From Haliclona indistincta (Eukaryota > Porifera > Demospongiae > Haplosclerida > Chalinidae), in assembly GCA_964017065.1 (NCBI GenBank), contig OZ024786.1:9181047-9245046 (forward strand): DNA of 64,000 nt. The letters are read 5' to 3'. The position numbers were made by a program, and so were the translations under genes. Below the pieces are notes generated by a model. That model was not told where the DNA came from. It saw only the letters and a list, made by a program, of their open reading frames with translations, and ran no database searches. This document shows positions 1-64,000 of this stretch, piece by piece; the first letter of the stretch is position 1, and the number at the start of each line of letters is the position of its first letter.

Positions 1-345
1 CACGTTGGGCAGTTTGTTTAAAGATTTAGAGACAAAAGAAGAGAGGAAGGAGATGAAGAGCAGGCTTCTCGAATATCACCAGAACAAAGATTTCATGAAG
101 AAGTGGAGTTATACAATGCTTCTTCAAACCTCGATTTTGAGGAAGATCCACTACTATGGTGGAAACAGAATTCTACCAAGCTACCAGTTCTATCATGCCT
201 AGCTCGAAAATATCTCTGTGTCTGTGCTACAAGTTCTAGTTCTGAGCGACTATTTAGTGCTGCAGGAAATATAGTAACTCCTTTAAGAGCACATCTCAAT
301 CCTGATAAAGTTGAAATGCTTACTTTTCTCTCAAAGAACATGTAA
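1..345 (+). pseudogene. hAT transposase C-terminal fragment
   Basis: The frame from about 61 to 345 encodes the end of a hAT-superfamily transposase: the dimerisation region with DPLLWWKQN, LARKYLCVCATSSSSERLFS and AGNIVTPLRAHL, ending in SKNM-stop. The ATSxxSERLFSxAG signature is diagnostic of the family. The reading frame carries a stop at 19-21, so only the last roughly 95 residues remain open. Upstream sequence is cut by the window edge, so a complete copy cannot be excluded. It is a different element from the intact hAT at 56016-58563, whose equivalent motif is ATSAPVERLFSSAG. Confidence 0.85.
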
Positions 346-544
346 ACTAGAATATGCATTCTGTTTCAGTCTTTCAATCAATATTTATTCATATCGCAAT
401 AATCTCGTTGAAAAATATCGTGATACAATATTACCCATATCGCCCAACCTTAGCTGTTAACAACAATCAGGTTTGAAAAACTCGTAAATTTGTCCGCTAG
501 CCTGGTCTAGCCGTATGAAATTTTGAAAACGATGAACTATTGTA
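346..544. other. AT-rich spacer, nothing recognised
   Basis: No ORF, repeat or motif of note between the transposase fragment and the start of the foldback. Confidence 0.5.
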
Positions 545-1202
545 AAAGTAAAAAAGCTTTAATAAAAAAAAACTGAAAAGTGTAGGGATGACTCTTAAAA
601 AAGGAAAGGAACAAGATGGGATGATGCTTGCAAAAGTAAAGGAACAAGATGGAATAATGCTAAGCTTGCAAATGTAAAAGTCCCAAGTATCCCTACATCA
701 GCGGCTTGCTGAGACGACGTGCAACTGACAAATGCGGAATCCTCCTTCTGAATCTATACCTTTACGACCGTTGATTACTTCATCGGACTGCGTCCTCCAA
801 ACACAGCTACCTGCAGCATATTTACAACCGTCAACTACTTCATCGGACTGCGTCCTCCTAAACACAGATACCTCTAGTTATTTACAACCGTCAATTTCTT
901 CATCGGACTGCGTCATCCAAACACAGATACCTCTAGTTATTTACAACTGTCAACTACTTCATCGGACTGCGTCCTCCTAAACAGATATACCTCTAGTTAT
1001 TTACAACCGTCAATTACTCCATCGGACTGCGTCCTCCTTCAAGCCGCTGATGTAGGGATACTTGGGACTTTTACATTTGCAAGCTTAGCATTATTCCATC
1101 TTGTTCCTTTACTTTTGCAAGCATCATCCCATCTTGTTCCTTTCCTTTTTTAAGAGTCATCCCTACACTTTTCAGTTTTTTTTATTAAAGCTTTTTTACT
1201 TT
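545..1202. repeat. Long palindrome (foldback) of copy D
   Basis: The left arm (545-708) and right arm (1040-1202) are reverse complements with only a one-base difference in an A-run. Each arm runs from an AT-rich extension through TGTAGGGATGACTC to ATCCCTACATCAGCGGCTTG. The roughly 330-bp loop holds a minisatellite. Transcription through it would give a 160-bp dsRNA stem. Confidence 0.9.
769..1038. repeat. 60-bp tandem repeat in foldback loop
   Basis: About 4.5 copies of a 60-bp unit, each with CATCGGACTGCGTC, followed by ACACAG, TTATTTACAAC and CGTCAA. It lies exactly between the palindrome arms and is absent from the loops of the other foldbacks. Confidence 0.9.
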
Positions 1203-1266
1203 ACTTATTCCTGTTACTTTTTTGATCACTATCAGTTTGAACTTATTAGTTGTATTCTATGTTAGA

Positions 1267-1870
1267 CCAAGGGCGTATAGAGAGAAGAGGGCATGCAACG
1301 CATACAAACATCGAAATCTTTATTGTTACTAACATTAGATTTTACGCCCACGCGGATGTGACATCACGCAAGGTTCATTAAACGTGAACGCGTCATACAG
1401 CGTGCGCGTTCAAACTTGCCCAGGCGTGCTCCATGGAAAACTAGGTGACAAATCTACAATCGACATGAAGCTGGTTGCCAACCATGTCGCGTATCACTGA
1501 TGGCGTTGGCTGAGACGTAGGTAAAACGAAACTGCTGTGCTGTCTATCGTTGGCGCCGTTGCTTCCTGCTGATCGGCTGCAGAGTATTTGACCAGCAACG
1601 GGCAACGAGCAGTATCGGACAGAGGCGAAGTCACGGTCTTTCTCCGCTTTGACTAGCGTGGCTGTGATCCGCGCGCGCAGCATGGTATTGTGCAGTGTTC
1701 TTCAGCTTGGTCTGCCATTACTCTGTGTAGTGACGTCAGATTCCGTTTACCCTCCGTATATCATAACAATAATTGATCACGGAAAGTGCTATTCTTAGTA
1801 ACAATAAAGATTTCGATGTTTTCACGGATAGTATTGCGTTGCATGCCCTCTTCTCTCTATACGCCCTTGG
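1267..1870. mobile_element. Non-autonomous TIR element, CCAAGGGCG family
   Basis: Ends are CCAAGGGCGTATAGAGAGAA and its reverse complement, with about 40 bp of terminal inverted repeat. A 5-bp target duplication TTAGA stands at 1262-1266 and 1871-1875. A second copy at 37963-39399 has the same ends, the same internal GGATGTGACATCACGC block and its own 5-bp duplication (CATAA). The element is 604 bp and has no convincing ORF. Confidence 0.88.
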
Positions 1871-2672
1871 TTAGACGTTATTTTATTTTGACAACTCTGT
1901 GAGCAGCAGTTACTAGTCTAGCAGATGTGAACGTGCACAGGGTCTAGAGAGTAAGGAGTGTAGTTTAAAATAATGTTTAATCATTCAATGAAAGGTTTAA
2001 AATAGTAAAGAGGTTGAGGACGCAGATAGCAAAATATCAAGTCCAGGTATGATTTGACATGATACTTGTTAGTACATGAAGGAAGAGACTAATACTGACA
2101 ACTCATGACTATGCAGTGCAAGCCTGAGTAGGAGCACGCCTAGTAGAACCTTGTTGATGTCAATATCACACTCACAGAGGCTTCTAGTCCTTTGCAATTT
2201 ACGCTGCCTGGTGTAGGAACCTTACTGTGCGTTGAGAATCTTGCTGCCGGTAACTTGGCTAGACTGAATAGCCTGGGCTTGTTCACGTCTGGGTATGTCA
2301 GTTTTAACCCGCCATCTGAAGCTTTAACGAACAGATCAGTGTTACTTAGGGTATAGTACTGCTCTAGACAAATTTCATACCTCTGGCTTGCGCGCTGAAG
2401 CGTCCAGAGCAGAGACAAAACGCAGTATCGATCGAGATAGCTAGCTGCAAAACTGATGTGGGCGGAGTTAATGATACGAGCGCCAAGAGGGTTAATTATT
2501 TAACGGCGTCTTCAGTCCAAAACGGCCCAAAATCCATGTTTTTCAAGGATTACTCGCTTCTGGTAGTGTTTAATGCCTATCTAAGATGTAAGTGCACTAT
2601 TCCAGATATATACACGTGCGATTGTGCAGGTTTGGTAGTGATTCGTTAACTCAGGACAGCGCTAGGCTTACT

Positions 2673-2702
2673 GAAAGAAGAAAGAAGAAAGAAGAAAGAA
2701 GA
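2673..2702. repeat. GAA/GAAA microsatellite
   Basis: A short run of AAAGAAG-type units. An equivalent tract sits at the same relative place in the other composite-element copies (about 12477-12502, 23724-23760 and 27191-27221, as TTTC/TTCT on the plus strand). Confidence 0.85.
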
Positions 2703-3056
2703 TGAACAATTCGCGTGGGCGGCGATTTCAGTTAACCACTTTAGAAACGTCTGCCAGCTTCGTTAAAGGTATTTCCATGCTCAGAACAATCGTCTGATCA
2801 ATCCCAGATGTCTGGAATCTCGAGAAACGCTAAAACAGCGAAGATCTGCAACTTGCTCCCTGAGAGTCGCCATCTTGATTTTCGTTGTCGAGCAAGCAGT
2901 CCCGGCGACTTTCATGGACTTCCTACAAGCGCTTACACTTCAGATTCCCTCAGAGATAGTTAAAATGCAGTACAAATGTATAACAATAGAGATATGTGCG
3001 AAAACTCATTTTCAAACATGAGTAGCCGCCATCTTAGTTCGAGGTCATCCCTACAT

Positions 3057-3078
3057 ATCATTGCCGATCGGCAATGAT
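3057..3078. repeat. Terminal hairpin of copy D
   Basis: A perfect 22-bp palindrome (ATCATTGCCGA and its complement) directly next to CATCCCTACAT, followed by AATTA. Copies at 12871-12894, 23483-23508 and 26950-26975 have hairpins at the same place with unrelated or different stems. Confidence 0.85.
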
Positions 3079-3079
3079 A

Positions 3080-3580
3080 ATTACAGCAAATCAGCGGGCT
3101 GTCTCGCGACTGGCTCGTCGTCTGAGGGACAAATTTGCGCTCATAGTGGCGCTTTCTTAGAGGCATGGTGGGTTTAACTGCAAAAAATAGTACCTGTAAA
3201 TAATTGTAACTCTAAGGTGACTATAGTTATCGGTGCTTATTTTGTCTCCTGGTTCACCAGCTCTGAAACCATCAATCTCAGCCATACCCACACAATATTC
3301 GTAATGGTATAACGCCATGTTAAGAGATAGAAGAGTGTGGGGTATGTACACCGAACTTCTTCCCGGGTGGAACGAACCGCGAGATTTCACACTGCAGTCG
3401 CGATCTCGTTACATATCTCGTGAACTCGTACACATCACGTCAGATGTCGTCCTCGCGGGTTCTTACATTGCAGCACTTTGCTAGGCGAGATCTCGAGCGA
3501 TGATGCGTGCCTCGAGTGCCACCAAAAGTGCTAAATGGCTGTTCTATTTGCGTTGTGTACGTACCTGTATCGAGGGCGCC
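3080..3580. other. Intergenic, old repeat fragment
   Basis: No gene recognised. About 30 bp at 3362-3393 (CCCGGGTGGAACGAACCGCG) reappear inverted near 7757-7786, so both are pieces of one dispersed repeat. Confidence 0.5.
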
Positions 3581-3760
3581 TACCGTATAGCCGGTTATTT
3601 TCATGTGAATTTAATTTTCGAACGGCTGGTGCGGGTCGAAAATTAGATTTCGAAAAATTCTATTTGCCAATTTAAAACGTATTGTGACGTGGCTCTGTGA
3701 CGAAAATTAGATCCAGCCAAAATTTGGCTAAGACCAGCGAAAAAAACCGGCTATACGGTA
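3581..3760. mobile_element. 180-bp MITE, TACCGTATAGCCGG family
   Basis: Ends TACCGTATAGCCGGTT and AACCGGCTATACGGTA are inverted, consistent with a TA target duplication. A larger relative is at 36530-37065. There is no coding capacity. Confidence 0.85.
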
Positions 3761-4200
3761 TGCTCCCGCTGTAAGATCTAGCTGCGTTCACTGGAAGATG
3801 TACAGCGATTAAGGTTGGCTGTTACTATCCTGGTTGCGAATTAAGCAAGAAAGGCGAGCAATCAGACTCGATCTCCAATGATCTCGCTCGATCTCGTGAG
3901 ATACCGGTGAACGCGCGCCGCGCCGGTAGGCGGTACTTGAGTGATCACGTGAGATACCGCAAGAGCACACACGCGATCACCCGGGAACTGGCAAGATCTC
4001 ACTGGTTCAGGGGGCGGCAACTCCAATGTACCCAGACCTACCAAGTCTCACGCCTCAGAGTGAAATCTCAAGCTCTCACGCTCACCTGCTGTAAACTCAC
4101 GCCTAGGGATCCTGAGATCGGATAATTCTAACTGATGCCCACTGCTATCAAAATTATTGGATCCAAAATGAAATTATCAATTTTTGTATTATTATAATTT
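3761..4200. other. Intergenic, GATCTCG-rich
   Basis: Contains repeated GATCTCG/CGAGAT words around 3840-3920 and otherwise nothing recognisable. Confidence 0.4.
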
Positions 4201-5171
4201 TTGGGGAATAAAAGTAATCAAAATTTTAAACGTAAAGAAATAAATCATGGCATCACACCTATTGCGAAACAAAAATTAATGTATTCTTCTGTTACATGTA
4301 ACAATAAAAATTCAATGAATATAATCAAGCCAATGAATAATATGAATATTAATGAATCTCGATACTGCGCTGACAAGATGGCGAAGACTGCACTGAATAC
4401 TCCCTTAAGCTATAGAGCGCCAGCTGCCGGGCCTACTGTTCAGAGAAAAAGTGCTCGCCTGGCCAAGAGGAAGGCCTCTTCTCGAATGTCCTCTTCATCT
4501 TCTTCAGTGCCCCTTGATGTTACTGGTCGGTCTCAGCTGACCTCGCCGCGAGTCACAGAGTCACAACCGTCAGCTCAGCTCTCTGCGTCGCCAACTCTGA
4601 GTCCAGAGTCCCCTGTGTTGCTGCGCTCCGAGCCTCCAAGCCCGCAATCCTCAGGGCGTCAAAGTCGACACTCACCGTCATGTTCCAAGTCACTACGGCC
4701 TTCTCGTCCACCTTTTCTTCTACCTACGCCACCTAGTCCTAAACCTCTGTCATCTCAATGCTCAGTCCTTTCTCAATGCTCAGTCCTTTCTAAGCTCCCG
4801 TTCCTTCTTTCTCTCTTTTTTATTCTAGTCCTTCTACTATCCCCTCAGTAGTTCTTTCCTCTTGTTGCATGTGTGTGTGTATTTTCCTGCTAACTCTCCT
4901 GTGTTTCACTTCAGTCCTCCTCTCTTCTTCCTGGTGACTTGGCTCGTACTATTATTACTATTATTTCTACCACTTGCTGTTATGACCTTTGTATCAACCT
5001 ACCTTTCATTCATGTTCTGTACATTTCATGTTTGTTCTTCATGACCTTCCACCTTGACCTTTGTTACATGTTTATCACTGAACTTGATCATTATTATTAT
5101 TATTGGTTTGTACCCTAGGATTAGCATTGCTACTGGTACAACCTAGCTTGTATGCTAAATTGTCATAAAAA
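4201..5171 (+). other. Possible retroelement remnant with Ser/Pro-rich ORF
   Basis: An open frame at 4201-4851 (first ATG near 4279) encodes a basic, then Ser/Pro-rich chain (KSARLAKRKASSRMSSSSSS, many SP and PS pairs) ending in a hydrophobic stretch. A pyrimidine-rich tract follows, then TTATTATTATTA, and the block ends in an A-run at 5166-5174. A Ser/Pro-rich ORF followed by a 3' tail with terminal A-run fits a 5'-truncated retrotransposon, but no RT or endonuclease motif is present. It could also be a host exon. Confidence 0.3.
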
Positions 5172-5201
5172 AAAATCTCACTCCCAAGGATTTTTTGCCT
5201 T

Positions 5202-6571
5202 GGCAGCTCTGATGTACCCTGTACTTGCGGCCGCGACCGGGATCAAATTGGAATCAATGGATCAAGATGGTTCGTTGGTGGCGATCAAAGGATCAAGCCA
5301 GTTCCTGGGCTGATCAAAATCCAAAATTTAACTCTACTCTAATAAGTTTATAAATCATAATCATACCTGTTTATAATGCTATACAATGAGTTATGACTCT
5401 CTGTGCATATGCTACGAGACCGTACACAGCGGAAGTATAACAGTATAAAGCGGCTAGCTAGCTACTCGTCAGGCCACTCCCACTAGGGGTAAACGGCCAC
5501 TCCTACTTTTTAAAATTAAGCTCCTCTCTGCGTGCCTGTTTGCCATTGCAGCTGTTCTTTGCACAGCCGTAGGTACGCATGGTAGTTACTATGGTACAGC
5601 TAAGCATGGGTGTTTGGTGTTAACTTGCATGTTTTTGCTAGAACTGGTGTAGTACGTACCATAGATATATTAACAGAGGGATTGGAAACTCTCGTTACTT
5701 CCGGAATAAGGCTCGTTTCGCTGACGTAATGGAGGTAGGGCTTCGTGCCAGCAAATCAAGTGTTTAGGTACGCGTGTAGCAACGTCGAAAGGAACTGCTT
5801 CGATGTGTAGAGCTGTGTAGAGCGAGTAACAGAACGTCATACATGGCTCACGCCACACAACTACTAATGTACTTTCGTCATATCAACATCCTATGTTGCT
5901 GAAGCAAGTCACTAGCAAGATAGAGGTACAACAAAAAACCTACCACAACCGACTTAAATACTGATTTACTACCAAAACAGACCATGAACCCACTAGAAAC
6001 TAGTACTACGCCACACAACTATCGTAGACGTACCTTGTTAACTCAATCTTGGCTTGAAAAAACGCACACAGGTACTCCTAGAGGTACAACAAACTCGCGC
6101 ACCACTAGGACGTACAGCCACAGCTTTATAGCTTATATGTATAGCGCGTACGGTGACTTTTACTGGTCTGATATATAGTCACAACAACTCCAAAGTCGAT
6201 CAAGAAGAAACTATCTCGCATTAGACCACAAAAGCCCGAGTTTGCGAGAATTCTTGCGCGCCAGTAGCTATCTCTAACCCGTATTTCCCGAAACGAGCCT
6301 TGTATAGAGGCGGAGTCGCGTTTATACACAGTATAGTATTGGAGTGATGACGTCACGTTCAGAGTTTCCAATCCCTCTGTTAATATATCTATGTACGTAC
6401 ACGGCAGACTAGCAGTAGGCTAGGGAGGAGCTTAAACGCGCACGTGCGTGACCAAGATCAAACGATCAAAGTCGAAAATCTACAGCAGTCAAGCGATCAA
6501 GATCAGATTTTGGACGATCAAAATTTTGATCCCGGTCGCGGCCACAAGTACAGGGTACATTAGAGTCGCCG
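5202..6571. mobile_element. TIR element with TGTACCCTGTACTTG ends
   Basis: Inverted ends TGTACCCTGTACTTG, then GGCCGCGACCGGGATCAAA (5213 onward), reappear as the reverse complement ending at 6559. Weaker inversion continues a dozen bases outward. Length is about 1.35 kb, of which 734 bp is a second inserted element. No target duplication was resolved. Confidence 0.8.
5660..6393. mobile_element. Nested TIR element, CATAGATA family
   Basis: Ends CATAGATATATTAACAGAGG and its complement extend about 33 bp (to GGATTGGAAACTC). The target duplication TACGTAC (7 bp, 5653-5659 and 6394-6400) is perfect. It sits inside the 5202-6571 element. The CA..TG ends and 7-8 bp duplication recall hAT or P elements. 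A related copy is at 38077-38909. Confidence 0.88.
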
Positions 6572-6903
6572 CCCCCTGCTCTTTCCGAGATTGCTACGGC
6601 GGCTTAAAGTACCAGATAACAAACTACCAACGATGGAAAACTTGACTTGAACAGCCAACCATATCCAAGAAGGACCAAGACTACCGGGTTCATTCATTAT
6701 GCTCAAAGCTAGGACTTACTGTGTGATGATCCACTGCAGGAGATACAACAGAGATTTTATTTACGGTTTAGTATTATAATACTTATTGTTACATCAACAA
6801 TTTAATAATAAAGACAAAGCTGCATGTGTAGAGGTGAAGTTGTCTAGCTTGCCGCCTGCTATTAGTCCGCTGCGTCGCGACTGCAACCTGGGTGGAGAAA
6901 GTC

Positions 6904-7437
6904 ATTGCCGAGCGCCTTAGCGCGAGGCAAATAATCGCGACGGTGTGCGGGGGACTGGAGCGTCGTGCGTTTTCTCAGTAATGTTAATATGTTTGTAATG
7001 TATATTTAGATGTCACGCTTAGGAATGCTAATCAGGGTTACGGCGAGGGCTCATACTACGTATTATACTGCGGGGTCACGGGACCCGGTATGAGATAAAA
7101 ACTTGACGGTGGGTTGAGACCATGGCGGATCAGATCCCAGAGTCTACTCCTGACAGAGCCAAGTGGCTAGCTCGAGTCAGGAAGAGAAAACAGAGAGCAG
7201 CGGCCTGAGTCTAACGCCACAAAAGAAGCAAGGCACGCCGTCAGCAGTACTACTGACAATACACGGAACCGGCATTGACTCTTAGGTCGTCTGACACGAG
7301 TCCACGAGGCCGAAAACAGGAAGCTAGCTTGCTGTATCTGTACCTGCTGGCCGTCTGCTGTCGAGCCCTCCTGCTGGTCAATTATAACTACTTAATAAAC
7401 TCAGCGCGAGGCATTCATGCGTATTCGTAACTCCTAG
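6904..7437 (-). repeat. Dispersed repeat, copy 1
   Basis: About 535 bp present in inverted orientation at 33632-34193 with high identity, including GATTAGCATTCCTAAGCGTG and AGGAGTTACGAATACGCATG. Within it 7123-7208 reads as a short frame beginning MADQIPESTPDRAKWLAR and ending after RKRKQRAAA. The other copy has a stop at the fifth codon, so this is a decayed coding segment of an unidentified transposon. The 10-bp AGCGCGAGGCA occurs near both ends. Confidence 0.75.
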
Positions 7438-8039
7438 TAGCATAATAACAGCGCATCTAGTAATGTACCATTATAACAGCAGCAGTCAGTAGCAACAACC
7501 ATGGAAGAACACAGCGGCAACAAAGGTAGCTGAGATAGTTGATGTGTAGGTAGATCTCGGACAGCAGGCAGTGTTCGTAAAGCGCATCGAAGTAAGTTAG
7601 TTATCGCAGTGGCAGTGCTAATTCTCCTGCCGTCGTGGTCCCGCGGTTTCTATCGCCGAGTAACAAACGAGATTCTAACGATATACCGCTGATAATTGGC
7701 GGGTTTCATCGTTAATATCTCGCGTCATGTAACCGTGATCACGCAACATTATTGTGAAATCTCGCGGTTCGTTCCACCCGGGTTATTACAGAAGAAAAGA
7801 GTGTTGGTACACTACACAACATGTCTATGGAGCTTGAGTCATACCAGTCTTCTTTACATCATTCTATTCCAACCATTTATCACCACACACTTAGCCCCCT
7901 TGTAGATGTAAGCCAGATCACAATGTGACACAATCAACAATACATGCATTTGATATCAATCATGTTATGTTACGAAAATAGTGACACACAGAATCAATGT
8001 GTAGTACAAACTGGTTTTGAATGCCACTGCATTGATTAC
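7438..8039. other. Intergenic or intronic, nothing recognised
   Basis: Probably the 3' part of the ankyrin gene or its flank. No exon with a convincing frame was found below 8319. Confidence 0.35.
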
Positions 8040-8235
8040 AGCTGATTGCAGCAAACATGACTCTCAGTTTTGACAAACAGACTACAAGAACTCATAATTA
8101 TTTGTGGTCAACACCACACCTCTCCCTGTACATGCTAGTATAGGGAGAGGTATGGTGTTCACCACAAGTTAACAGTCATTGAAGTTAGTTCCATAAAACT
8201 GAGAGTCAACTTTGCTGCAATCAGCTGTAGAGCCC
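8040..8235. repeat. Small foldback
   Basis: Nested inverted repeats: GCTGATTGCAGCAAA against TTTGCTGCAATCAGC outside, and GGTCAACACCACACCTCTCC against its near complement inside (8107-8170). It is typical of a decayed MITE. Confidence 0.7.
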
Positions 8236-8318
8236 TACTGCTGAGGAGCATAGCACTTAAAGCAAACATTATAACCTTAATCAAGAAATTAATACATGTC
8301 AATCACCTTATTCCTCAC

Positions 8319-11300
8319 CTGTATGTTGGCTCCAAGGGCTACTAGTAGCTTTATCACCTCCAGGCGACCATGACTAGCAGCATAGTGACAGGCAGTCCAT
8401 GAGTCCTATAAGAGAATAGAAGGAGTACAGAGCTGGTACAAGAGCTATATTTTACTATAATATTCATAGAATAGTGGAGTGATCCTGAGCTGATTTCTGA
8501 ACACCGAAGACTATAGTGCCAACAGCAAGCAAGCTGCAAACAAGTTTTATGGAGCGCTACTCAGACACAGTCTCTCTCGATGCAGCTCTGACAAGACAGA
8601 TTTCGCCATTCTCTGAATGTCAAGACAGCTTTCTTCATTTGAATTCTTGTGTTAGTCTACTTGTTTCTTGGTAAGTACATTGGCCTTCTTACACCAAATT
8701 TGCTGGGCATCATGGCATCATGTGGGCGCTATCGTCTACTGAGCATGTGTGCTATGTTTACGTCGTTTCTGTTTGCTGTTGCTATGGTCTAAATCAGTTG
8801 GACAGCGCATCCAATCGGATCTGCGCTGTTTGGAAGCTCTTGCGCTGTTACCATAGCGCCCTAGCTACACTTAGACGCTATATCAATGACTCTCGGGCTT
8901 CCAAATCACGTACATGTAGATCCTTGGATGCACTGTCTAAGCAGAGATAATATATAACCGGGATAAGAAACTCTATTTACGGTACCATATCAAAATGTAT
9001 TACGTGACGTCATCAGTCTGATACAGCCCGCGTTATGCTCATTAACTGCTCGGCGACTCACACTTGACAGAGAAACTCGCTCTGTAGCAACTTTCCGCGT
9101 CTCGTCTTTTCTGTGAACCGACTTCCTTCCTACTTCTCAAGGGTTATTCTTTCACGATGTCGGTGTTTACTGGCAGTAGCAATGGAAATACACGATTGTG
9201 AAACGGATCTTCAACCGAGGTAAGCCTGTTTGTATTGCCTGTACACTTTTAGACACGTTTACTTCGAAGTGTTTGGGTTTGCTTGGCTAGCTCCAGTACT
9301 TATTCAATGTGAACGTGTCGGTGTGTTGTTTAGTCAAGGTTTTATGTTCCTATTCGCCGTTTACGGCGAGCAAAAAGAAAATTGTTTCTGTCTCTCGTGT
9401 CATATGGTGCATATAGTTTTGACACATTTTCTCTTACAAGCTTACAGTATGAGTATGCATATGCCTGTAGGTAAGTAGAGTGTATGTTGGAATGTTGTTA
9501 TACTTCGTAAAATTTGAACTGCAATAGTATCTAAAAGAGCTATACCCACTGAAAGTATCATGTAATTTGCATTGTTCTCCCATTTTGTAGGCGTGGCAAG
9601 TCTTGGAAGGAAGAAGTAAAGGCAAACTTGGGCTCAAAAGGAAGTCACATGTTCAGCAGAAGCCAGCTCCATCACAGTCTATCCCTCTTAGTGACTCAGT
9701 AGTATAGCAATTTCAAAGCAATATATAATAATATATACAATAAAAATTATAATAATGTAGCAATTTTAAAGTCAAGCTAGCACATGCATGTTTCAAAGCC
9801 TTTGCCAACAAAAAACTCGTGGTAAGGCTTATCAGCTTGGAAGTTACAGATCGCCTTCGCTTGACGGAGTCTAGCATCTGCTCATACGATTGCCTCATAC
9901 GTTCGACTAGCTCCTGCCGTCACCGTCGAACGTATTAGCCATTCGACAACTTCTTTGTCCAGACAAAGAAGTTGTCGAATGGCTTCCACGTACAGGCAGT
10001 GTCACTTTCCAGCTCGTCTAGGTCCAGCAATAACTGATGATGTACGTCTGCTTACATGAAGTAGACATTTAATATTTTGAGACGTCAAGTGACGTATCAC
10101 GTTTATAACGCGGGTTGTTTCATTCGCTTAAATAGAGTTTCTTATCCCGGTTACGTAGTATATATTATCTCTGGTCTAAGCAATATCTAGTAATAATTAT
10201 GAGACAAGACTATTGGCATTGACTGAATTTTGGATTATTAACCCTTCACAAGCGGCGGGCAACTATAGTCGCCCGGCAAGTTTGACGTCACCGGAAGTGG
10301 GCGTTAAAATTCGAAGATAGTTTATTTCACCTATAGACCAAATACAGCTATGTGGGGTGTGATTGCGAGCCATTGGCGGGGCCTGCGGCCCCGCCAAGCA
10401 GAGCTATGGCGGGATCACCTAGCACCACTGGGTCTCCAGGGGCTTCTTGACATAAAAAGCAGCCATACGTGCACTAACTTTGTCTAACACGTGCTGTTTT
10501 GACCAAACAAGCGGCGTTTTTTGCTCCGGTGAGAGTGATTCTAGCACACGACAGTTGGTAGATCGTCAAGTGGGCGTGGTTAACCGCAATTGTCATTGAC
10601 AACAAGCCCGCACGTTGTGCAAGTTGATTTTGCATATTAACGGTGATCACAGCGCTAGTTTGTCTGTCTAATGGTTTCAAAGGTTTGTGAAATTCACAAA
10701 ATAGAGGCTAGAATTGCTGTCCGCACTTGAAGGGTTAATTACTGTGTCAAGTGTCTATTGCTAAGCATTGTTTCATACAGTACCCTGGTATAGGGGATTC
10801 CCCACTGCTAACCTGTGTCACAAAAATCATTGTGAGGAAGCCAATATCTCATCTGTTGGTATCCAAATATAGCAAAGGCCTCTTATAGAGGGCTTAAACT
10901 TTCAAAATTTTTCAGAAAACTTTCTAAAAGCCGATCAACTTTCGAACATTATAAACGTTCTCCCAAATTCTGTATCTAACCCCACTAGGCAGTGGTATCA
11001 CTCAAATTATTATATAACTGGTTTCATCAGATACATGTAAATGATGTGACTAAATGAATAGAAATTTACCCAGTTTGCAGAGAACCAGGAGCAGTGTAAC
11101 CTAAGTGTCTCGGCAATGATACTTGTGTTTATTCACAAGTACCCAATGTACATGTACAGAAATACATTGTACACTGTTACTATGACTCACATTGTCTGTG
11201 GCATTAACTTGAGCTGTTGTTCTCTCAACCAGGTATTGTACAATGGCTGTGCAACCATACTTAGCAGCAATCATCAGAGCAGTACGTCCACCCTGCACAT

Positions 11301-14300
11301 GAGAAGAGCGGATCAATACAACAGACATGAACTAATAACAGTCTCTAATAACTATCATTATCACACAAACATTCGTAACTGAACTGAATTTTGATTACTG
11401 TGTCAAGTGTCTATTGCTAAGCATTGTTTCATACAGTACCCTGGTATAGGGGATTCCCCACTGCTAGCCTGTGTCATTATGATGAAGCCAATATCTCATC
11501 TGTTGGTATCCAAAATATAGCAAAGGCCCGATAATGACTCTTATAGAGGGCTTAAAATTTCAAAAATTTTCAATTTCTAAAAGCCGATCAACTTTCGAAC
11601 ATTATAAACGTTCTCTCAAATTCTGTATCTAACCCCACTAGGCAGTGGTATCACTCAAATTACAAGTAATAAAAACATTTTAAACAAAATGCAAGAGATT
11701 TAGGGTTGGTACATTTATCGAAAAAGTATGGAAACAAGATTTTGAAATGAAAAGGATTGTAACAATAGCAGTGTAATGCTACCTCCCTATTAAATTAACA
11801 ACAACTATCGAAAGCAGTTAATTTAGGGAGGTAGCATTACACTGCTATTGTTACAATCCTTTTCATTTCAAAATCTTGTTTCCATACTTTTTCGATAAAT
11901 GTACCAACCCTAAATCTCTTGCATTTTGGTTAAAATGTTTTTATTACTTGTTTCTTTTCTTTTTTTATTAATGACTTAGTTGGCACTTATGCTAATACAG
12001 TGTAAAGAGCCTCTTGAACTATTTCAGCTGGCTGCATGCCGCTCATGGCGATCGACTCTGCACTGCATGCATTCAACACGTACCATGCAACATTAGCTAA
12101 GCTTAAGCTAGCATTCTTACAAGCCTGAACAGACAAATCCAGTGTAACAGTGAAGATTTGCTCGTTGTCTGCTATGAACACTGCTAGTGGCAGCACGGCA
12201 CTCGGTTACAAGCAATTTGTACTAAGGTGCGCTTGTATTAGAATATTTACATACACGGGCGTGCGCGAGTAGGCGTAACCTAGTAACGGAGTTCAAACAG
12301 AATGATGGAATGGAGTCTGTTATGGACCAAAGATCGCTGTTTTCCTGGAAATACTCGCTTCTGCTAGTGTTTTAGGCTTAAATAGATATCAGGTGCACTG
12401 CTCACAACGACTAGTGTAGTTTCTGTGTAGGTTTTGTCTTGAATAGCTCACTCGCCACGGCCCTAGGCTGGCTGGAGAAGAAGAAGAAGAAGAAGAAAGA
12501 AGATGAACAAACGGGTGACCACGTGAACTCTGGTTTACCACCTTAGACCTGGTTTCTTTTGCTTCTGAAGGTCTCTTTATAATCGCACAAATCGTGCAAA
12601 GAACTTCAGAACGTTCGATTAGCTTGAAACGCCCATACGGCGAAGATATGGCAGTGCCGTACTTAGTGCCTCCAGGCGAGACGCCATCTTTTCATGCCCA
12701 TAGCAACTGGCCTTATAGTCTTTATTAGTAGACTCATTGTAAGCGCTTACCTCTTAGGATAGCCCCTAGGTAGTTAAAATACCCCTGATGTTGTCAACAG
12801 CCAAGATATACGTGAATTATTGCGTTTAGCCTAAGTGTAGCCGCCATCTTGTTTTCCGCCCAACCCTAAATATGCCACGTCTACCGCGTGGCATAATTTA
12901 TAACTGGTTTCATCAGATACATGTAAATGACGTGACTAAATGAATAGAAATGTATCCAGTTTGCAGTGAACCAGGAGCAGTGTAACCTAAGTGTCTCAGT
13001 AATGATACTTGTGTTTATTCACAAGTACCCAATGTACATGTACAGAAATACATTGTACACTGTTACTATGACTCACATTGTCTGTGGCATTAACTTGAGC
13101 TGTTGTTCTCTCAACCAGGTATTGTACAGTGGCTGTGCGACCGCACCCAGCAGCCATCATCAGAGCAGTACATCCATCCTGCACATGAGAAGAGTGGATC
13201 AATACAGCACACATGAACTCTCTAATAACTATCATTATCACACAATCATTCGTAACTGGAGCAGCTAACATAATGCTCTCTCTGATCCTACCCAGTCACC
13301 ATCACAATACTGGTGAACCTGTTCATCAGCTCTCTCCCTACCACTACAGACCATAATGTGGTCACATCATATTTGACGGGATGATAATGGGACCCACAGA
13401 GGAGATAGGCATTAACCCCTTCACCACCAAGGATTGCTCAGTCACATGACATGTGAGACAAGCTGCACTGACAATGCTACTCAACACAAGAGAGTGACCT
13501 CTGAATAAAGGACACACAATCCTTGAGAGTGGTATAATGTCAATAGTAATGGGTGTGGTTAGTAGACAATCACTATCATTGTGCCAGGACAGTGTCTCCT
13601 AGGAGCTCCCAGTATCTAACAGTAGAGAATTTTAGTTTGCCGTTTCCGGTAAACGTGGGGACGTGTAGGGCATCACGTGATCCCATCCATACGTGTCTTG
13701 CTTGACGTTGACACGGGTGGATCAGCACTGTTGATACGCGGGCAGTGCAGTGGAAGTGCACAGTTGATAACGGGCATGATGCAGTGCAGTCACACTTTTC
13801 TATTCCAAATCTTTCGCCTTTCTCTTTTGTAGAACCAAATACAGATAGAAAGTATAGCATCTCTAGATATTCTGCTTCACTATCCTAAGACACGTTCTCG
13901 ACCAGCATAGCCAAGGATCTCTAACACGTCGTCTGAATCGCGCCTAACATAAAGCACAGTTAAGCTGCACAGTCAGTAACAGCAACTTACTTGGATCCAG
14001 TCGACATATTCGTCACTAAAGCAATCGAAGCCGAGCTATCTAGGCCAGCCGTTCGTTGTGCATGAACTAAAATTCTCTTCGCTTGAATTCGTCACGTGTG
14101 GGAGTTACCCGTTTCCCCGCATCCCGGAAACGCCAAACTAAAATTCTCTAATATGTGATTACTTACGTGTGTGTCACGTTAGTTTCCACACAGATTTTGT
14201 ACGCGGGTATGCTACGTTCGACACTCTTCTTATTATTATACTCTTGGTAATTGGATGGTCCATATTTAGTTACATCATGTGACTAGTTGGGATTATCACA

Positions 14301-17300
14301 ATCCATTGCATAAATAATACAGTACATATGAACAGAGGAATCAATGGAGATGTGCTGACACACTCACTGCATCACTCTTAGTTGATGCAGTTGTAAAGCT
14401 GTTACTACTAGCTGTTCTTAGGTCACACTACGATAGCGATGACGGAAAATCACTGCGATCACGGTCACGACAGCAAATGCACACGGTCACACTACCAAAG
14501 GTGGACGCCTTGCTGTTGTAACGTCTTGGCTGACTACCGCTTTGCTACTCACCTTTGCCAACTAACAAGGGTTTCGAGAGTGTACAATTCACATGTATTT
14601 TAAAGCATGAGTCCTTTTTTCGAAGCCGGCAAGCTGATCGTCTGCCTTTCTTTACACGGACCACGAAGCTCCCGCCGGTTTTCCTCACGATCACCAGTTT
14701 TTCAGTCTCTCAGTAGAGCTGTTAGATCATTTTTGTTCGATATTTGGTTATCTTAGGATTCTAGGATGCACATTTGGCTTGATACTAGCTTTGTCGCAGT
14801 CATAACAGCTATTGCAGTCGTAATCTTGGGCTCCAATGGAGCGACAATGTCTGCTGTGGGACAATGGCACGACAACGAATATAACGGACATACCCGGAGA
14901 AAATGACGTCAATCTTGTCGTTGTCGCCAATTTTATCGTAGTGTGACCGAGGCCTTACAAGAGGATGGAAGCTGCACACGTGTTCATTAGCTGTCGATGA
15001 GAAGACACTGTCACATAATGCAATTCTGTCATTTTTGTCTGTATTCTTCTGTTACGGCTACTTTGTATTAGAGTATTAGTTTATACAGTGCAAGTTTGTT
15101 ATATATATTCAGCGCTTTTTAGGAATTTGCACTTTCTCGAGAAAGCGCAGCACTTTTTAGCAATCCCTAGAAAGCGCTGCGCTTTCTCAAGAAAGCGCAG
15201 TCACAGAACGCACAACGGATACTGCGCTTTCTCAGGTTTAACTCCTGTTGTTACACGACTGTTGTCGCTCAAGAATCGCCACAAATACCTCTCTACTACT
15301 ATAGGTGTTAGAATTTATGTTCTGCAAAGTTTTTTTTTTGTCGAGTGTAATGGCTCATGGCAGCAACTCGTGCTAGTACAGCTGTGAAGATCGAGCCTGA
15401 GCTAGCACAATGAGCCTGAGCGAGCATGCACGGTTCCACTTTAGCTACTACTATTATCTGTGCTGCTCTGTTGTACCTAAGTAAGTAGCAAGCATGCCTG
15501 GGTGCTACCTAGACTGCTATATGTCTCTCATCATAGTGTGATGTACCCTGTCACAATAGGCTGACAACATTTCTGCCATGCATGTACATGGCCAGCTGGC
15601 ACTCAGTATATAGTAGGCACAGCTGCATGCAGGTATATAGCTGGAGTAAAAACAACCCTAACGCACTGAAATATGTGTCGTTGTTGCCTCTCTTCAGAAT
15701 GGTCACGGTGGGCTGTGGGAGCTAGGTAATAGCAGTACTGAGCTAAAGTGGAACCGTGCATGCTCGCTCAGGCTCACTGTGCTAGCTCAGGCTCAAATCG
15801 TCAGAGCGCCAGCGCTAGCACGAGTTGCTGCCATGGCCCATTACACTCGACAAAAGACTCACCCAACTTAAATTCTATTACCTATAGTAGTAGAGAGCTA
15901 TTTTGTGGCGATTCTTGAGCGACAACAGTCGTGTAACAACAGGAGTTAAACCTTAAAAAGCACAGTATCCGTTGCGCTTTCTGTGACTGTGCTTTCTGGA
16001 GAAAGCTCAGCGCTTTCTCGAGAAAGCCCGCGCTTTCTAGGGATTCTGAAAAAGCGCTGCGCTTTCTCGAGAAAGCGCAGCGCTTAATAGCTTATTGTGT
16101 AGTGCACTGCCTCAAAATAGTATTTGAGCACTATGCTCCATACAAAACAGCAGAAACACTGCCAAGTAGCAAGAAACTAGCTTTCCTTTATGGTAGTGAT
16201 AGACATATAAGTCAGGACTCTATAAAGCAGTGAATACTACCATGTTTATAGTTAAATCAGTTTTATATGTACAAAATCACAATGTTCGATATTTTTCTGA
16301 AACACTGATGTAGCCTGCTCCTGTTACTAAGCTCGTTGCTTATCGACATCATATTGTATGATCCAGTTCTTTTACTCAATTATTTCTACCAATGATACTT
16401 GTGTTTATTCACAAGTACCCAATGTACATGAGCAGAAATACATTGTACACTGTTACTATGACTCACATTATCTGTGGCATTAACTTGAGCTGTTGTTCTC
16501 TCAACCAGGTATTGTACAATGGCTGTGCCACCACTCTGAGCAGCCTTCATCAGAGCAGTACATCCAATCTGCACATGAGAAGAGTGGATCAATACAACAC
16601 ACATGAACTATTAACAGTCATGCATTATCACACAATCATTAATTTTGTAACTAGTCTAGTTACTTGTGATAGTATTACAGTTCATGTGATGATGTCATTG
16701 CGTGTAGCGAAAAATATAAATTTTTTTAACTTTTAGTTATGCATTAAAAATGATATTTAGAGCGCAGCTTTGAATAAGGTTAACCACAGTGAGCGTCACT
16801 GTGTTTAAAACTCTGTAACCTACATCAACAAAGGCTAAATTTGAATTAAAATATCTCAGCAATTCAAAAGAATTCTGAATTATAACTTGGTTATGTTATT
16901 TATATCAATCACAAGAACATTTTTACTAGAAAATTGATCAAATTTAAGAGATGAATTTGACGTCCATCCCACATTATAAGATGTTGTTACTAACACAATA
17001 GCTTTGTTATAATGCTAGGCGGCTACTTTATGTTACAGTATTTCAGTGAAGGTTTGTTGCATGCTAGTTGGTAGCTTATTGTGTAGTACTCTGAGTCAAA
17101 ATACTACATGTATTTGGGCACTTTAAGCTTTGTACAATGTAGTCTTTCCTTTACATTACATAGTGTTAGATTATTTGATAGACAGATAAAGACAGGACTC
17201 TATCAGCTGTACCAGTGAATACTACCATGCTTAATAATTATAGTCTAAAAATCAGTTTGTATGCACAAAACAATCATATTTTATCCCGCTGGATTGCAGT

Positions 17301-19913
17301 ATATGAGCTCGTTGCTAATCCACATGTACTGTATTATCAATGCCAGTTCTTTTACTCAATTATTTCTACCATGATACTTGTGTTTATTCACAAGTACCCA
17401 ATGTACATGTACAGTAACACACTGTACACTGTTACTATGACTCACATTACTTGTGGCATTAACTTGAGCTGTTGTTCTCTCAACCAGGTATTGGACAATG
17501 GCTGTGTGACCACCCAGAGCAGCCTTCATCAGAGCAGTGTTTCCTGACTGCACATGAGAAGAGCGGATCAATACAACACACATGAACTATTAACAGTCAT
17601 TATCACACAATCATTTGTAACTGGTTCAGTTAGTATTACAATGTGATGTCATTGTGTGTACAGTGGGACCCCCCCTGCTAATCCCAGCCTCTGAATTGCG
17701 GACACCCCGTTTTATAGGAAACCAAATGTGGGCACCAACCGATGACGAATGTATATTTTAACCCTTAAAAAGAGGACACCTCGTTATTCAGGACAAATTG
17801 AAGTCCCAATGGTGTCTGGATTAGAGATGTTCCAATGTAGCTATTTTTAGCTGTCTTTATACATGTATGATACTGTGCTTTAAGTTAAACATAAAAGTTA
17901 AACTTTTTCGAACTTTTATGCGGTAAGTATGTAAAAAAATTGTCACTGCCAAGCAACAGCGATGCCGTGAAATGGCTTAAAGTCATGAAATTGTAATTTT
18001 GCAATTTTAATTGGTCAGTTAAAGGTATAAAAATGCTGTATTTCACATTAAGAACAAAAGGGTTAGTCTCACATTTTGTTGCTACTTGCCCAATCACTTC
18101 TAGCAAAAATATTACTGAGAATCCACTAAATTGTGACTACAGCTGATGAGCTCATTGTAGGGTCACCATACGTAGTGTGTAGCTTGACCTGTTCATTTCT
18201 CTTAAGCCGTGTCCACACTGGCGTTCCAATGTGCATTAGAATGCAGTTTCAAATTTTCGAACCGGAGTGGATCCGGATTCAATGCATACTTGTCCCAATG
18301 CACTTTCATAATGTGCATGGTTTCAAGTCGATCGCAACTGAATTGAGTCTGGGTGTGGCCTCGATCACATGGCGTGTTTTGTGAAGGCAGCTAACTTGAG
18401 TGCTGACTAAGACAGCCCTTGTGTGCGCTGGAAGTAAACAAGGCATAGGACACATCAGGCTTGCGCTGGTACGTGACTAGGCTAGTTCCATTAGCTTTCA
18501 GCAAACAGTCGCTTACGTCACATGACGTGATGGACGCCAGCAACTGGCTTGATTCTGCTTGATCTTGTTCCAGTGCAGACGTGGTTGATACGGCTTGAAT
18601 CAGATCAGAGTCAATGTGAATTGAAATCGCTTTGTAGTGCGGACACGGCTTTAGGCTGTTTGTTAAACAGAAAAAGACAGGACTCTATTAGCTGTACCAG
18701 TGAATACTACCATGCTTAATATAGTCTAAAAAATCAGTTTGTATGCACAAAACAATCATATTTCATCCCGCTGGATTGCAGTATACGAGCTCGTTGCTTA
18801 TCCACATGTACTGTATTATCAATGCCAGTTTTCTTATTCAATTTCTAGTTTTCCTACCCATGATACTTGTGTTTATTCACAAGTACTCAATGTACTTGTA
18901 CAGTAACACACTGTACACTGTTACTATGACTCACATTATCTGTGGCATTAACTTGAGCTGTTGTTCTCTCAACCAGGTATTGGACAATGGCTGTGTGACC
19001 ATACGTAGCAGCCTTCATCAGAGCAGTGCTTTCTGACTGCACATGAGAAGAATGGATCACATGAACTATTAACAGTCATTATCACACAATCATTTGTAAC
19101 TGGTTCAGTCAGTATTACAATACATCGTCATTGTGTGTAGCTATTTTTAGCTGTCTTTATACATGTATGATATCGTACAGCTTTAAATTATTTTAATAAA
19201 TAAAAATAACTTACCATACAATTATCGTACAATTACAATTATCGTTATCTTACCATACAATTTGTATGGTAAGATAACGTTTTGCTTTTGATTATTCGTG
19301 ATTCCATCGCTATAACAGATAAATCGTTACTCGCAGTCACGCTATAACCGATACGTGCTGTACTACAAAAATTAAATGATGTTTGTCTTCACTTGAGCTA
19401 ACTGCTTGAACATTAATATTCAAAGATTTTCTGTCAATCAAAAATCATTGTCTAAACTGTCTGTCTAGTATACATACAGTATAAATTACAGTAGATTAGT
19501 AATAGTAGCAGATCTAGTACAGTACACTACACACAATGAGAATGGACTAGCTGAAGACTAACCCAATCATTCTTCAAATTAGGATTACCACCTCTCTCCA
19601 CAGCAGAGCGAGCATCCTCCCACCTGCCATTACAACAAGCATCATACAGCTTCCTATCCTGTGTGAGTAGAGCACAGAGCAGCACCACTGACAGGTGATC
19701 ATACCAACACTTTCACACACCCTCTCCACACACTACTGTGGTCCTGCACTATAATACAGAGTAGTTCTGCTGCCTAGTCAGTAATACAGGCTTTATTGTG
19801 CTAGTGTGTATGAGCTACCTAACTAACACTGATTGTAGACTACAGACGACTAGTCATTACTAACACACTCTCTCACTCACCAGCTCGCTCTGCTGTTTCT
19901 TGGTTAGGCTCAT
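8319..19913 (-). CDS. Ankyrin-repeat protein, multi-exon gene (3' end not found)
   Basis: Eight exons are supported on the minus strand, all phase 0 with GT-AG borders. The first exon (19881-19913) encodes MSLTKKQQSEL. Exon 2 (19563-19658) encodes a degenerate repeat (LYDACCNGRWEDARSAVERG). Five 102-bp exons follow (18935-19036, 17446-17547, 16467-16568, 13077-13178, 11191-11292), each exactly one 34-residue ankyrin repeat. In them TALMKAA varies only slightly and the second half, IVQYLVERTTAQVNAT, is nearly constant. Exon 8 (8319-8405) encodes TACHYAASHGRLEVIKLL. Ankyrin repeats bind proteins, but no partner can be inferred. The downstream exons and stop codon were not located. Introns hold several MITEs, two foldbacks and a composite element. 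The repeat exons and adjoining intron are recent tandem duplications. Confidence 0.85.
8942..10173. mobile_element. TIR element, CAGAGATAATATATA ends
   Basis: Ends CAGAGATAATATATA and TATATATTATCTCTG lead into inverted TAACCGGGATAAG and AACTCTATTTA. The target duplication GTCTAAG (8935-8941, 10174-10180) is perfect. CAGAG ends suggest the hAT superfamily, though hAT usually duplicates 8 bp. It lies in an ankyrin-gene intron. No transposase ORF is present. A possible spliced fragment (9180-9700) could not be identified. Confidence 0.85.
9938..9983. repeat. Perfect 46-bp palindrome
   Basis: GCCATTCGACAACTTCTTTG is followed at once by its reverse complement with at most 2 bp of loop. It lies inside the 8942-10173 element and could extrude as a cruciform. 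Confidence 0.9.
10242..10734. mobile_element. piggyBac-like MITE
   Basis: Flanked by TTAA (10238-10241 and 10735-10738), with ends CCCTTCACAAGCGG and, inverted, CCCTTCAAGTGCGG. TTAA plus CCCTT ends is the piggyBac signature. It is 493 bp, non-coding and intronic. Confidence 0.8.
10739..11660. repeat. Intronic direct duplication around an ankyrin exon
   Basis: About 270 bp at 10739-11010 recur at 11395-11660 (GTCAAGTGTCTATTGCTAAG to AGGCAGTGGTATCACTCAAA), bracketing the exon at 11191-11292. The following block (11027-11190) recurs at 12899-13076 next to the neighbouring exon. This shows that exon plus intron were duplicated together and gives an empty-site reference for the insertion at 11662-12896. 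Confidence 0.9.
11662..11951. repeat. Long palindrome of copy C
   Basis: The arms 11662-11797 and about 11818-11951 are reverse complements apart from one substitution and a 2-bp indel near the loop. The loop is about 20 bp. Outer motif TTTAGGGTTGGTAC, inner motif TACCTCCCTA. Confidence 0.92.
12871..12894. repeat. Terminal hairpin of copy C
   Basis: TATGCCACG and CGTGGCATA form a 9-bp stem with a 6-nt loop, abutting CCCTAAA and followed by ATTTA. Confidence 0.8.
13625..14148. mobile_element. MITE with TA duplication, GAGAATTTTAGTTTG ends
   Basis: Inverted ends GAGAATTTTAGTTTG and CGTTTCCGG (about 25 bp) are flanked by TA on both sides. It resembles Tc1/mariner-type non-autonomous elements. 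It is intronic. Confidence 0.82.
14418..14957. mobile_element. TIR element, GGTCACACTACGATA family, copy 1
   Basis: Inverted ends GGTCACACTACGATA and TATCGTAGTGTGACC, the right one with an extra GAGGCCTTA. An inverted copy occupies 33334-34290 and shares GTTGTAACGTCTTGGCTGAC and the central region. Confidence 0.8.
15112..16088. repeat. 977-bp foldback with AAAGCGC palindromic ends
   Basis: Arms of about 335-345 bp (15112-15446 and 15741-16088) are inverted copies. The outer 130 bp of each is built of short palindromes of the type GCGCTTTCTCGAGAAAGCGC, and the inner part is unique (AAGAATCGCCACAAA, GTGTAACAACAGGAG). The centre is about 295 bp. It sits in an ankyrin-gene intron. Confidence 0.88.
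17661..17837. mobile_element. pogo/Tigger-like MITE
   Basis: Inverted ends CAGTGGGACCCCCCC and CTAATCC, with TA duplicated on both sides. The empty site is preserved in the paralogous block at about 19130-19141 (TGTGTGTAGCTATTTTT). It is 177 bp. Confidence 0.85.
18203..18653. mobile_element. MITE with AAGCCGTGTCCACACT ends
   Basis: AAGCCGTGTCCACACTGG on the left and GTAGTGCGGACACGGCTT on the right are inverted repeats. It is about 450 bp, non-coding and intronic. Confidence 0.78.
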
Positions 19914-20652
19914 GATCGCGGTATAATTATGATGGTGATGATATAGTCTGTGTACGAAGCAGTTAGCACAGCTAGCAACGAGCCGAGCTAGCGGCTACTA
20001 GGCATGCTCGGGCTACATGAAGAACCAGGACTCGACTTTATAGATCTCTTGACCATAAGCCCCACCCCTCAGTACTGCGCATGTGCAAGCCGCGAGTACA
20101 CTGCACATGTACCAGAGACTAGTCGATACTATAGTGATAAACTGTGCGAGTTCAGTAGGAAATAAAGAAATCTGCATGATATCAGCTGAGAGAGATTTGT
20201 AGTCGTGAACGGTCTCACAATGTGTTGTGATCAGCTGGTTGCTGGTGGCCCAGCTCATTCAGCAATTTCACCTGCATTCAGTATTCAGCAATTTCATTCT
20301 GGATTTTTTTACGTTATGTTGTTTTCAAGTGGTATAGTCATACTTTGATTTATACACAGTTCCTCTATTATTATCATAAGGATTATAATTTTGTTATTAC
20401 TTACTAGTGTGATCATGCATGAAAAAGCAAGTTATATCATATGTAACCTGCCCTACACCCTCCTCAATACAGGTGTATATCATTGCTATTTCAACTGCAT
20501 GCAGTGTACACAAAGAAAGGAATGTATATAACTGGGTATAACTGTTGTTGTTGTCGTTGAATAAAAAAAAATTATGTTTAAATTGTCACAAACTAGTCTT
20601 GGCGTGCACATGTATTATAGTCTATTCATAGGAGTTGAATTTATTCATGTGA
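19914..20652. promoter_or_regulatory. Presumed 5' flank of the ankyrin gene
   Basis: This stretch lies directly upstream of the ankyrin ATG (minus strand, 19913). No TATA box or clear element was seen. Assignment as promoter is by position only. Confidence 0.35.
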
Positions 20653-20922
20653 GTGCATCCAATGGTGTCCCAGAACCTGCCTGTAGTCAGCGTTCCGTTG
20701 ATAATGTTCATTGATGACAGCAGTGGTAACAGAAGCAAAAAATGGAACTGCTTTGATGTCTGGTATCTGCTTCTAGGAGGCCTCAGCATAGAGGAAAATG
20801 CTCATCTTAGACTGAACCATTTACTTCATCACAGTCATGTTCAAATAGAGTTAGCCCACTCGAGCTTGCAGCTCATATTGTTACAGATCAATTTACATTT
20901 TTATAATAAAAAATTAATATGA
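20653..20922 (+). pseudogene. Possible transposase relic
   Basis: An 89-codon frame carries LPVVSVPLIMFIDDSSGNRS then KKWNCFDVWYLLLGGLSIEE. The D-SGN-SK-WN-F-WY-LAGL pattern recalls a motif I associate with transposase-like proteins of the Kyakuja-Dileera-Zisupton type. This is a recollection, not a computed match. The frame decays after this motif and nothing nearby extends it. Confidence 0.3.
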
Positions 20923-22328
20923 TAGAGTTGCCTGTTTTGTCAAAGTTCATTGTCTGTGGTATTCAATTTATATTACCATTCTAGACTACTTAGTCTAAAT
21001 AAAAAGTGACAAAGTGGGGGTTCATTTTTATTCAACTAGTTGGACTAGAAAAAAATTAATTTTTGTGAGGCCTTATGAAAATGCATTACAATTATTGTCG
21101 TCAGGACATTTCAGTAGCCTTGATTTACCAGATGTCAGTTTATATATTTTGAATGCTGATTTCCTCATGCAGCCCACACTCATCTCACCTCATGGTGGGC
21201 ACTGCATGGCCCATTTCTACATCCAGGCAGTGCCCGCCATGTTCTCAGCATTATGATTACATGCATGAGGATGTCTGATCTCCCTTTCTAAGAACACATG
21301 CACACGTCATCCATTATTGTATCACTGACCACAAGCAAATATACTTTAGTAGTATAGCAGTATCTACATCTATCAGGTGTTGTTAATTGAATAATTGATG
21401 GATTGAGAACAATACTAAATTTCTGCACATAGCTGATCTAAGCTATTTTGATGTCTACATGTGGAAAAGATTCAAATTTTAAAAGTCCATCAGTTTCTTG
21501 GTCATCCAAGGCATGCCAAAATTTCATTTCAGCTTTAATAAATTCTTGTGATCAACTTTGGTGTTCTTGTTCTTGTCCATCATATCAAATATCTCTCGAC
21601 CTTGTATTCATTTCATGTAACGTTGCCTTTATGATTATACTCTAGAAAGCATTGGATTTTTTTCAAAACAAGTTTTTGTTTGGCTGCGGCCTCTTTCTCC
21701 ATCATAGCTGCTACTAGTTTAAGTTATTCTTGTTCATTTGCTTTCCCACGCCCTCTGTAAGTCCCATGAAGCATCATAGTAATCCTTCCTTAGCTGCAAT
21801 TCTTAACTTGTCCATTTCAACACGACGGTCAGTGCCATGAGTTTCGCCAAATTGTTGTTGTAAAGCTCGAAGTATTCTCGCGAGAGGTAACCATTAATTT
21901 TTGTTAGTGTCTAGCTGAGAAAGATGCCTTTCACACGTGCGACCCAAATTTTATGATTCTACTTGTCATGGTTATTTCATGTTCTATTTTTAGTAGTAAG
22001 CTTACTATATATAGCCAATAGACGGCTACTATCTGTTGAATAGTGTTGGAAAGTACCTGACTAACTTGCAAGCAGGATCGGAAAATCATTCACGAGGATA
22101 TCTTCAGCTTCAGTCCGTATAAAACGAGTTACCTTTCTAGGTACATGTAAGATGCAACTTTAATAATTATAGGTACTGATGCCATATGTACAGTATTTTT
22201 GCATGTAAAAAATTTATGTTCAGTGTAGCTGGACAAAGCAGACATAATCTCAACTCAACTAATTGTACGAGTTGGACTTTAATCTATACTATCGATCATC
22301 ATGAAATTTTTAGGAAGCGGCCGTGCCG
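20923..22328. other. Upstream region of ispF, no gene recognised
   Basis: AT-rich with short unassigned ORFs. About 65 bp at 22141-22205 (GTACATGTAAGATGC onward) resemble 28735-28800, so each lies upstream of a plus-strand gene. A possible splice acceptor TTTTTAG stands 17 nt before the ispF ATG. Confidence 0.4.
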
Positions 22329-22811
22329 ATGTCTCTCAGAATAGGCAATGGCTATGACATTCATCCGTTGGTGCCTGAGCGTCCATTAATTCTAGAAGGA
22401 GTCCAAATACCGCACACATTGGGTCTTCTGGGCAACACTGATGCAGACGTGCTGATTCATGCACTTATTGATGCCATGTTAGGAGCTCTTTGTCTTGGAG
22501 ACATTGGTCATCATTTCCCGCCTAATGATCCAAAGGTCAAAGGTTTGCGAAGTGTGTCCATGTTGGCAGAAGTCAAACAGATGATCAGTGAAAAAAATTG
22601 GAAGGTGAATAATATAGACACGATAGTAGTGGCAGAGAAACCTAAACTGATGCCATACATTGACAGTATGCGTGACAATATTGCTAGAGTGCTGGAAATT
22701 GAGAGAGATTGTGTCAGTGTCAAGGCTAAAACTAATGAAAAACTTGGTCCTGTCGGCAAAGAAGAAGCAATTGCTGCTCATGCTGTTGTATTACTATCAA
22801 AGATGGTATAA
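22329..22811 (+). CDS. ispF: 2-C-methyl-D-erythritol 2,4-cyclodiphosphate synthase
   Basis: A 160-residue uninterrupted frame covers the whole IspF fold. The family enzyme forms a homotrimer and makes MEcPP from CDP-ME-2-phosphate, releasing CMP, in the MEP isoprenoid pathway. Visible signatures are GYDIHP with zinc ligands D10 and H12, [16 protein letters not shown] with the third ligand H44, [13 protein letters not shown], and KAKTNEKLG then AAHAVVLL at the end. One deviation is that the usual His of the HSD motif is Asn36 (GNTDAD). ATG at 22329 is chosen because family proteins start just before RIGxGYD. A GTG lies six bases upstream. Neighbours are eukaryotic: an intron-rich gene lies tail-to-tail 140 bp downstream and composition is AT-rich on both sides. 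Animals use the mevalonate pathway, so horizontal acquisition, or misassembly of symbiont DNA, must be considered. Confidence 0.93.
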
Positions 22812-22951
22812 TGTAAAATTGTATAGATCATAATAATGACTCTTATTAACTTTATTATTGTATGCATGACGCAATTAATTCACATCATTATAGTATGTCT
22901 AAAATTAATAGTTTGCAGTGATTGTGGTTAGGAAAAGACATCATACACATG

Positions 22952-23957
22952 TTAATCATTCATTTGATGATACACATTGCCACTGAAACTCTGCAATTAA
23001 AAAATAGTAGTTGCTTTGCTCATTAGTATAGTGACAGGAATTATGAACATACCTTTTTGTGATTACGAACCAAGACAATACTTATAGTTACTAAAACACC
23101 TATAATCAGAACAAGTATACTGCAAAAAGTGACAGAATATAACTATCATGACAATTCAATATTGAATCTTACAGTACTCCAAAAGTGATTCCAATAGCAG
23201 CACCTACAGATGGTTGGTTACTGGCACATACTCCTGGACAAGCACAGTTTGTATGTAGATCAAATATCTGCATGTTCAAGGTTTAGATGAATTATTATGA
23301 ATTTAGCTGTTTCTTGCTTACATAAAATAGAGGATGACCTTTATCACCTTCAGCAGTCAAAAGTGGTGTTTGCTGGTTGATATCACAATGAAGCCTTACA
23401 TACATTGATCTATATAAACAGTATTTTTATTCAGTTCCTACACAAGTTGTGCTAGTGATAAGGGAAAATTCAACTAGTTTATTAGGGAGACACGGTAGTG
23501 TCTCCCTATGTAGGGATGAACGAGAAAACAAGATGGCGGCTACATACATGTATTAGCGTTCAAACGCTGATATTTTGCCTGGTGTTGAATTTTATACGTC
23601 TTTAGACACTTAGATCTGCTCTCTGGCGTTGCCCCATCTTACAGTAGCAAGGAGATTGCTCGAAATTGTTACTAAAGTGACGAACCTGGAAACGGTGAAA
23701 ATCGAGTTTCGTCATCTTCGTTTTCTTCTTTCTTTCTTCTTTCTTTCTTCTTTCTTTCTTCCACTCGCCTAGCGCCTTTACGCGAGCAGTGCCGAGACCA
23801 AAACATCCACGAACAGTCGTGAAATTCCCCTGGCATGTGCCTTTTGAGCTTTGTTTTTAGCGTAACGGCGATCTAAGTTCCGCGATTTCTCGATCGTGAT
23901 CCATTGTCAGCTTAGTGTTAGACGCCATTGTGATTGCGCAATACGCACGTGACCAAG

Positions 23958-23996
<39 letters not shown>

Positions 23997-26900
23997 GAGT
24001 GGGTGTCTACGCTTTTATGGTAGGACTTAAAGAGATTAATGATACAAAAAAAGAGAAATGATGCAAAAAAAAAAGAGAAAAAAGGGATTGAAATTAGTCA
24101 CTAACCCTACCCTCAGTAAGGGCAAGGTCAGCAGCAGTGTCTAGGCGATTGAATGAGAAGAGCGACCGTGATCCTCGAAGGCAAGTTATTGTAGAACGAA
24201 GAAGAGAGAAGGTGAGTTTACATCTAATGAGGCGGATGACTGAATTGTAAGACTGGCCAGATTTCTCAGCAATCATAGAGGATATTCTTTTGTACACAAC
24301 TGATGCTGCTGGGCCGATACCTCCAAGAGTGTTGAAGACCAGTGGAATGAAACTACCCTGTTCGACTTCGCGAACTCTCTGATCATAACGTCTCCTTTTC
24401 TCTTGCTCTTGCTTCTTGTAACATGTAGACAGCGGTTGGTTATTAGATGGAGCAAGGGGGTTAAATACCCTGACGTCAAAGAAAGTACGTTGTCGATCAC
24501 GAGACCAAAAATTAGTGGCAGCAACATCCAAGCGTGCACCATCATCGCGATTAGCAGACTTTAGGGCCAGGTTTTCACCGGAGAGTGGCTGGAGAGATGG
24601 TTCTACCTTCACGTCATAGCAAACTTCCTGTAACAAGGTAGCAGTAATGTTCCGCAACTCATTATGTCGCATGATGGTGTAGCCTCCATGAGCACAGCTG
24701 AGACAGTGATCAACCGTGAAAGATTTACCACACACACAGTTGTTAGGTAACCCTGTTGGCTCCCATCCATATCTCAAGCAAAGGGCATCCCTAAAGGAAG
24801 ACTTGTGTAAATGAAAATTATGCTCTTGAATTGGGAGAACAGATAACCAGCTTGATGCCCCCTTTTCAGCTGCACATTCCATTTGTCTGCAAAGAGCAGG
24901 AGGAAGATTCTCTTTTACCACATTAGCACGTTCTCTGGCAGTTCTGGAGTTATTTTTAGAAACCTCAGAGACCAGCTCTGATTGAGTTGAGAGAATACTT
25001 GCATAAGATGTAGTAAGATGGTCAGTAAGAGAGGCGACTAGTGGAGCAGTGATCAAAGTTGAGGCTCGAAACTGAGATGCAGCTCTAGCACAAGGGTTGG
25101 AGATACTCAGTCCTCCGAAACGAAAGGGAAGAGAGAGGAGGTCCCTTATCGAATCGTTTGGGGGATCTCTTCCAGTAAGTGCAGGGATAAATTTTGTACG
25201 AATAGCATCCTCTAGAGGTTGAAAAAGGTCGTCAATTCCGGGACAAGTGCGAGACAAATATGTCCACTTACTCGAGAATCCATGCACAAATGCAGAAAAA
25301 GCTGCTTGTGGGTGCGGGATGGCGATAACAGCTAAAGTCTCCAATTGGGCTACCCAATCTGAAATGCTATTTGTGACAAAATTGTGAATAAATTCAGGAG
25401 AGCCAATGGGAGAGCCTAGCACCCTTCTACCATTCAGATCGATTGAGATCCCAGTGTTGGAAAAGATTTCTTTGGCTGCATCAGAGTGATCTTCTTTTAC
25501 CAGCAAGTAGGTCTTAGATGCGTTTGGAAAGTACCCATAGGATGGGCCAGTAGATACCAAAGAATCCCACCAGGTGCGAATGTCCTTCAACTTTCCTGAA
25601 CAGGAGGCGTCGTCAGCATACCAAACCTGGAGGATGTTCGGATCAGAAAGAGATTGAATGAGTGGCAAACTAGCTAAAGCATACATTACCATTCCAAGAG
25701 GGTCGCCTTGTGTTGTTCCCTCTTTAGATTTAAGCACTGTACCACCGATGTAAAGGTTGACCTCAGAGCGGTAGGAGTTGATCAGAAATCTAGCAATGGA
25801 TGGACACAGGTGAAGAATGTTCAGTAAGGCTGTCTGACGGCTGTTCAGACTGTGTGACCTGTTCAGACTGTGTGACTGTTCAGACTGTGAGAATGTTCAG
25901 TAAGGCTGTCTGACGGCTGTTCAGGCTGTTCAGTAAGGCTGTGTGACCAAGCAATGGGTAGCGCACGTGACCAAGGAGCTAAAGTATCGCTGCGCCGTGT
26001 GGATCACTATCACGGAGAACACACTCTCGGCATTTGTCTGGAGTCTTCGAAGAACGGTAAGCTCGTGTAGGATCGCCATTCTGCACTTGCCAGATAATTA
26101 TAACCGCCGTATTATAGGTCTACAAACAAGTGTGGGCGGGGCTCGTATGAACTGCATGCATGCGTAGGCGACTAGGCAGACCTGATACGTACAGCTTAAC
26201 AATTAAATTTTTAGCTATAAGTTTAAGAAAAGCCATCAAAAACCGGATTACTAAACAAATGGTGGAAATAAAGACTTCTCAACACATGCATGATATTGAA
26301 CTGCACTTCACTAAAAAGAAAAAAGGACACAAACAAGAAATTAAAAAGATTTCTATCGAAATCAAAAGGATGTAGTGATGAAGAAATCTACCACTGGTTC
26401 ACAATGTAAACCAACAAGGAACAAGCATAGAATGGTGACACGATTGACTTGCTAACAGACCATAGATCCCTACATCAGTGGCTGTACATAAGATCAATAT
26501 TTTGTCACAAGCTGAATTCTATTCAAAGTGTCAGTCAACAGTAAATAGCTTAACTAGCTATAATCTGGCCACAGCAGCCACTGATGTAGGGATCTATGGT
26601 CTGTTAGCAAGTCAATCGTGTCACCATTCTATGCTTGTTCCTTGTTGGTTTACATTGTGAACCAGTGGTAGATTTCTTCATCACTACATCCTTTTGATTT
26701 CGATAGAAATCTTTTTAATTTCTTGTTTAGCTATGTACAGTATCATATCAAATAGATTCTTTTATAAAATTCTCTGTGTGGTGATCAACATGGTCATTCA
26801 AATGTATAAGCAAGATTTGTAGCCATACTGAATATAGCTCTCAAGAGTATATCCAGCTGGAAATCATGACTTTTGCGATGTAATTCTTAGTTGACTCACC

Positions 26901-28539
26901 TTCCTTCATCTCCTCCAATATAGTACAGTACGGTTGAATTGCCTACTATTAGGGAGACACGGTAGTGTCTCCCTATGTAGGGTTGAACGAGAAAACAAGA
27001 TGGCGGCTACATACAATGTATTAGCGTTCAAACGCTGATATTTCGCCTGGTGATGAATTTTATACGTCCAAAGACAGTAAATCTGCTACCTGGCGTTGCC
27101 CCATCTTACAGTAGCAAGGAGATTGCTCGAGTTTGTTACTAAAGTGACGAACCTGGAAACGGTGAAAATCGAGTTTCGTCATCTTCGTTTTCTTCTTTCT
27201 TCTTCTTTCTTTCTTTCTTTCTTCCACTCGCCTAGCACCTTTACGTGAGCAGTGCCGAGACCAAAACACCCACGAACAGTCGTGAAATTCTCCTGGCATG
27301 TGCCTTTTGAACTTAGTTTTTAGCGAAACGGCGATATAAATTCCGCGATTTCTCGATCGTGATCCATTGTCAGCTAAGTGTTAGACGCCATTGCCTAATA
27401 ATTATAGTGATTGCGCAATACGCACGTGACCAAGCTGTGGTTAGCGCACGTGACTAAGCACAAGCTTGAGTATCGCCACGCCGTATAGATCACGGAGAAC
27501 ACATATTTGTCTGGAGTCTTCGAAGAACGGTAAGCTAGCCAGCGCAGAATCACCATTCTGCCTTGCCAGATAATTATAACATCTGTAAACAAGTGTGGGC
27601 GGGGCTTGTATGCTATTCATGCATGCGTAGGCGAGCTGATATCTACAGCATAACAATTATTTAGCTACAAGTTTAAAATTGTCAATAATAAAGAAACGCC
27701 ATCAACAACAGGAAAACCAAACCAATGGTGGAAACAAAGATGGCACGGTAATTGCATGATATTGAATTGAACTGTACTTCACTGAAAAAGAAAAAAAGGA
27801 CACAAACAAGAAAATTAAAAAGATTTCTATCGAAATCAAAAGGATGTAGGGTTGTGAAATCTACCACTGGTCAACAATGTAAACTAACAAGGAACAAGCA
27901 TGGAATGGTAACACGATTGACTTGCTAACAGACCATAGATCCCTACATCAGTGGCTGTACATAAGCTGTCACAAGCTGAATGCACGTCAACAGCAACAAG
28001 CTAAGCTGAACTAGCTATAGTCAACTACAGCAGCCACTGATGTAGGGATCTATGGTCTGTTAGCAAGTCAATCGTGTTACCATTCCATGCTTGTTCCTTG
28101 TTAGTTTACATTGTTGACCAGTGGTAGATTTCACAACCCTACATCCTTTTGATTTCGATAGAAATCTTTTTAATTTTCTTTGTACATGGTTTCTGTGCTT
28201 GCAGCTCCTAGGCTATAGCTCTCATTGGCACATAATAACAGGTACACACTCCTCATCATTATAGCTCACTGAGTGTTCTAAAGAGGTCTGCATGCATCAT
28301 TAACATCAGCAGTAGCTATAGGTAGCTTTGTATCAATAGGTGTCTTCTGTATAGTATGCACATTCCATTGGATAAAAATATCTTCTCTAAAGCAACTGCT
28401 ATTCATGTAGCTATCAGTGGCTACAGAGACTACATGAAATAAACCATGCATTGATCAATCTGTATCACACATAACATCTCACCAGTTGGAGGAGGTGATT
28501 GTGGTGTAGCATTGGCTGATGAGGCAGAGACTGAGCTGG
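22952..28539 (-). CDS. MRH-domain (mannose-6-phosphate receptor-like) membrane protein, 3' six exons
   Basis: Exons on the minus strand: 28483-28539 (SSVSASSANATPQSPPPT linker), 26900-26945 (STVLYYIGGDEG), 23322-23409 (SMYVRLHCDINQQTPLL), 23173-23267 (IFDLHTNCACPG), 23053-23119 (LILVLIIGVLVTISIVLV, a transmembrane helix, then RNHKK) and 22952-22990 (SFSGNVYHQMND, stop). All borders are GT-AG and phases join. YxGGD, Arg, Cys, then TxxACP is the closing pattern of mannose-6-phosphate-receptor-homology domains, although the second Cys of the usual GDxC is absent. The product would be a type I receptor of the secretory or lysosomal route. The 5' exons (signal peptide, first half of the domain) were not found before the next gene at 29092, so the gene may be truncated or have small missed exons. 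Two introns each contain a composite element. Confidence 0.72.
23962..25943 (-). mobile_element. 5'-truncated non-LTR retrotransposon
   Basis: The insertion carries a 34-nt tail (T-run at 23961-23994, an A-tail on the minus strand) and is bounded by a 13-bp target duplication GTGACCAAGCAAT (23949-23961 and 25944-25956). The uninterrupted target is visible in copy B2 near 27425. The 5' junction (25838-25943) is scrambled: short units such as TGTTCAGTAAGGCTGTCTG and GTTCAGACTGTG repeat several times before the body starts. Confidence 0.93.
24094..25850 (-). CDS. Reverse transcriptase / restriction-like endonuclease ORF (N-terminally truncated)
   Basis: About 580 codons stay open. The N-terminal part has TALLNILHLCPS, then the RT motifs GTTQGDPLGM and VWYADDAS (catalytic DD). 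The C-terminal part has CVCG, DHCLSCAHGG and RHNELR (a Cys/His finger) followed by RLDVAATNF and FDVRVFNP, resembling a PD-(D/E)xK endonuclease. This order fits REL-endonuclease non-LTR elements related to the R2, NeSL and Hero groups. Exact clade not assigned. The first RT motifs and any ORF1 are missing, so it cannot be autonomous, yet the remaining frame has no stop, which suggests a recent insertion. No natural start codon: the frame is cut by the truncation. Confidence 0.92.
26331..26728. repeat. Perfect 154-bp-arm palindrome of copy B1
   Basis: The arms 26331-26484 and 26575-26728 are perfect reverse complements over 154 bp, with a 90-bp loop. Outer motif TGTAGTGATGAAG, inner motif ATCCCTACATCAGTGGCTG. 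Confidence 0.95.
26950..28180 (+). mobile_element. Composite hairpin-foldback element, copy B2
   Basis: Hairpin 26950-26975 (same stem as B1), TGTAGGGTTGAAC, AAGATGGCGGCTAC, a TTCT/TTTC tract at 27191-27221, then a 150-bp-arm palindrome at 27808-28180. It is 1,231 bp with no ORF of note. The hairpin begins two bases from the apparent splice acceptor of the MRH exon at 26900-26945. Confidence 0.87.
27808..28180. repeat. Perfect 150-bp-arm palindrome of copy B2
   Basis: The arms 27808-27957 and 28031-28180 are perfectly complementary. They differ from the B1 arms at several sites (for instance TGTAGGGTTG for TGTAGTGATG, AAACTAAC for AAACCAAC), and each change is present on both arms. Confidence 0.95.
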
Positions 28540-28654
28540 CTAATTGAAAAGATAATTAAACTCTATTATACTAACATAATTATATAGTGCACATTCAAAG
28601 TGGGCTGATGTCATAAAAATGAGTTCTACCATCTCTGCAGCAGCCATCAGGAAA

Positions 28655-28740
28655 CAGCTGGTAGTTTTATTTTCTTCCTATATTTAGCAATGGGCTACTT
28701 GTTCAATTAGTGTCTGATAACGGCCCTCAGTTTGCAGGTA
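28655..28740 (+). pseudogene. Ty3/gypsy integrase scrap
   Basis: One short frame reads LVSDNGPQFAG (about 28706-28738), the second catalytic-Asp motif of retroviral-type integrases. Nothing else of the element is recognisable around it. Confidence 0.35.
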
Positions 28741-29091
28741 CATGTAATTATGCTGCAAGTTTAATAGTTATAGCGGCTCTGATGCCGTATGCACAGTGTT
28801 TCATCATGATGCACTGAACCATTTTTCTGAACCAACCGAGCACCAACGCCTAAGCCTCATGATGTAGCTGCCGTTCGTGGACAGAAAGCAATGGCCGAGC
28901 CTATAATTTCCACTCCACAACGTAGAAAGCGCTCTAGAGAGCGCTTTGAGCCATTGCATTGATCTGAGGGCATGAGCCACGCCACACGTTGGAACGATAG
29001 GAATTCATTTGAGCTTATTATTACCATGTGCATGTTTTGGGGGCGGTAACCCGAAGTTAAGCTTCGCACGAGGCTTCGCCTCAAGTCTAAA

Positions 29092-30235
29092 ATGTCAGAC
29101 AGTGAGTTTGCAGTGCAGGTGGTTGTAGCGTTCACGATTGACATCATATCTCTGTTCTGTAGATATTCCCTTGTCAGTTGAGCTGCTGATAAATGAGCTG
29201 AAGGAAGTGACTAGCTGGTACGTGTTCGGTGCTTCTTTGGGCATTCCAATAAGCAAGCTTGATACTATCAAGAAAGAGTGCTCCGATGTTGAAGAACAAA
29301 AGATCAAAATGTTCCAGTTTTGGTTGCAGTATAAACTGGACGCCTCGTGGAAGAAGGTGATTCAAGTACTGGAACAGAACGGCCATAACGTTTTAGCTGT
29401 TACATTGAGCAATAAATATCTGTTGTCCAGTGAAGAAAAAGGTATGCACATGTTGTAGGAGTATGTATCAACAGTACTATAGATGACTGTGGCTAGTAGA
29501 GTTCTAAAGTTACAATTTTTCTCCTTTTTTAAAGAATCAGAAGCAGATCATGAAATCAAATCTGAGATTGAAACTGCAGCTGTTGTTGAAAGACTGCGCA
29601 GTCTGGAGACCTCGTTCGCTGATATGCTCATTGATCTTCTCGATCTTCTGTCTGAGAGCAAGTGTGACCTCTCTAAAGCTCAGTTCTATCTTAACCATCT
29701 TTTTAAAACGGAAGAATTCAGCCAATGTAAAGACTTTCCTTTACTCCTGCAGCAGTTACATGTAAGCAAGGGCCACATTGATACATTCAATATCTACTAC
29801 CTCAAGAAACTAGTAGATCGGTTCAAAGTAGAAAATTTGACGAAGTGCATCGGAGAGTACGAAACAAAGATGAGAGATTTTCTTGGACACACCACAGTTC
29901 TTGATTTTCAAAGAGCTGTTGTCAGTAGAGTGAAGCCAATCAAACCAAACCAGACGAAGGATCTTACTATTAGAGTTTCCAAAGCTTATGCCATGGATCG
30001 AACTTTAGAAGATATGGAAGAATTGGCACTGAGAGGCCTTGGTGATTGTGAAAGGTTTTTGGTTCGTATACACATGAAGCCAGGATCAGTCATCATCTCA
30101 TGGTTCTTCCCTGAGGCTCTTAGTGACAAGTTAGAGCATCTGGCTTATGAGAATGCAGCAGTATTCAAAGATGCTGGAGTGGAGGAGGTGACAGTAGACG
30201 GGAGGGTTGTCTTTCCTAGGACTCTGAAGGAGGAG
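29092..30235 (+). CDS. NLR exons 1-3: DEATH domain and following region
   Basis: Exon 1 is only 10 nt (MSD plus one base), joined to IPLSVELLINELKEVTSWYV in exon 2. The helices with W-V-GASLGIP, D-IKKEC, FQFWLQYKL, SWKKVIQVLEQNG and LAVTL match the six-helix DEATH fold. Exon 3 encodes a leucine-rich helical part (ERLRSLETSFADMLIDLLDL) and then a strand-rich part with KPGSVIISWFFPEAL. I do not recognise a named domain for the latter. The 10-nt first exon is the least certain element, but it supplies an ATG and the right phase. Confidence 0.85.
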
Positions 30236-33200
30236 GTAAGAACTTAAATACAGTGGAACTTCTCTAAAGCGGGCACCATTGGGACCCAACAATAATGTCC
30301 CCAGTAAAGAGGTGGCCCCTGTTGGCAGGTCGATAATTAGTGGGCGTGGCCTAGTTTGCTGCACGTGCGGACGATGCGGGAGCGTCAAAAGTCTCAAAAC
30401 TAAATGAAACTCAAGTCTGTTGTACTTCATGATGATCTAAGCATCTTCACGAGGTATGTTTCAGGCCTTGCCCGATTTTTGTAAGATCTCCAGGAGCAAG
30501 GTGTCACACATGCGGCACTGTCAGCACTATTGAGTGTGTTAATCTAATACGTTAGTCGTGTCAAACACGAACAACTTGGCCGGAATAATGAGGTGGCTGC
30601 TATTCGGAATGTATTATTTGATTGCATCAATGGTGTTTCAATCAGGACTGCACTAATTCAGTGGCCGCTTGAGCGAGGTGGTCCCTATTGGGAGGTGGTT
30701 GCTTAAAGAGTAAATAGATACAAGAGTTCATAACTGAGAGCAAGGAAGTTAAAGGAATGCTTAACCCTTTAGTGAACTTTCGTCAAATTTGCAAATCTCA
30801 CTAGAAATGCTCCAAAAGTGTTAGAAATCAACTCAAAGTGTTCTAAATAATCATTATGCCTCGGTGGGCGGAGCCACGAGGCATACAGTAGTCGTGGTGT
30901 CAGTCAGTCAGTCAGTCTGTCTGTCACAACGATTTCTCGTAGCTCGCTGAAAACTAATCGCTGAAAAAAGCAACACGGGTAGAAATCGATACTTGCTCGG
31001 ATCTGAATTTTCAGAAGTTTGATTTTAAAGCTTAGTGCGTAAGTTACCGCGTGAATTGCTCACGGCTGGTTCGGTTTTGTAGCGCACGCTGAAAGTTAAG
31101 CTCTGAAACTAGCAATGCCAGTAGAACACGGTATTATCTCGCTTTAGAACATTGGAAAACTATATACGAAGCTTAGTTTGTGAGTTATGGCGTAATTTGC
31201 TCACTCGTGTTCGATCATGGCTGTTGCTGGCGATCTGGAGTTCTTCAAAGGCAAAGCTATCCACAGTTGACTGCCAAGAAGCTGATAGGTTAGAATTTTA
31301 CTACAGCAATTGTGTAAGCAAGCTATGGACGCTATCTCGCTCGTGTGCTGTGCCCTGCACTCAAACTGAACATTATAGACACGCCCAGTTGAATTAGTGG
31401 TCAGCACTGATGGCTTCTGATTGCATAACTATTATACTGCATTGTGATTGCTGTACAGAAAGGTATAACAGCTGCAGTTTGTTGCTGTGTATGTGAAATG
31501 GTGTGAAATGGTTGCATTCCACCGAGGCATCTGCACCTTTGGTGCTTCATTTGAGAAAGAAATAGAAGCCGAAGGATTTTAAGGTGGTTAAACCACTAAA
31601 TTATCTTGCTGGAAATTTAACCTCATAAATGCTGACCAATCCTCTCGCGAATATCTTGTGTCTTTTGTGCTACTGGTCTCAAATTTGCATCATTTTTTGC
31701 CAGTGAGTAGCTGCAATTGTCAACATTCAAGACGGTTTCTACTATGGTGAATTTTCTTTTATAAAAGCTTCCAATGCACAGAGTTTTTTAAAATCACACT
31801 TTCAAGCTTCTGGGTGTATGTGAATTCTTTTTATTCGCTATAAAATCAATTGCCTTCAATGGCTAAAGTGGAATTATTGCACCATTAATTTTAGGCTATT
31901 TGTAAAACGTGACATTGGTTTAGTAATATGGTTGATTATAGCGAATAACATTTACCTGCTGCGGAATTAAATTTGTAGCCCAATTAAATTTGTAGTAAGA
32001 TCATAGGCGCCGCTCGGTGGTCAAATCTCGTATACCATAGGAAATACGAGTATTTCAAGGAAGTGATGTCACATAGCAACACCGTAGCAACAAGATGGCG
32101 TCGTCGAAAAACGCACACAAGATTATACTGTCGTCTTTCAGCAACGCACTGTCATTCGCCACTGGTGACTTCTATGGAGGCTCTACTACCTTGAGCACTT
32201 CATTTAGTAACCATAAGAGTAGTCTCGCGGGCCAGACGTTCTGAGGGAACGTCTGGTCACTAAGGCCAAGTTTCTGTGAGCGACGCCAACATTCCGGCGC
32301 GCCCTCATAAGCAATCAATTGCGTGGGTTTTCACGTGACTACGGGGCGCGATTGCGCATGAAGCTGTTTACAGAGCTTTTTAGCTGCCAAAACTGGCGTG
32401 TTCGTCGTGAAAAGTCTTACAAGCGACGGCTAATACCTGCTACTCGTTGTTCTCGATGCTGCTGACGGTATATTGTACATGATTCATGTTCACGCAATGG
32501 TTCTCTTGTTGTCTCATGACTGCTCCAGCGATCATGAACATCGCGATTGTAGCCAACCAGGTTGGTATTGCTCTAGGAAGAGTTTTAGCATGCTAAAAGC
32601 CTGTTAACATGCTACACGCTTGCTAACTAGACTGGTGACGTCGACTAAAACACGTGATTTCAAGCGTGACGTGTCGTTTGTTTACATTCCATTGTGTCAC
32701 GAAAACCTGGCCTTAGTGACCAGACGTTCCCCCAGAACGTCTGGCCCGCGAGACTACCATAAGAGCAGCGTTCTCGAGCTTACTGGGCTACAAAATGGTT
32801 AACCCATGGCACCTCGGTGATACGTGATATATAACCTCGGGTGTTAATTTTACTGCCCTCGGGCTGTAAAATTAACTCCCTCGGTTATATCACGTACTGC
32901 CTCGGTTGCCATGGGTTACCTATACTTACCCTTCAATTTCAGCTTTCATTTTGATAGTCATTTGTCATATTCAATTTTATTATTATAATAATGACGATCA
33001 TATCCTTCTTTCTGACGTTGTTATCAACATAGGCCTCAATAGACTCTTCATGTCTATCATATTCAACTGATGTGTCTGAACCGAGTTTGCTCCAATCAAC
33101 TTCTAGTCTGCCGCAGCATTTACCAACTCTTGGTACCACACAAAGTACATGTACCACTGAAAACTGGGAGTGCCTGTCATCTATTCGTGATAATTTTCCT

Positions 33201-36200
33201 CCAGATTCACATAAAGGTTAGCACTCTGTCTAGTTTATAGACATTTTTTGTTGTGAGCCAAGCATTGAAAGTATTGCACAATCAAACACTCCTTCTAAAG
33301 CCAGCAGAGAGATAAAATGTCCAAAAATTCAAGGTCAGTTTGTCGTGACTGACAAACTGGTGATCGTGAGGAAAACCGGCGGGAGCGTCATGGTCCGTGT
33401 CAAGAAGGGCCGACGATCAGCTTGCTGGCTTCAAAAAAGGACTCATGCCTTAAAATACAGTGAACTGTACACTCTCAAAACCCTAGTTAGTTGGCAAAGG
33501 CGAGTAGCAAAGCAGTAGTCAGCCAAGACGTTACAACAGCGTCGGAAGTTTGCAGCCGAGATAAACCTTGAGCGAAGCGAGGGGTTTATCGAGGCTGCAA
33601 ACTTTGGTTGGTATTATTATATATTATACTAGGAGTTACGAATACGCATGAATGCCTCGCGCTGAGTTTATTAAGTAGTTATAATTGACCAGCTAAATTT
33701 GGGGGTGGGCTCGACAGCAGACGGCCGGCAGGTACAGATACAGCGAGCTAGCTTCCTGTTTTTGGCCTCGTGGACTCGTGTCAGACGACCTAAGAGTCAA
33801 TGCCGGTTCCGTGTATTGCTAGTAGTACTGCTTATGGCGTGCCTTGCTTCTTTTGTGGCTTTAAACTCAGGCCGCTGCTCTCTGTTTTCTCCGGCTTCCT
33901 GAGCTGAGCTAGCCACTTGGCTCTGTCAGGAGTAGACTCTGGGATCTAATCCGCCATGGTCTCAGCCCACTAGTTGTTATCTCATACGCAACCGGGTTCA
34001 GCGATCCCGTGACCCCGCAGTATAATACGTAGTATGAGCCCTCGCCGTAACCCTGATTAGCATTCCTAAGCGTGACATCGATCTAAATATACATACATAC
34101 ATACATATTAACATTGCTGAGAAAACGCACGACGCTCCAGTCTCCCGCACACCGTCGCGATTATTTGCCTCGCGCTAAGGCGCTCGGCAATTATTATTAT
34201 TATATAATTTTACTTTTATCGTTGGTAGTGTGACTGTGACCGCAGTGGTTTGCCGTCATCGCTATCGTAGTGTGACCGAGGCCTTACTCAAGTGCTCACA
34301 CGTAATTGCATTGTATTCATTTTATAGTATTAAAAATAATGGGTTATGTGTTTTAGTGATCATGGCCTTCTCTTGCTTTTCTCTTAGCAATTGATGAGAT
34401 GATGCTCTACTTGTATGACGAATTTTGCCGCTTTTATCAAGAGCTGCCCGATATCCCTGTTAGTGAATGGTTCTGGCCGAAGCTTGATCGCACTCGTTAC
34501 GTTACGCTGGGTCTTGTTACTAATCAGAATTATACAGGAGATGACCAGTTCACACATAGCAGCCTTCACAAATCAGCTGATGACATACACAGTAGGAAGA
34601 CAGAAATATCTTATCAAGCTACATTTCCTCAAATAGTGAAAAAAGTTGATTTCAAGATTCTCATATCAGGCCGGCCAGGCAGTGGGAAAACGTTTCTGTT
34701 GAATAAGCTCAGTAAAGATTGGACAAGAGGAGAATGCTTCAAATCTGTTCCTGTTTTAATACTAGTTCGTCTTCGCGAACTTGCTGCCATGCCATCCAAA
34801 ATAAAGCTGGTTTCGATCATTGAGCTCTACTTCGAAATTGAAGAAACAGACAAAATTGTCAGTTTCATCGAATCGTGCAAGGGAGAAGGGTTTTGCTTTG
34901 CTCTGGATGGTCTCGATGAGTACCCTCACTTGAACAAGCACGGTGACTTCATCACTAAGTTGATCAGAGGCTCTTGTCTTCCAAAAGCTGCTGTTGTAGT
35001 CACTTCACGACCGACTCACTCTCATGTGGTTAGAGACAATGTTCAAAGGCATATCGAGATCATTGGATTTCTTCTGCCACAAATCGAAGAGTATATCCAA
35101 GAGCACTACAAGGATGAACCCAAAAGATCAAATGAGCTTATTGGGTATCTTCAGGCTCGTCCGAATGTTATGAGCATGTGTTATCTTCCTCTTCATCTTG
35201 CTATAGTGATTTTTGAGCACAAGAAAAATATTGAATCTGGAAAATCATTTTCTCTACCTGAGACCGAATCAGGCATCTACTGGCAATTTTTGAGGCATAC
35301 GGTCATTCGTCATGCCAAGCGTGAGTACCAAGAAGAGGACACCATGATCAAAGAAATTTTGGATGTTGACAAATTTTTGTCAGATCTCTCTGACAAAGAT
35401 TGTCAAGCTTTTCACACTATCTGCAAGCTGGCGTATCTGTCAAAGCTTTCTGCTATCCTGATATTCTCATCGCAAGACATGAGAGAGAAGTTCAAATTGA
35501 GCAAAGGTAACATAAAAGAAGTGAAGGAAATGGGGTTTGGTATACTATCCAATTACAAGAAGGTCACTGTCGATGGAGAAACCAGTGTTTTCAGCTTCCA
35601 GCATCTTACTATTCAGGAGTTCCTAGGTGCCTTCCATCTTCAGAGCCTTTCACAACATGAGCGCATCGGGGAAATAGCCAGGTATGGGTCCAGAATAGAT
35701 ATGCGAGAAGTCTGGAAGTTTTTCTGTGGTCTAATGATGATGAGAAATCCCATCGAACACTTTGTATGCTTCGTACAATTGATTCGACAAAATCCATTTG
35801 GTCGTGAGAATGTTCTTTTTCTGATCAAGTGTGCCTTTGAGTCCCAAACGACAACAAAATACGAGAAAGAAAAATCCGATCGAGTGTGCCATGAACTGTT
35901 GGCTTTCCAGTCAGGTAAAATCAATGTCAGCAATATTTCGCTAGGTACTGCGGACTGTCTCGCTATTGGCCACGTCATTGGCAAATCTCATATGCATTTA
36001 ACTGACCTATTGATGAACTATTGTCATGTCGGGCCCGATGGAGTGAAAGCTCTTAAACGTCAGGTTGGGGGCAGTAAATTTGACTCTTTGAAGCAAATGC
36101 AGTAAGTCTAATCTATAATTATTACTAAAATGCAACAATATTTTTTATTTAATAGAATTCGGTCACAACTGAATCCTGTTGGTGCACGTGATGAAGGGGG

Positions 36201-39200
36201 CCATGATCTGATTGAGCTATTAAAAGGAATGGAGAATCTCGAGGTTCTAAGGTAAGTTGTGATAAATCAAAATCTGAGAAGAGTATAGTGGGCTTAGCAG
36301 TCCCCAATTAAGAAACAAAAATTTAGAAGATTAACAAACAGTGAAGCTGGCTTACAGAGATGATGTTAAATTTTTGAACTTACGAACTAGCGCATGTTAG
36401 TGATATTCTCTCTATGGGTCTTAGGCAAGTTTATCAAGTTTTTCTAGTTGTATGGTCACCTAACCAGAGTGGCAACCAGCGAGTACTGCCAGAGTACCGA
36501 CAAAATCGCACAACTTGCTGTAAACAGTATACCGTATAGCCGGTTAATTTCGACAGGATTGCATTTTCGATCACAGACTGTAGGTCAAAAAATTAAATCC
36601 ACGAAAATTTGTACCATACAAAAATTTAGAAGACCGAAAATTTTCTCATGCAAACACATGCGCCAGAATCTGAAGGTAGCAGCCGCCAGCGGGTAGCTTG
36701 GTGCCGCGAAAGCAGTAAAAACTCCAAGCACCTCTGTTTGAGAAATGTCTGGCTCATTCACATTGCTGCACGCGGGATACTACTCGTACGGTAAGTGAAA
36801 GGTGGACACCACAGTACAGCAACTTCTCTTCGACTCTGTGGTTCTATTTAACAATCATAAAACGTGGTTGGCGTGGTTTAGCGAATAGCGACTAAACAGT
36901 TCTCCAACATTTCGACGCCATTGACTTCAGATGAAGGGCATTAAATTTATTTTTAGCCAGGATTTTATTTTCGAAAGGCGAGTACGTGTCGAAAATTCGA
37001 TCCAATCTAAAATAATTTATTATGAACGAAATATTTGACCTTCGAAAATAACCGACTATTCGGTACGTGTGTTGTCATACAGTAAAGAAATGCAAAAATT
37101 CACTTGACGTGTACTGCTGCCACCTGCCTAATCCTGCTATTTTTACTTGGCCCAATGGTGACAGGTGACAGGCAGGTTTCACTGTAGGTAACTACCGTAC
37201 AGCTAGATATTTTGGTGGACTAAAATTTTGGCGAATTTGGCGAATCGTCAAGCATCCGCCAAAATATTAGTCGCCAAAATCTGTTTTTCTATTACAGCAA
37301 TACGTGAGCCAGGCGCTGGGCGCCAAAATATTAGTCGCCAAACGCAAAATCTGGGACATTCGCCAAAATTTTGTCCACCAAAATTTCTAGCTGTACGGTA
37401 TTGTATATTTTATTACTTTTTTATTATAATTAAATAGGCTGTATGGCAATCAGTTGAAGACAGATCAATTCAGGTATCTTGAACCTATAATTTCTCGGAT
37501 GACTGACCTGAGAATTTTAGTGTGAGTTAGATATCACTACATGACATCTTGTTAATGGTCACTTGCTGGTATATTGCAAAAACATGTTCTAACTGACGGC
37601 AAAGATGAAGCACCATAGGTGCAGATGCCTTGGTGGAATTGCATGCTCACTGGACATGTTTTGACAACACACAGCAAATACCATCAGCAGATGATGATTG
37701 TAACTAATTTATAAAGTGCTATTGATAAGAGCTGGCAAAAATAACAGAAGCCAATTGTATGCTACCACAGTGTAGTAATTAGCTGGGCTTGCACAAATTA
37801 ATGCAAGGACAAAGCCATGCTTGTAGCAGCTTTTTGCTAAATTTTATCCTGACCCGCCATGCTATCCTGTAGTCCAGATCAGACCTACGCCAGTTAACCA
37901 TGGACACATTTGACTTCGGAGAAGCCTAGATCGCCACCAATGGCAAACAAAGTACCCCATAACCAAGGGCGTGTAGAGAGAAGAGGGCATGCAACGCTCA
38001 GATATCTAAATTTTTATTGTTACTAAAGATAGTTTGCCGCCCACGCGGATGTGACATCACGCTAAGTCCATTAAACCATAGATACAATATACTCACAGGG
38101 ATTAGCAACGGACAGGAATTTCAAATACATCCGCGTTACGGGTTAAATTTCCAACGTGTTAGAGCACAGCGTGCGAAGAGCAGTGCCCGCCAAATATCAT
38201 GGCTTGACAAATCGCGTGAGTTGATAGGACTGCTGTAGCGCGAAAGCAGGAAATTGTCAGTACAACGAAGGATTCAAAGCACGACAAAACCGATGTTAAA
38301 AGCAAGATCTTCTTTCAGCACAGTTATTCTCATAGAACAGCCTTTCTTCTCGAGGATAAACTGAAAACAAGATCAGCCAGAGTGTATCTATTGTCAGAAG
38401 AGGTACAGAAAAACCCGTACCGTACGGCTGAACGGCTCAGCTTGTCTAGTGCGCTAGCGCTACACTGTGTGAGATCGAGAATAGAAACTGCGCTATTCTC
38501 ACGAGGACATGTACGAACTAACATGTTATCAGCAAAGAATGGACCGAAGCACAGCTAAAAACTAGTAACAGGTACAGAACCACTTTTCAGCAAAGTAAAC
38601 AAGCTGCTTGTCAGAGTTTTACAACGCTTGTAGGGCAACCAACAACCACTTCGCCTGTTAGCGATCAAAACGAAACAGTACTCAAGTCGCCTTTACTATC
38701 AAAGTGTAGACAGAACGTTCTAGTCAATCACCAGAGCTCGACAACGTGCCGAGCCAGTGACTCTTCTTAGCACGGTCGTCAAGAGCTAGCTTAGCAACGA
38801 GCTCGTTGCAAGGCAACGGTTAATATTTAACCCGTAACGAGGATGTAAATCAGCTCGTAATACAAAATGTATTGGCGTTGCTAATCCCTGTTGGTATACT
38901 GTATCTATGATTAAACATTAATTGCGTCATTGTAGCGCGCGAATTCGCCCGCCAAACGCTGTACTCGCGATCGCCCAGGCTGCTAGACCACATGGCTGAT
39001 AAAGCTACTCAAGAGCCAGCCAAGAAACCAACGGAGAGCTCACGGGCTCGACTACCATCGTACTCACTGCACTTTCGCGAGAACCGTTACCTGAATCGGA
39101 ACACTTATGTAGCAACAAACGACGGGCGGTATCAGAGAGTGGCGAAGAATTTAAGATCCTTCTTCGTTTCAGTTGTCGTGCTCCGCGTGGCGTCGTAGTG

Positions 39201-42200
39201 TTGCATTGCTGTTCTTCTAGTACTCGTTTGTCCGCCATACTGAGATAAAACATGCATGTGACGTCAGATTCCGTTCTGTCTCCGTATATTCCAAAAATAA
39301 TTGATACCGGAAACGACTATTTTTAGTAACAATAAAAATTTAGATGTTTGTATTGCCGGTATTGGCGTTGCATGCCCTCTTCTCTCTATACGCCTTTGCC
39401 ATAACTCACAAACAAAGTTTTAATTCAAAAATAATATTATAAGACCATCAAGTTCAAGCGATTTAAGTGTTATGTCAATATTGCACTTATCACCAGCTGA
39501 TTCTTTGCCATGTTTCAGAGCTAGAGCGGACAGACATACAGACAGACACGCACGATTACTGTATGCCTCGTGGGTCCAGCATAAAAATAATAACATTTTG
39601 CATCGGTGCTGGTGCCTTAAAAACAATAACTAACATCAAAGGAAAATTAATGTAATTTGTTAGTACTTATTGTTAGCTCTTCAGCAAATTTTTCGTAAAC
39701 ACCTAGTCACCTAGTTAGTTTGCATTTTCCCATTACTTTGTGTTATAGATGTCATTGTTTGCTACCTGTAGGCTCACCAAGAATTCACTAGGACCAGCTG
39801 CTGGTGAATGTCTCAATGTTATACTACCAAACCTACCTCATCTCATACAGTTCTAGTAAGTGAGGAGTATTCTAGCTAGAATGAACTGCGTGATTATGGT
39901 AACTGCATGCCAAAATGCCGCCAACAATTTTCAGCTACTGCAAACATAAAATATTTGTCATTGAAAGTTTTCTTCATTTTGTGAATACTTGAAAGTCGCC
40001 TAATATTCACATACATCACAATTGCCCATACTTTTTTCTTAGATTGAGCACAAAAATATTACATACGAAATAAAATTTTGATCTCAAAAAAATTAAGAGG
40101 AAAATTTCGATGCATGACAATGTTGTCGTGCATAGAACAAAAAACATACGAGAGTGCACAAGAAAAGCATGATGATGTTCTCCTCGTACTCTATAGAAAG
40201 CTTCCTGCTTCATTATCTTTTTTGTGCTGATGTTTTGCATAAATCACTTTAATCATGGTTTTGTGTTTTTTGTGTAATTTTGCCGAGGTGTGGGCGGAGC
40301 CACGAGGCATACAGTAGTCTGTTTGTTTGTGTGTGTGTGTGTGTGTGTGTGTCCGCAATGCGTATCTCAGCAACCGCTTGCTACTAAGCGCTGAAACTTG
40401 CAATACAGGTAGATCTCGATAGTTTATGACAATCAAATTTGACAGATTTGCTATTAACCCTTTAATTACTAAATTATCCAGCTGAAATTTTAACCTCGTA
40501 AATGCTGACCACTTCTCTCGTGAATATCTCGTGTGACTTTTGTGCTACTGGTCTCAAATTTGCGTCCTTTTACCCCAGTCAGTAGCCGCAATTGCCCACA
40601 CTCAAGTCGGTCAATATGCCCCTCCCACTTCGAAAGTGAAGCCGATAAAGTGCAACGACCTCGTCAAATTTTGCTCAAAGTTAGTACTTTGGGGCTGGCT
40701 GCTGAAAAGTACACACAAATAGCAGTGGTTTTGGTGAGTGCAAAATGTAGCCCAGATCATAGAGAATGCACAAAAATGTGTTTGCGAGCACCCTGAAGCC
40801 ATAAAATGTCCAAATTTTCTTGGCAGCCATTTTGTTTTTCCTAAAATGTTGTGAAATTTGCACTGAAGCCATAGAAATGCCGTCGCCATAACATTTAGCG
40901 CAGGGGCGCGCCGAAAACCGGTAAATTTTTTGCGGTTATTTGTATTCTTCAATTTGGCTTAATTTTGGGATATTTTAACACTTTTTGATAAAGTTATGGT
41001 GTCTGAAGTATGTATGTCGCCAAAAGGCGACATTAGGGGTTAAAGGGTTAAAACCTTTGTTTTGAAGTTATGGCGTGATTTGCTAACCTAAACAGTCGTC
41101 TTGAGCGCTCGGGCCTACTTCATAGACAAAACTGTCTACAGATGGCTACAGTGCAACTTGAAGGCTTGATCTGTGATAGTACAGCTCGCGCGACTCCATT
41201 GGCAGCAGTGAAACTAGCGAGCGAAAGCGTGTTTGAGTTCACTTAGCTGCTCGACAGGTGAGCCGGAGCGAGCAGAGCAGTTACAGTCACGCCCAGCTAC
41301 ATTATTCTGTTTGGCTTCAATACAACTTTTGTACAACAGCTTGTACAGCTGCTGGATAGCTGCTACTAGCCTGCGATTCCATAGCGCTGTTGCTATGATC
41401 TGCTGTTTGCCTGCTGCTGCTGCTGGATAGCTGCTACTAGCCTGTGCTTCCATAGCACTGTCGCTATGATCTGCTGCTGCTGCTGCTGAATAGCTGCCAC
41501 TAGCCTGCACTTCGATCGCACTGTTGCTATGATCTGCTGCTTGCCTGCTGCTGGATAGCTGCCTGTGCTTCCATAGCACTTTTGCTATGATCTGCTGCTT
41601 GCCTGCATGTTCCATGGATCTGCTGGTCACTTCTACAGTAGCTTGCAATGCATGCTTCTATGATACTGTTTTGATGCTTCCATGGATCTACTGCATTCAT
41701 GCATATGTGCTGTCATATGCATCTGCTAATTGCATGCTAGCATACATGCTACTGCACCGAGGCATCTGCACCTTATTGAGTTTTGTTCTGAAATTTATTT
41801 ATTTATATACTAGAGTTCCATATTACCGATATTAGTGATGATTTTATAATTATTGTAGTGTCAGTTATAACCCACTCACGACTGAAGGATTGGCAAAACT
41901 CTGCCCTGGACTTTTGCACTGCAGTAAATTACAACGCCTAGGGTAAGTTGCTTGCAATTATTAATTTTTTTTGCATTGTTCTAAGAATTGCATGTTGCCA
42001 TGTATAAAATCAGTAGCTTAAGGAGCGTTCAACTTTGAATAGCGTATTGGTAATAGCACGAAATATATCTACCATTTGGCATGTTGAAAAAACCTTCCTT
42101 GTTAGGCAGTTTTTGTACGGCCACGTACGCTGTACTGGGGGTATATAAATCTCGTGAGCAATAGCGATGCTCATTTATTTACTACTGTTTCATGGTTATA

Positions 42201-44619
42201 AGCTCCTGATATTATAATAATTATATTGCTCAAAAGTAAGAATTTCTTGGTGTTGGAAGTGTATTACGTGATATAAAACAGTGGCGGATCTAGGATTGGA
42301 GAATGGGGGGTTCTCAGTTAAATGGGCGCGCTTGCGCGCCCGCGAATTTTTGAAAACCACGCCCACTTCCGGTCAAAATCTGGCATTGAATTTCTTATTC
42401 GCTTGTTAGTTTAGCCTGCTGTCTACAGCCAGCAGGTGGTGAATGTGGGATAACCCCTAGTTATGTTGTGTAAATTAAATTCCTCATAAGGTATGGCAAT
42501 TAATGTAGCTTGTGAATATCATTATTGAGCGCAAAGGGGGGTTCGCGAGCACCTCTGGATCTACCCTAGATCCGCCACTGTAAAAGCACTCAAATGTGTC
42601 AATAACTTGCCTCTGGCTCGGGCATTGTCAGCTAGGCGCTTCGACTGTTACTGACCACGTCCTTGTGCTTTTATGTCCGTGTAATACACTTGCAATTTTG
42701 AGTGTAATACTTGAACTAGTTTATAATGAGTTTGAGCAACATTGTATTTTAAATATAACACAGATTAAGAGGTTGTGAGCTGGACAGCGATGCTGGCCAT
42801 GAACTGGTCAAGATCCTTACTAACTTAGAAGAGCTAGAACAACTTGAGTGAGTTTGAGAACCATCTGTGTTAACAAAATTAATGCACACTGTAGTTATAC
42901 TGTGCGACAGCCGTGTTTTTAGTCACACATATCTTTGATCCCAAAATCACTGTTTAACTAGAGTTCTAATGAACACATATCCATGCACTGAGCTATGATC
43001 TACATAGTTAGTACACGACTATTCCAGCATTACTACAACAGTCCATAGACGGCACCTGATGACGGCACATGTGAGATTGAGTGCCTGCCATGCAGAACAT
43101 CATGAATATGGATGAATAGGTGGTTGGGTGACTTTAGCTTTATAAAGAAAGCCATGGATAAGCCAGTCGAGAAAGGCTTGCCAGCACTGAAAAGTCTTGT
43201 CAGGCATATAAATTCAGTGAAGAAGAGTGTTTCGTGGAAATTTTTGATTGGGTCTGGGGTTTACATTGATTGAAACTGTTGTACCCAGGGTATGTGTTCA
43301 TTAGCTGTGTAGATTGAATGATTGACTATTATACATGTACGCTTGCAGGTTTTATCGTAATCATCTTGGTGATAAAGGTGTTACAATTATATACCCAGCT
43401 CTCTGCCAAGCCAAGTCTCTGAAACAGATTAGGTAAACCAGTGTTCAATAGATATTTATCACATAACACATGATTTGTATTATTAGTTTCACTAAAAATG
43501 ATATAAAAGATGACGGAGCCTGTGAACTAGCTCAGTATGTGAGGAACACTCGAACTCTGGATCAGATCAGGTATTCTGTTAGATAAGAATAGTGTGTGGC
43601 ATACACTTCTTTTGTGTGTATTGCGGCCAACATGTATGCGTATATCATCAAAACGATTGTTTACTCTAGAAGCTGTGCTGTGTACTTCACTGGCTGCACT
43701 GGTGATAGTTTTGAAAAATAAGTTCTATCATTCCAAATACTGTTAGGTACAATTTCAAGTAGCGCATTGAAACAACTGCGCAGTACAAATATTTCTGTTG
43801 ATTAATTGAGGTCACATAAATTATGGTCACATGCAAATGTACACTGTTCTATAGCCAGTCAATATGGCTGTATAATTCTCATGTGCCCATTTATTTTCCG
43901 TTGTTACATGGTTGTACGTGATCCTTAGAATAATAAGCTCCTAGACTAATACTAGTTAGACCATACCACGTGACTTTCGACCAATCAGATCGCTCAAAAA
44001 GTGTGCATTAAATAGCTTAATGCACACTTTTATTAATGCACCTCGTGGATTAAGTTCTTAATGCACACTTTTATTAATGCACCTCGTCGATTAAGTTCTT
44101 AATGCACACTTTTAGGTAAACAAAGTAAACAAAGATTGGTCGAAAGTCACGCAGTATGGTCTAAAGCCTTTAGACCACACTAGGCCGGTGCATTACGCGA
44201 TATAAAGCACTCGGGCGTCGTCAATAACGGTCTCGAACGCGTGATAATGCACTCGCCTTCGGCTCGTGCATTATCAACGCGTTCTCGACCGTTATTGACC
44301 CCACCCTCGTGCTTTATATCGCGTAATGCACCGCCTAGTGTTGTCTAAATATTACTTAATTTGGAGAGGAGTGCTCTACTTGGTTTATACATGAAGGGTG
44401 TGGCTGAATGACTGGTTCAGTACTGGGAAAAAAAAGTCTTGAATAGTGTGTTCATTAAAATACTAAATGCAACTTCAGTTTTACTTAATGTTCAGAGTTT
44501 GTATTTATCACTGCAGGCTATTCTACAATGATGTCTCGTCTAGAGCTCGACAGGAGTTTTACTTTGCAATGAAATACAGAGAAGAAATGGGATTATCTTA
44601 TGTGAATTACGCCATGTAA
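29092..44619 (+). CDS. NLR receptor: DEATH-NACHT-LRR, complete 13-exon gene
   Basis: Exons: 29092-29101, 29163-29441, 29535-30235, 33033-33216, 34388-36101, 36156-36251, 37438-37521, 39772-39855, 41859-41942, 42764-42847, 43349-43432, 43487-43570, 44517-44619. All have GT-AG borders, phases agree at every junction, and the lengths sum to 3,591 nt (1,196 residues plus stop). Order: DEATH fold (about 5-95), a helical then strand-rich region (about 97-330), a Ser/Thr linker (331-392), NACHT ATPase (Walker A GRPGSGKT at 486-493, Walker B FALDGLDE at 561-568, TSRP near 596), a helical region, then about eight leucine-rich repeats (from about 925). Such cytoplasmic receptors are thought to sense microbial or stress signals and recruit partners through the DEATH domain. 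No promoter element was identified. Introns are packed with MITEs but no coding exon is broken. Confidence 0.92.
30250..30712. mobile_element. pogo/Tigger-like MITE in NLR intron 3
   Basis: Begins CAGTGGAACTTCTCTAAAGC, a Tigger-like terminus, and ends with a degenerate inverted version (GTCCCTATTGGGAGGTGGTT, then CTTAAAGAG). It lies 15 nt after the exon-3 donor. Confidence 0.65.
30860..31547 (+). mobile_element. TGCCTCGGTGG element, copy 1
   Basis: Starts TGCCTCGGTGGGCGGAGCCA (with a CGAGGCA hairpin partner), carries a CAGT/CTGT microsatellite at 30901-30926, and ends CCACCGAGGCATCTGCACC with a small GCACCTTTGGTGC hairpin. Other copies are at 37609-39560 (inverted) and 40284-41790. No transposase was found. 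Confidence 0.75.
31578..31980. repeat. Decayed relative of the piggyBac-like MITE
   Basis: ACTAAATTATCTTGCTGGAA, TTTGTGCTACTGGTCTCAAA and following words match 40470-40590, but the TTAA ends are lost. Confidence 0.6.
32220..32756. mobile_element. hAT-like MITE, TAGTCTCGCGGGCC ends
   Basis: Inverted ends TAGTCTCGCGGGCCAGACGT (about 50 bp with AACGTCTGGTCACTAAGGCC). The target duplication CCATAAGAG (9 bp) stands at 32211-32219 and 32757-32765. It interrupts a short frame beginning ATGGCGTCGTCG at 32095. Confidence 0.88.
32798..32920. repeat. 123-bp foldback
   Basis: GGTTAACCCATGGCACCTCG against CGGTTGCCATGGGTTACC, with inner GATATATAACCTCGG against CCTCGGTTATATCACG. The GATATAA/CTCG vocabulary is shared with the foldback at 44180-44345. 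Confidence 0.85.
33033..33216 (+). CDS. NLR exon 4: Ser/Thr-rich linker
   Basis: 184 nt, starting after TTATCAACATAG and ending before GTTAGC. It encodes ASIDSSCLSYSTDVSEPSLL and on to PPDSHK. It converts phase 0 (exon 3) to phase 1 (exon 5), which is what the flanking exons require, and this is the main support for it. Confidence 0.75.
33334..34290. mobile_element. TIR element, GGTCACACTACGATA family, copy 2 (interrupted)
   Basis: An inverted copy of 14418-14957. The shared ends TATCGTAGTGTGACCGAGGC (34263-34283) and the GTGATCGTGAGGAAAACCGG side are separated by inserted DNA: a 60-bp hairpin (33546-33605, AAGTTTGCAGCCGAGATAAA) and the dispersed repeat at 33632-34193. It lies in NLR intron 4. 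Confidence 0.75.
33632..34193 (+). repeat. Dispersed repeat, copy 2
   Basis: Inverted copy of 6904-7437. It is nested within the 33334-34290 element, so it inserted later. A short CATA microsatellite (34092-34106) is private to this copy. Confidence 0.8.
34388..36101 (+). CDS. NLR exon 5: NACHT domain
   Basis: A single 1,714-nt exon. FKILISGRPGSGKTFLLNKL is the P-loop, GFCFALDGLDEYP the Walker B with the extended acidic motif of NACHT proteins, and VVVTSRPTHSHVV the sensor-1 strand. Downstream LSKLSAILIFSS and VFSFQHLTIQEFLGAFHL match the helical region with the FxHxxxQEFLAA-like motif typical of NLRs. The exon ends with the first LRR-like helix (KSHMHLTDLLMNYCHVGPDG). Confidence 0.95.
36156..44619 (+). 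CDS. NLR exons 6-13: leucine-rich repeats
   Basis: One 96-nt exon, six exons of exactly 84 nt (28 residues) and a 103-nt terminal exon. Each 84-nt exon holds one ribonuclease-inhibitor-type repeat in the same phase, for example GLRGCELDSDAGHELVKIL and FYRNHLGDKGVTIIYPAL. Identical size and phase allow repeats to be gained or skipped without a frameshift. The protein ends MGLSYVNYAM at 44616. Conserved LxxLxLxxN cores are visible but degenerate in the last repeat. Confidence 0.9.
36530..37065. mobile_element. TACCGTATAGCCGG-family MITE in NLR intron 6
   Basis: Starts TACCGTATAGCCGGTTAATT and ends ACCGACTATTCGGTA (diverged). Relative of 3581-3760. Confidence 0.7.
37193..37400. mobile_element. 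208-bp MITE, TACCGTACAGCTAG ends
   Basis: TACCGTACAGCTAGA and TCTAGCTGTACGGTA are inverted, with TTTTGGTGGAC/GTCCACCAAAA inside. Internal TTAGTCGCCAAA words repeat. It ends 37 nt before an LRR exon. Confidence 0.85.
37963..39399. mobile_element. CCAAGGGCG-family TIR element, copy 2
   Basis: Ends CCAAGGGCGTGTAGAGAGAA and the inverse (two mismatches), 5-bp duplication CATAA (37958-37962, 39400-39404). Interior blocks match 1267-1870. It is longer because of the insertion at 38077-38909. Confidence 0.87.
38077..38909. mobile_element. CATAGATA-family TIR element, innermost of the nest
   Basis: Ends CATAGATACAATATACTCAC and TGTATCTATG (inverse), continuing with CAGGGATTAGCAACG. Target duplication ATTAAAC (38070-38076, 38910-38916), 833 bp. 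A second inverted layer (GTTACGGGTTAAATTT against ATATTTAACCCGTAAC) lies inside the ends. Same family as 5660-6393. Confidence 0.88.
40458..41047. mobile_element. piggyBac-like MITE nested in copy 3
   Basis: TTAA at 40454-40457 and 41048-41051. Ends CCCTTTAATTAC and, inverted, CCCTTTAACCCC. 590 bp. The flanking TGCCTCGGTGG element is contiguous when this is removed. Confidence 0.8.
41330..41640. repeat. CTGCTG-rich minisatellite
   Basis: About four degenerate units of roughly 75 bp with GCTGGATAGCTGC, TAGCCTG, TTCCATAGC and GCTATGATCTGCTG. Confidence 0.85.
42279..42580. mobile_element. MITE, CAGTGGCGGATC ends
   Basis: CAGTGGCGGATCTAGG and CCTAGATCCGCCACTG are inverted. Duplication TAAAA on both sides (42274-42278, 42581-42585). 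GGATCCGCCACTG words in the array at 49-56 kb resemble this terminus. Confidence 0.85.
43956..44164. repeat. Foldback with internal tandem repeat
   Basis: TTAGACCATACCACGTGACT and GACTTTCGACCAATC are inverted at the other end (GATTGGTCGAAAGTCACG). Inside, AATGCACACTTTTATTAATG recurs in tandem (about 58-bp period). Confidence 0.8.
44180..44345. repeat. Foldback, GGTGCATTACGCGATATAAA
   Basis: Arms GGTGCATTACGCGATATAAA and its inverse enclose inverted AATAACGGTC and ATAATGCAC. It is directly adjacent to the previous foldback. Confidence 0.85.
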
Positions 44620-46036
44620 ATAGAACAGAACATACATGTGTGTTATTATAGACTATTATTATAGTTTGACAATAGTACGCCTTATTTTGTGTAATGTTAT
44701 TGTAATAATTACTCAAGAGAAAAAAACACTGATAAGAATTGCAGAATGTTTGCTTCTTTTTGCATTGGAATGGATGCTAACATATGCACGTGTAGTTAGC
44801 CCTTTTTGCGCATGCTCAGTTTAGCAGTGAGCATGTGCAATCACGAGGCGAGGTTGTTGTGTTGTTGTGTGGCTGAGTCTGTACCTCCCTCTTCTGTATC
44901 AGTAACAAGTCACACAGTTGCAGGTTTGTTATGTGAGGTTCCGTGAGCGTACATGTACATTTACTTGGTTTATTCAGGCGAGAGTCAGTTCACCAGCTTT
45001 GAACGAGGCTCTGCTACTACTAGTGCTTGTCATCATCGGGATTTGGTCTTTTTGGGATTCGCGCTTCACTATCAGCGACACGACTGCTTGTTTCACTGTA
45101 AGTCAGACTTAGTCAGTAAGCAAGAGTTGTTATGTAGATACAAGGTCACGTGTCCACCATGATTGTGAATTGTTTGGATTTCTTAGTAGAAATTTGTTTG
45201 CTATGACATTATCAGAGGTGTAGGACGGTATCAAATATTAATCGGGTATAAGATAGCTAGCTTTTATTTTTAACAGCGAAGATGTTGTATACCTTGCTAT
45301 CAACATGAACAGTTAGTCTGTCTTCAGGAGGTGTGGCTTATTCGTGGGAGGTGCCTTTCAATTCAGTTGTTTTTTAAAGTTATTTTTAGTTTATGACACA
45401 ATCTTATTATCACTTTAGTTTGAGCTTAGACATGGTTCCTTTAGTTGTATGAAATTTAAATGTAATGTCAATAAATAGTACAAAAATTTGGCGTAATGTG
45501 TTGGTTAGCCAGGAAATGAATATTATCGGGCTTTGTAAAGTATGAGCCGACCAAGCGTAATGTGTGTTGCCCTGAAACTGATTTTACTGTTTGATTTTCG
45601 TTTATCACAAAGCCGACTTGTGTTATTAACAGGTTGCTCTACCATACAGACAAGACAAGTTGGTTGATCTGAGAGCCTGTATCTGTACCTCTGACAACAT
45701 AGCCGTCGGGTTCATGTTCTGAATCGAGTGAAGTTCTGAGCGAGTGTCCTGAAATGTTGAGAGTGACGACCTTTATTGATCAGGTTTTGTAATTATTAAA
45801 CATTTCTTGATGTACAGTAAAATATTGATTTTGCGATGTTTCATACGCTATGATCAGTCTCATAAGTTAGTTTTTAATTCAGCTGTGATTCTTCACTTTA
45901 CTGCATAGATTTGCTCTTCTTTTGTATGTATGTGACCGTGTGTATGTCCGTGCAAGCGTGTGCGTGTTCATGCATGTGTGCACTTGGGCAAGCAGCACAT
46001 GTGTGGATTACATGTTTACAAACAGTTGTGCAAACC
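44620..46036. other. Intergenic downstream of the NLR gene
   Basis: Holds the presumed NLR 3' UTR. A GC-richer stretch (44820-45115) ends CTGTAAGTCAG and could be a non-coding first exon. No protein was recognised. Confidence 0.35.
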
Positions 46037-46334
46037 ATTGTTAGGATTATGTCATAATTGTAGGCATGCAAACAATACCGTATAGCGGAAAATGTTCGCG
46101 AATTACAGGCAATTCGCAAATTTATTTGACCTGACCTTGAGTTTGGCTTTGTCAATCTTAGTGTTAGCTTTATGTTGCTCCTTGTTGTGGTATTTTCTTT
46201 TGAAAATGAAGGAATCATGGGGAGCTTTTGCATTTTTTTGTAGCTGAAGTGGCTGCAATTTTGGACCAGATCTGCTCAACAACTGAGTACTGCAAAAACT
46301 CTTAGAAGACATGACGGCACTTGTACACGAGAAC

Positions 46335-46689
46335 TTAGCCTCGTACCCAGGCCTGCTCTATTGAGCTGAAGGCCTGGTACACACTGTTCGCGCATGCGTG
46401 TAATTAAAAAACATGTGCGTGTCTCAGTTGCTCTGACTTTAGCGCGATGCTCACTATTTCAGCTCACAACGTCGCGTACTGGACACAAATCAGCTAAACA
46501 TACCTGTCGGCCGCGCGGAAGTTCGCTATGCACTATCTACGTTGTGTTCATCACGTGGCTAGCCAAGTAGCACGGAGAAATGTACGGTAAGTATCTGCGT
46601 TTTAACCGGATGTTGGATAAATTAAACGCATGCGCGAACAGTGTGTACCAGGCCGTCAGCTCAATAGAGCAGGCCTGGGTACGAGGCTA
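46335..46689. mobile_element. hAT-like MITE, TAGCCTCGTACCCAGG ends
   Basis: About 68-bp inverted ends (TAGCCTCGTACCCAGGCCTG). 8-bp duplication ACGAGAAC at 46327-46334 and 46690-46697. 355 bp. The TAGCCTCG-type terminus and 8-bp duplication fit hAT. Confidence 0.9.
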
Positions 46690-46736
46690 ACGAGAACTAA
46701 GCATTCCGCGTGACCGTCTACGTTAGCAAGCTAGAG

Positions 46737-46937
46737 ATGGCAGGTAGAGAGATTCCTTGCTTTTGCGACGACTGCGCCGGCGATAAGGTTTCTCAAACCG
46801 TGATAACGCTGGAAAAGGCTGTTCAAGGTATAACTGAGTTTCGCACCGCCAATATGTCAACCACTGGGAACAAGTACAGTACTGCTAATGCTCGTAGACA
46901 CATGGAAGCAATCACTCTGGGCATGCTGCATAGATAG
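46737..46937 (+). pseudogene. Possible exon or transposon-protein N-terminus
   Basis: From ATG at 46737 the frame reads MAGREIPCFCDDCAGDKVSQ and on for 67 codons. A CxCxxC start recalls zinc-binding N-termini of some large transposon proteins, but no continuation was found. It could equally be chance. Confidence 0.25.
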
Positions 46938-47258
46938 AAACAGTTAGCTCTGGATGAACACCTTTTACAAGAACTTCAGTTGTGAGATCTTCCTGTGCAT
47001 TCTCCGGTGTAATGGGCATGTCTAGTTTACTTGTTTTCCTGTGCCCGAGAATAGTTTACTGTGCTAGTCATTCTTGTGATTTCGGCAGTGTCAAGTTGAG
47101 GCTGCGTCCTACTAATTGCAGCTGTCACTGTCACATGCGTGTGTGTTTGTGTGTGATAGAAGTAGAAAGAAGTTGTGTGAAGTGTACTTTGCTCATACGC
47201 ATTAGTTGTCTGCATTATCAGCTAATCATTGCACATGTTTGCAACTATAGTGTGTAGC

Positions 47259-48290
47259 TTTGTGATCCTAGGAAGTCAGGAATTGATTGTCTGGAACGTT
47301 GGTATTTAGCTCCCAAGTGTTCTTAGAGGAGTATTCTTTCCAATTTACTCAAATTGATTGTTCCGGCTGTCCAACCATTTCTTGACTATCTGTCCTCTTA
47401 GTCAAACCGTGGACCGGGACCATCTGTGGATTGTCTTGCGCAAACCGTGGATCGGCAATATCCATTCTTTGACCAGACAAACCATGGATCACCTGCGCAA
47501 AGTGTGGATTAAGCTTGCGCAAAGCGTGGACTATGGAACAAACCGTGGAACATGGCCTATAGCCGCCCCACAGCATGCTATGCATCAAGTTCTCTCCAGT
47601 GCAGCATGCAAATCTGAGCCAGCTAACATTCTGGGCGCCCCACAGCATGTTTATTATACCACAGCGCAACTTGTCATTACTAATACCAATTCACTGGGCT
47701 CGATCATTGTTCACAGTGTGCTCAAAAAGAACATTTTTAGGGATGGCTGTTTATCCTCAAGCATAGGAAAAGGTGTCAGCTTTTTTAGTTCAAAGCATTA
47801 TAGTAAGTGTGTGCGCATCAAGTTCTGATCAATGCCCGAATTGTAGCCATTTATAACTTCCGGTGGCATAAGCAATAGCAAACAGTCCACAGTCTGAATG
47901 GCCAACTTGTTCTAGCACTTTATAGTGTACTATGTTAACCGATTCAAATAGTAACCGACATCAAATCTGCTTGCGCTTCATAGCGGCTTCCGGTAGGACA
48001 ATTCATGGATTGTTTGCGTAATCCACACTTTGCGCAAGACAATCCATGGATGGTCCCAATCCACGGTTTGTGCACAACATATTCAGTAACATACATTGTG
48101 AGAGAATTATGCGCTACCTCCACAAGTATAAGTATTGCAATGCAGCATTGCTGTTGCTACTGCTGAGCTTGCTCTGTTTTTTTGTTGTTGTTCAGTTATG
48201 CATATGTACATGTACACGTATTTACACGAAAAAAAAAATTATAAGTAAATACAGCTACATACAGGACTGTGCTACGGTAGAGAATACGAC
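47259..48290. repeat. Older, diverged array unit (R0)
   Basis: GATTGTCTGGAACGTTGGTA, TTTCTTGACTATCTG and ATTGCAATGCAGCAT match the units further right. It is split by the TIR element at 47403-48070. Confidence 0.75.
47403..48070. mobile_element. TIR element rich in CAAACCGTGGA
   Basis: Ends CAAACCGTGGACCGGGACCA and, inverted, CAAACCGTGGATTGGGACCA, about 45 bp. Several extra ACCGTGGA and GCGCAAAG words lie inside the left end, as if transposase-binding sites were repeated. Confidence 0.8.
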
Positions 48291-48590
48291 ATCATGCAAA
48301 CCATTGTTAGGATTATGTAAATGTGGGCATGCAAACAATACCGTATAGCGGGAAATGTTCGCAAATATTATAGACTGCAAGCAAAATTCATCTGACCTGG
48401 CCTTGAGTTTGGCTTTGTCAATCTTAGTGTTGTCCTTATGTTGCTCCTTGTTGTGGGTCTTTTTCTTGAAAATGAAGGAGTCCTGGTGAGCTTTTAGATT
48501 TTTTTTATTGCCGAAGTGGCTGCAATCTTGGACCAGATCTGCCTCAACGACTGAGTACTGCCTAAAGTCATGTAAGACATGACGAATATG

Positions 48591-49130
48591 TTAAGATTCG
48601 TTGAGCGAGTAAATCTGACGGTATACTACTGACTAGCACTTGGAACAATGACTATAGCAACAACTGAACAAACTGCATGATACAAAGACTTAAATAGATA
48701 AAAACGGGCTAGCACAGCAGATTACAAGAAGTTAAAGGCTGACATGACAGAAAGAATTGCTGACTATACACAAAACTGAATACATGAATAGTGAATAGAA
48801 ACGCTGACATAGACAGGAACAAACACATACAACAGGCAAAATTTAACACAACACCTATCTATCTATGTCCAACAGTCTAAAATGTCTATCTTCAACAGAA
48901 TACAGGGCTGCTTTGTCGATCTCTTGGAACTTCGACCTCTCTTCATGGTTATAGACTTGATACTACAGTCCTATTAGTCCCCAGCTAGCTGCTCGTCATG
49001 TATATGTATGAGCTCGTGCGTGTGTTAACGATTGAGAGGTGTGGCAATCAATAAAATAGTCTATGAATTAATTAAACGTGCTCGTGAAAGGGGGAATTGG
49101 CCCCCGATCCCCCCCTGGATCCGCCACTGC
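48591..49130. other. AT-rich spacer, no gene
   Basis: Nothing recognised before the GGGGGAATTGGCCCCCGATC terminus shared with the array. Confidence 0.4.
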
Positions 49131-51190
49131 CTGCACTAGTCTTATTGTGTGAATGACTGCTACTGATCCCATCCCTCGAGTGATTCTATAATTTACAGCG
49201 TCTACTCTGTCCTATTTGGAAGAGCTCAAATGCCTCGACTGATAAACTGATCTATCACTGCATCATTGTTACCATTGACTACCATAGCTTGACGAAGCAC
49301 TCGATCGTTTCACCACATGCCTGTGTGTCAGAATTGATTGTCTGGAACGTTGGTATTTAGCTCCCAAGCGTTCTTGGAGGATCTTTACAATCAGTAAAAT
49401 AGTCTATGAATTAATTAAACGTGCTCGCGAAGGGGGGAATTGGCCCCCGATTCCCCCCCCCTGGATCCACCACTGCCTGCACTAGTCGTATTGTGTACTA
49501 GTCGTGCACATCAGCAACAACAGAGCTATAAATACATTCATGAATGGCTGTTGCCTTGACTTCTGACTTGACTTCTGAAGTGACTTCTGACTAGACTTCT
49601 GTACCGGACACTTCTAACCCGTATTATGGTGCGCCGTTTGTAAAAGGATTATTGCTTGCTCTGTTTTTTGTTGTTGCAAATACATTCAGTTATGCACTGA
49701 TTGCACTCATCGAATGATATTACACTATATACACATTTATCTATAAGTGCAAACCTCTTCATTATTATCCCATCTGGTCGCTTAATTCTGACATTGGTGT
49801 TGCAACTGGTCTGACCAATGTGTTAGGTATTATAATATTGTAACACTGTAGTATAATATTTTTATAGACACATTTTTGAGCTGCATTCTTGTCTATAGAG
49901 TCATATTTTTGTCTCTCAAGTCTACGTTATGACATCTTTATACATGCTGTATGTACGTATTAATTGATGCTTTATTCTAGTTGGTATTAATTGTTGTTTT
50001 GATCGAATATTGACTTTATGAAGTGTTCGGTAGCCATCTTAGCATCACTAGCTTGGGACACCACTACCACTAGGACTTGGGTAATCCAGACTCTGTATGT
50101 GTTCCGCCCACATATTGTTATCATCATTTCCGCTAGCTTGTTGGGGATTTCTACTTATTATCCTTCTCTGTTTTTGTTTATTTTTACTTCGTTCTTAAGT
50201 TATTGATTTCAAGGTGAACTTGTTCTTGATCAAGTCAGAAACTGCAGCCTGCTCTTAAGTGCGACGATGGATAGTCTTTGTATCCAAAAAAACACGTGAA
50301 GGTGCAAGAAATTCGATAACAGATTTCGGGTGTCGACGACAAATGTAGAACTTCTCTTTGTATTTATTGGCTTCTTTTTGTACACTTTATCATCTGGATA
50401 TGCCGATCAAGTAGTATGTGTATTACATGGTTACAACGCATCCTGCCAGATCTTTCACTCTTTGATAATGTGTCCATACCTGTCAGTGCAACGCCTCCTC
50501 TGCTCTACTCCCTTATTCCTTAAGAATGTGTCTCATCATCACTTTCTTCAGCGAGCTCATCTGCTGTGTATTCAGACACCACTGTCTAGCATAGTCGAAA
50601 GAATTTGCCGTTGATTAGTAGAGATGGAATTGGATGGGTAAAACCATTAGTATTCGCTTCAATGAAAGAATTTATCACAGTACAGCTCACTAATTGTGAC
50701 AAGAAACAGCCGAGGTTGGAGCGTTCAGCTATCTTTATGAACTTTCGTCACTCTGTGAGCAGTTTCCTACCTCCAGTAAGGGCGTCCTTTGCTTTCTTCA
50801 CTTCAGATAAATTATTGTAAAGGACATAAACACACGAGAACTAAGCATTGGTGTAATGGGTGTGTCCAGTTCACTCATTTTCCCGCTCTTTTAGTGGGTG
50901 TGTCATTGTAACACCATGCGTTTCGTAGGTGCTTAGTTTTAAGTGACTGAACTAAAAGAATAATTTATGTCATCTCCTAGTTACCAATCGGCATGAAGTG
51001 TTTCAACACTATTGCAAGCCCATTTTCAGTTGTAATGTCAAATGCCTAATACTCTTTTCACAGTGTAGTATTTTGATCTTGAGCACAGCATTGGTTTAGG
51101 TTATACTTTATAATATAAGTGATAGTAAGTGATAGTTTCAATGGGGAAATAATACTGATGAGTGAGTGAATCAGTGTGTATGCATGTGTA
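49131..51190. repeat. Array unit R1
   Basis: Unit of about 2.05 kb beginning CCTGCACTAGTCTTATTGTG. Compared with R2 it lacks about 370 bp between two homologous small ORFs, which are fused here, and the first carries an in-frame TAG near 49593. Confidence 0.85.
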
Positions 51191-51588
51191 CCTGCACTAG
51201 TCTTATTGTGAATACTGAGTGGCTGCTACTGATCATTTTGTTCTATAATTTACAGCGTCTACTCTGTCCTATTTGGAAGAGCTCAAATGCCTCGACTGAG
51301 AAACTGATCTATAATTGTTACCATTGACTACCAAAGCTTGATGAAGCACTCGATCGTTCCACCGCATGCCTGTGTGTAAGAATTGATTGTCTGGAACGTT
51401 GGTATTTAGCTACCAAGTGTTCTTGGAGGATCTTTACAATCAATAAAATAGTCTATGAATTAATTAAACGTGCTCGCGAAGGGGGAATTGGCCCCCGATT
51501 CCCCCCTGAATCCGCCACTGCCTGCACTAGTCGTATTGTGTACTAGTCGTGCACATCAGCAACAGCAGAGCTATAAATAAATTCATGA

Positions 51589-51795
51589 ATGGCTGTTGCC
51601 TTGACTTCTGACTTGACTTCTGACTTGACTTCTGTACCGGACACTTCTAACCCGTATTATGGCGCGCCGTTTGTAAAAGGATCATTACTAAGTTCTGCTA
51701 AGCTTGCTCTGCTTTTTTTTGTTGCAAATACATTCAGTTATGCACTGATTGCACTCATACAAAAAAAACAACAAATTGATTGTGCCGGCTGTTGA
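51589..51795 (+). CDS. Small hydrophobic ORF, array unit R2
   Basis: A 68-codon frame: a TSDL-repeat N-terminus (MAVALTSDLTSDLTSVPDTS), then KLALLFFVANTFSYALIALI, long enough for one membrane helix. A TATA-like CTATAAATA lies about 20 nt upstream. The R3 version (58567-58767) is also open. R1 is interrupted. Conservation is expected from recent duplication, so it is weak evidence of coding. Confidence 0.35.
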   Translation: MAVALTSDLTSDLTSVPDTSNPYYGAPFVKGSLLSSAKLALLFFVANTFSYALIALIQKKQQIDCAGC

Positions 51796-51960
51796 ACCTT
51801 TTCTTGACTATCTATTCAATTGTCCTCTTTGTCTGCATCATCGTTCTCTGTCAATACAGCATCTTTACTGTATAGATTAGCAATCTACTAAAATCTGACT
51901 TAGCATACTTTGTGAGAGAATTATACTCTACCTGCACAAACAGCAATATTGCAATGCAGC

Positions 51961-52044
51961 ATGGCTGTTGCTTCTGCTAAGCTTGCTCTGTTTTTTGTTG
52001 TTGCAAATACATTCAGTTATGCACTGATTGCACTCATCGAATGA
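51961..52044 (+). CDS. 27-residue hydrophobic ORF, unit R2
   Basis: MAVASAKLALFFVVANTFSY then ALIALIE-stop, a shortened duplicate of the ORF at 51589. The R3 counterpart (from 58949) is frameshifted by extra T residues. Low coding confidence. Confidence 0.25.
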   Translation: MAVASAKLALFFVVANTFSYALIALIE

Positions 52045-52880
52045 TATTACGCTATATTCACATTTATCTATAAGTGCAAACCTCTTCATTATTATCCCAT
52101 CTGGTCGCTTAATTCTGACAATGGTGCTGCAACTGGTCTGACCAATGTGTTAGGTAATATAATATTGTAACACTGTAGTATAATATTTTTATAGACACAT
52201 TTTTTGAGCTGCATTCTTGTCTGTAGAGTCATAGTTTTGTCTCTCAAGTCTACGTTATGACATGTTTATACATGCTGTATGTACGTATTAATTGATGCTT
52301 TATTCTAGTTGGTATTAGTTGTTGTTTTGATCGAATTTTGATTGTATGAAGTGTTCGGTAGCCATCTTAGCATCACTAGCTTGGGACACCACTAGACTTG
52401 GGTGATCCAGATGAATGAGAATCTGTCTGTTGTCCGCCCACATATAGTTATCATCATTTCCGCTAGCTTGTTGGGGATTTCTACTTATTATCCTTCTCTG
52501 TTTCAGTTTATTTTTACTTTTTTGTTCTTAAGTTGTTGATTTTAAGGTGAACTTGTTCTTGGTTAAGTCAAAAACTGCGGCCTGCTCTTAAGTGCGATAA
52601 TGGATAGTCTTTGTATCCAATATACACGAGGATGTGCAAGAAATTCGATAACAGATTTCGGGTGTCGACGACAAATGTAGAACTTTTCTTTATGTTCATT
52701 GGCTTCTTTTTGTACACTTTATCATCTGGAATATGCCGATCAAGTAGTATGTGTATTACATGGTTACAGATCTTTCACTCTTTAGAATGTTTTGATAATG
52801 TGTCCATACCTGTCAGTGCAACACCTCCTCTGCTCTACTCCCTTATTCCTTAAGAATGTGTCTCATCATCACTTTCTTCA

Positions 52881-53150
52881 GCGAGCTCATCTGCTGTGTA
52901 TTCAGACACCACTGCCCAGCATAGGCGAAAGAATTTGCCGTTGATTAGTAGAGATGGAATTGGATGGGTAAAACCATTAGTATTCGCTTCAATGAAAGAA
53001 TTTATCACAGTACAGCTCACTAATTGTGACAAGAAACAGCCGAGGTTGGAGCGTTCAGCTATCTTTATGAACTTTAGTCACTCTGTGAGCAGTTTCCTAC
53101 GTCCAGTAAAGGCGTCCTTTGCTTTCTTCACTTCAGATAAATTATTGTAA
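52881..53150 (+). other. Conserved frame near unit end (coding strand unclear)
   Basis: About 84 codons open on the plus strand in R2 (to 53150) and R3 (59804-60058), partly in R1 (50605-50820): PLISRDGIGWVKPLVFASMK and so on to FAFFTSDKLL. The opposite strand has a 60-codon frame (52850-53032) ending ADELAEESDDETHS. Only one, if either, is real. Confidence 0.25.
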
Positions 53151-53529
53151 AGGACATAAACACACGAGAACTAAGCATTGGTGTAATGGGTGTGTCCAGT
53201 TCACTCATTTTCCCGCTCTTTTAGTGGGTGTGTCATTGTAACACTCCATGCATTTCGTAGGTGCTTAGTTTTAAGTGACTGAACTAAAAGAATAAATTTA
53301 TGTCATCTCCTAGTTACGAATCGGCAGAAGTGTTTCATCACTATTGCAAGCCCATTTTCAATTGTAATGTCAAGTGCCTCACTGTTATAATGCGCTTTTC
53401 ACTGTGTAGTATTTGATCTTGAGCACAGCATTGGTTTAGGTTATACTTTTTAACATAAGTGATAGTAAGCTTTACTGTTTCCTTGTTTGATTTCTTTTTC
53501 TTGAGAGGAATGTTTTGCATGTTTATGTC

Positions 53530-54716
53530 ATGTTTATGATAGGTCTCAACAGGTCTCAACAGGTCTAGCACAGACTTGGGCCTTCTCTTGAGCAATAGTT
53601 CAGATGGTGCTTGACCAGTAGTAGAGTGGGGGGTGAGACGATATGAAAACAGAAAATTCTATAACCTACTCTCCAGAGAGCCAGAGGATTTCCTCATAGC
53701 CTGCTTGAAAGTTTGAATGGCTCGCTCTGCCAGTCCATTTGTCGATGGATGATGTGGCGATGATGTAATGTGGCGAATACCATTCCGAATCAAGAAATCA
53801 GCAAACTCATTGCTTGTGAATGCAGCACCATTGTCAGACACCAGAACATTCGGTAGACCATGGGTAGCAAAAATCAGTCTCAATTTATCGACGGCTGCTT
53901 GAGTAGATGTCGAGTGTACAGGGTGTACCTCCAGCCACTTTGAATGTGAATCTACGAGAACGAAGAATTGTTTGCCCATGAATGGACCAGCAAAATCCAC
54001 ATGTACCCTTGACCATACATGGTCAGGCCAATCCCAGGGATGTAGTGGTGCTTTCTGAGGGTTCCTTTGGTGCTCTTGACAGCTTGGACAACTGCGAACT
54101 TGTTCTCCAGTTGATCTTCCATTCCTGGCCACCACACATAACTGCGAGCGATGGTCTTCATGCGTTGAATGCCCGGATGAGTCTGGTACAGTAGATCTAC
54201 GATGGCGGTCCTGCCTTGTGGAGGGATTATGACTCTGCAACCCCATAGTAGACATCCTCCTTCAGTACTGATTTCATCTTTCTTTCGAGAGTAGGGTTGT
54301 AGCTCATCAGTAACTGTTCCTGGCCAGCCTTGCATTGTATACTGGTAGACTTTAGACAATAGAGGATCACGTGCTGTCCAGTTCTTGACCTGGTTCCAAG
54401 TCACAGGAGACTGCTGAAGGCATTCAAGTAGACACACTGTCTCTCCTGGCAATGGAACTGCAAGTGGAGAATCTGGGAGAGGTAAACGGCTAAGACCATC
54501 AGCATTGCATATTTCTTTACCACTCTTGTACACAATCTTGTAGTCATACCCACTCATAGTCAGAGCCCAGCGTTGTAGACGAGCAGAAGCCATAGTAGGT
54601 ATTCCTTGACTCTCTCCAAACAAGTGAACCAACGGCTTGTGGTCAGTTATCAAGTTGAACTGTCGACCAATGCAGGAAGAGATTGAATGCCATCCATGGA
54701 ATGGATGCATTCAATC
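53530..54716 (-). pseudogene. Ty3/gypsy RNase H-integrase fragment, frameshifted
   Basis: Reading on the minus strand from 54716: end of RNase H (FNLITDHKPLVHLFG, YDYKIVYKSGKEICNADGLS), then the integrase zinc finger (HPGIQRMKTIARSYVWWPGM), a frameshift near 54110, the finger's CPSC, the catalytic core (HVDFAGPF, LVSDNGAAFTS, NGLAERAIQTFKQAM), and after another frameshift near 53650 the C-terminal TPHSTTG / KRRPKSVLDLL region. Gag, protease, RT and both LTRs are missing, so it cannot be active. Confidence 0.92.
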
Positions 54717-54790
54717 TCTTCGGTTAAATCTCGGTTAAATTTCGGTTAAATCATTCAATCTCTTCGGTCGGTTGGAATGGCATTCCAACC
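54675..54790. repeat. Palindrome cluster at the gypsy breakpoint
   Basis: AGAGATTGAATGC...GCATTCAATCTCT and GGTCGGTTGGAATG...CATTCCAACCGACC hairpins flank three CGGTTAAAT units. They mark the point where gypsy homology stops. Confidence 0.8.
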
Positions 54791-54937
54791 GACCATCTCT
54801 TGCTTGATTATTTGAGGCTATTTCAGAGGCATTTGCGATTACTTGATGAGGAGGAGTCAATTTGCTGCCATTGCGAACTGGAGGAGGAGGTGGCATTAGC
54901 TTTGAAGATTTTTGATAGGTGTTCCGTGGAAGAGTAC
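54735..54937 (-). CDS. Possible terminal exon, Pro-rich
   Basis: After the acceptor TATTTCAG (minus strand) an open frame encodes TLPRNTYQKSSKLMPPPPPV, then RNGSKLTPPHQVIANASEIA, and stops at 54735. The codons read like real protein and could be a host gene's last exon, but the final residues come from the palindrome cluster and no upstream exon was found. Confidence 0.35.
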
Positions 54938-54959
54938 CTGAAATAGTGAAGAGAATGAG

Positions 54960-55335
54960 TGTGCATGCATAAGCATCACTAATAGGTCATCTCTATTATA
55001 GTAATGTGCGTGCGTGTGTGATGCAATTTTTACCTAACACCTAATTTGTAATGACATATCAGCTTCTTTCCTGTACTGTTGTTATTGCACCAGAATCACA
55101 CTGTTTGCCTCAACTAGCACTAACAATGATGAATCGCGGTAATTCCGTGATAATCGTGAATCAATTCAGTTTTGTTATTTTCAAACAATTTTCTCAGAAT
55201 TAATGCAATACAAGAATACAATTTTTATAATAAATAGTACAATTTATAACAATAGTATTTGAAACGGTTCTGGTCAGCACTGATTGTTATCACAATTTAC
55301 ATCAAGATAATAAACAAGTAATAATGCAATTTTAC
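54960..55335. repeat. Copy of array 3' flank
   Basis: TACCTAACACCTAATTTGTA through TTTTACCTTATTTTGCTAT is repeated at 60478-60950. It separates R2 from R3. Confidence 0.8.
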
Positions 55336-56015
55336 CTTATTTTGCTATAGGTGCTTAGTTTTAAGTGACTGAACTAAAATATTAATTTATGTCGTCGCCT
55401 AGTTACGAATTGGCATGAAGTGTTTCAACACTATTGCAAGCCCATTTTCAGTTGTAATGTCAAATGCCTAATACTCTTTTCACAGTGTAGTATTTTGATC
55501 TTGAGCACAGCATTGGTTTAGGTTATACTTTATAATATAAGTGATAGTAAGTGATAGTTTCAATGGGGAAATAATACCGATGAGTGAGTGAATCAGTGTG
55601 TATGCATGTGTACCTGCACTAATCTTATTGTGAATACCGAGTGGCTGCTACCGATCATTTTGTTCTATAATTTACAGCGTCTACTCTGTCCTATTTGGAA
55701 GAGCTCAAATGCCTCGACTGAGAAACTGATCTATAATTGTTACCATTGACTACCAAAGCTTGACGAAGCACTCGATCGTTCCACCGCATGCCTGTGTGTA
55801 AGAATTGATTGTCTGGAACGTTGGTATTTAGCTACCAAGTGTTCTTGGAGGATCTTTACAATCAATAAAATAGTCTATGAATTAATTAAACGTGCTCGCG
55901 AAGGGGGAATTGGCCCCCGATTCCCCCCTGAATCCGCCACTGCCTGCACTAGTCGTATTGTGTACTAGTCGTGCACATCAGCAACAGCAGAGCTATAAAT
56001 AAATTCATGAATGGC

Positions 56016-58563
56016 CAGAGTTGGGGTCAATTACTTAGTAAAGTAATAAATTACAATTACTATTACCTCCACATTTGATATATTATATTACTATTACTAT
56101 TATCTTTTAAAATAACTATTACAAATTACTATTACAATTACTATAGCGCTGCGTCGGCTGCGAGTGCATAAGGACTGTTTTCTATAAATGACTATTGCAT
56201 TTAATATTGATTAACTTGTGAAAAGTATTATCCGATAGTCTACAACGTTCTGGTCGGAAAATTTTGCCAGCGCTGCTGAACAACCTCTCCACTGGCGCAG
56301 ATGTCGCTGGTATAGATAAGTAACATTGTGCCATTTTAGAAAGTGTTGGGTACAAGAGTTCATTTTCCTTCCAGAATTTTAGTGGATCGTCTTCCTTCCT
56401 TGATATCTGTGATGACAGATACTTCTCAATTTCTGAGTCAATGTCACTTGTAGCCGTTGACGAACTTGACGTTGGTTCAATCTCTGTCTCACTAAATATG
56501 TAATTTAGTAGCTCGCTTTCCTTTCTCTTCTTAGCAGGTGGTGGTTGAGATTGGTCTTCAGGCTGTGCAGCAGGCTGAGGCTCAGACTGACTTGCTGAGT
56601 CATTGTGAATTCTTTTTGCAGCTAAAATGAACGTCAGTTTTATGCTATCAACTTCTATTGGGTCGCACCACTTTAGCTTAAACCGGGGATCAAGTATTGC
56701 TGCGAACACAAACACAGTATTCTCTTCGTACTTACACATTCTTGTTTCTAGTGAAGAAGCAAGTGTTGGAACCAAGCCTGATTTGTAAGTAGCAGAAAAA
56801 GACTTTAAGGCCTTCCGAAGCCCTTGTATACAAGGTAAGACAAAGCTAGATGTTACAACCTTTTGACCTTGTGTAAAATCTGTCGCTTCCTGAAAAGGAG
56901 TTAAAATATCAACCAGCTCTCGTAAAACTCTCCTTTCGTATGATGTTAGTGTTACTGTGTCCAATTGTCGAAGTTTGTCTTGAGAAACTTCAAGAAAAGA
57001 GCGAATACTAATGAGTGCACTGTTCCAACGAGTTGCTACTTTTGTTTGTAATCTCCTCTCTCCTTCTAGAATGTCGGAAGCAATAATAGATTTACGAACA
57101 AATGCAATTATTTTTGCAACTTTTGCCAGAATCCTTTCAATAGATCTCGCTTCCTTTAAGCCATCGTTTACAACAAGTTGTAGGGTGTGAGCAAAACAGG
57201 TAATGTGAGTCGGCACATAAAACATACTGTCATGTAGATCTATTGGACCAATAGGATCGTCATTCTCATGGTCTTCATCATCGCTTTCGCTTGAAGAACT
57301 GGCATCGCACTCTTCTGTTGAACCAAACCCAGGCAAATTAAAAGCTTTCACTACATTAGCAGCATTATCTGTTACTGCCGTAAGAAATTTATTCTCTATA
57401 CGATATTCAGCTAACACATCCTCATAAACCTGGGCAATGTTTTCAGCAGTATGACTTCCTTTAAAGCGAGTGCATGTCAGCATCAAAGATGTAAGATTCC
57501 AGTCTTGAAGTAGATGACAGGTAATTCCTAGAAATCCTCGCATTTGGCGATTTGACCATAGGTCAAGTGTTAGAGAAACCATTGTAGCATTATCAAGAAG
57601 ACGATGAATTTTTTCTTGAATTTCACCATTCTTTTGTGTAAGTAACTTTGTAGACACATGCTTACGAGAAGGCACAACAAACCGACTATCTAGCGCAGCT
57701 GAATATTTTTTAAAAGCTGGCGATTCAACAATAGACAGTGGGAGCATATTTTCAGCAATGAGTGAGACAAGTGCGCTAGTTGCACCTATTTGACGAGGGT
57801 GATTTCGGGAATAACTTGTAGCAGCGACGTAAGATAGAAGAGATGTTTGCTCCTCACTTGCTGTACTGTTAGACTGTTTAGCCTGTAGATAATTCTCATG
57901 AGCTGGTTTGTGTTTCCTCTGCAAAAACAATAACAACAAGTTAACAAAATAAATTTAAACAATACTAATACACAATGACACAAACATGCACCCACACACA
58001 CACATCACATGAAGTCATACTCATGTATACAGTATACCCCGGACAAACTAACCTTCAAATGTGTAATTAAATTTGAAGGGGACTGGGAGCAGGCAGATAT
58101 GGGTTCACCACAGTATCGACATTTCGCTTTGTAGTTCCCTTTCACTTTGTCTGGGATCTCAAAATGAGCTTTCATCATGCCAGCCATGTTCTAATTCTTC
58201 ACGTGGATAATAGCAGCTGGACTGAAATTACACTTGATTGTTTAACCAAATTGCTTACTATTGGAAATTGTCAACTAGTACAACCTGTTTACAGAGTACA
58301 CCCATTATTACAAGGGTGTTGTAACTTGTAAGCAATTGTCACAGTCAGAACACAATGTTGTACAACTAATAATTTATTTTGTCATCTACTAAACTTATGA
58401 TACAAGTACTTACCAGTATAATTACACTGACACTATTACAGATTACTATTACTATTACATGAGAAACTGAAACATCCTATTACTATTACTATTACTATTA
58501 CTGGGAAATATGTAATGGTTACTATTACTATTACAATTACATATTACTATTACCCCAACTCTG
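56016..58563 (-). mobile_element. Complete hAT transposon
   Basis: Termini CAGAGTTGGGGTCAATTAC and ATTACCCCAACTCTG are inverted. The 8-bp target duplication TGAATGGC (56008-56015, 58564-58571) is perfect. Both subterminal regions (56040-56140, 58430-58555) are dense in ATTACTATTAC words, as expected for hAT transposase-binding repeats. It contains an intact two-exon transposase and is probably young. Confidence 0.95.
56182..58187 (-). CDS. hAT transposase with BED zinc finger
   Basis: Exon 1 (58053-58187) encodes MAGMMKAHFEIPDKVKGNYK, CRYCG and NLITHLK, a BED finger whose final HLK-RKH spans the intron. Exon 2 (56182-57918, after TTTTTGCAG) gives 623 residues in total with no stop. Signatures: SLTLDLWSNR (first catalytic Asp), AVTDNAANV (second Asp), CFAHTLQLVVND, an acidic insert (SSSESDDEDHENDD) and the C-terminal DPLKFWKENELLYPTLSKMA with ATSAPVERLFSSAG. 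Full length for the family and apparently functional. Confidence 0.95.
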
Positions 58564-58566
58564 TGA

Positions 58567-58767
58567 ATGGCTGTTGCCTTGACTTCTGACTTGACTTCTG
58601 AAGTGACTTCTGACTTGACTTCTGTACCGGACACTTCTAACCCGTATTATGGCGCGCCGTTTGTAAAAGGATCATTACTAAGTTCTGCTAAGCTTGCTCT
58701 GCTTTTTTTTGTTGCAAATACATTCAGTTATGCACTGATTGCACTCATACAAAAAACAACAAATTGA
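58567..58767 (+). CDS. Small hydrophobic ORF, array unit R3
   Basis: A 66-codon version of 51589-51795 with one more TSDL-type unit. hAT has separated it from its TATA-like box (now near 55993), although the target duplication restores its ATG. Confidence 0.3.
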   Translation: MAVALTSDLTSEVTSDLTSVPDTSNPYYGAPFVKGSLLSSAKLALLFFVANTFSYALIALIQKTTN

Positions 58768-60477
58768 TTGTGCCAGCTGTTGAACCTTTTCTTGACTATC
58801 TATTCAATTGTCCTCTTTGTCTGCATCATCGTTCTCTGTCAATACAGCATCTTTACTGTATAGATTAGCCATCTACTTAAATCTGTATTAACATACTTTG
58901 TGAGAGAATTATACTCTACCTGCACAAGCAGCAATATTGCAATGCAGCATGGCTGTTGCTTCTGCTAAGCTTGCTCTGTTTTTTTTGTTGTTGCAAATAC
59001 ATTCAGTTATGCACTGATTGCACTCATCGAATGATATTACACTATATACACATTTATCTATAAGTGCAAACCTCTTCATTATTATCCCATCTGGTCGCTT
59101 AATTCTGACATTGGTGCTGCAACTGGTCTGACCAATGTGTTAGGTAATATAATATTGTAACACTGTAGTATAGACACATTTTTTGAGCTGCATTCTTGTC
59201 TGTAGAGTCATAGTTTTATCTCTCAAGTCTACGTTATGACATCTTTATACATGCAGTATGTACGTATTAATTGATGCTTTATTCTAGTTGGTATTAGTTG
59301 TTGTTTTGATCGAATTTTGACTGTATGAAGCGTTCAGTATTGTTATTATCATTTCCGCTAGCTTGTTGGGGATTTCTACTTATTGACCTTCTCTGTTTCT
59401 GTTTATTTTTACTTCTTTGTTCTCAAGTTGTTGATTTTAAGGTGAACTTGTTCTTGATCAAGTCAGAAACTGCGGCCTGCTCTTAAGTGCGACGATGGAT
59501 AGTCTTTGTATCCAATATACACGAGGAGGTGCAAGAAATTCGATAACAGATTTCGGGTGTCGACGACAAATGTAGAACTTCTCTTTATGTTCATTGGCTT
59601 CTTTTTGTACACTTTATCATCTGGAATATGCCGATCAAGTAGTATGTGTATTACATGGTTACAACGCATCCTGCCAGATCTTTCACTCTTTAGAATGTTG
59701 TGGTAATGTGTCCATACCTGTCAGTGCAACACCTCCTCTGCTCTACTCCCTTATTCCTTAAGAATGTGTCTCATCATCACTTTCTTCAGCGAGCTCATCT
59801 GCTGTGTATTCAGACACCACTGCCCAGCATAGTCGAAAGAATTTGCCGTTGATTAGTAGAGATGGAATTGGATGGGTAAAACCATTAGTATTCGCTTCAA
59901 TGAAAGAATTTATCACAGTACAGCTCACTAATTGTGACAAGAAACAGCCGAGGTTGGAGCGTTCAGCTATCTTTATGAACTTTCGTCACTCTGTGAGCAG
60001 TTTCCTACCTCCAGTAAGGGCGTCCTTTGCTTTCTTCACTTCAGATAAATTATTGTAAAGGACATAAACACACGTGTACACGAGAACTAAGCATTGGTGT
60101 AATGGGTGGGTCCAGTTTAACCTTTTCCTGCTCTTTTAGTGGGTGTGTCATTGTAACACTCCATGCGTTTCGTAGGTGCTTAGTTTTAAGTGACTGAGCT
60201 AAAAGGAATAATTTATGTCGTCGCCTATTTACGAATCGGCATGAAGTGTTTTATCACTATTGCAAGCCCATTTTCAGTTGTAATGTCAAGTGCCTCACTG
60301 TTATGATACTCTTTTCACTGTGTAGTATTTGATCTTGAGCACAGCATTGGTTTAGGTTATACTTTATAATATAAGTGATAGTAAGCTTTACTGTTTCCTT
60401 TTTCTTGAGAAGTATGTTTTAAGATCATTCATCTGTTATCATTGATTGCAAGCATATTCATATTTATGATAATGTGC

Positions 60478-61280
60478 ACCTAACACCTAATTTGTAATGA
60501 CGTATCAGCTTCTTTCCTGTACTGTTGTTATTGCACCAGAATCGCACTGTTTGCCTCAACTAGCACTAACAATGGTGAATCGTGGTAATTCCGTGATAAT
60601 CGTGAATCAATTCAGTTTTGTTATTTTCAAACAATTTTTCTCAGAATTAAAATACAATTTTTATAATAAGTAGTACAATTTATAACAATAGTGTTTGAAA
60701 CATTTCTGGTCAGCACTGATTGTTATCACAATTTACATCAAGATAATAAAAAAGCAGTACTGGTCACTGTTTGTGGTGCAAATACTTCCAACACATCGCT
60801 TCCGCGAACATACCAATCCTTCCTTGACTGGAATGAGCACAATAATATCAATAACAAGTACACATTATATTTGTTACCTTTGCATGTTCTCCCATCCTCA
60901 GAGAGATAATAAATAAGTAATAATGTAATTTTACCTTATTTTGCTGTATCACCTATTTTACAAACTTGCCCATGTTTTGTTTTGTCCCTTGTTTTGTTGA
61001 TGTGTCTCCACACATGATGGCATCCAGCAGTACATAATATATGAACTCATATTGACTCTGGAGAAGAGAATTTGATAAACTTTGATGTAACAACAGAGCA
61101 ATGCCGATAGGCACATTACTAAAATATTTTGTAGTCGTGATCTAGTACTTGCTATTTCTATACTTCTAGAACTTGCTATTGTTGAGGGGAGGCTGTCTAT
61201 GGACTAAATTAACTTTTATTGTTTTACTTACCTTATTTTGCTGTATCACCTATTTTACACACTTGCCCATGTTTTGTCTA
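60478..61280. repeat. Array 3' flank with a short direct repeat
   Basis: The first half repeats 54990-55335. A 52-bp stretch TTACCTTATTTTGCTGTATC onward (60931-60983) recurs at 61229-61280. Confidence 0.8.
60751..60904 (+). mobile_element. 154-bp insertion with 9-bp duplication
   Basis: Relative to the copy at 54990-55335, 154 bp are inserted between duplicated GATAATAAA (60742-60750, 60905-60913). The insert is GC-richer and open in one frame (VTVCGANTSNTSLPRTYQSF and on to LHVLPSSER). It has no terminal repeats. Origin unknown. It could be a captured exon or transcript piece. Confidence 0.65.
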
Positions 61281-63588
61281 TCAGAACAAAGATTGGAATT
61301 GCACTTGTAAAAAATTGAATTTAATTTTGGCATTGTTTTGTTTTTCTCCTTCCTTTACGTCTAAGTGTGTCTCTTTTTATAATTTACAAGTTGTAAGTTA
61401 TTTTGTTGTTAGTTTAATGTTCTTAATAATAACATTTCATGTGAATCAACATATTGTGTTGGTATCTTTGATATTTTGACATTACCCTTATAATTGTTGA
61501 ATATTTTGTAAAAATAAAATTGGCTTTGTTTGTTCATTTATTTACAAACTGTACTGAAATCCGACGCTGTCTCTATCTGATCACCTTTATTTCTTTTACG
61601 TCTAATTTTCAAAATTATTTTTTTTATATGCCGTCTCTATCTTATTGATATTATACACGAGAGAGCAGATCTAGTGAACGAGTTCTTTAAGTGAGCAACA
61701 TGGCAATTATGGTCGACATGTTGGCAATCGTCGTATTCTTGTTCAAGAAGATGTTCTATTTGACTTTAGAATAACGATCGCATCATCTTTGAGCACATGT
61801 ACTTCACAAGGTTCAAAGGTTCAAGAAGTGAATAATTCTATTGTTAGAAGGATTTCTATTTGCATGTGTGAAAGTTAATTTTACTTGGTATTTGATCTAT
61901 ACCGACCAAACGTGTTGTCCATGTTGAAATTTAAACTATTCCAGACGTAAAATTAGATCTATTCATAAATCGATGCTGTCTATAACTGCCGATGTTTTCT
62001 AAAGCAAGTGAAATAGTTTCTCTACTGTGCTGCTTTGAAAACAATGTCTTTTGATTTTTTCTGCAATTATCCCGAGAACCAAGAGGAGGTTTTTGAAAAG
62101 AAATCTTGATATTAAGCATAAGAATGTCTATACTCCAAATGAAGGGGCTGTCAGCTTAACACAGCATCTGGAAAGCTTTCTTACTTGAGTTATTTTGATG
62201 TCATGATTGGAATGTTATGTGTGTACGTACAGCACTTAAAACAGGAAAAAACTATCTCGAATTTATTGCTTAGTGAGAAATGCCGTCAAACTGCGTAGGA
62301 AGAATGGTTGAAAGCCTGTGACGCTGCAAGCACGGTTGTAAAGGGTTAACATCGGAATATACATTTGCTGTCACAAATGATAAAGTGATGCTTGTTCTTA
62401 CACATTGGTCTATGTCTTTTACTTTCATTCGCCTTTTACCCTCGATGCTCAGTTGAGATACTGACTCTATTTCTTCTTCATCGTCAGTTTTTAGAAGGAA
62501 AAGATTTTCTACTTTCATGTCAGGGGTATAATGTTGCTATATATTTTTGGTTTACGATAATTATCGCTATGGAGACTGATTCTTTCAAGATATGATTGCT
62601 CTCAAACACACTATCTTGCTGATCAATGCGGCTATGGAAGAATTGAGCAAACAGTTTTCTTTTATGAAGTTATTGTTATTTTTTGTCCTTTTACTTACAA
62701 TGTGTCTAAATTATTTATTATTGATAGTTGTAACTTTTATCCAGTTCTTTTTGCTTGTAAATTTGACGCCTCCTATTTCTTGACACCTCATTATTTTGAC
62801 ACCTCTTATTTCTTGTTTTTAAATGTAAACTTGTCAACAAAAATAATAGTCACTTGCGTCATAATGCATTTACTCCACTTTGTTTTGTTTTACATTTCTT
62901 AGAGTGAAATGTTTTTTTATGTTTATTCCAAGATGTTTTATTTTTCTCTTGATTTCAGTCAGTGAGATTAGTCTTTCAACTTACTATTCCTCGGTTCCGT
63001 TTTATAAACTGCTTTTTGGCATGCAATTTTATCTATCTATCTCATTCAAAGACAGACATAGACTCACCATAATGGTCTTATTTTGGTAGTTATTTGTTTT
63101 TATTTGACTAGATTTGTAGCTAACAGTTTATTATGAACTCAAGGAAATTTCCATGTTAAAAATTAAATTAGAAGCATAATAAAATAAGCAGTGTGTAATT
63201 TTTACAGCTCATACCAACCATCATTTTGACTAACTGGTTTACCCACACCATCCTATGACTGTAGATATCCTCGTATGACTTTTGATATCATCATATGACT
63301 GTAGACATCTAGGAATGGTAGTAACCTTTTTGAACTGCAGGGTCCAAGTTTGTGCTTGAAGTAGAAGTATAAATTGGCACAGTCCTTGTAACGACGACAG
63401 TAGATAATTGTTCGTGGATACTTTGATCTCTCACTAGAAAGACGGTTAAGAACTGGTGAAAATGTTTCTGATATAGTGTTGAATGTACCGACTGCACAAG
63501 TTATATTTTTCTTATTGGGTGAAAGAGATAGTGCTATAATCGGTGGTTATCAAACGGTTTTTTCTTGACCGGTTCACAGCTCTATATA
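61281..63588. other. AT-rich stretch, no gene recognised
   Basis: Minor features only: a tandem GACACCTC/TTATTTCTTG unit (62763-62817) and a 20-bp ATATGACTGTAGATATC-type tandem (63246-63310). A minus-strand frame at 62270-62518 (KTDDEEEIESVSQLSIEGKR) could be an exon but has no supporting context. Confidence 0.4.
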
Positions 63589-63850
63589 TCTTTGTTGTAC
63601 AAAAGTTGTCTTTAAGATGTTTGATGAACGAGTTGGTTACTAGAGCATACATTGGCATAGCAAGAGATCACCCTTTGTGATTCCTTCTTGGAAAGCACTT
63701 CACTTATTGGTTTGTTGAATAGTTCATATCTTTTATTGTTGTACAAAAGTTGTCTTTAAGATGTTTGATGAACGGAGTTCGTTAAGAGCATACATTGGCA
63801 TAGCAAGAGATCACCCTTTGTGGTTCCTTCCTGGGAAAGCACTTCACAGT
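63589..63850 (-). pseudogene. Duplicated scrap of LINE reverse transcriptase
   Basis: Two copies of about 118 bp (63589-63706, 63737-63848) share TTGTACAAAAGTTGTCTTTA and GCATAGCAAGAGATCACCCT. On the minus strand they read like the RT region EG-TTKGD-LAMPMYAL, matching EGTTQGDPLGMVMYAL of the element at 24-26 kb, with frame breaks. Confidence 0.55.
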
Positions 63851-64000
63851 CGACAAAGAGGTCTGTTGACGAGTGTTGATGATTGTAACATGTTGATGGC
63901 TAAAGCCTTTTGATGCACCATAATGTAGTCATCCTTTCTTCCAGCTCCACACCTTTTGTAAGTTGTATAGTGAATCCTTCCTTCTCTTCTTTTGTTGAGG

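Follow-up and report, generated by a model that had tools for sequence, protein, structure and literature searches.

Non-autonomous elements of probable Helitron2/Helentron type with a long 5' foldback in the sponge Haliclona indistincta

In the portions of the published accounts available to us, Helitron2 elements encode a RepHel protein and carry asymmetric inverted repeats of 8-15 nt. The 3' repeat lies just before a terminal hairpin, the 5' repeat lies 0-2 nt from the end and is included in a 5' hairpin (PMC3627910), and RepHel is occasionally reversed relative to the ends (PMC3627910; Bao and Jurka 2013). Helentron, HINE and DINE-1 elements are described with subterminal inverted repeats, a 3' stem-loop and a microsatellite (PMC4067079; Thomas et al. 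2014). They do not modify the target, and short copies derive from autonomous ones (PMC4067079). The oyster Cg_HINE has a 5' repeat with an inverted partner 1-12 nt away, a microsatellite in the left module, and a repeat and a palindrome on the 3' side (PMC7492417). Fusarium FoHeli has Helitron2-type ends and reversed ORFs, and its short duplicated 5' termini are attributed to self-insertion (PMC5148889). Canonical Helitrons and Helraiser combine an HUH Rep and a helicase with an A|T target and a 3' hairpin (PMC5876387).

Our study concerns a 64,000-nt window of the Haliclona indistincta genome (GCA_964017065.1, OZ024786.1, 9,181,047-9,245,046), whose numbering is used throughout. Four loci in this window correspond to three families, A (n=1), B (n=2) and C (n=1), with the following limits:

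545..3080 (start approximate), + strand, family C non-autonomous element, with a nested TIR element at 1266-1871
11663..12896, + strand, family A non-autonomous element, running from 5' foldback to 3' hairpin
23482..26725, - strand, second family B copy, with a nested insertion inside
26949..28182, - strand, family B non-autonomous element

The family A copy sits between host A (11662) and host T (12897). A first-pass annotation had already ascribed a single architecture to the four loci, and our analysis bears this out, with limits that agree within 3 nt and with a foldback and a hairpin at each locus. The copies that it placed at 545-3079 and 23483-26728 are indeed foldback elements, to which a nested 606-bp element and a nested insertion of about 2 kb, respectively, now have to be added.

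The 5' end of each element is made of two long inverted arms:

551..1197, + strand, C 5' foldback, arms 551-708/1040-1197 (158 nt, 96% ungapped)
11662..11951, + strand, A 5' foldback, arms 11662-11789/11824-11951, loop 11790-11823 (128 nt, 99%)
26331..26728, - strand, foldback of the second B copy, arms 26331-26484/26575-26728 (154 nt, 100%)
27808..28180, - strand, B foldback, arms 27808-27957/28031-28180, loop 27958-28030 (150 nt, 100%)

Both arms and loops are specific to each family, and the C loop contains 60-bp tandem repeats. In the stretch of contig C1 examined, 40/45 A, 41/58 B and 39/60 C foldbacks were two-armed pairs.

An asymmetric repeat of 10-12 nt is located near the 5' end, about 36 nt inside, and is found again, inverted, directly before the 3'-terminal hairpin. 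The corresponding features in the window are:

3045..3055, + strand, C 3' subterminal repeat TCATCCCTACA
3056..3079, + strand, C 3'-terminal hairpin (DNA folding)
11699..11709, + strand, A 5' asymmetric subterminal repeat TTTAGGGTTGG, inverted again in the inner arm at 11904-11914
12475..12503, + strand, A GAA microsatellite
12840..12850, - strand, A AAGATGGCGGC motif
12860..12870, + strand, A 3' subterminal repeat CCAACCCTAAA, an exact inverse copy of the A 5' repeat
12871..12895, + strand, A 3'-terminal hairpin (DNA folding)
26950..26975, - strand, B terminal hairpin (DNA folding, stem variants)
26976..26985, - strand, B 3' subterminal repeat
26997..27007, + strand, B AAGATGGCGGC motif

Conservation was followed in 64 copies, namely the 20 best-scoring genome copies per family and the four window copies. 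The 5' and 3' subterminal repeats match over 10 nt in 61 of them, the ATGGCGGC motif is kept in all 64 (60 genome, 4 window) and the microsatellite is found in 63. The AAGATGGCGGC motif presumably resembles a YY1-type promoter element. Within one arm, 9-12 nt pair in families B and C as well as in the inspected autonomous copies (by eye), and only about 5 nt in A. Folded as DNA, three hairpin sequences gave -9.0 to -11.6 kcal/mol, a stability equaled by 0/200 shuffles for each. Stem pairing is kept in 99 of the 100 listed zero-mismatch matches to the degenerate hairpin, and the paired stems belong to three sequence types (56, 42 and 1 by hand count), these numbers being copies and not independent events. 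Such compensatory changes indicate that the 3' hairpin is conserved. In family A, the ends read CAAGTAAT...CATAA, with the hairpin 1 nt from the end.

Four empty sites (A_win, L040, B_L050 and C_L068) are consistent with insertion at A|T, and no target duplication was seen at them. This reading tolerates host differences of 1-2 nt, and the left side of C_L068 was read by eye. A|T gives the best fit. Start and stop bases are nearly identical across the sampled copies, apart from a B start that shifts by a few bases. In addition, the base 3' of the element end is T in 63/63 readable copies (one of the 64 being unread), and the base 5' of the start is A in 21/21 A copies.

Across the 144-Mb genome, A, B and C each recur with their own two ends constant, in line with the initial description of a composite element present in many copies with identical hairpin and foldback ends. 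Of the 40 places scored for each of A (1344 candidates) and B (3268 candidates), window copies included, 35 and 37, respectively, are aligned virtually end to end. Exact arm matches number 568 for A, 3150 for B and 741 for C, and end matches of these non-autonomous families run from hundreds to thousands; such copy numbers are pattern matches, and the places listed are the first 100. Whether the two ends occur mostly apart, as the first-pass annotation had asked, receives a mixed answer on contig C1. There, an element-side foldback lies at most 12 kb from the exact-match hairpin in 16/31 cases for A, 36/52 for B and 20/47 for C, hence for roughly half of the A hairpins and fewer than half of those of C, versus 3, 10 and 2 cases in the wrong-side control. 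From the foldback side, an exact hairpin accompanies 16/45 A, 33/58 B and 20/60 C foldbacks, that is, under half for A and C. Three unlinked hairpins were inspected and have different bodies or no foldback: sharing is limited to the final 72 nt in L114 and to 43 nt in L115, and L116 has an A body that begins at the inner arm and is preceded by 426 nt free of any foldback. The hairpin module therefore also serves elements that lack this foldback.

Long open Rep-helicase frames are present in the same genome. One locus, L086, is a complete B-type partner that contains the B hairpin, the ATGGCGGC motif, the microsatellite, a 2272-aa ORF and a 192-nt foldback with 100% identity. Pfam matches identify an HUH Rep (Helitron_like_N), a PIF1 helicase and an OTU domain in this ORF. 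Hence, the autonomous relative called for by the first-pass annotation was found, with Rep/helicase and both ends, and the Helitron-like nature that it gave to the hairpin end is upheld. Of the autonomous loci of the L086 lineage, 12 of the 13 examined on the hairpin side have a hairpin end, and 5 of the first 8 examined on the foldback side have a long foldback. A RepHel protein between both ends was observed for the B type only. For the A type, L107 provides a partner hairpin end (92.5% match to A 706-1235), with an incomplete foldback. For the C type, a Rep gene is located 4.5 kb from a hairpin; no foldback was found near it in the stretches examined, nor was a complete autonomous C element. 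Pfam found no Exo_endo_phos domain in the partner protein P0001. This domain is present in a separate lineage, L085 (Helentron with endonuclease), in which the stretches examined contain none of the family ends. In a midpoint-rooted tree of 42 chosen sequences, built without named Helitron1/2 reference proteins, the partner proteins split from 15 endonuclease-bearing Helentron-like proteins with a support of 0.975-1.0. Replitrons were considered and dropped, the partner protein having a PIF1 helicase and Helitron_like_N.

Overall, A, B and C are very probably short non-autonomous rolling-circle transposons of Helitron2/Helentron (HINE) type with autonomous partners in the same genome. Fixed ends, asymmetric repeats at both ends, empty sites that fit A|T and the complete B-type partner all point to this assignment. 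The layout, first taken for an undescribed kind, is that of published Helitron2, Helentron and HINE elements (PMC3627910, PMC4067079, PMC7492417), as far as the available parts of these accounts go. On the same basis, the sponge elements resemble Helitron2 by RepHel and its reversed orientation, the asymmetric inverted repeats, the 3' hairpin and a 5' hairpin with the 5' repeat. However, their 5' repeat is set about 36 nt inside instead of 0-2 nt, their target fits A|T rather than T|T, and an inverted duplication with arms of 128-192 nt makes up their 5' hairpin. The Helitron2 5' hairpin is found here as a variant, within-arm pairing inside a far larger foldback. Repeats, stem-loop, microsatellite, an apparently unmodified target and short derived copies are shared with Helentron/HINE/DINE-1, whereas the long foldback, a target that fits A|T instead of TT and a partner without a C-terminal AP endonuclease domain are not. 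Cg_HINE also has a 5' repeat with an inverted partner, a microsatellite and a 3' repeat with a palindrome, but it contains central satellite arrays, and the available text describes no long foldback (PMC7492417). Likewise, FoHeli has Helitron2-type ends, duplicated 5' termini and reversed ORFs, but the available description mentions no inverted duplication at the 5' end that is both long and perfect (PMC5148889). Finally, HUH Rep and helicase, A|T target and 3' hairpin are common to canonical Helitrons and Helraiser. In contrast to these, the sponge elements lack 5'-TC and CTRR-3', carry inverted subterminal repeats and have their hairpin at the very end (1 nt in A), not 10-12 nt inside.

The new feature is the 5' end, where an inverted duplication with arms of 128-192 nt replaces the short hairpin. 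In the literature accessible to us, Repbase and subscription papers excepted, we came across no description of a Helitron whose 5' end is a long, perfect foldback. What is novel, to our knowledge, is only how long and how perfect the 5' palindrome is.

Arms are more alike within a copy than between copies, with mean mismatches of 0.38, 0.41 and 0.19 (A, B and C) versus 2.04, 1.69 and 2.02. When arm 2 was permuted among copies, the observed mismatch totals (8, 9 and 4) were reached in 0/5000 permutations for each family, the permuted minima being 21, 13 and 22. Thirty distinct variants occur in both arms of one copy, and private variants common to both arms number 3 in A, 9 in B and 6 in C. Each of the 21 one-arm variants is one-armed in a single copy only, so that no one-arm inheritance is seen. 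Among four related autonomous copies whose bodies share one orientation, L117 has its loop inverted with respect to those of L092, L094 and L100. Arm identity within copies and this loop inversion indicate, at the sequence level, that the arms were homogenized by gene conversion or at transposition.

Ordinary chromosomal gene conversion or recombination between close perfect inverted repeats might alone equalize the arms, unrelated to transposition. We hold this to be a plausible account, slightly more likely wrong than right. Loop inversion in one of four autonomous copies is what inverted-repeat recombination would produce, and private variants present in both arms also fit. However, the 63/63 non-autonomous copies with a readable loop have it in one orientation. 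Moreover, no one-arm inheritance is seen, a pattern that equalization at each transposition fits equally well or better. The uniform loops also led us to reject flip-flop as a regular feature of non-autonomous copies, and they weigh against the comparison with parvovirus terminal hairpins, of which the AAV ITR is the example. There, every cycle would remake the 5' arm through snap-back, self-primed synthesis and nicking of HUH type. The HUH Rep partner, the subterminal repeat within the stem, arm identity and the flipped loop of one copy agree with such a process. Flip-flop, however, predicts about half of each orientation where 0/63 non-autonomous loops are flipped, and Helitron transposition is thought, in the account available, to use a single transposon strand (PMC5876387). 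We therefore regard this process as unlikely.

The long inverted arms might also evoke a DDE transposon, MITE-like or of the Foldback kind (FB/Galileo-type), that folds back at one end. But Foldback and TIR transposons have inverted repeats at both ends and a target duplication, whereas the foldback of the sponge elements is confined to one end and their four empty sites show no target duplication. Moreover, the protein of the partner is a RepHel in which Pfam matched no DDE domain; this contradicts the very improbable DDE reading and led to its rejection. Perfect inverted arms are in addition a known type of long-read artefact (fold-back reads). An assembly or sequencing artefact is the least credible explanation, close to negligible, and was discarded given the abundance of exact arm matches, mostly two-armed pairs on the C1 stretch, and their family-specific arms and loops. 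Annotating similar repeats as MITE or foldback elements can mislead.

For A, B and C as Helitron2/Helentron-type elements, we infer transposition through a single-stranded intermediate. Autonomous partners with the same ends would move them by means of an HUH Rep-helicase-OTU protein whose frame runs from the hairpin end toward the foldback. Rep would nick both ends, the 3' hairpin would act as terminator, and the intermediate would be a single transposon strand. The 5' arms could snap into a near-perfect hairpin of 130-190 bp in the single strand, or into a cruciform in the duplex, presenting the 5' recognition repeat as double strand. Paired arms may exchange or repair and stay alike, and occasional crossing-over between them may flip the loop. 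The foldback most likely arose by head-to-head duplication of the 5' module normally present, which comprises the terminus, the subterminal repeat and the inverted partner of that repeat, for example by self-insertion. It is improbable, in our view, that the palindrome evolved into a virus-ITR-like end, a self-complementary Rep-binding 5' hairpin with the outer arm renewed from the inner one at each cycle; if true, such an element would repair its own 5' end. With respect to how Helitron2/Helentron 5' ends are recognized, a long 5' palindrome with measurable arm correction and a loop flip makes a structural 5' role directly testable, and correction via a folded intermediate becomes testable with these families.

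The 606-bp element within the family C copy (1266-1871) has perfect inverted ends of 37 nt. The insertion of about 2 kb in the second B copy lies at about 23962-25943 and is bordered by a 12-nt repeat, TGACCAAGCAAT, at 23950-23961/25944-25955 (by eye).

The four foldbacks that the first-pass annotation had placed in the window were confirmed by an inverted-repeat check, and their loci belong to three families, A, B and C, of short non-autonomous elements with a palindromic 5' end (foldback) and a 3'-terminal hairpin:

11663-12896, family A element
26949-28182, family B element
23482-26725, second family B copy, interrupted by a nested insertion
about 545-3080, family C element, interrupted by a nested 606-bp element

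In the genome (144 Mb, 46 contigs), A was recovered essentially end to end in 35 of 40 scored places, window copy included, and B in 37 of 40, the window's own copies among them. The C sample consists of 20 fetched copies, chosen from the listed places having both parts. Because the fetched copies were among the best-scoring, the sample is biased to complete, window-like elements. Exact matches to the hairpin end occur 742 times for B, 372 times for C and 171 times for a single loop variant of A.

The element nested in the C copy (1266-1871, 606 bp) has 37-nt perfect terminal inverted repeats, and a relative of it elsewhere carries an A element (L040). The insertion in the second B copy (23962-25943) has a long T run and TGACCAAGCAAT flanking both sides. 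Its 600-aa open frame (24094-25896, minus strand) gave no match in a Pfam search and carries a YADD motif, presumably that of a LINE reverse transcriptase. Just left of the C element, positions 22-345 encode Dimer_Tnp_hAT, the C-terminal hAT transposase dimerisation domain.

In the alignment, the first and last bases coincide or nearly coincide between copies, and the flanks differ. A elements start with CAAGTAAT and stop with GTGGCATAA; B elements start around CAAGAAAA, varying by a few bases, and stop with TCTCCCTAA; C elements start with AAGTAAAGT or AAAGTAAAG and stop with CAATGATAA. A T directly follows the stop in 63/63 copies with a readable end, the remaining copy of the 64 (L055) being unscored as its end differs by one base. 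An A directly precedes the start in 21/21 A copies and 14/20 C copies (one of 21 unread); in B, the 5' boundary varies between copies. Insertion at A|T without duplication fits the paralogous empty sites of four insertions (the window's A copy, L040, L050 and L068), if the host copies may differ by 1-2 nt; the left side of the L068 site, misplaced by the alignment, was read by eye. Nesting of one family in another accounts for two of the four: L050 sits in a C element and L068 in a B element. Two more candidates, A_L034 and B_L055, gave no clean alignment and were left out. At the 3' ends of L080 and L083 and at C1:6742646 and 6742714, hairpin ends are tandemly duplicated or extended, as if termination had been imprecise.

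The first-pass annotation had joined hairpin and foldback into one element. On contig C1, exact matches within the stretch covered by both lists were paired up to a 12-kb limit; such matching misses diverged ends and, for A, also other loop variants. On this basis, a foldback lies on the element side of 16/31 A, 36/52 B and 20/47 C hairpins, compared with 3, 10 and 2 in the wrong-side control, and the distances cluster at unit length. Counted from the foldbacks, 16/45 A, 33/58 B and 20/60 C are linked to a hairpin, and both arms are matched in 40/45, 41/58 and 39/60, respectively. Many hairpins are thus unlinked, and the three that were read are not missed foldbacks: L114 shares only its last 72 nt with C, L115 only its last 43 nt with B, and L116 consists of an A body lacking a foldback. 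Therefore, hairpin and foldback form a unit in a large element class, as proposed, and other elements that lack such a foldback use the hairpin module too. Within 0.56 Mb of C1 (7402369-7961572), 13 C-type hairpin ends accompany only three C foldbacks; L114, the sole hairpin read there, has another body, which contains short tandem repeats.

At the foldback end of each family, the arm contains a 10-12-nt asymmetric repeat some 36 nt in from the terminus; its inverse directly precedes the terminal hairpin. This pair matches over 10 nt in 61/64 copies, the exceptions being two copies without a 5' repeat recognised by the search pattern and the interrupted B copy, off by one base. An A/T difference in the repeat (GGGTTG versus GGGATG) is identical at both ends within a family and different between families. 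A AAGATGGCGGC-type motif beside the hairpin is found in 64/64 copies (62 AAG, 2 AAC); a GAA-type microsatellite is found in 63/64. The motif, located upstream of the partner ORF, resembles a YY1-type promoter element. A degenerate hairpin pattern with up to 3 mismatches occurs at 2654 places in the genome (reversed control, 0). Among the 100 matches listed, all exact to the pattern, the hairpin retains pairing although the stem sequence differs: 99 are paired (GAGACAC/GTGTCTC 56, GAGGCAC/GTGCCTC 42, GACGCAC/GTGCGTC 1) and one is unpaired, these being copies and not independent events.

Helitron_like_N gave 86 matches in the genome, many within open frames of more than 2000 codons, and two autonomous lineages were looked at. 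The L085 lineage is a Helentron, with OTU in the middle of the protein and a C-terminal endonuclease; L085 itself (C7:4761000-4770900) has 2105 codons open. The L086 protein contains Helitron_like_N, PIF1 and a C-terminal OTU, with PHYHVLLW as HUH and YVSGYVTK as two-tyrosine motif, and a domain search found no endonuclease domain in it. In a midpoint-rooted tree of 42 chosen proteins, the 15 from the L085 search, all with the endonuclease domain, separate from the 27 from the L086 search, none with it (support 0.975-1.0). Among named proteins, those closest to the partner protein are three entries from a sponge, Ephydatia muelleri, with 57-64% identity across half to the full length of the query; Em-labelled entries reach 56-61%, and the remaining named matches (insects, a nematode, a ctenophore) 33-40%.

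At one end, L086 carries the B hairpin, repeat, ATGGCGGC motif and microsatellite; the foldback at its other end has 192-nt, 100% complementary arms. The L086 ORF runs from hairpin to foldback end. A second, partial B-type foldback (L086 9635-9810) lies 200 bp past the element's end. A hairpin end is present in 12 of 13 loci of this lineage with the hairpin side fetched (L086, L087, L089, L091, L093, L095, L097, L099, L107, L109, L110 and L111) and absent from L108; that of L107 is A type, matching A at 92.5% across 534 nt. Five of the first 8 loci with the foldback side fetched have a long foldback: besides L086, L092 and L094 (188 nt, 100%), L100 (189 nt, 99.5%) and L088 (228 nt, 19 mismatches by ungapped extension). 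L096 has a nested B copy only, and L090 and L098 show no foldback in the stretch fetched. In the A-type partner, the arms are 102 nt long and 99% alike, and one side lacks its outer part. For C, a Rep gene lies 4.5 kb from a C hairpin, and the stretches fetched yielded no foldback.

A, B and C share their layout with Helitron2, Helentrons and HINEs (PMC3627910, PMC4067079, PMC7492417), a group with reported reversed ORFs and duplicated 5' ends (PMC3627910, PMC5148889). Helraiser requires its left end and uses the right hairpin as terminator (PMC5876387); by analogy, we infer that the left end and hairpin would have the same roles here. A, B and C differ from strict Helitron2-type features in how far the 5' repeat lies from the end and in the A|T target, and their partner protein lacks the Helentron endonuclease. 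We therefore class them as a new variant working like Helitron2, not as a proven member. Searches confined to the literature turned up no 5' end with a long palindrome and homogenised arms.

The inner arm reproduces the 5' terminus right to its final bases (in A, CAAGTAAT...ATTACTTG); the palindrome is therefore an inverted duplication of the whole 5' module. In the B, C and autonomous copies read, the inner edge of each arm is marked by an inverted form of the 10-12-nt repeat followed by CATCAGTGGC-like letters. Both copies of this mark are present in 20/22 B and 21/21 C elements, one in 2 B, and none in the 21 A. Between those marks, the arm sequences of A, B and C look unrelated.

The arm comparison took in every one of the 21 A, 22 B and 21 C copies. 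The two arms of one copy differ by a mean of 0.38 (A), 0.41 (B) and 0.19 (C) substitutions, and the same arm across copies by 2.04, 1.69 and 2.02. Of 30 distinct variants shared by the two arms of a copy, 18 are private to a single copy; there are also 21 one-arm variants, each one-armed in a single copy, and one of these, in C, occurs in both arms of ten other copies. When partner arms were permuted among copies (5000 trials per family), the observed mismatch totals (A 8, B 9, C 4) were never reached, the lowest permuted being 21, 13 and 22. The arms evolve together. One-arm variants amount to about 1.7 (A), 1.5 (B) and 0.7 (C) per 1000 arm sites and copies, lower than private substitutions in the body (6.2, 5.5 and 4.3 per 1000), and the arms may be more constrained than the body. 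Loop orientation is uniform across the non-autonomous copies, 63/63 where the loop could be read (no match in one B copy). In one autonomous subfamily (n=4), the 231-nt loop of L117 is inverted relative to the other three, at 98.7-99.6% identity and with co-oriented bodies. Together with the likeness of arms within copies, this inversion indicates sequence exchange between the arms with occasional crossing over, either in the chromosome or within a folded intermediate of transposition.
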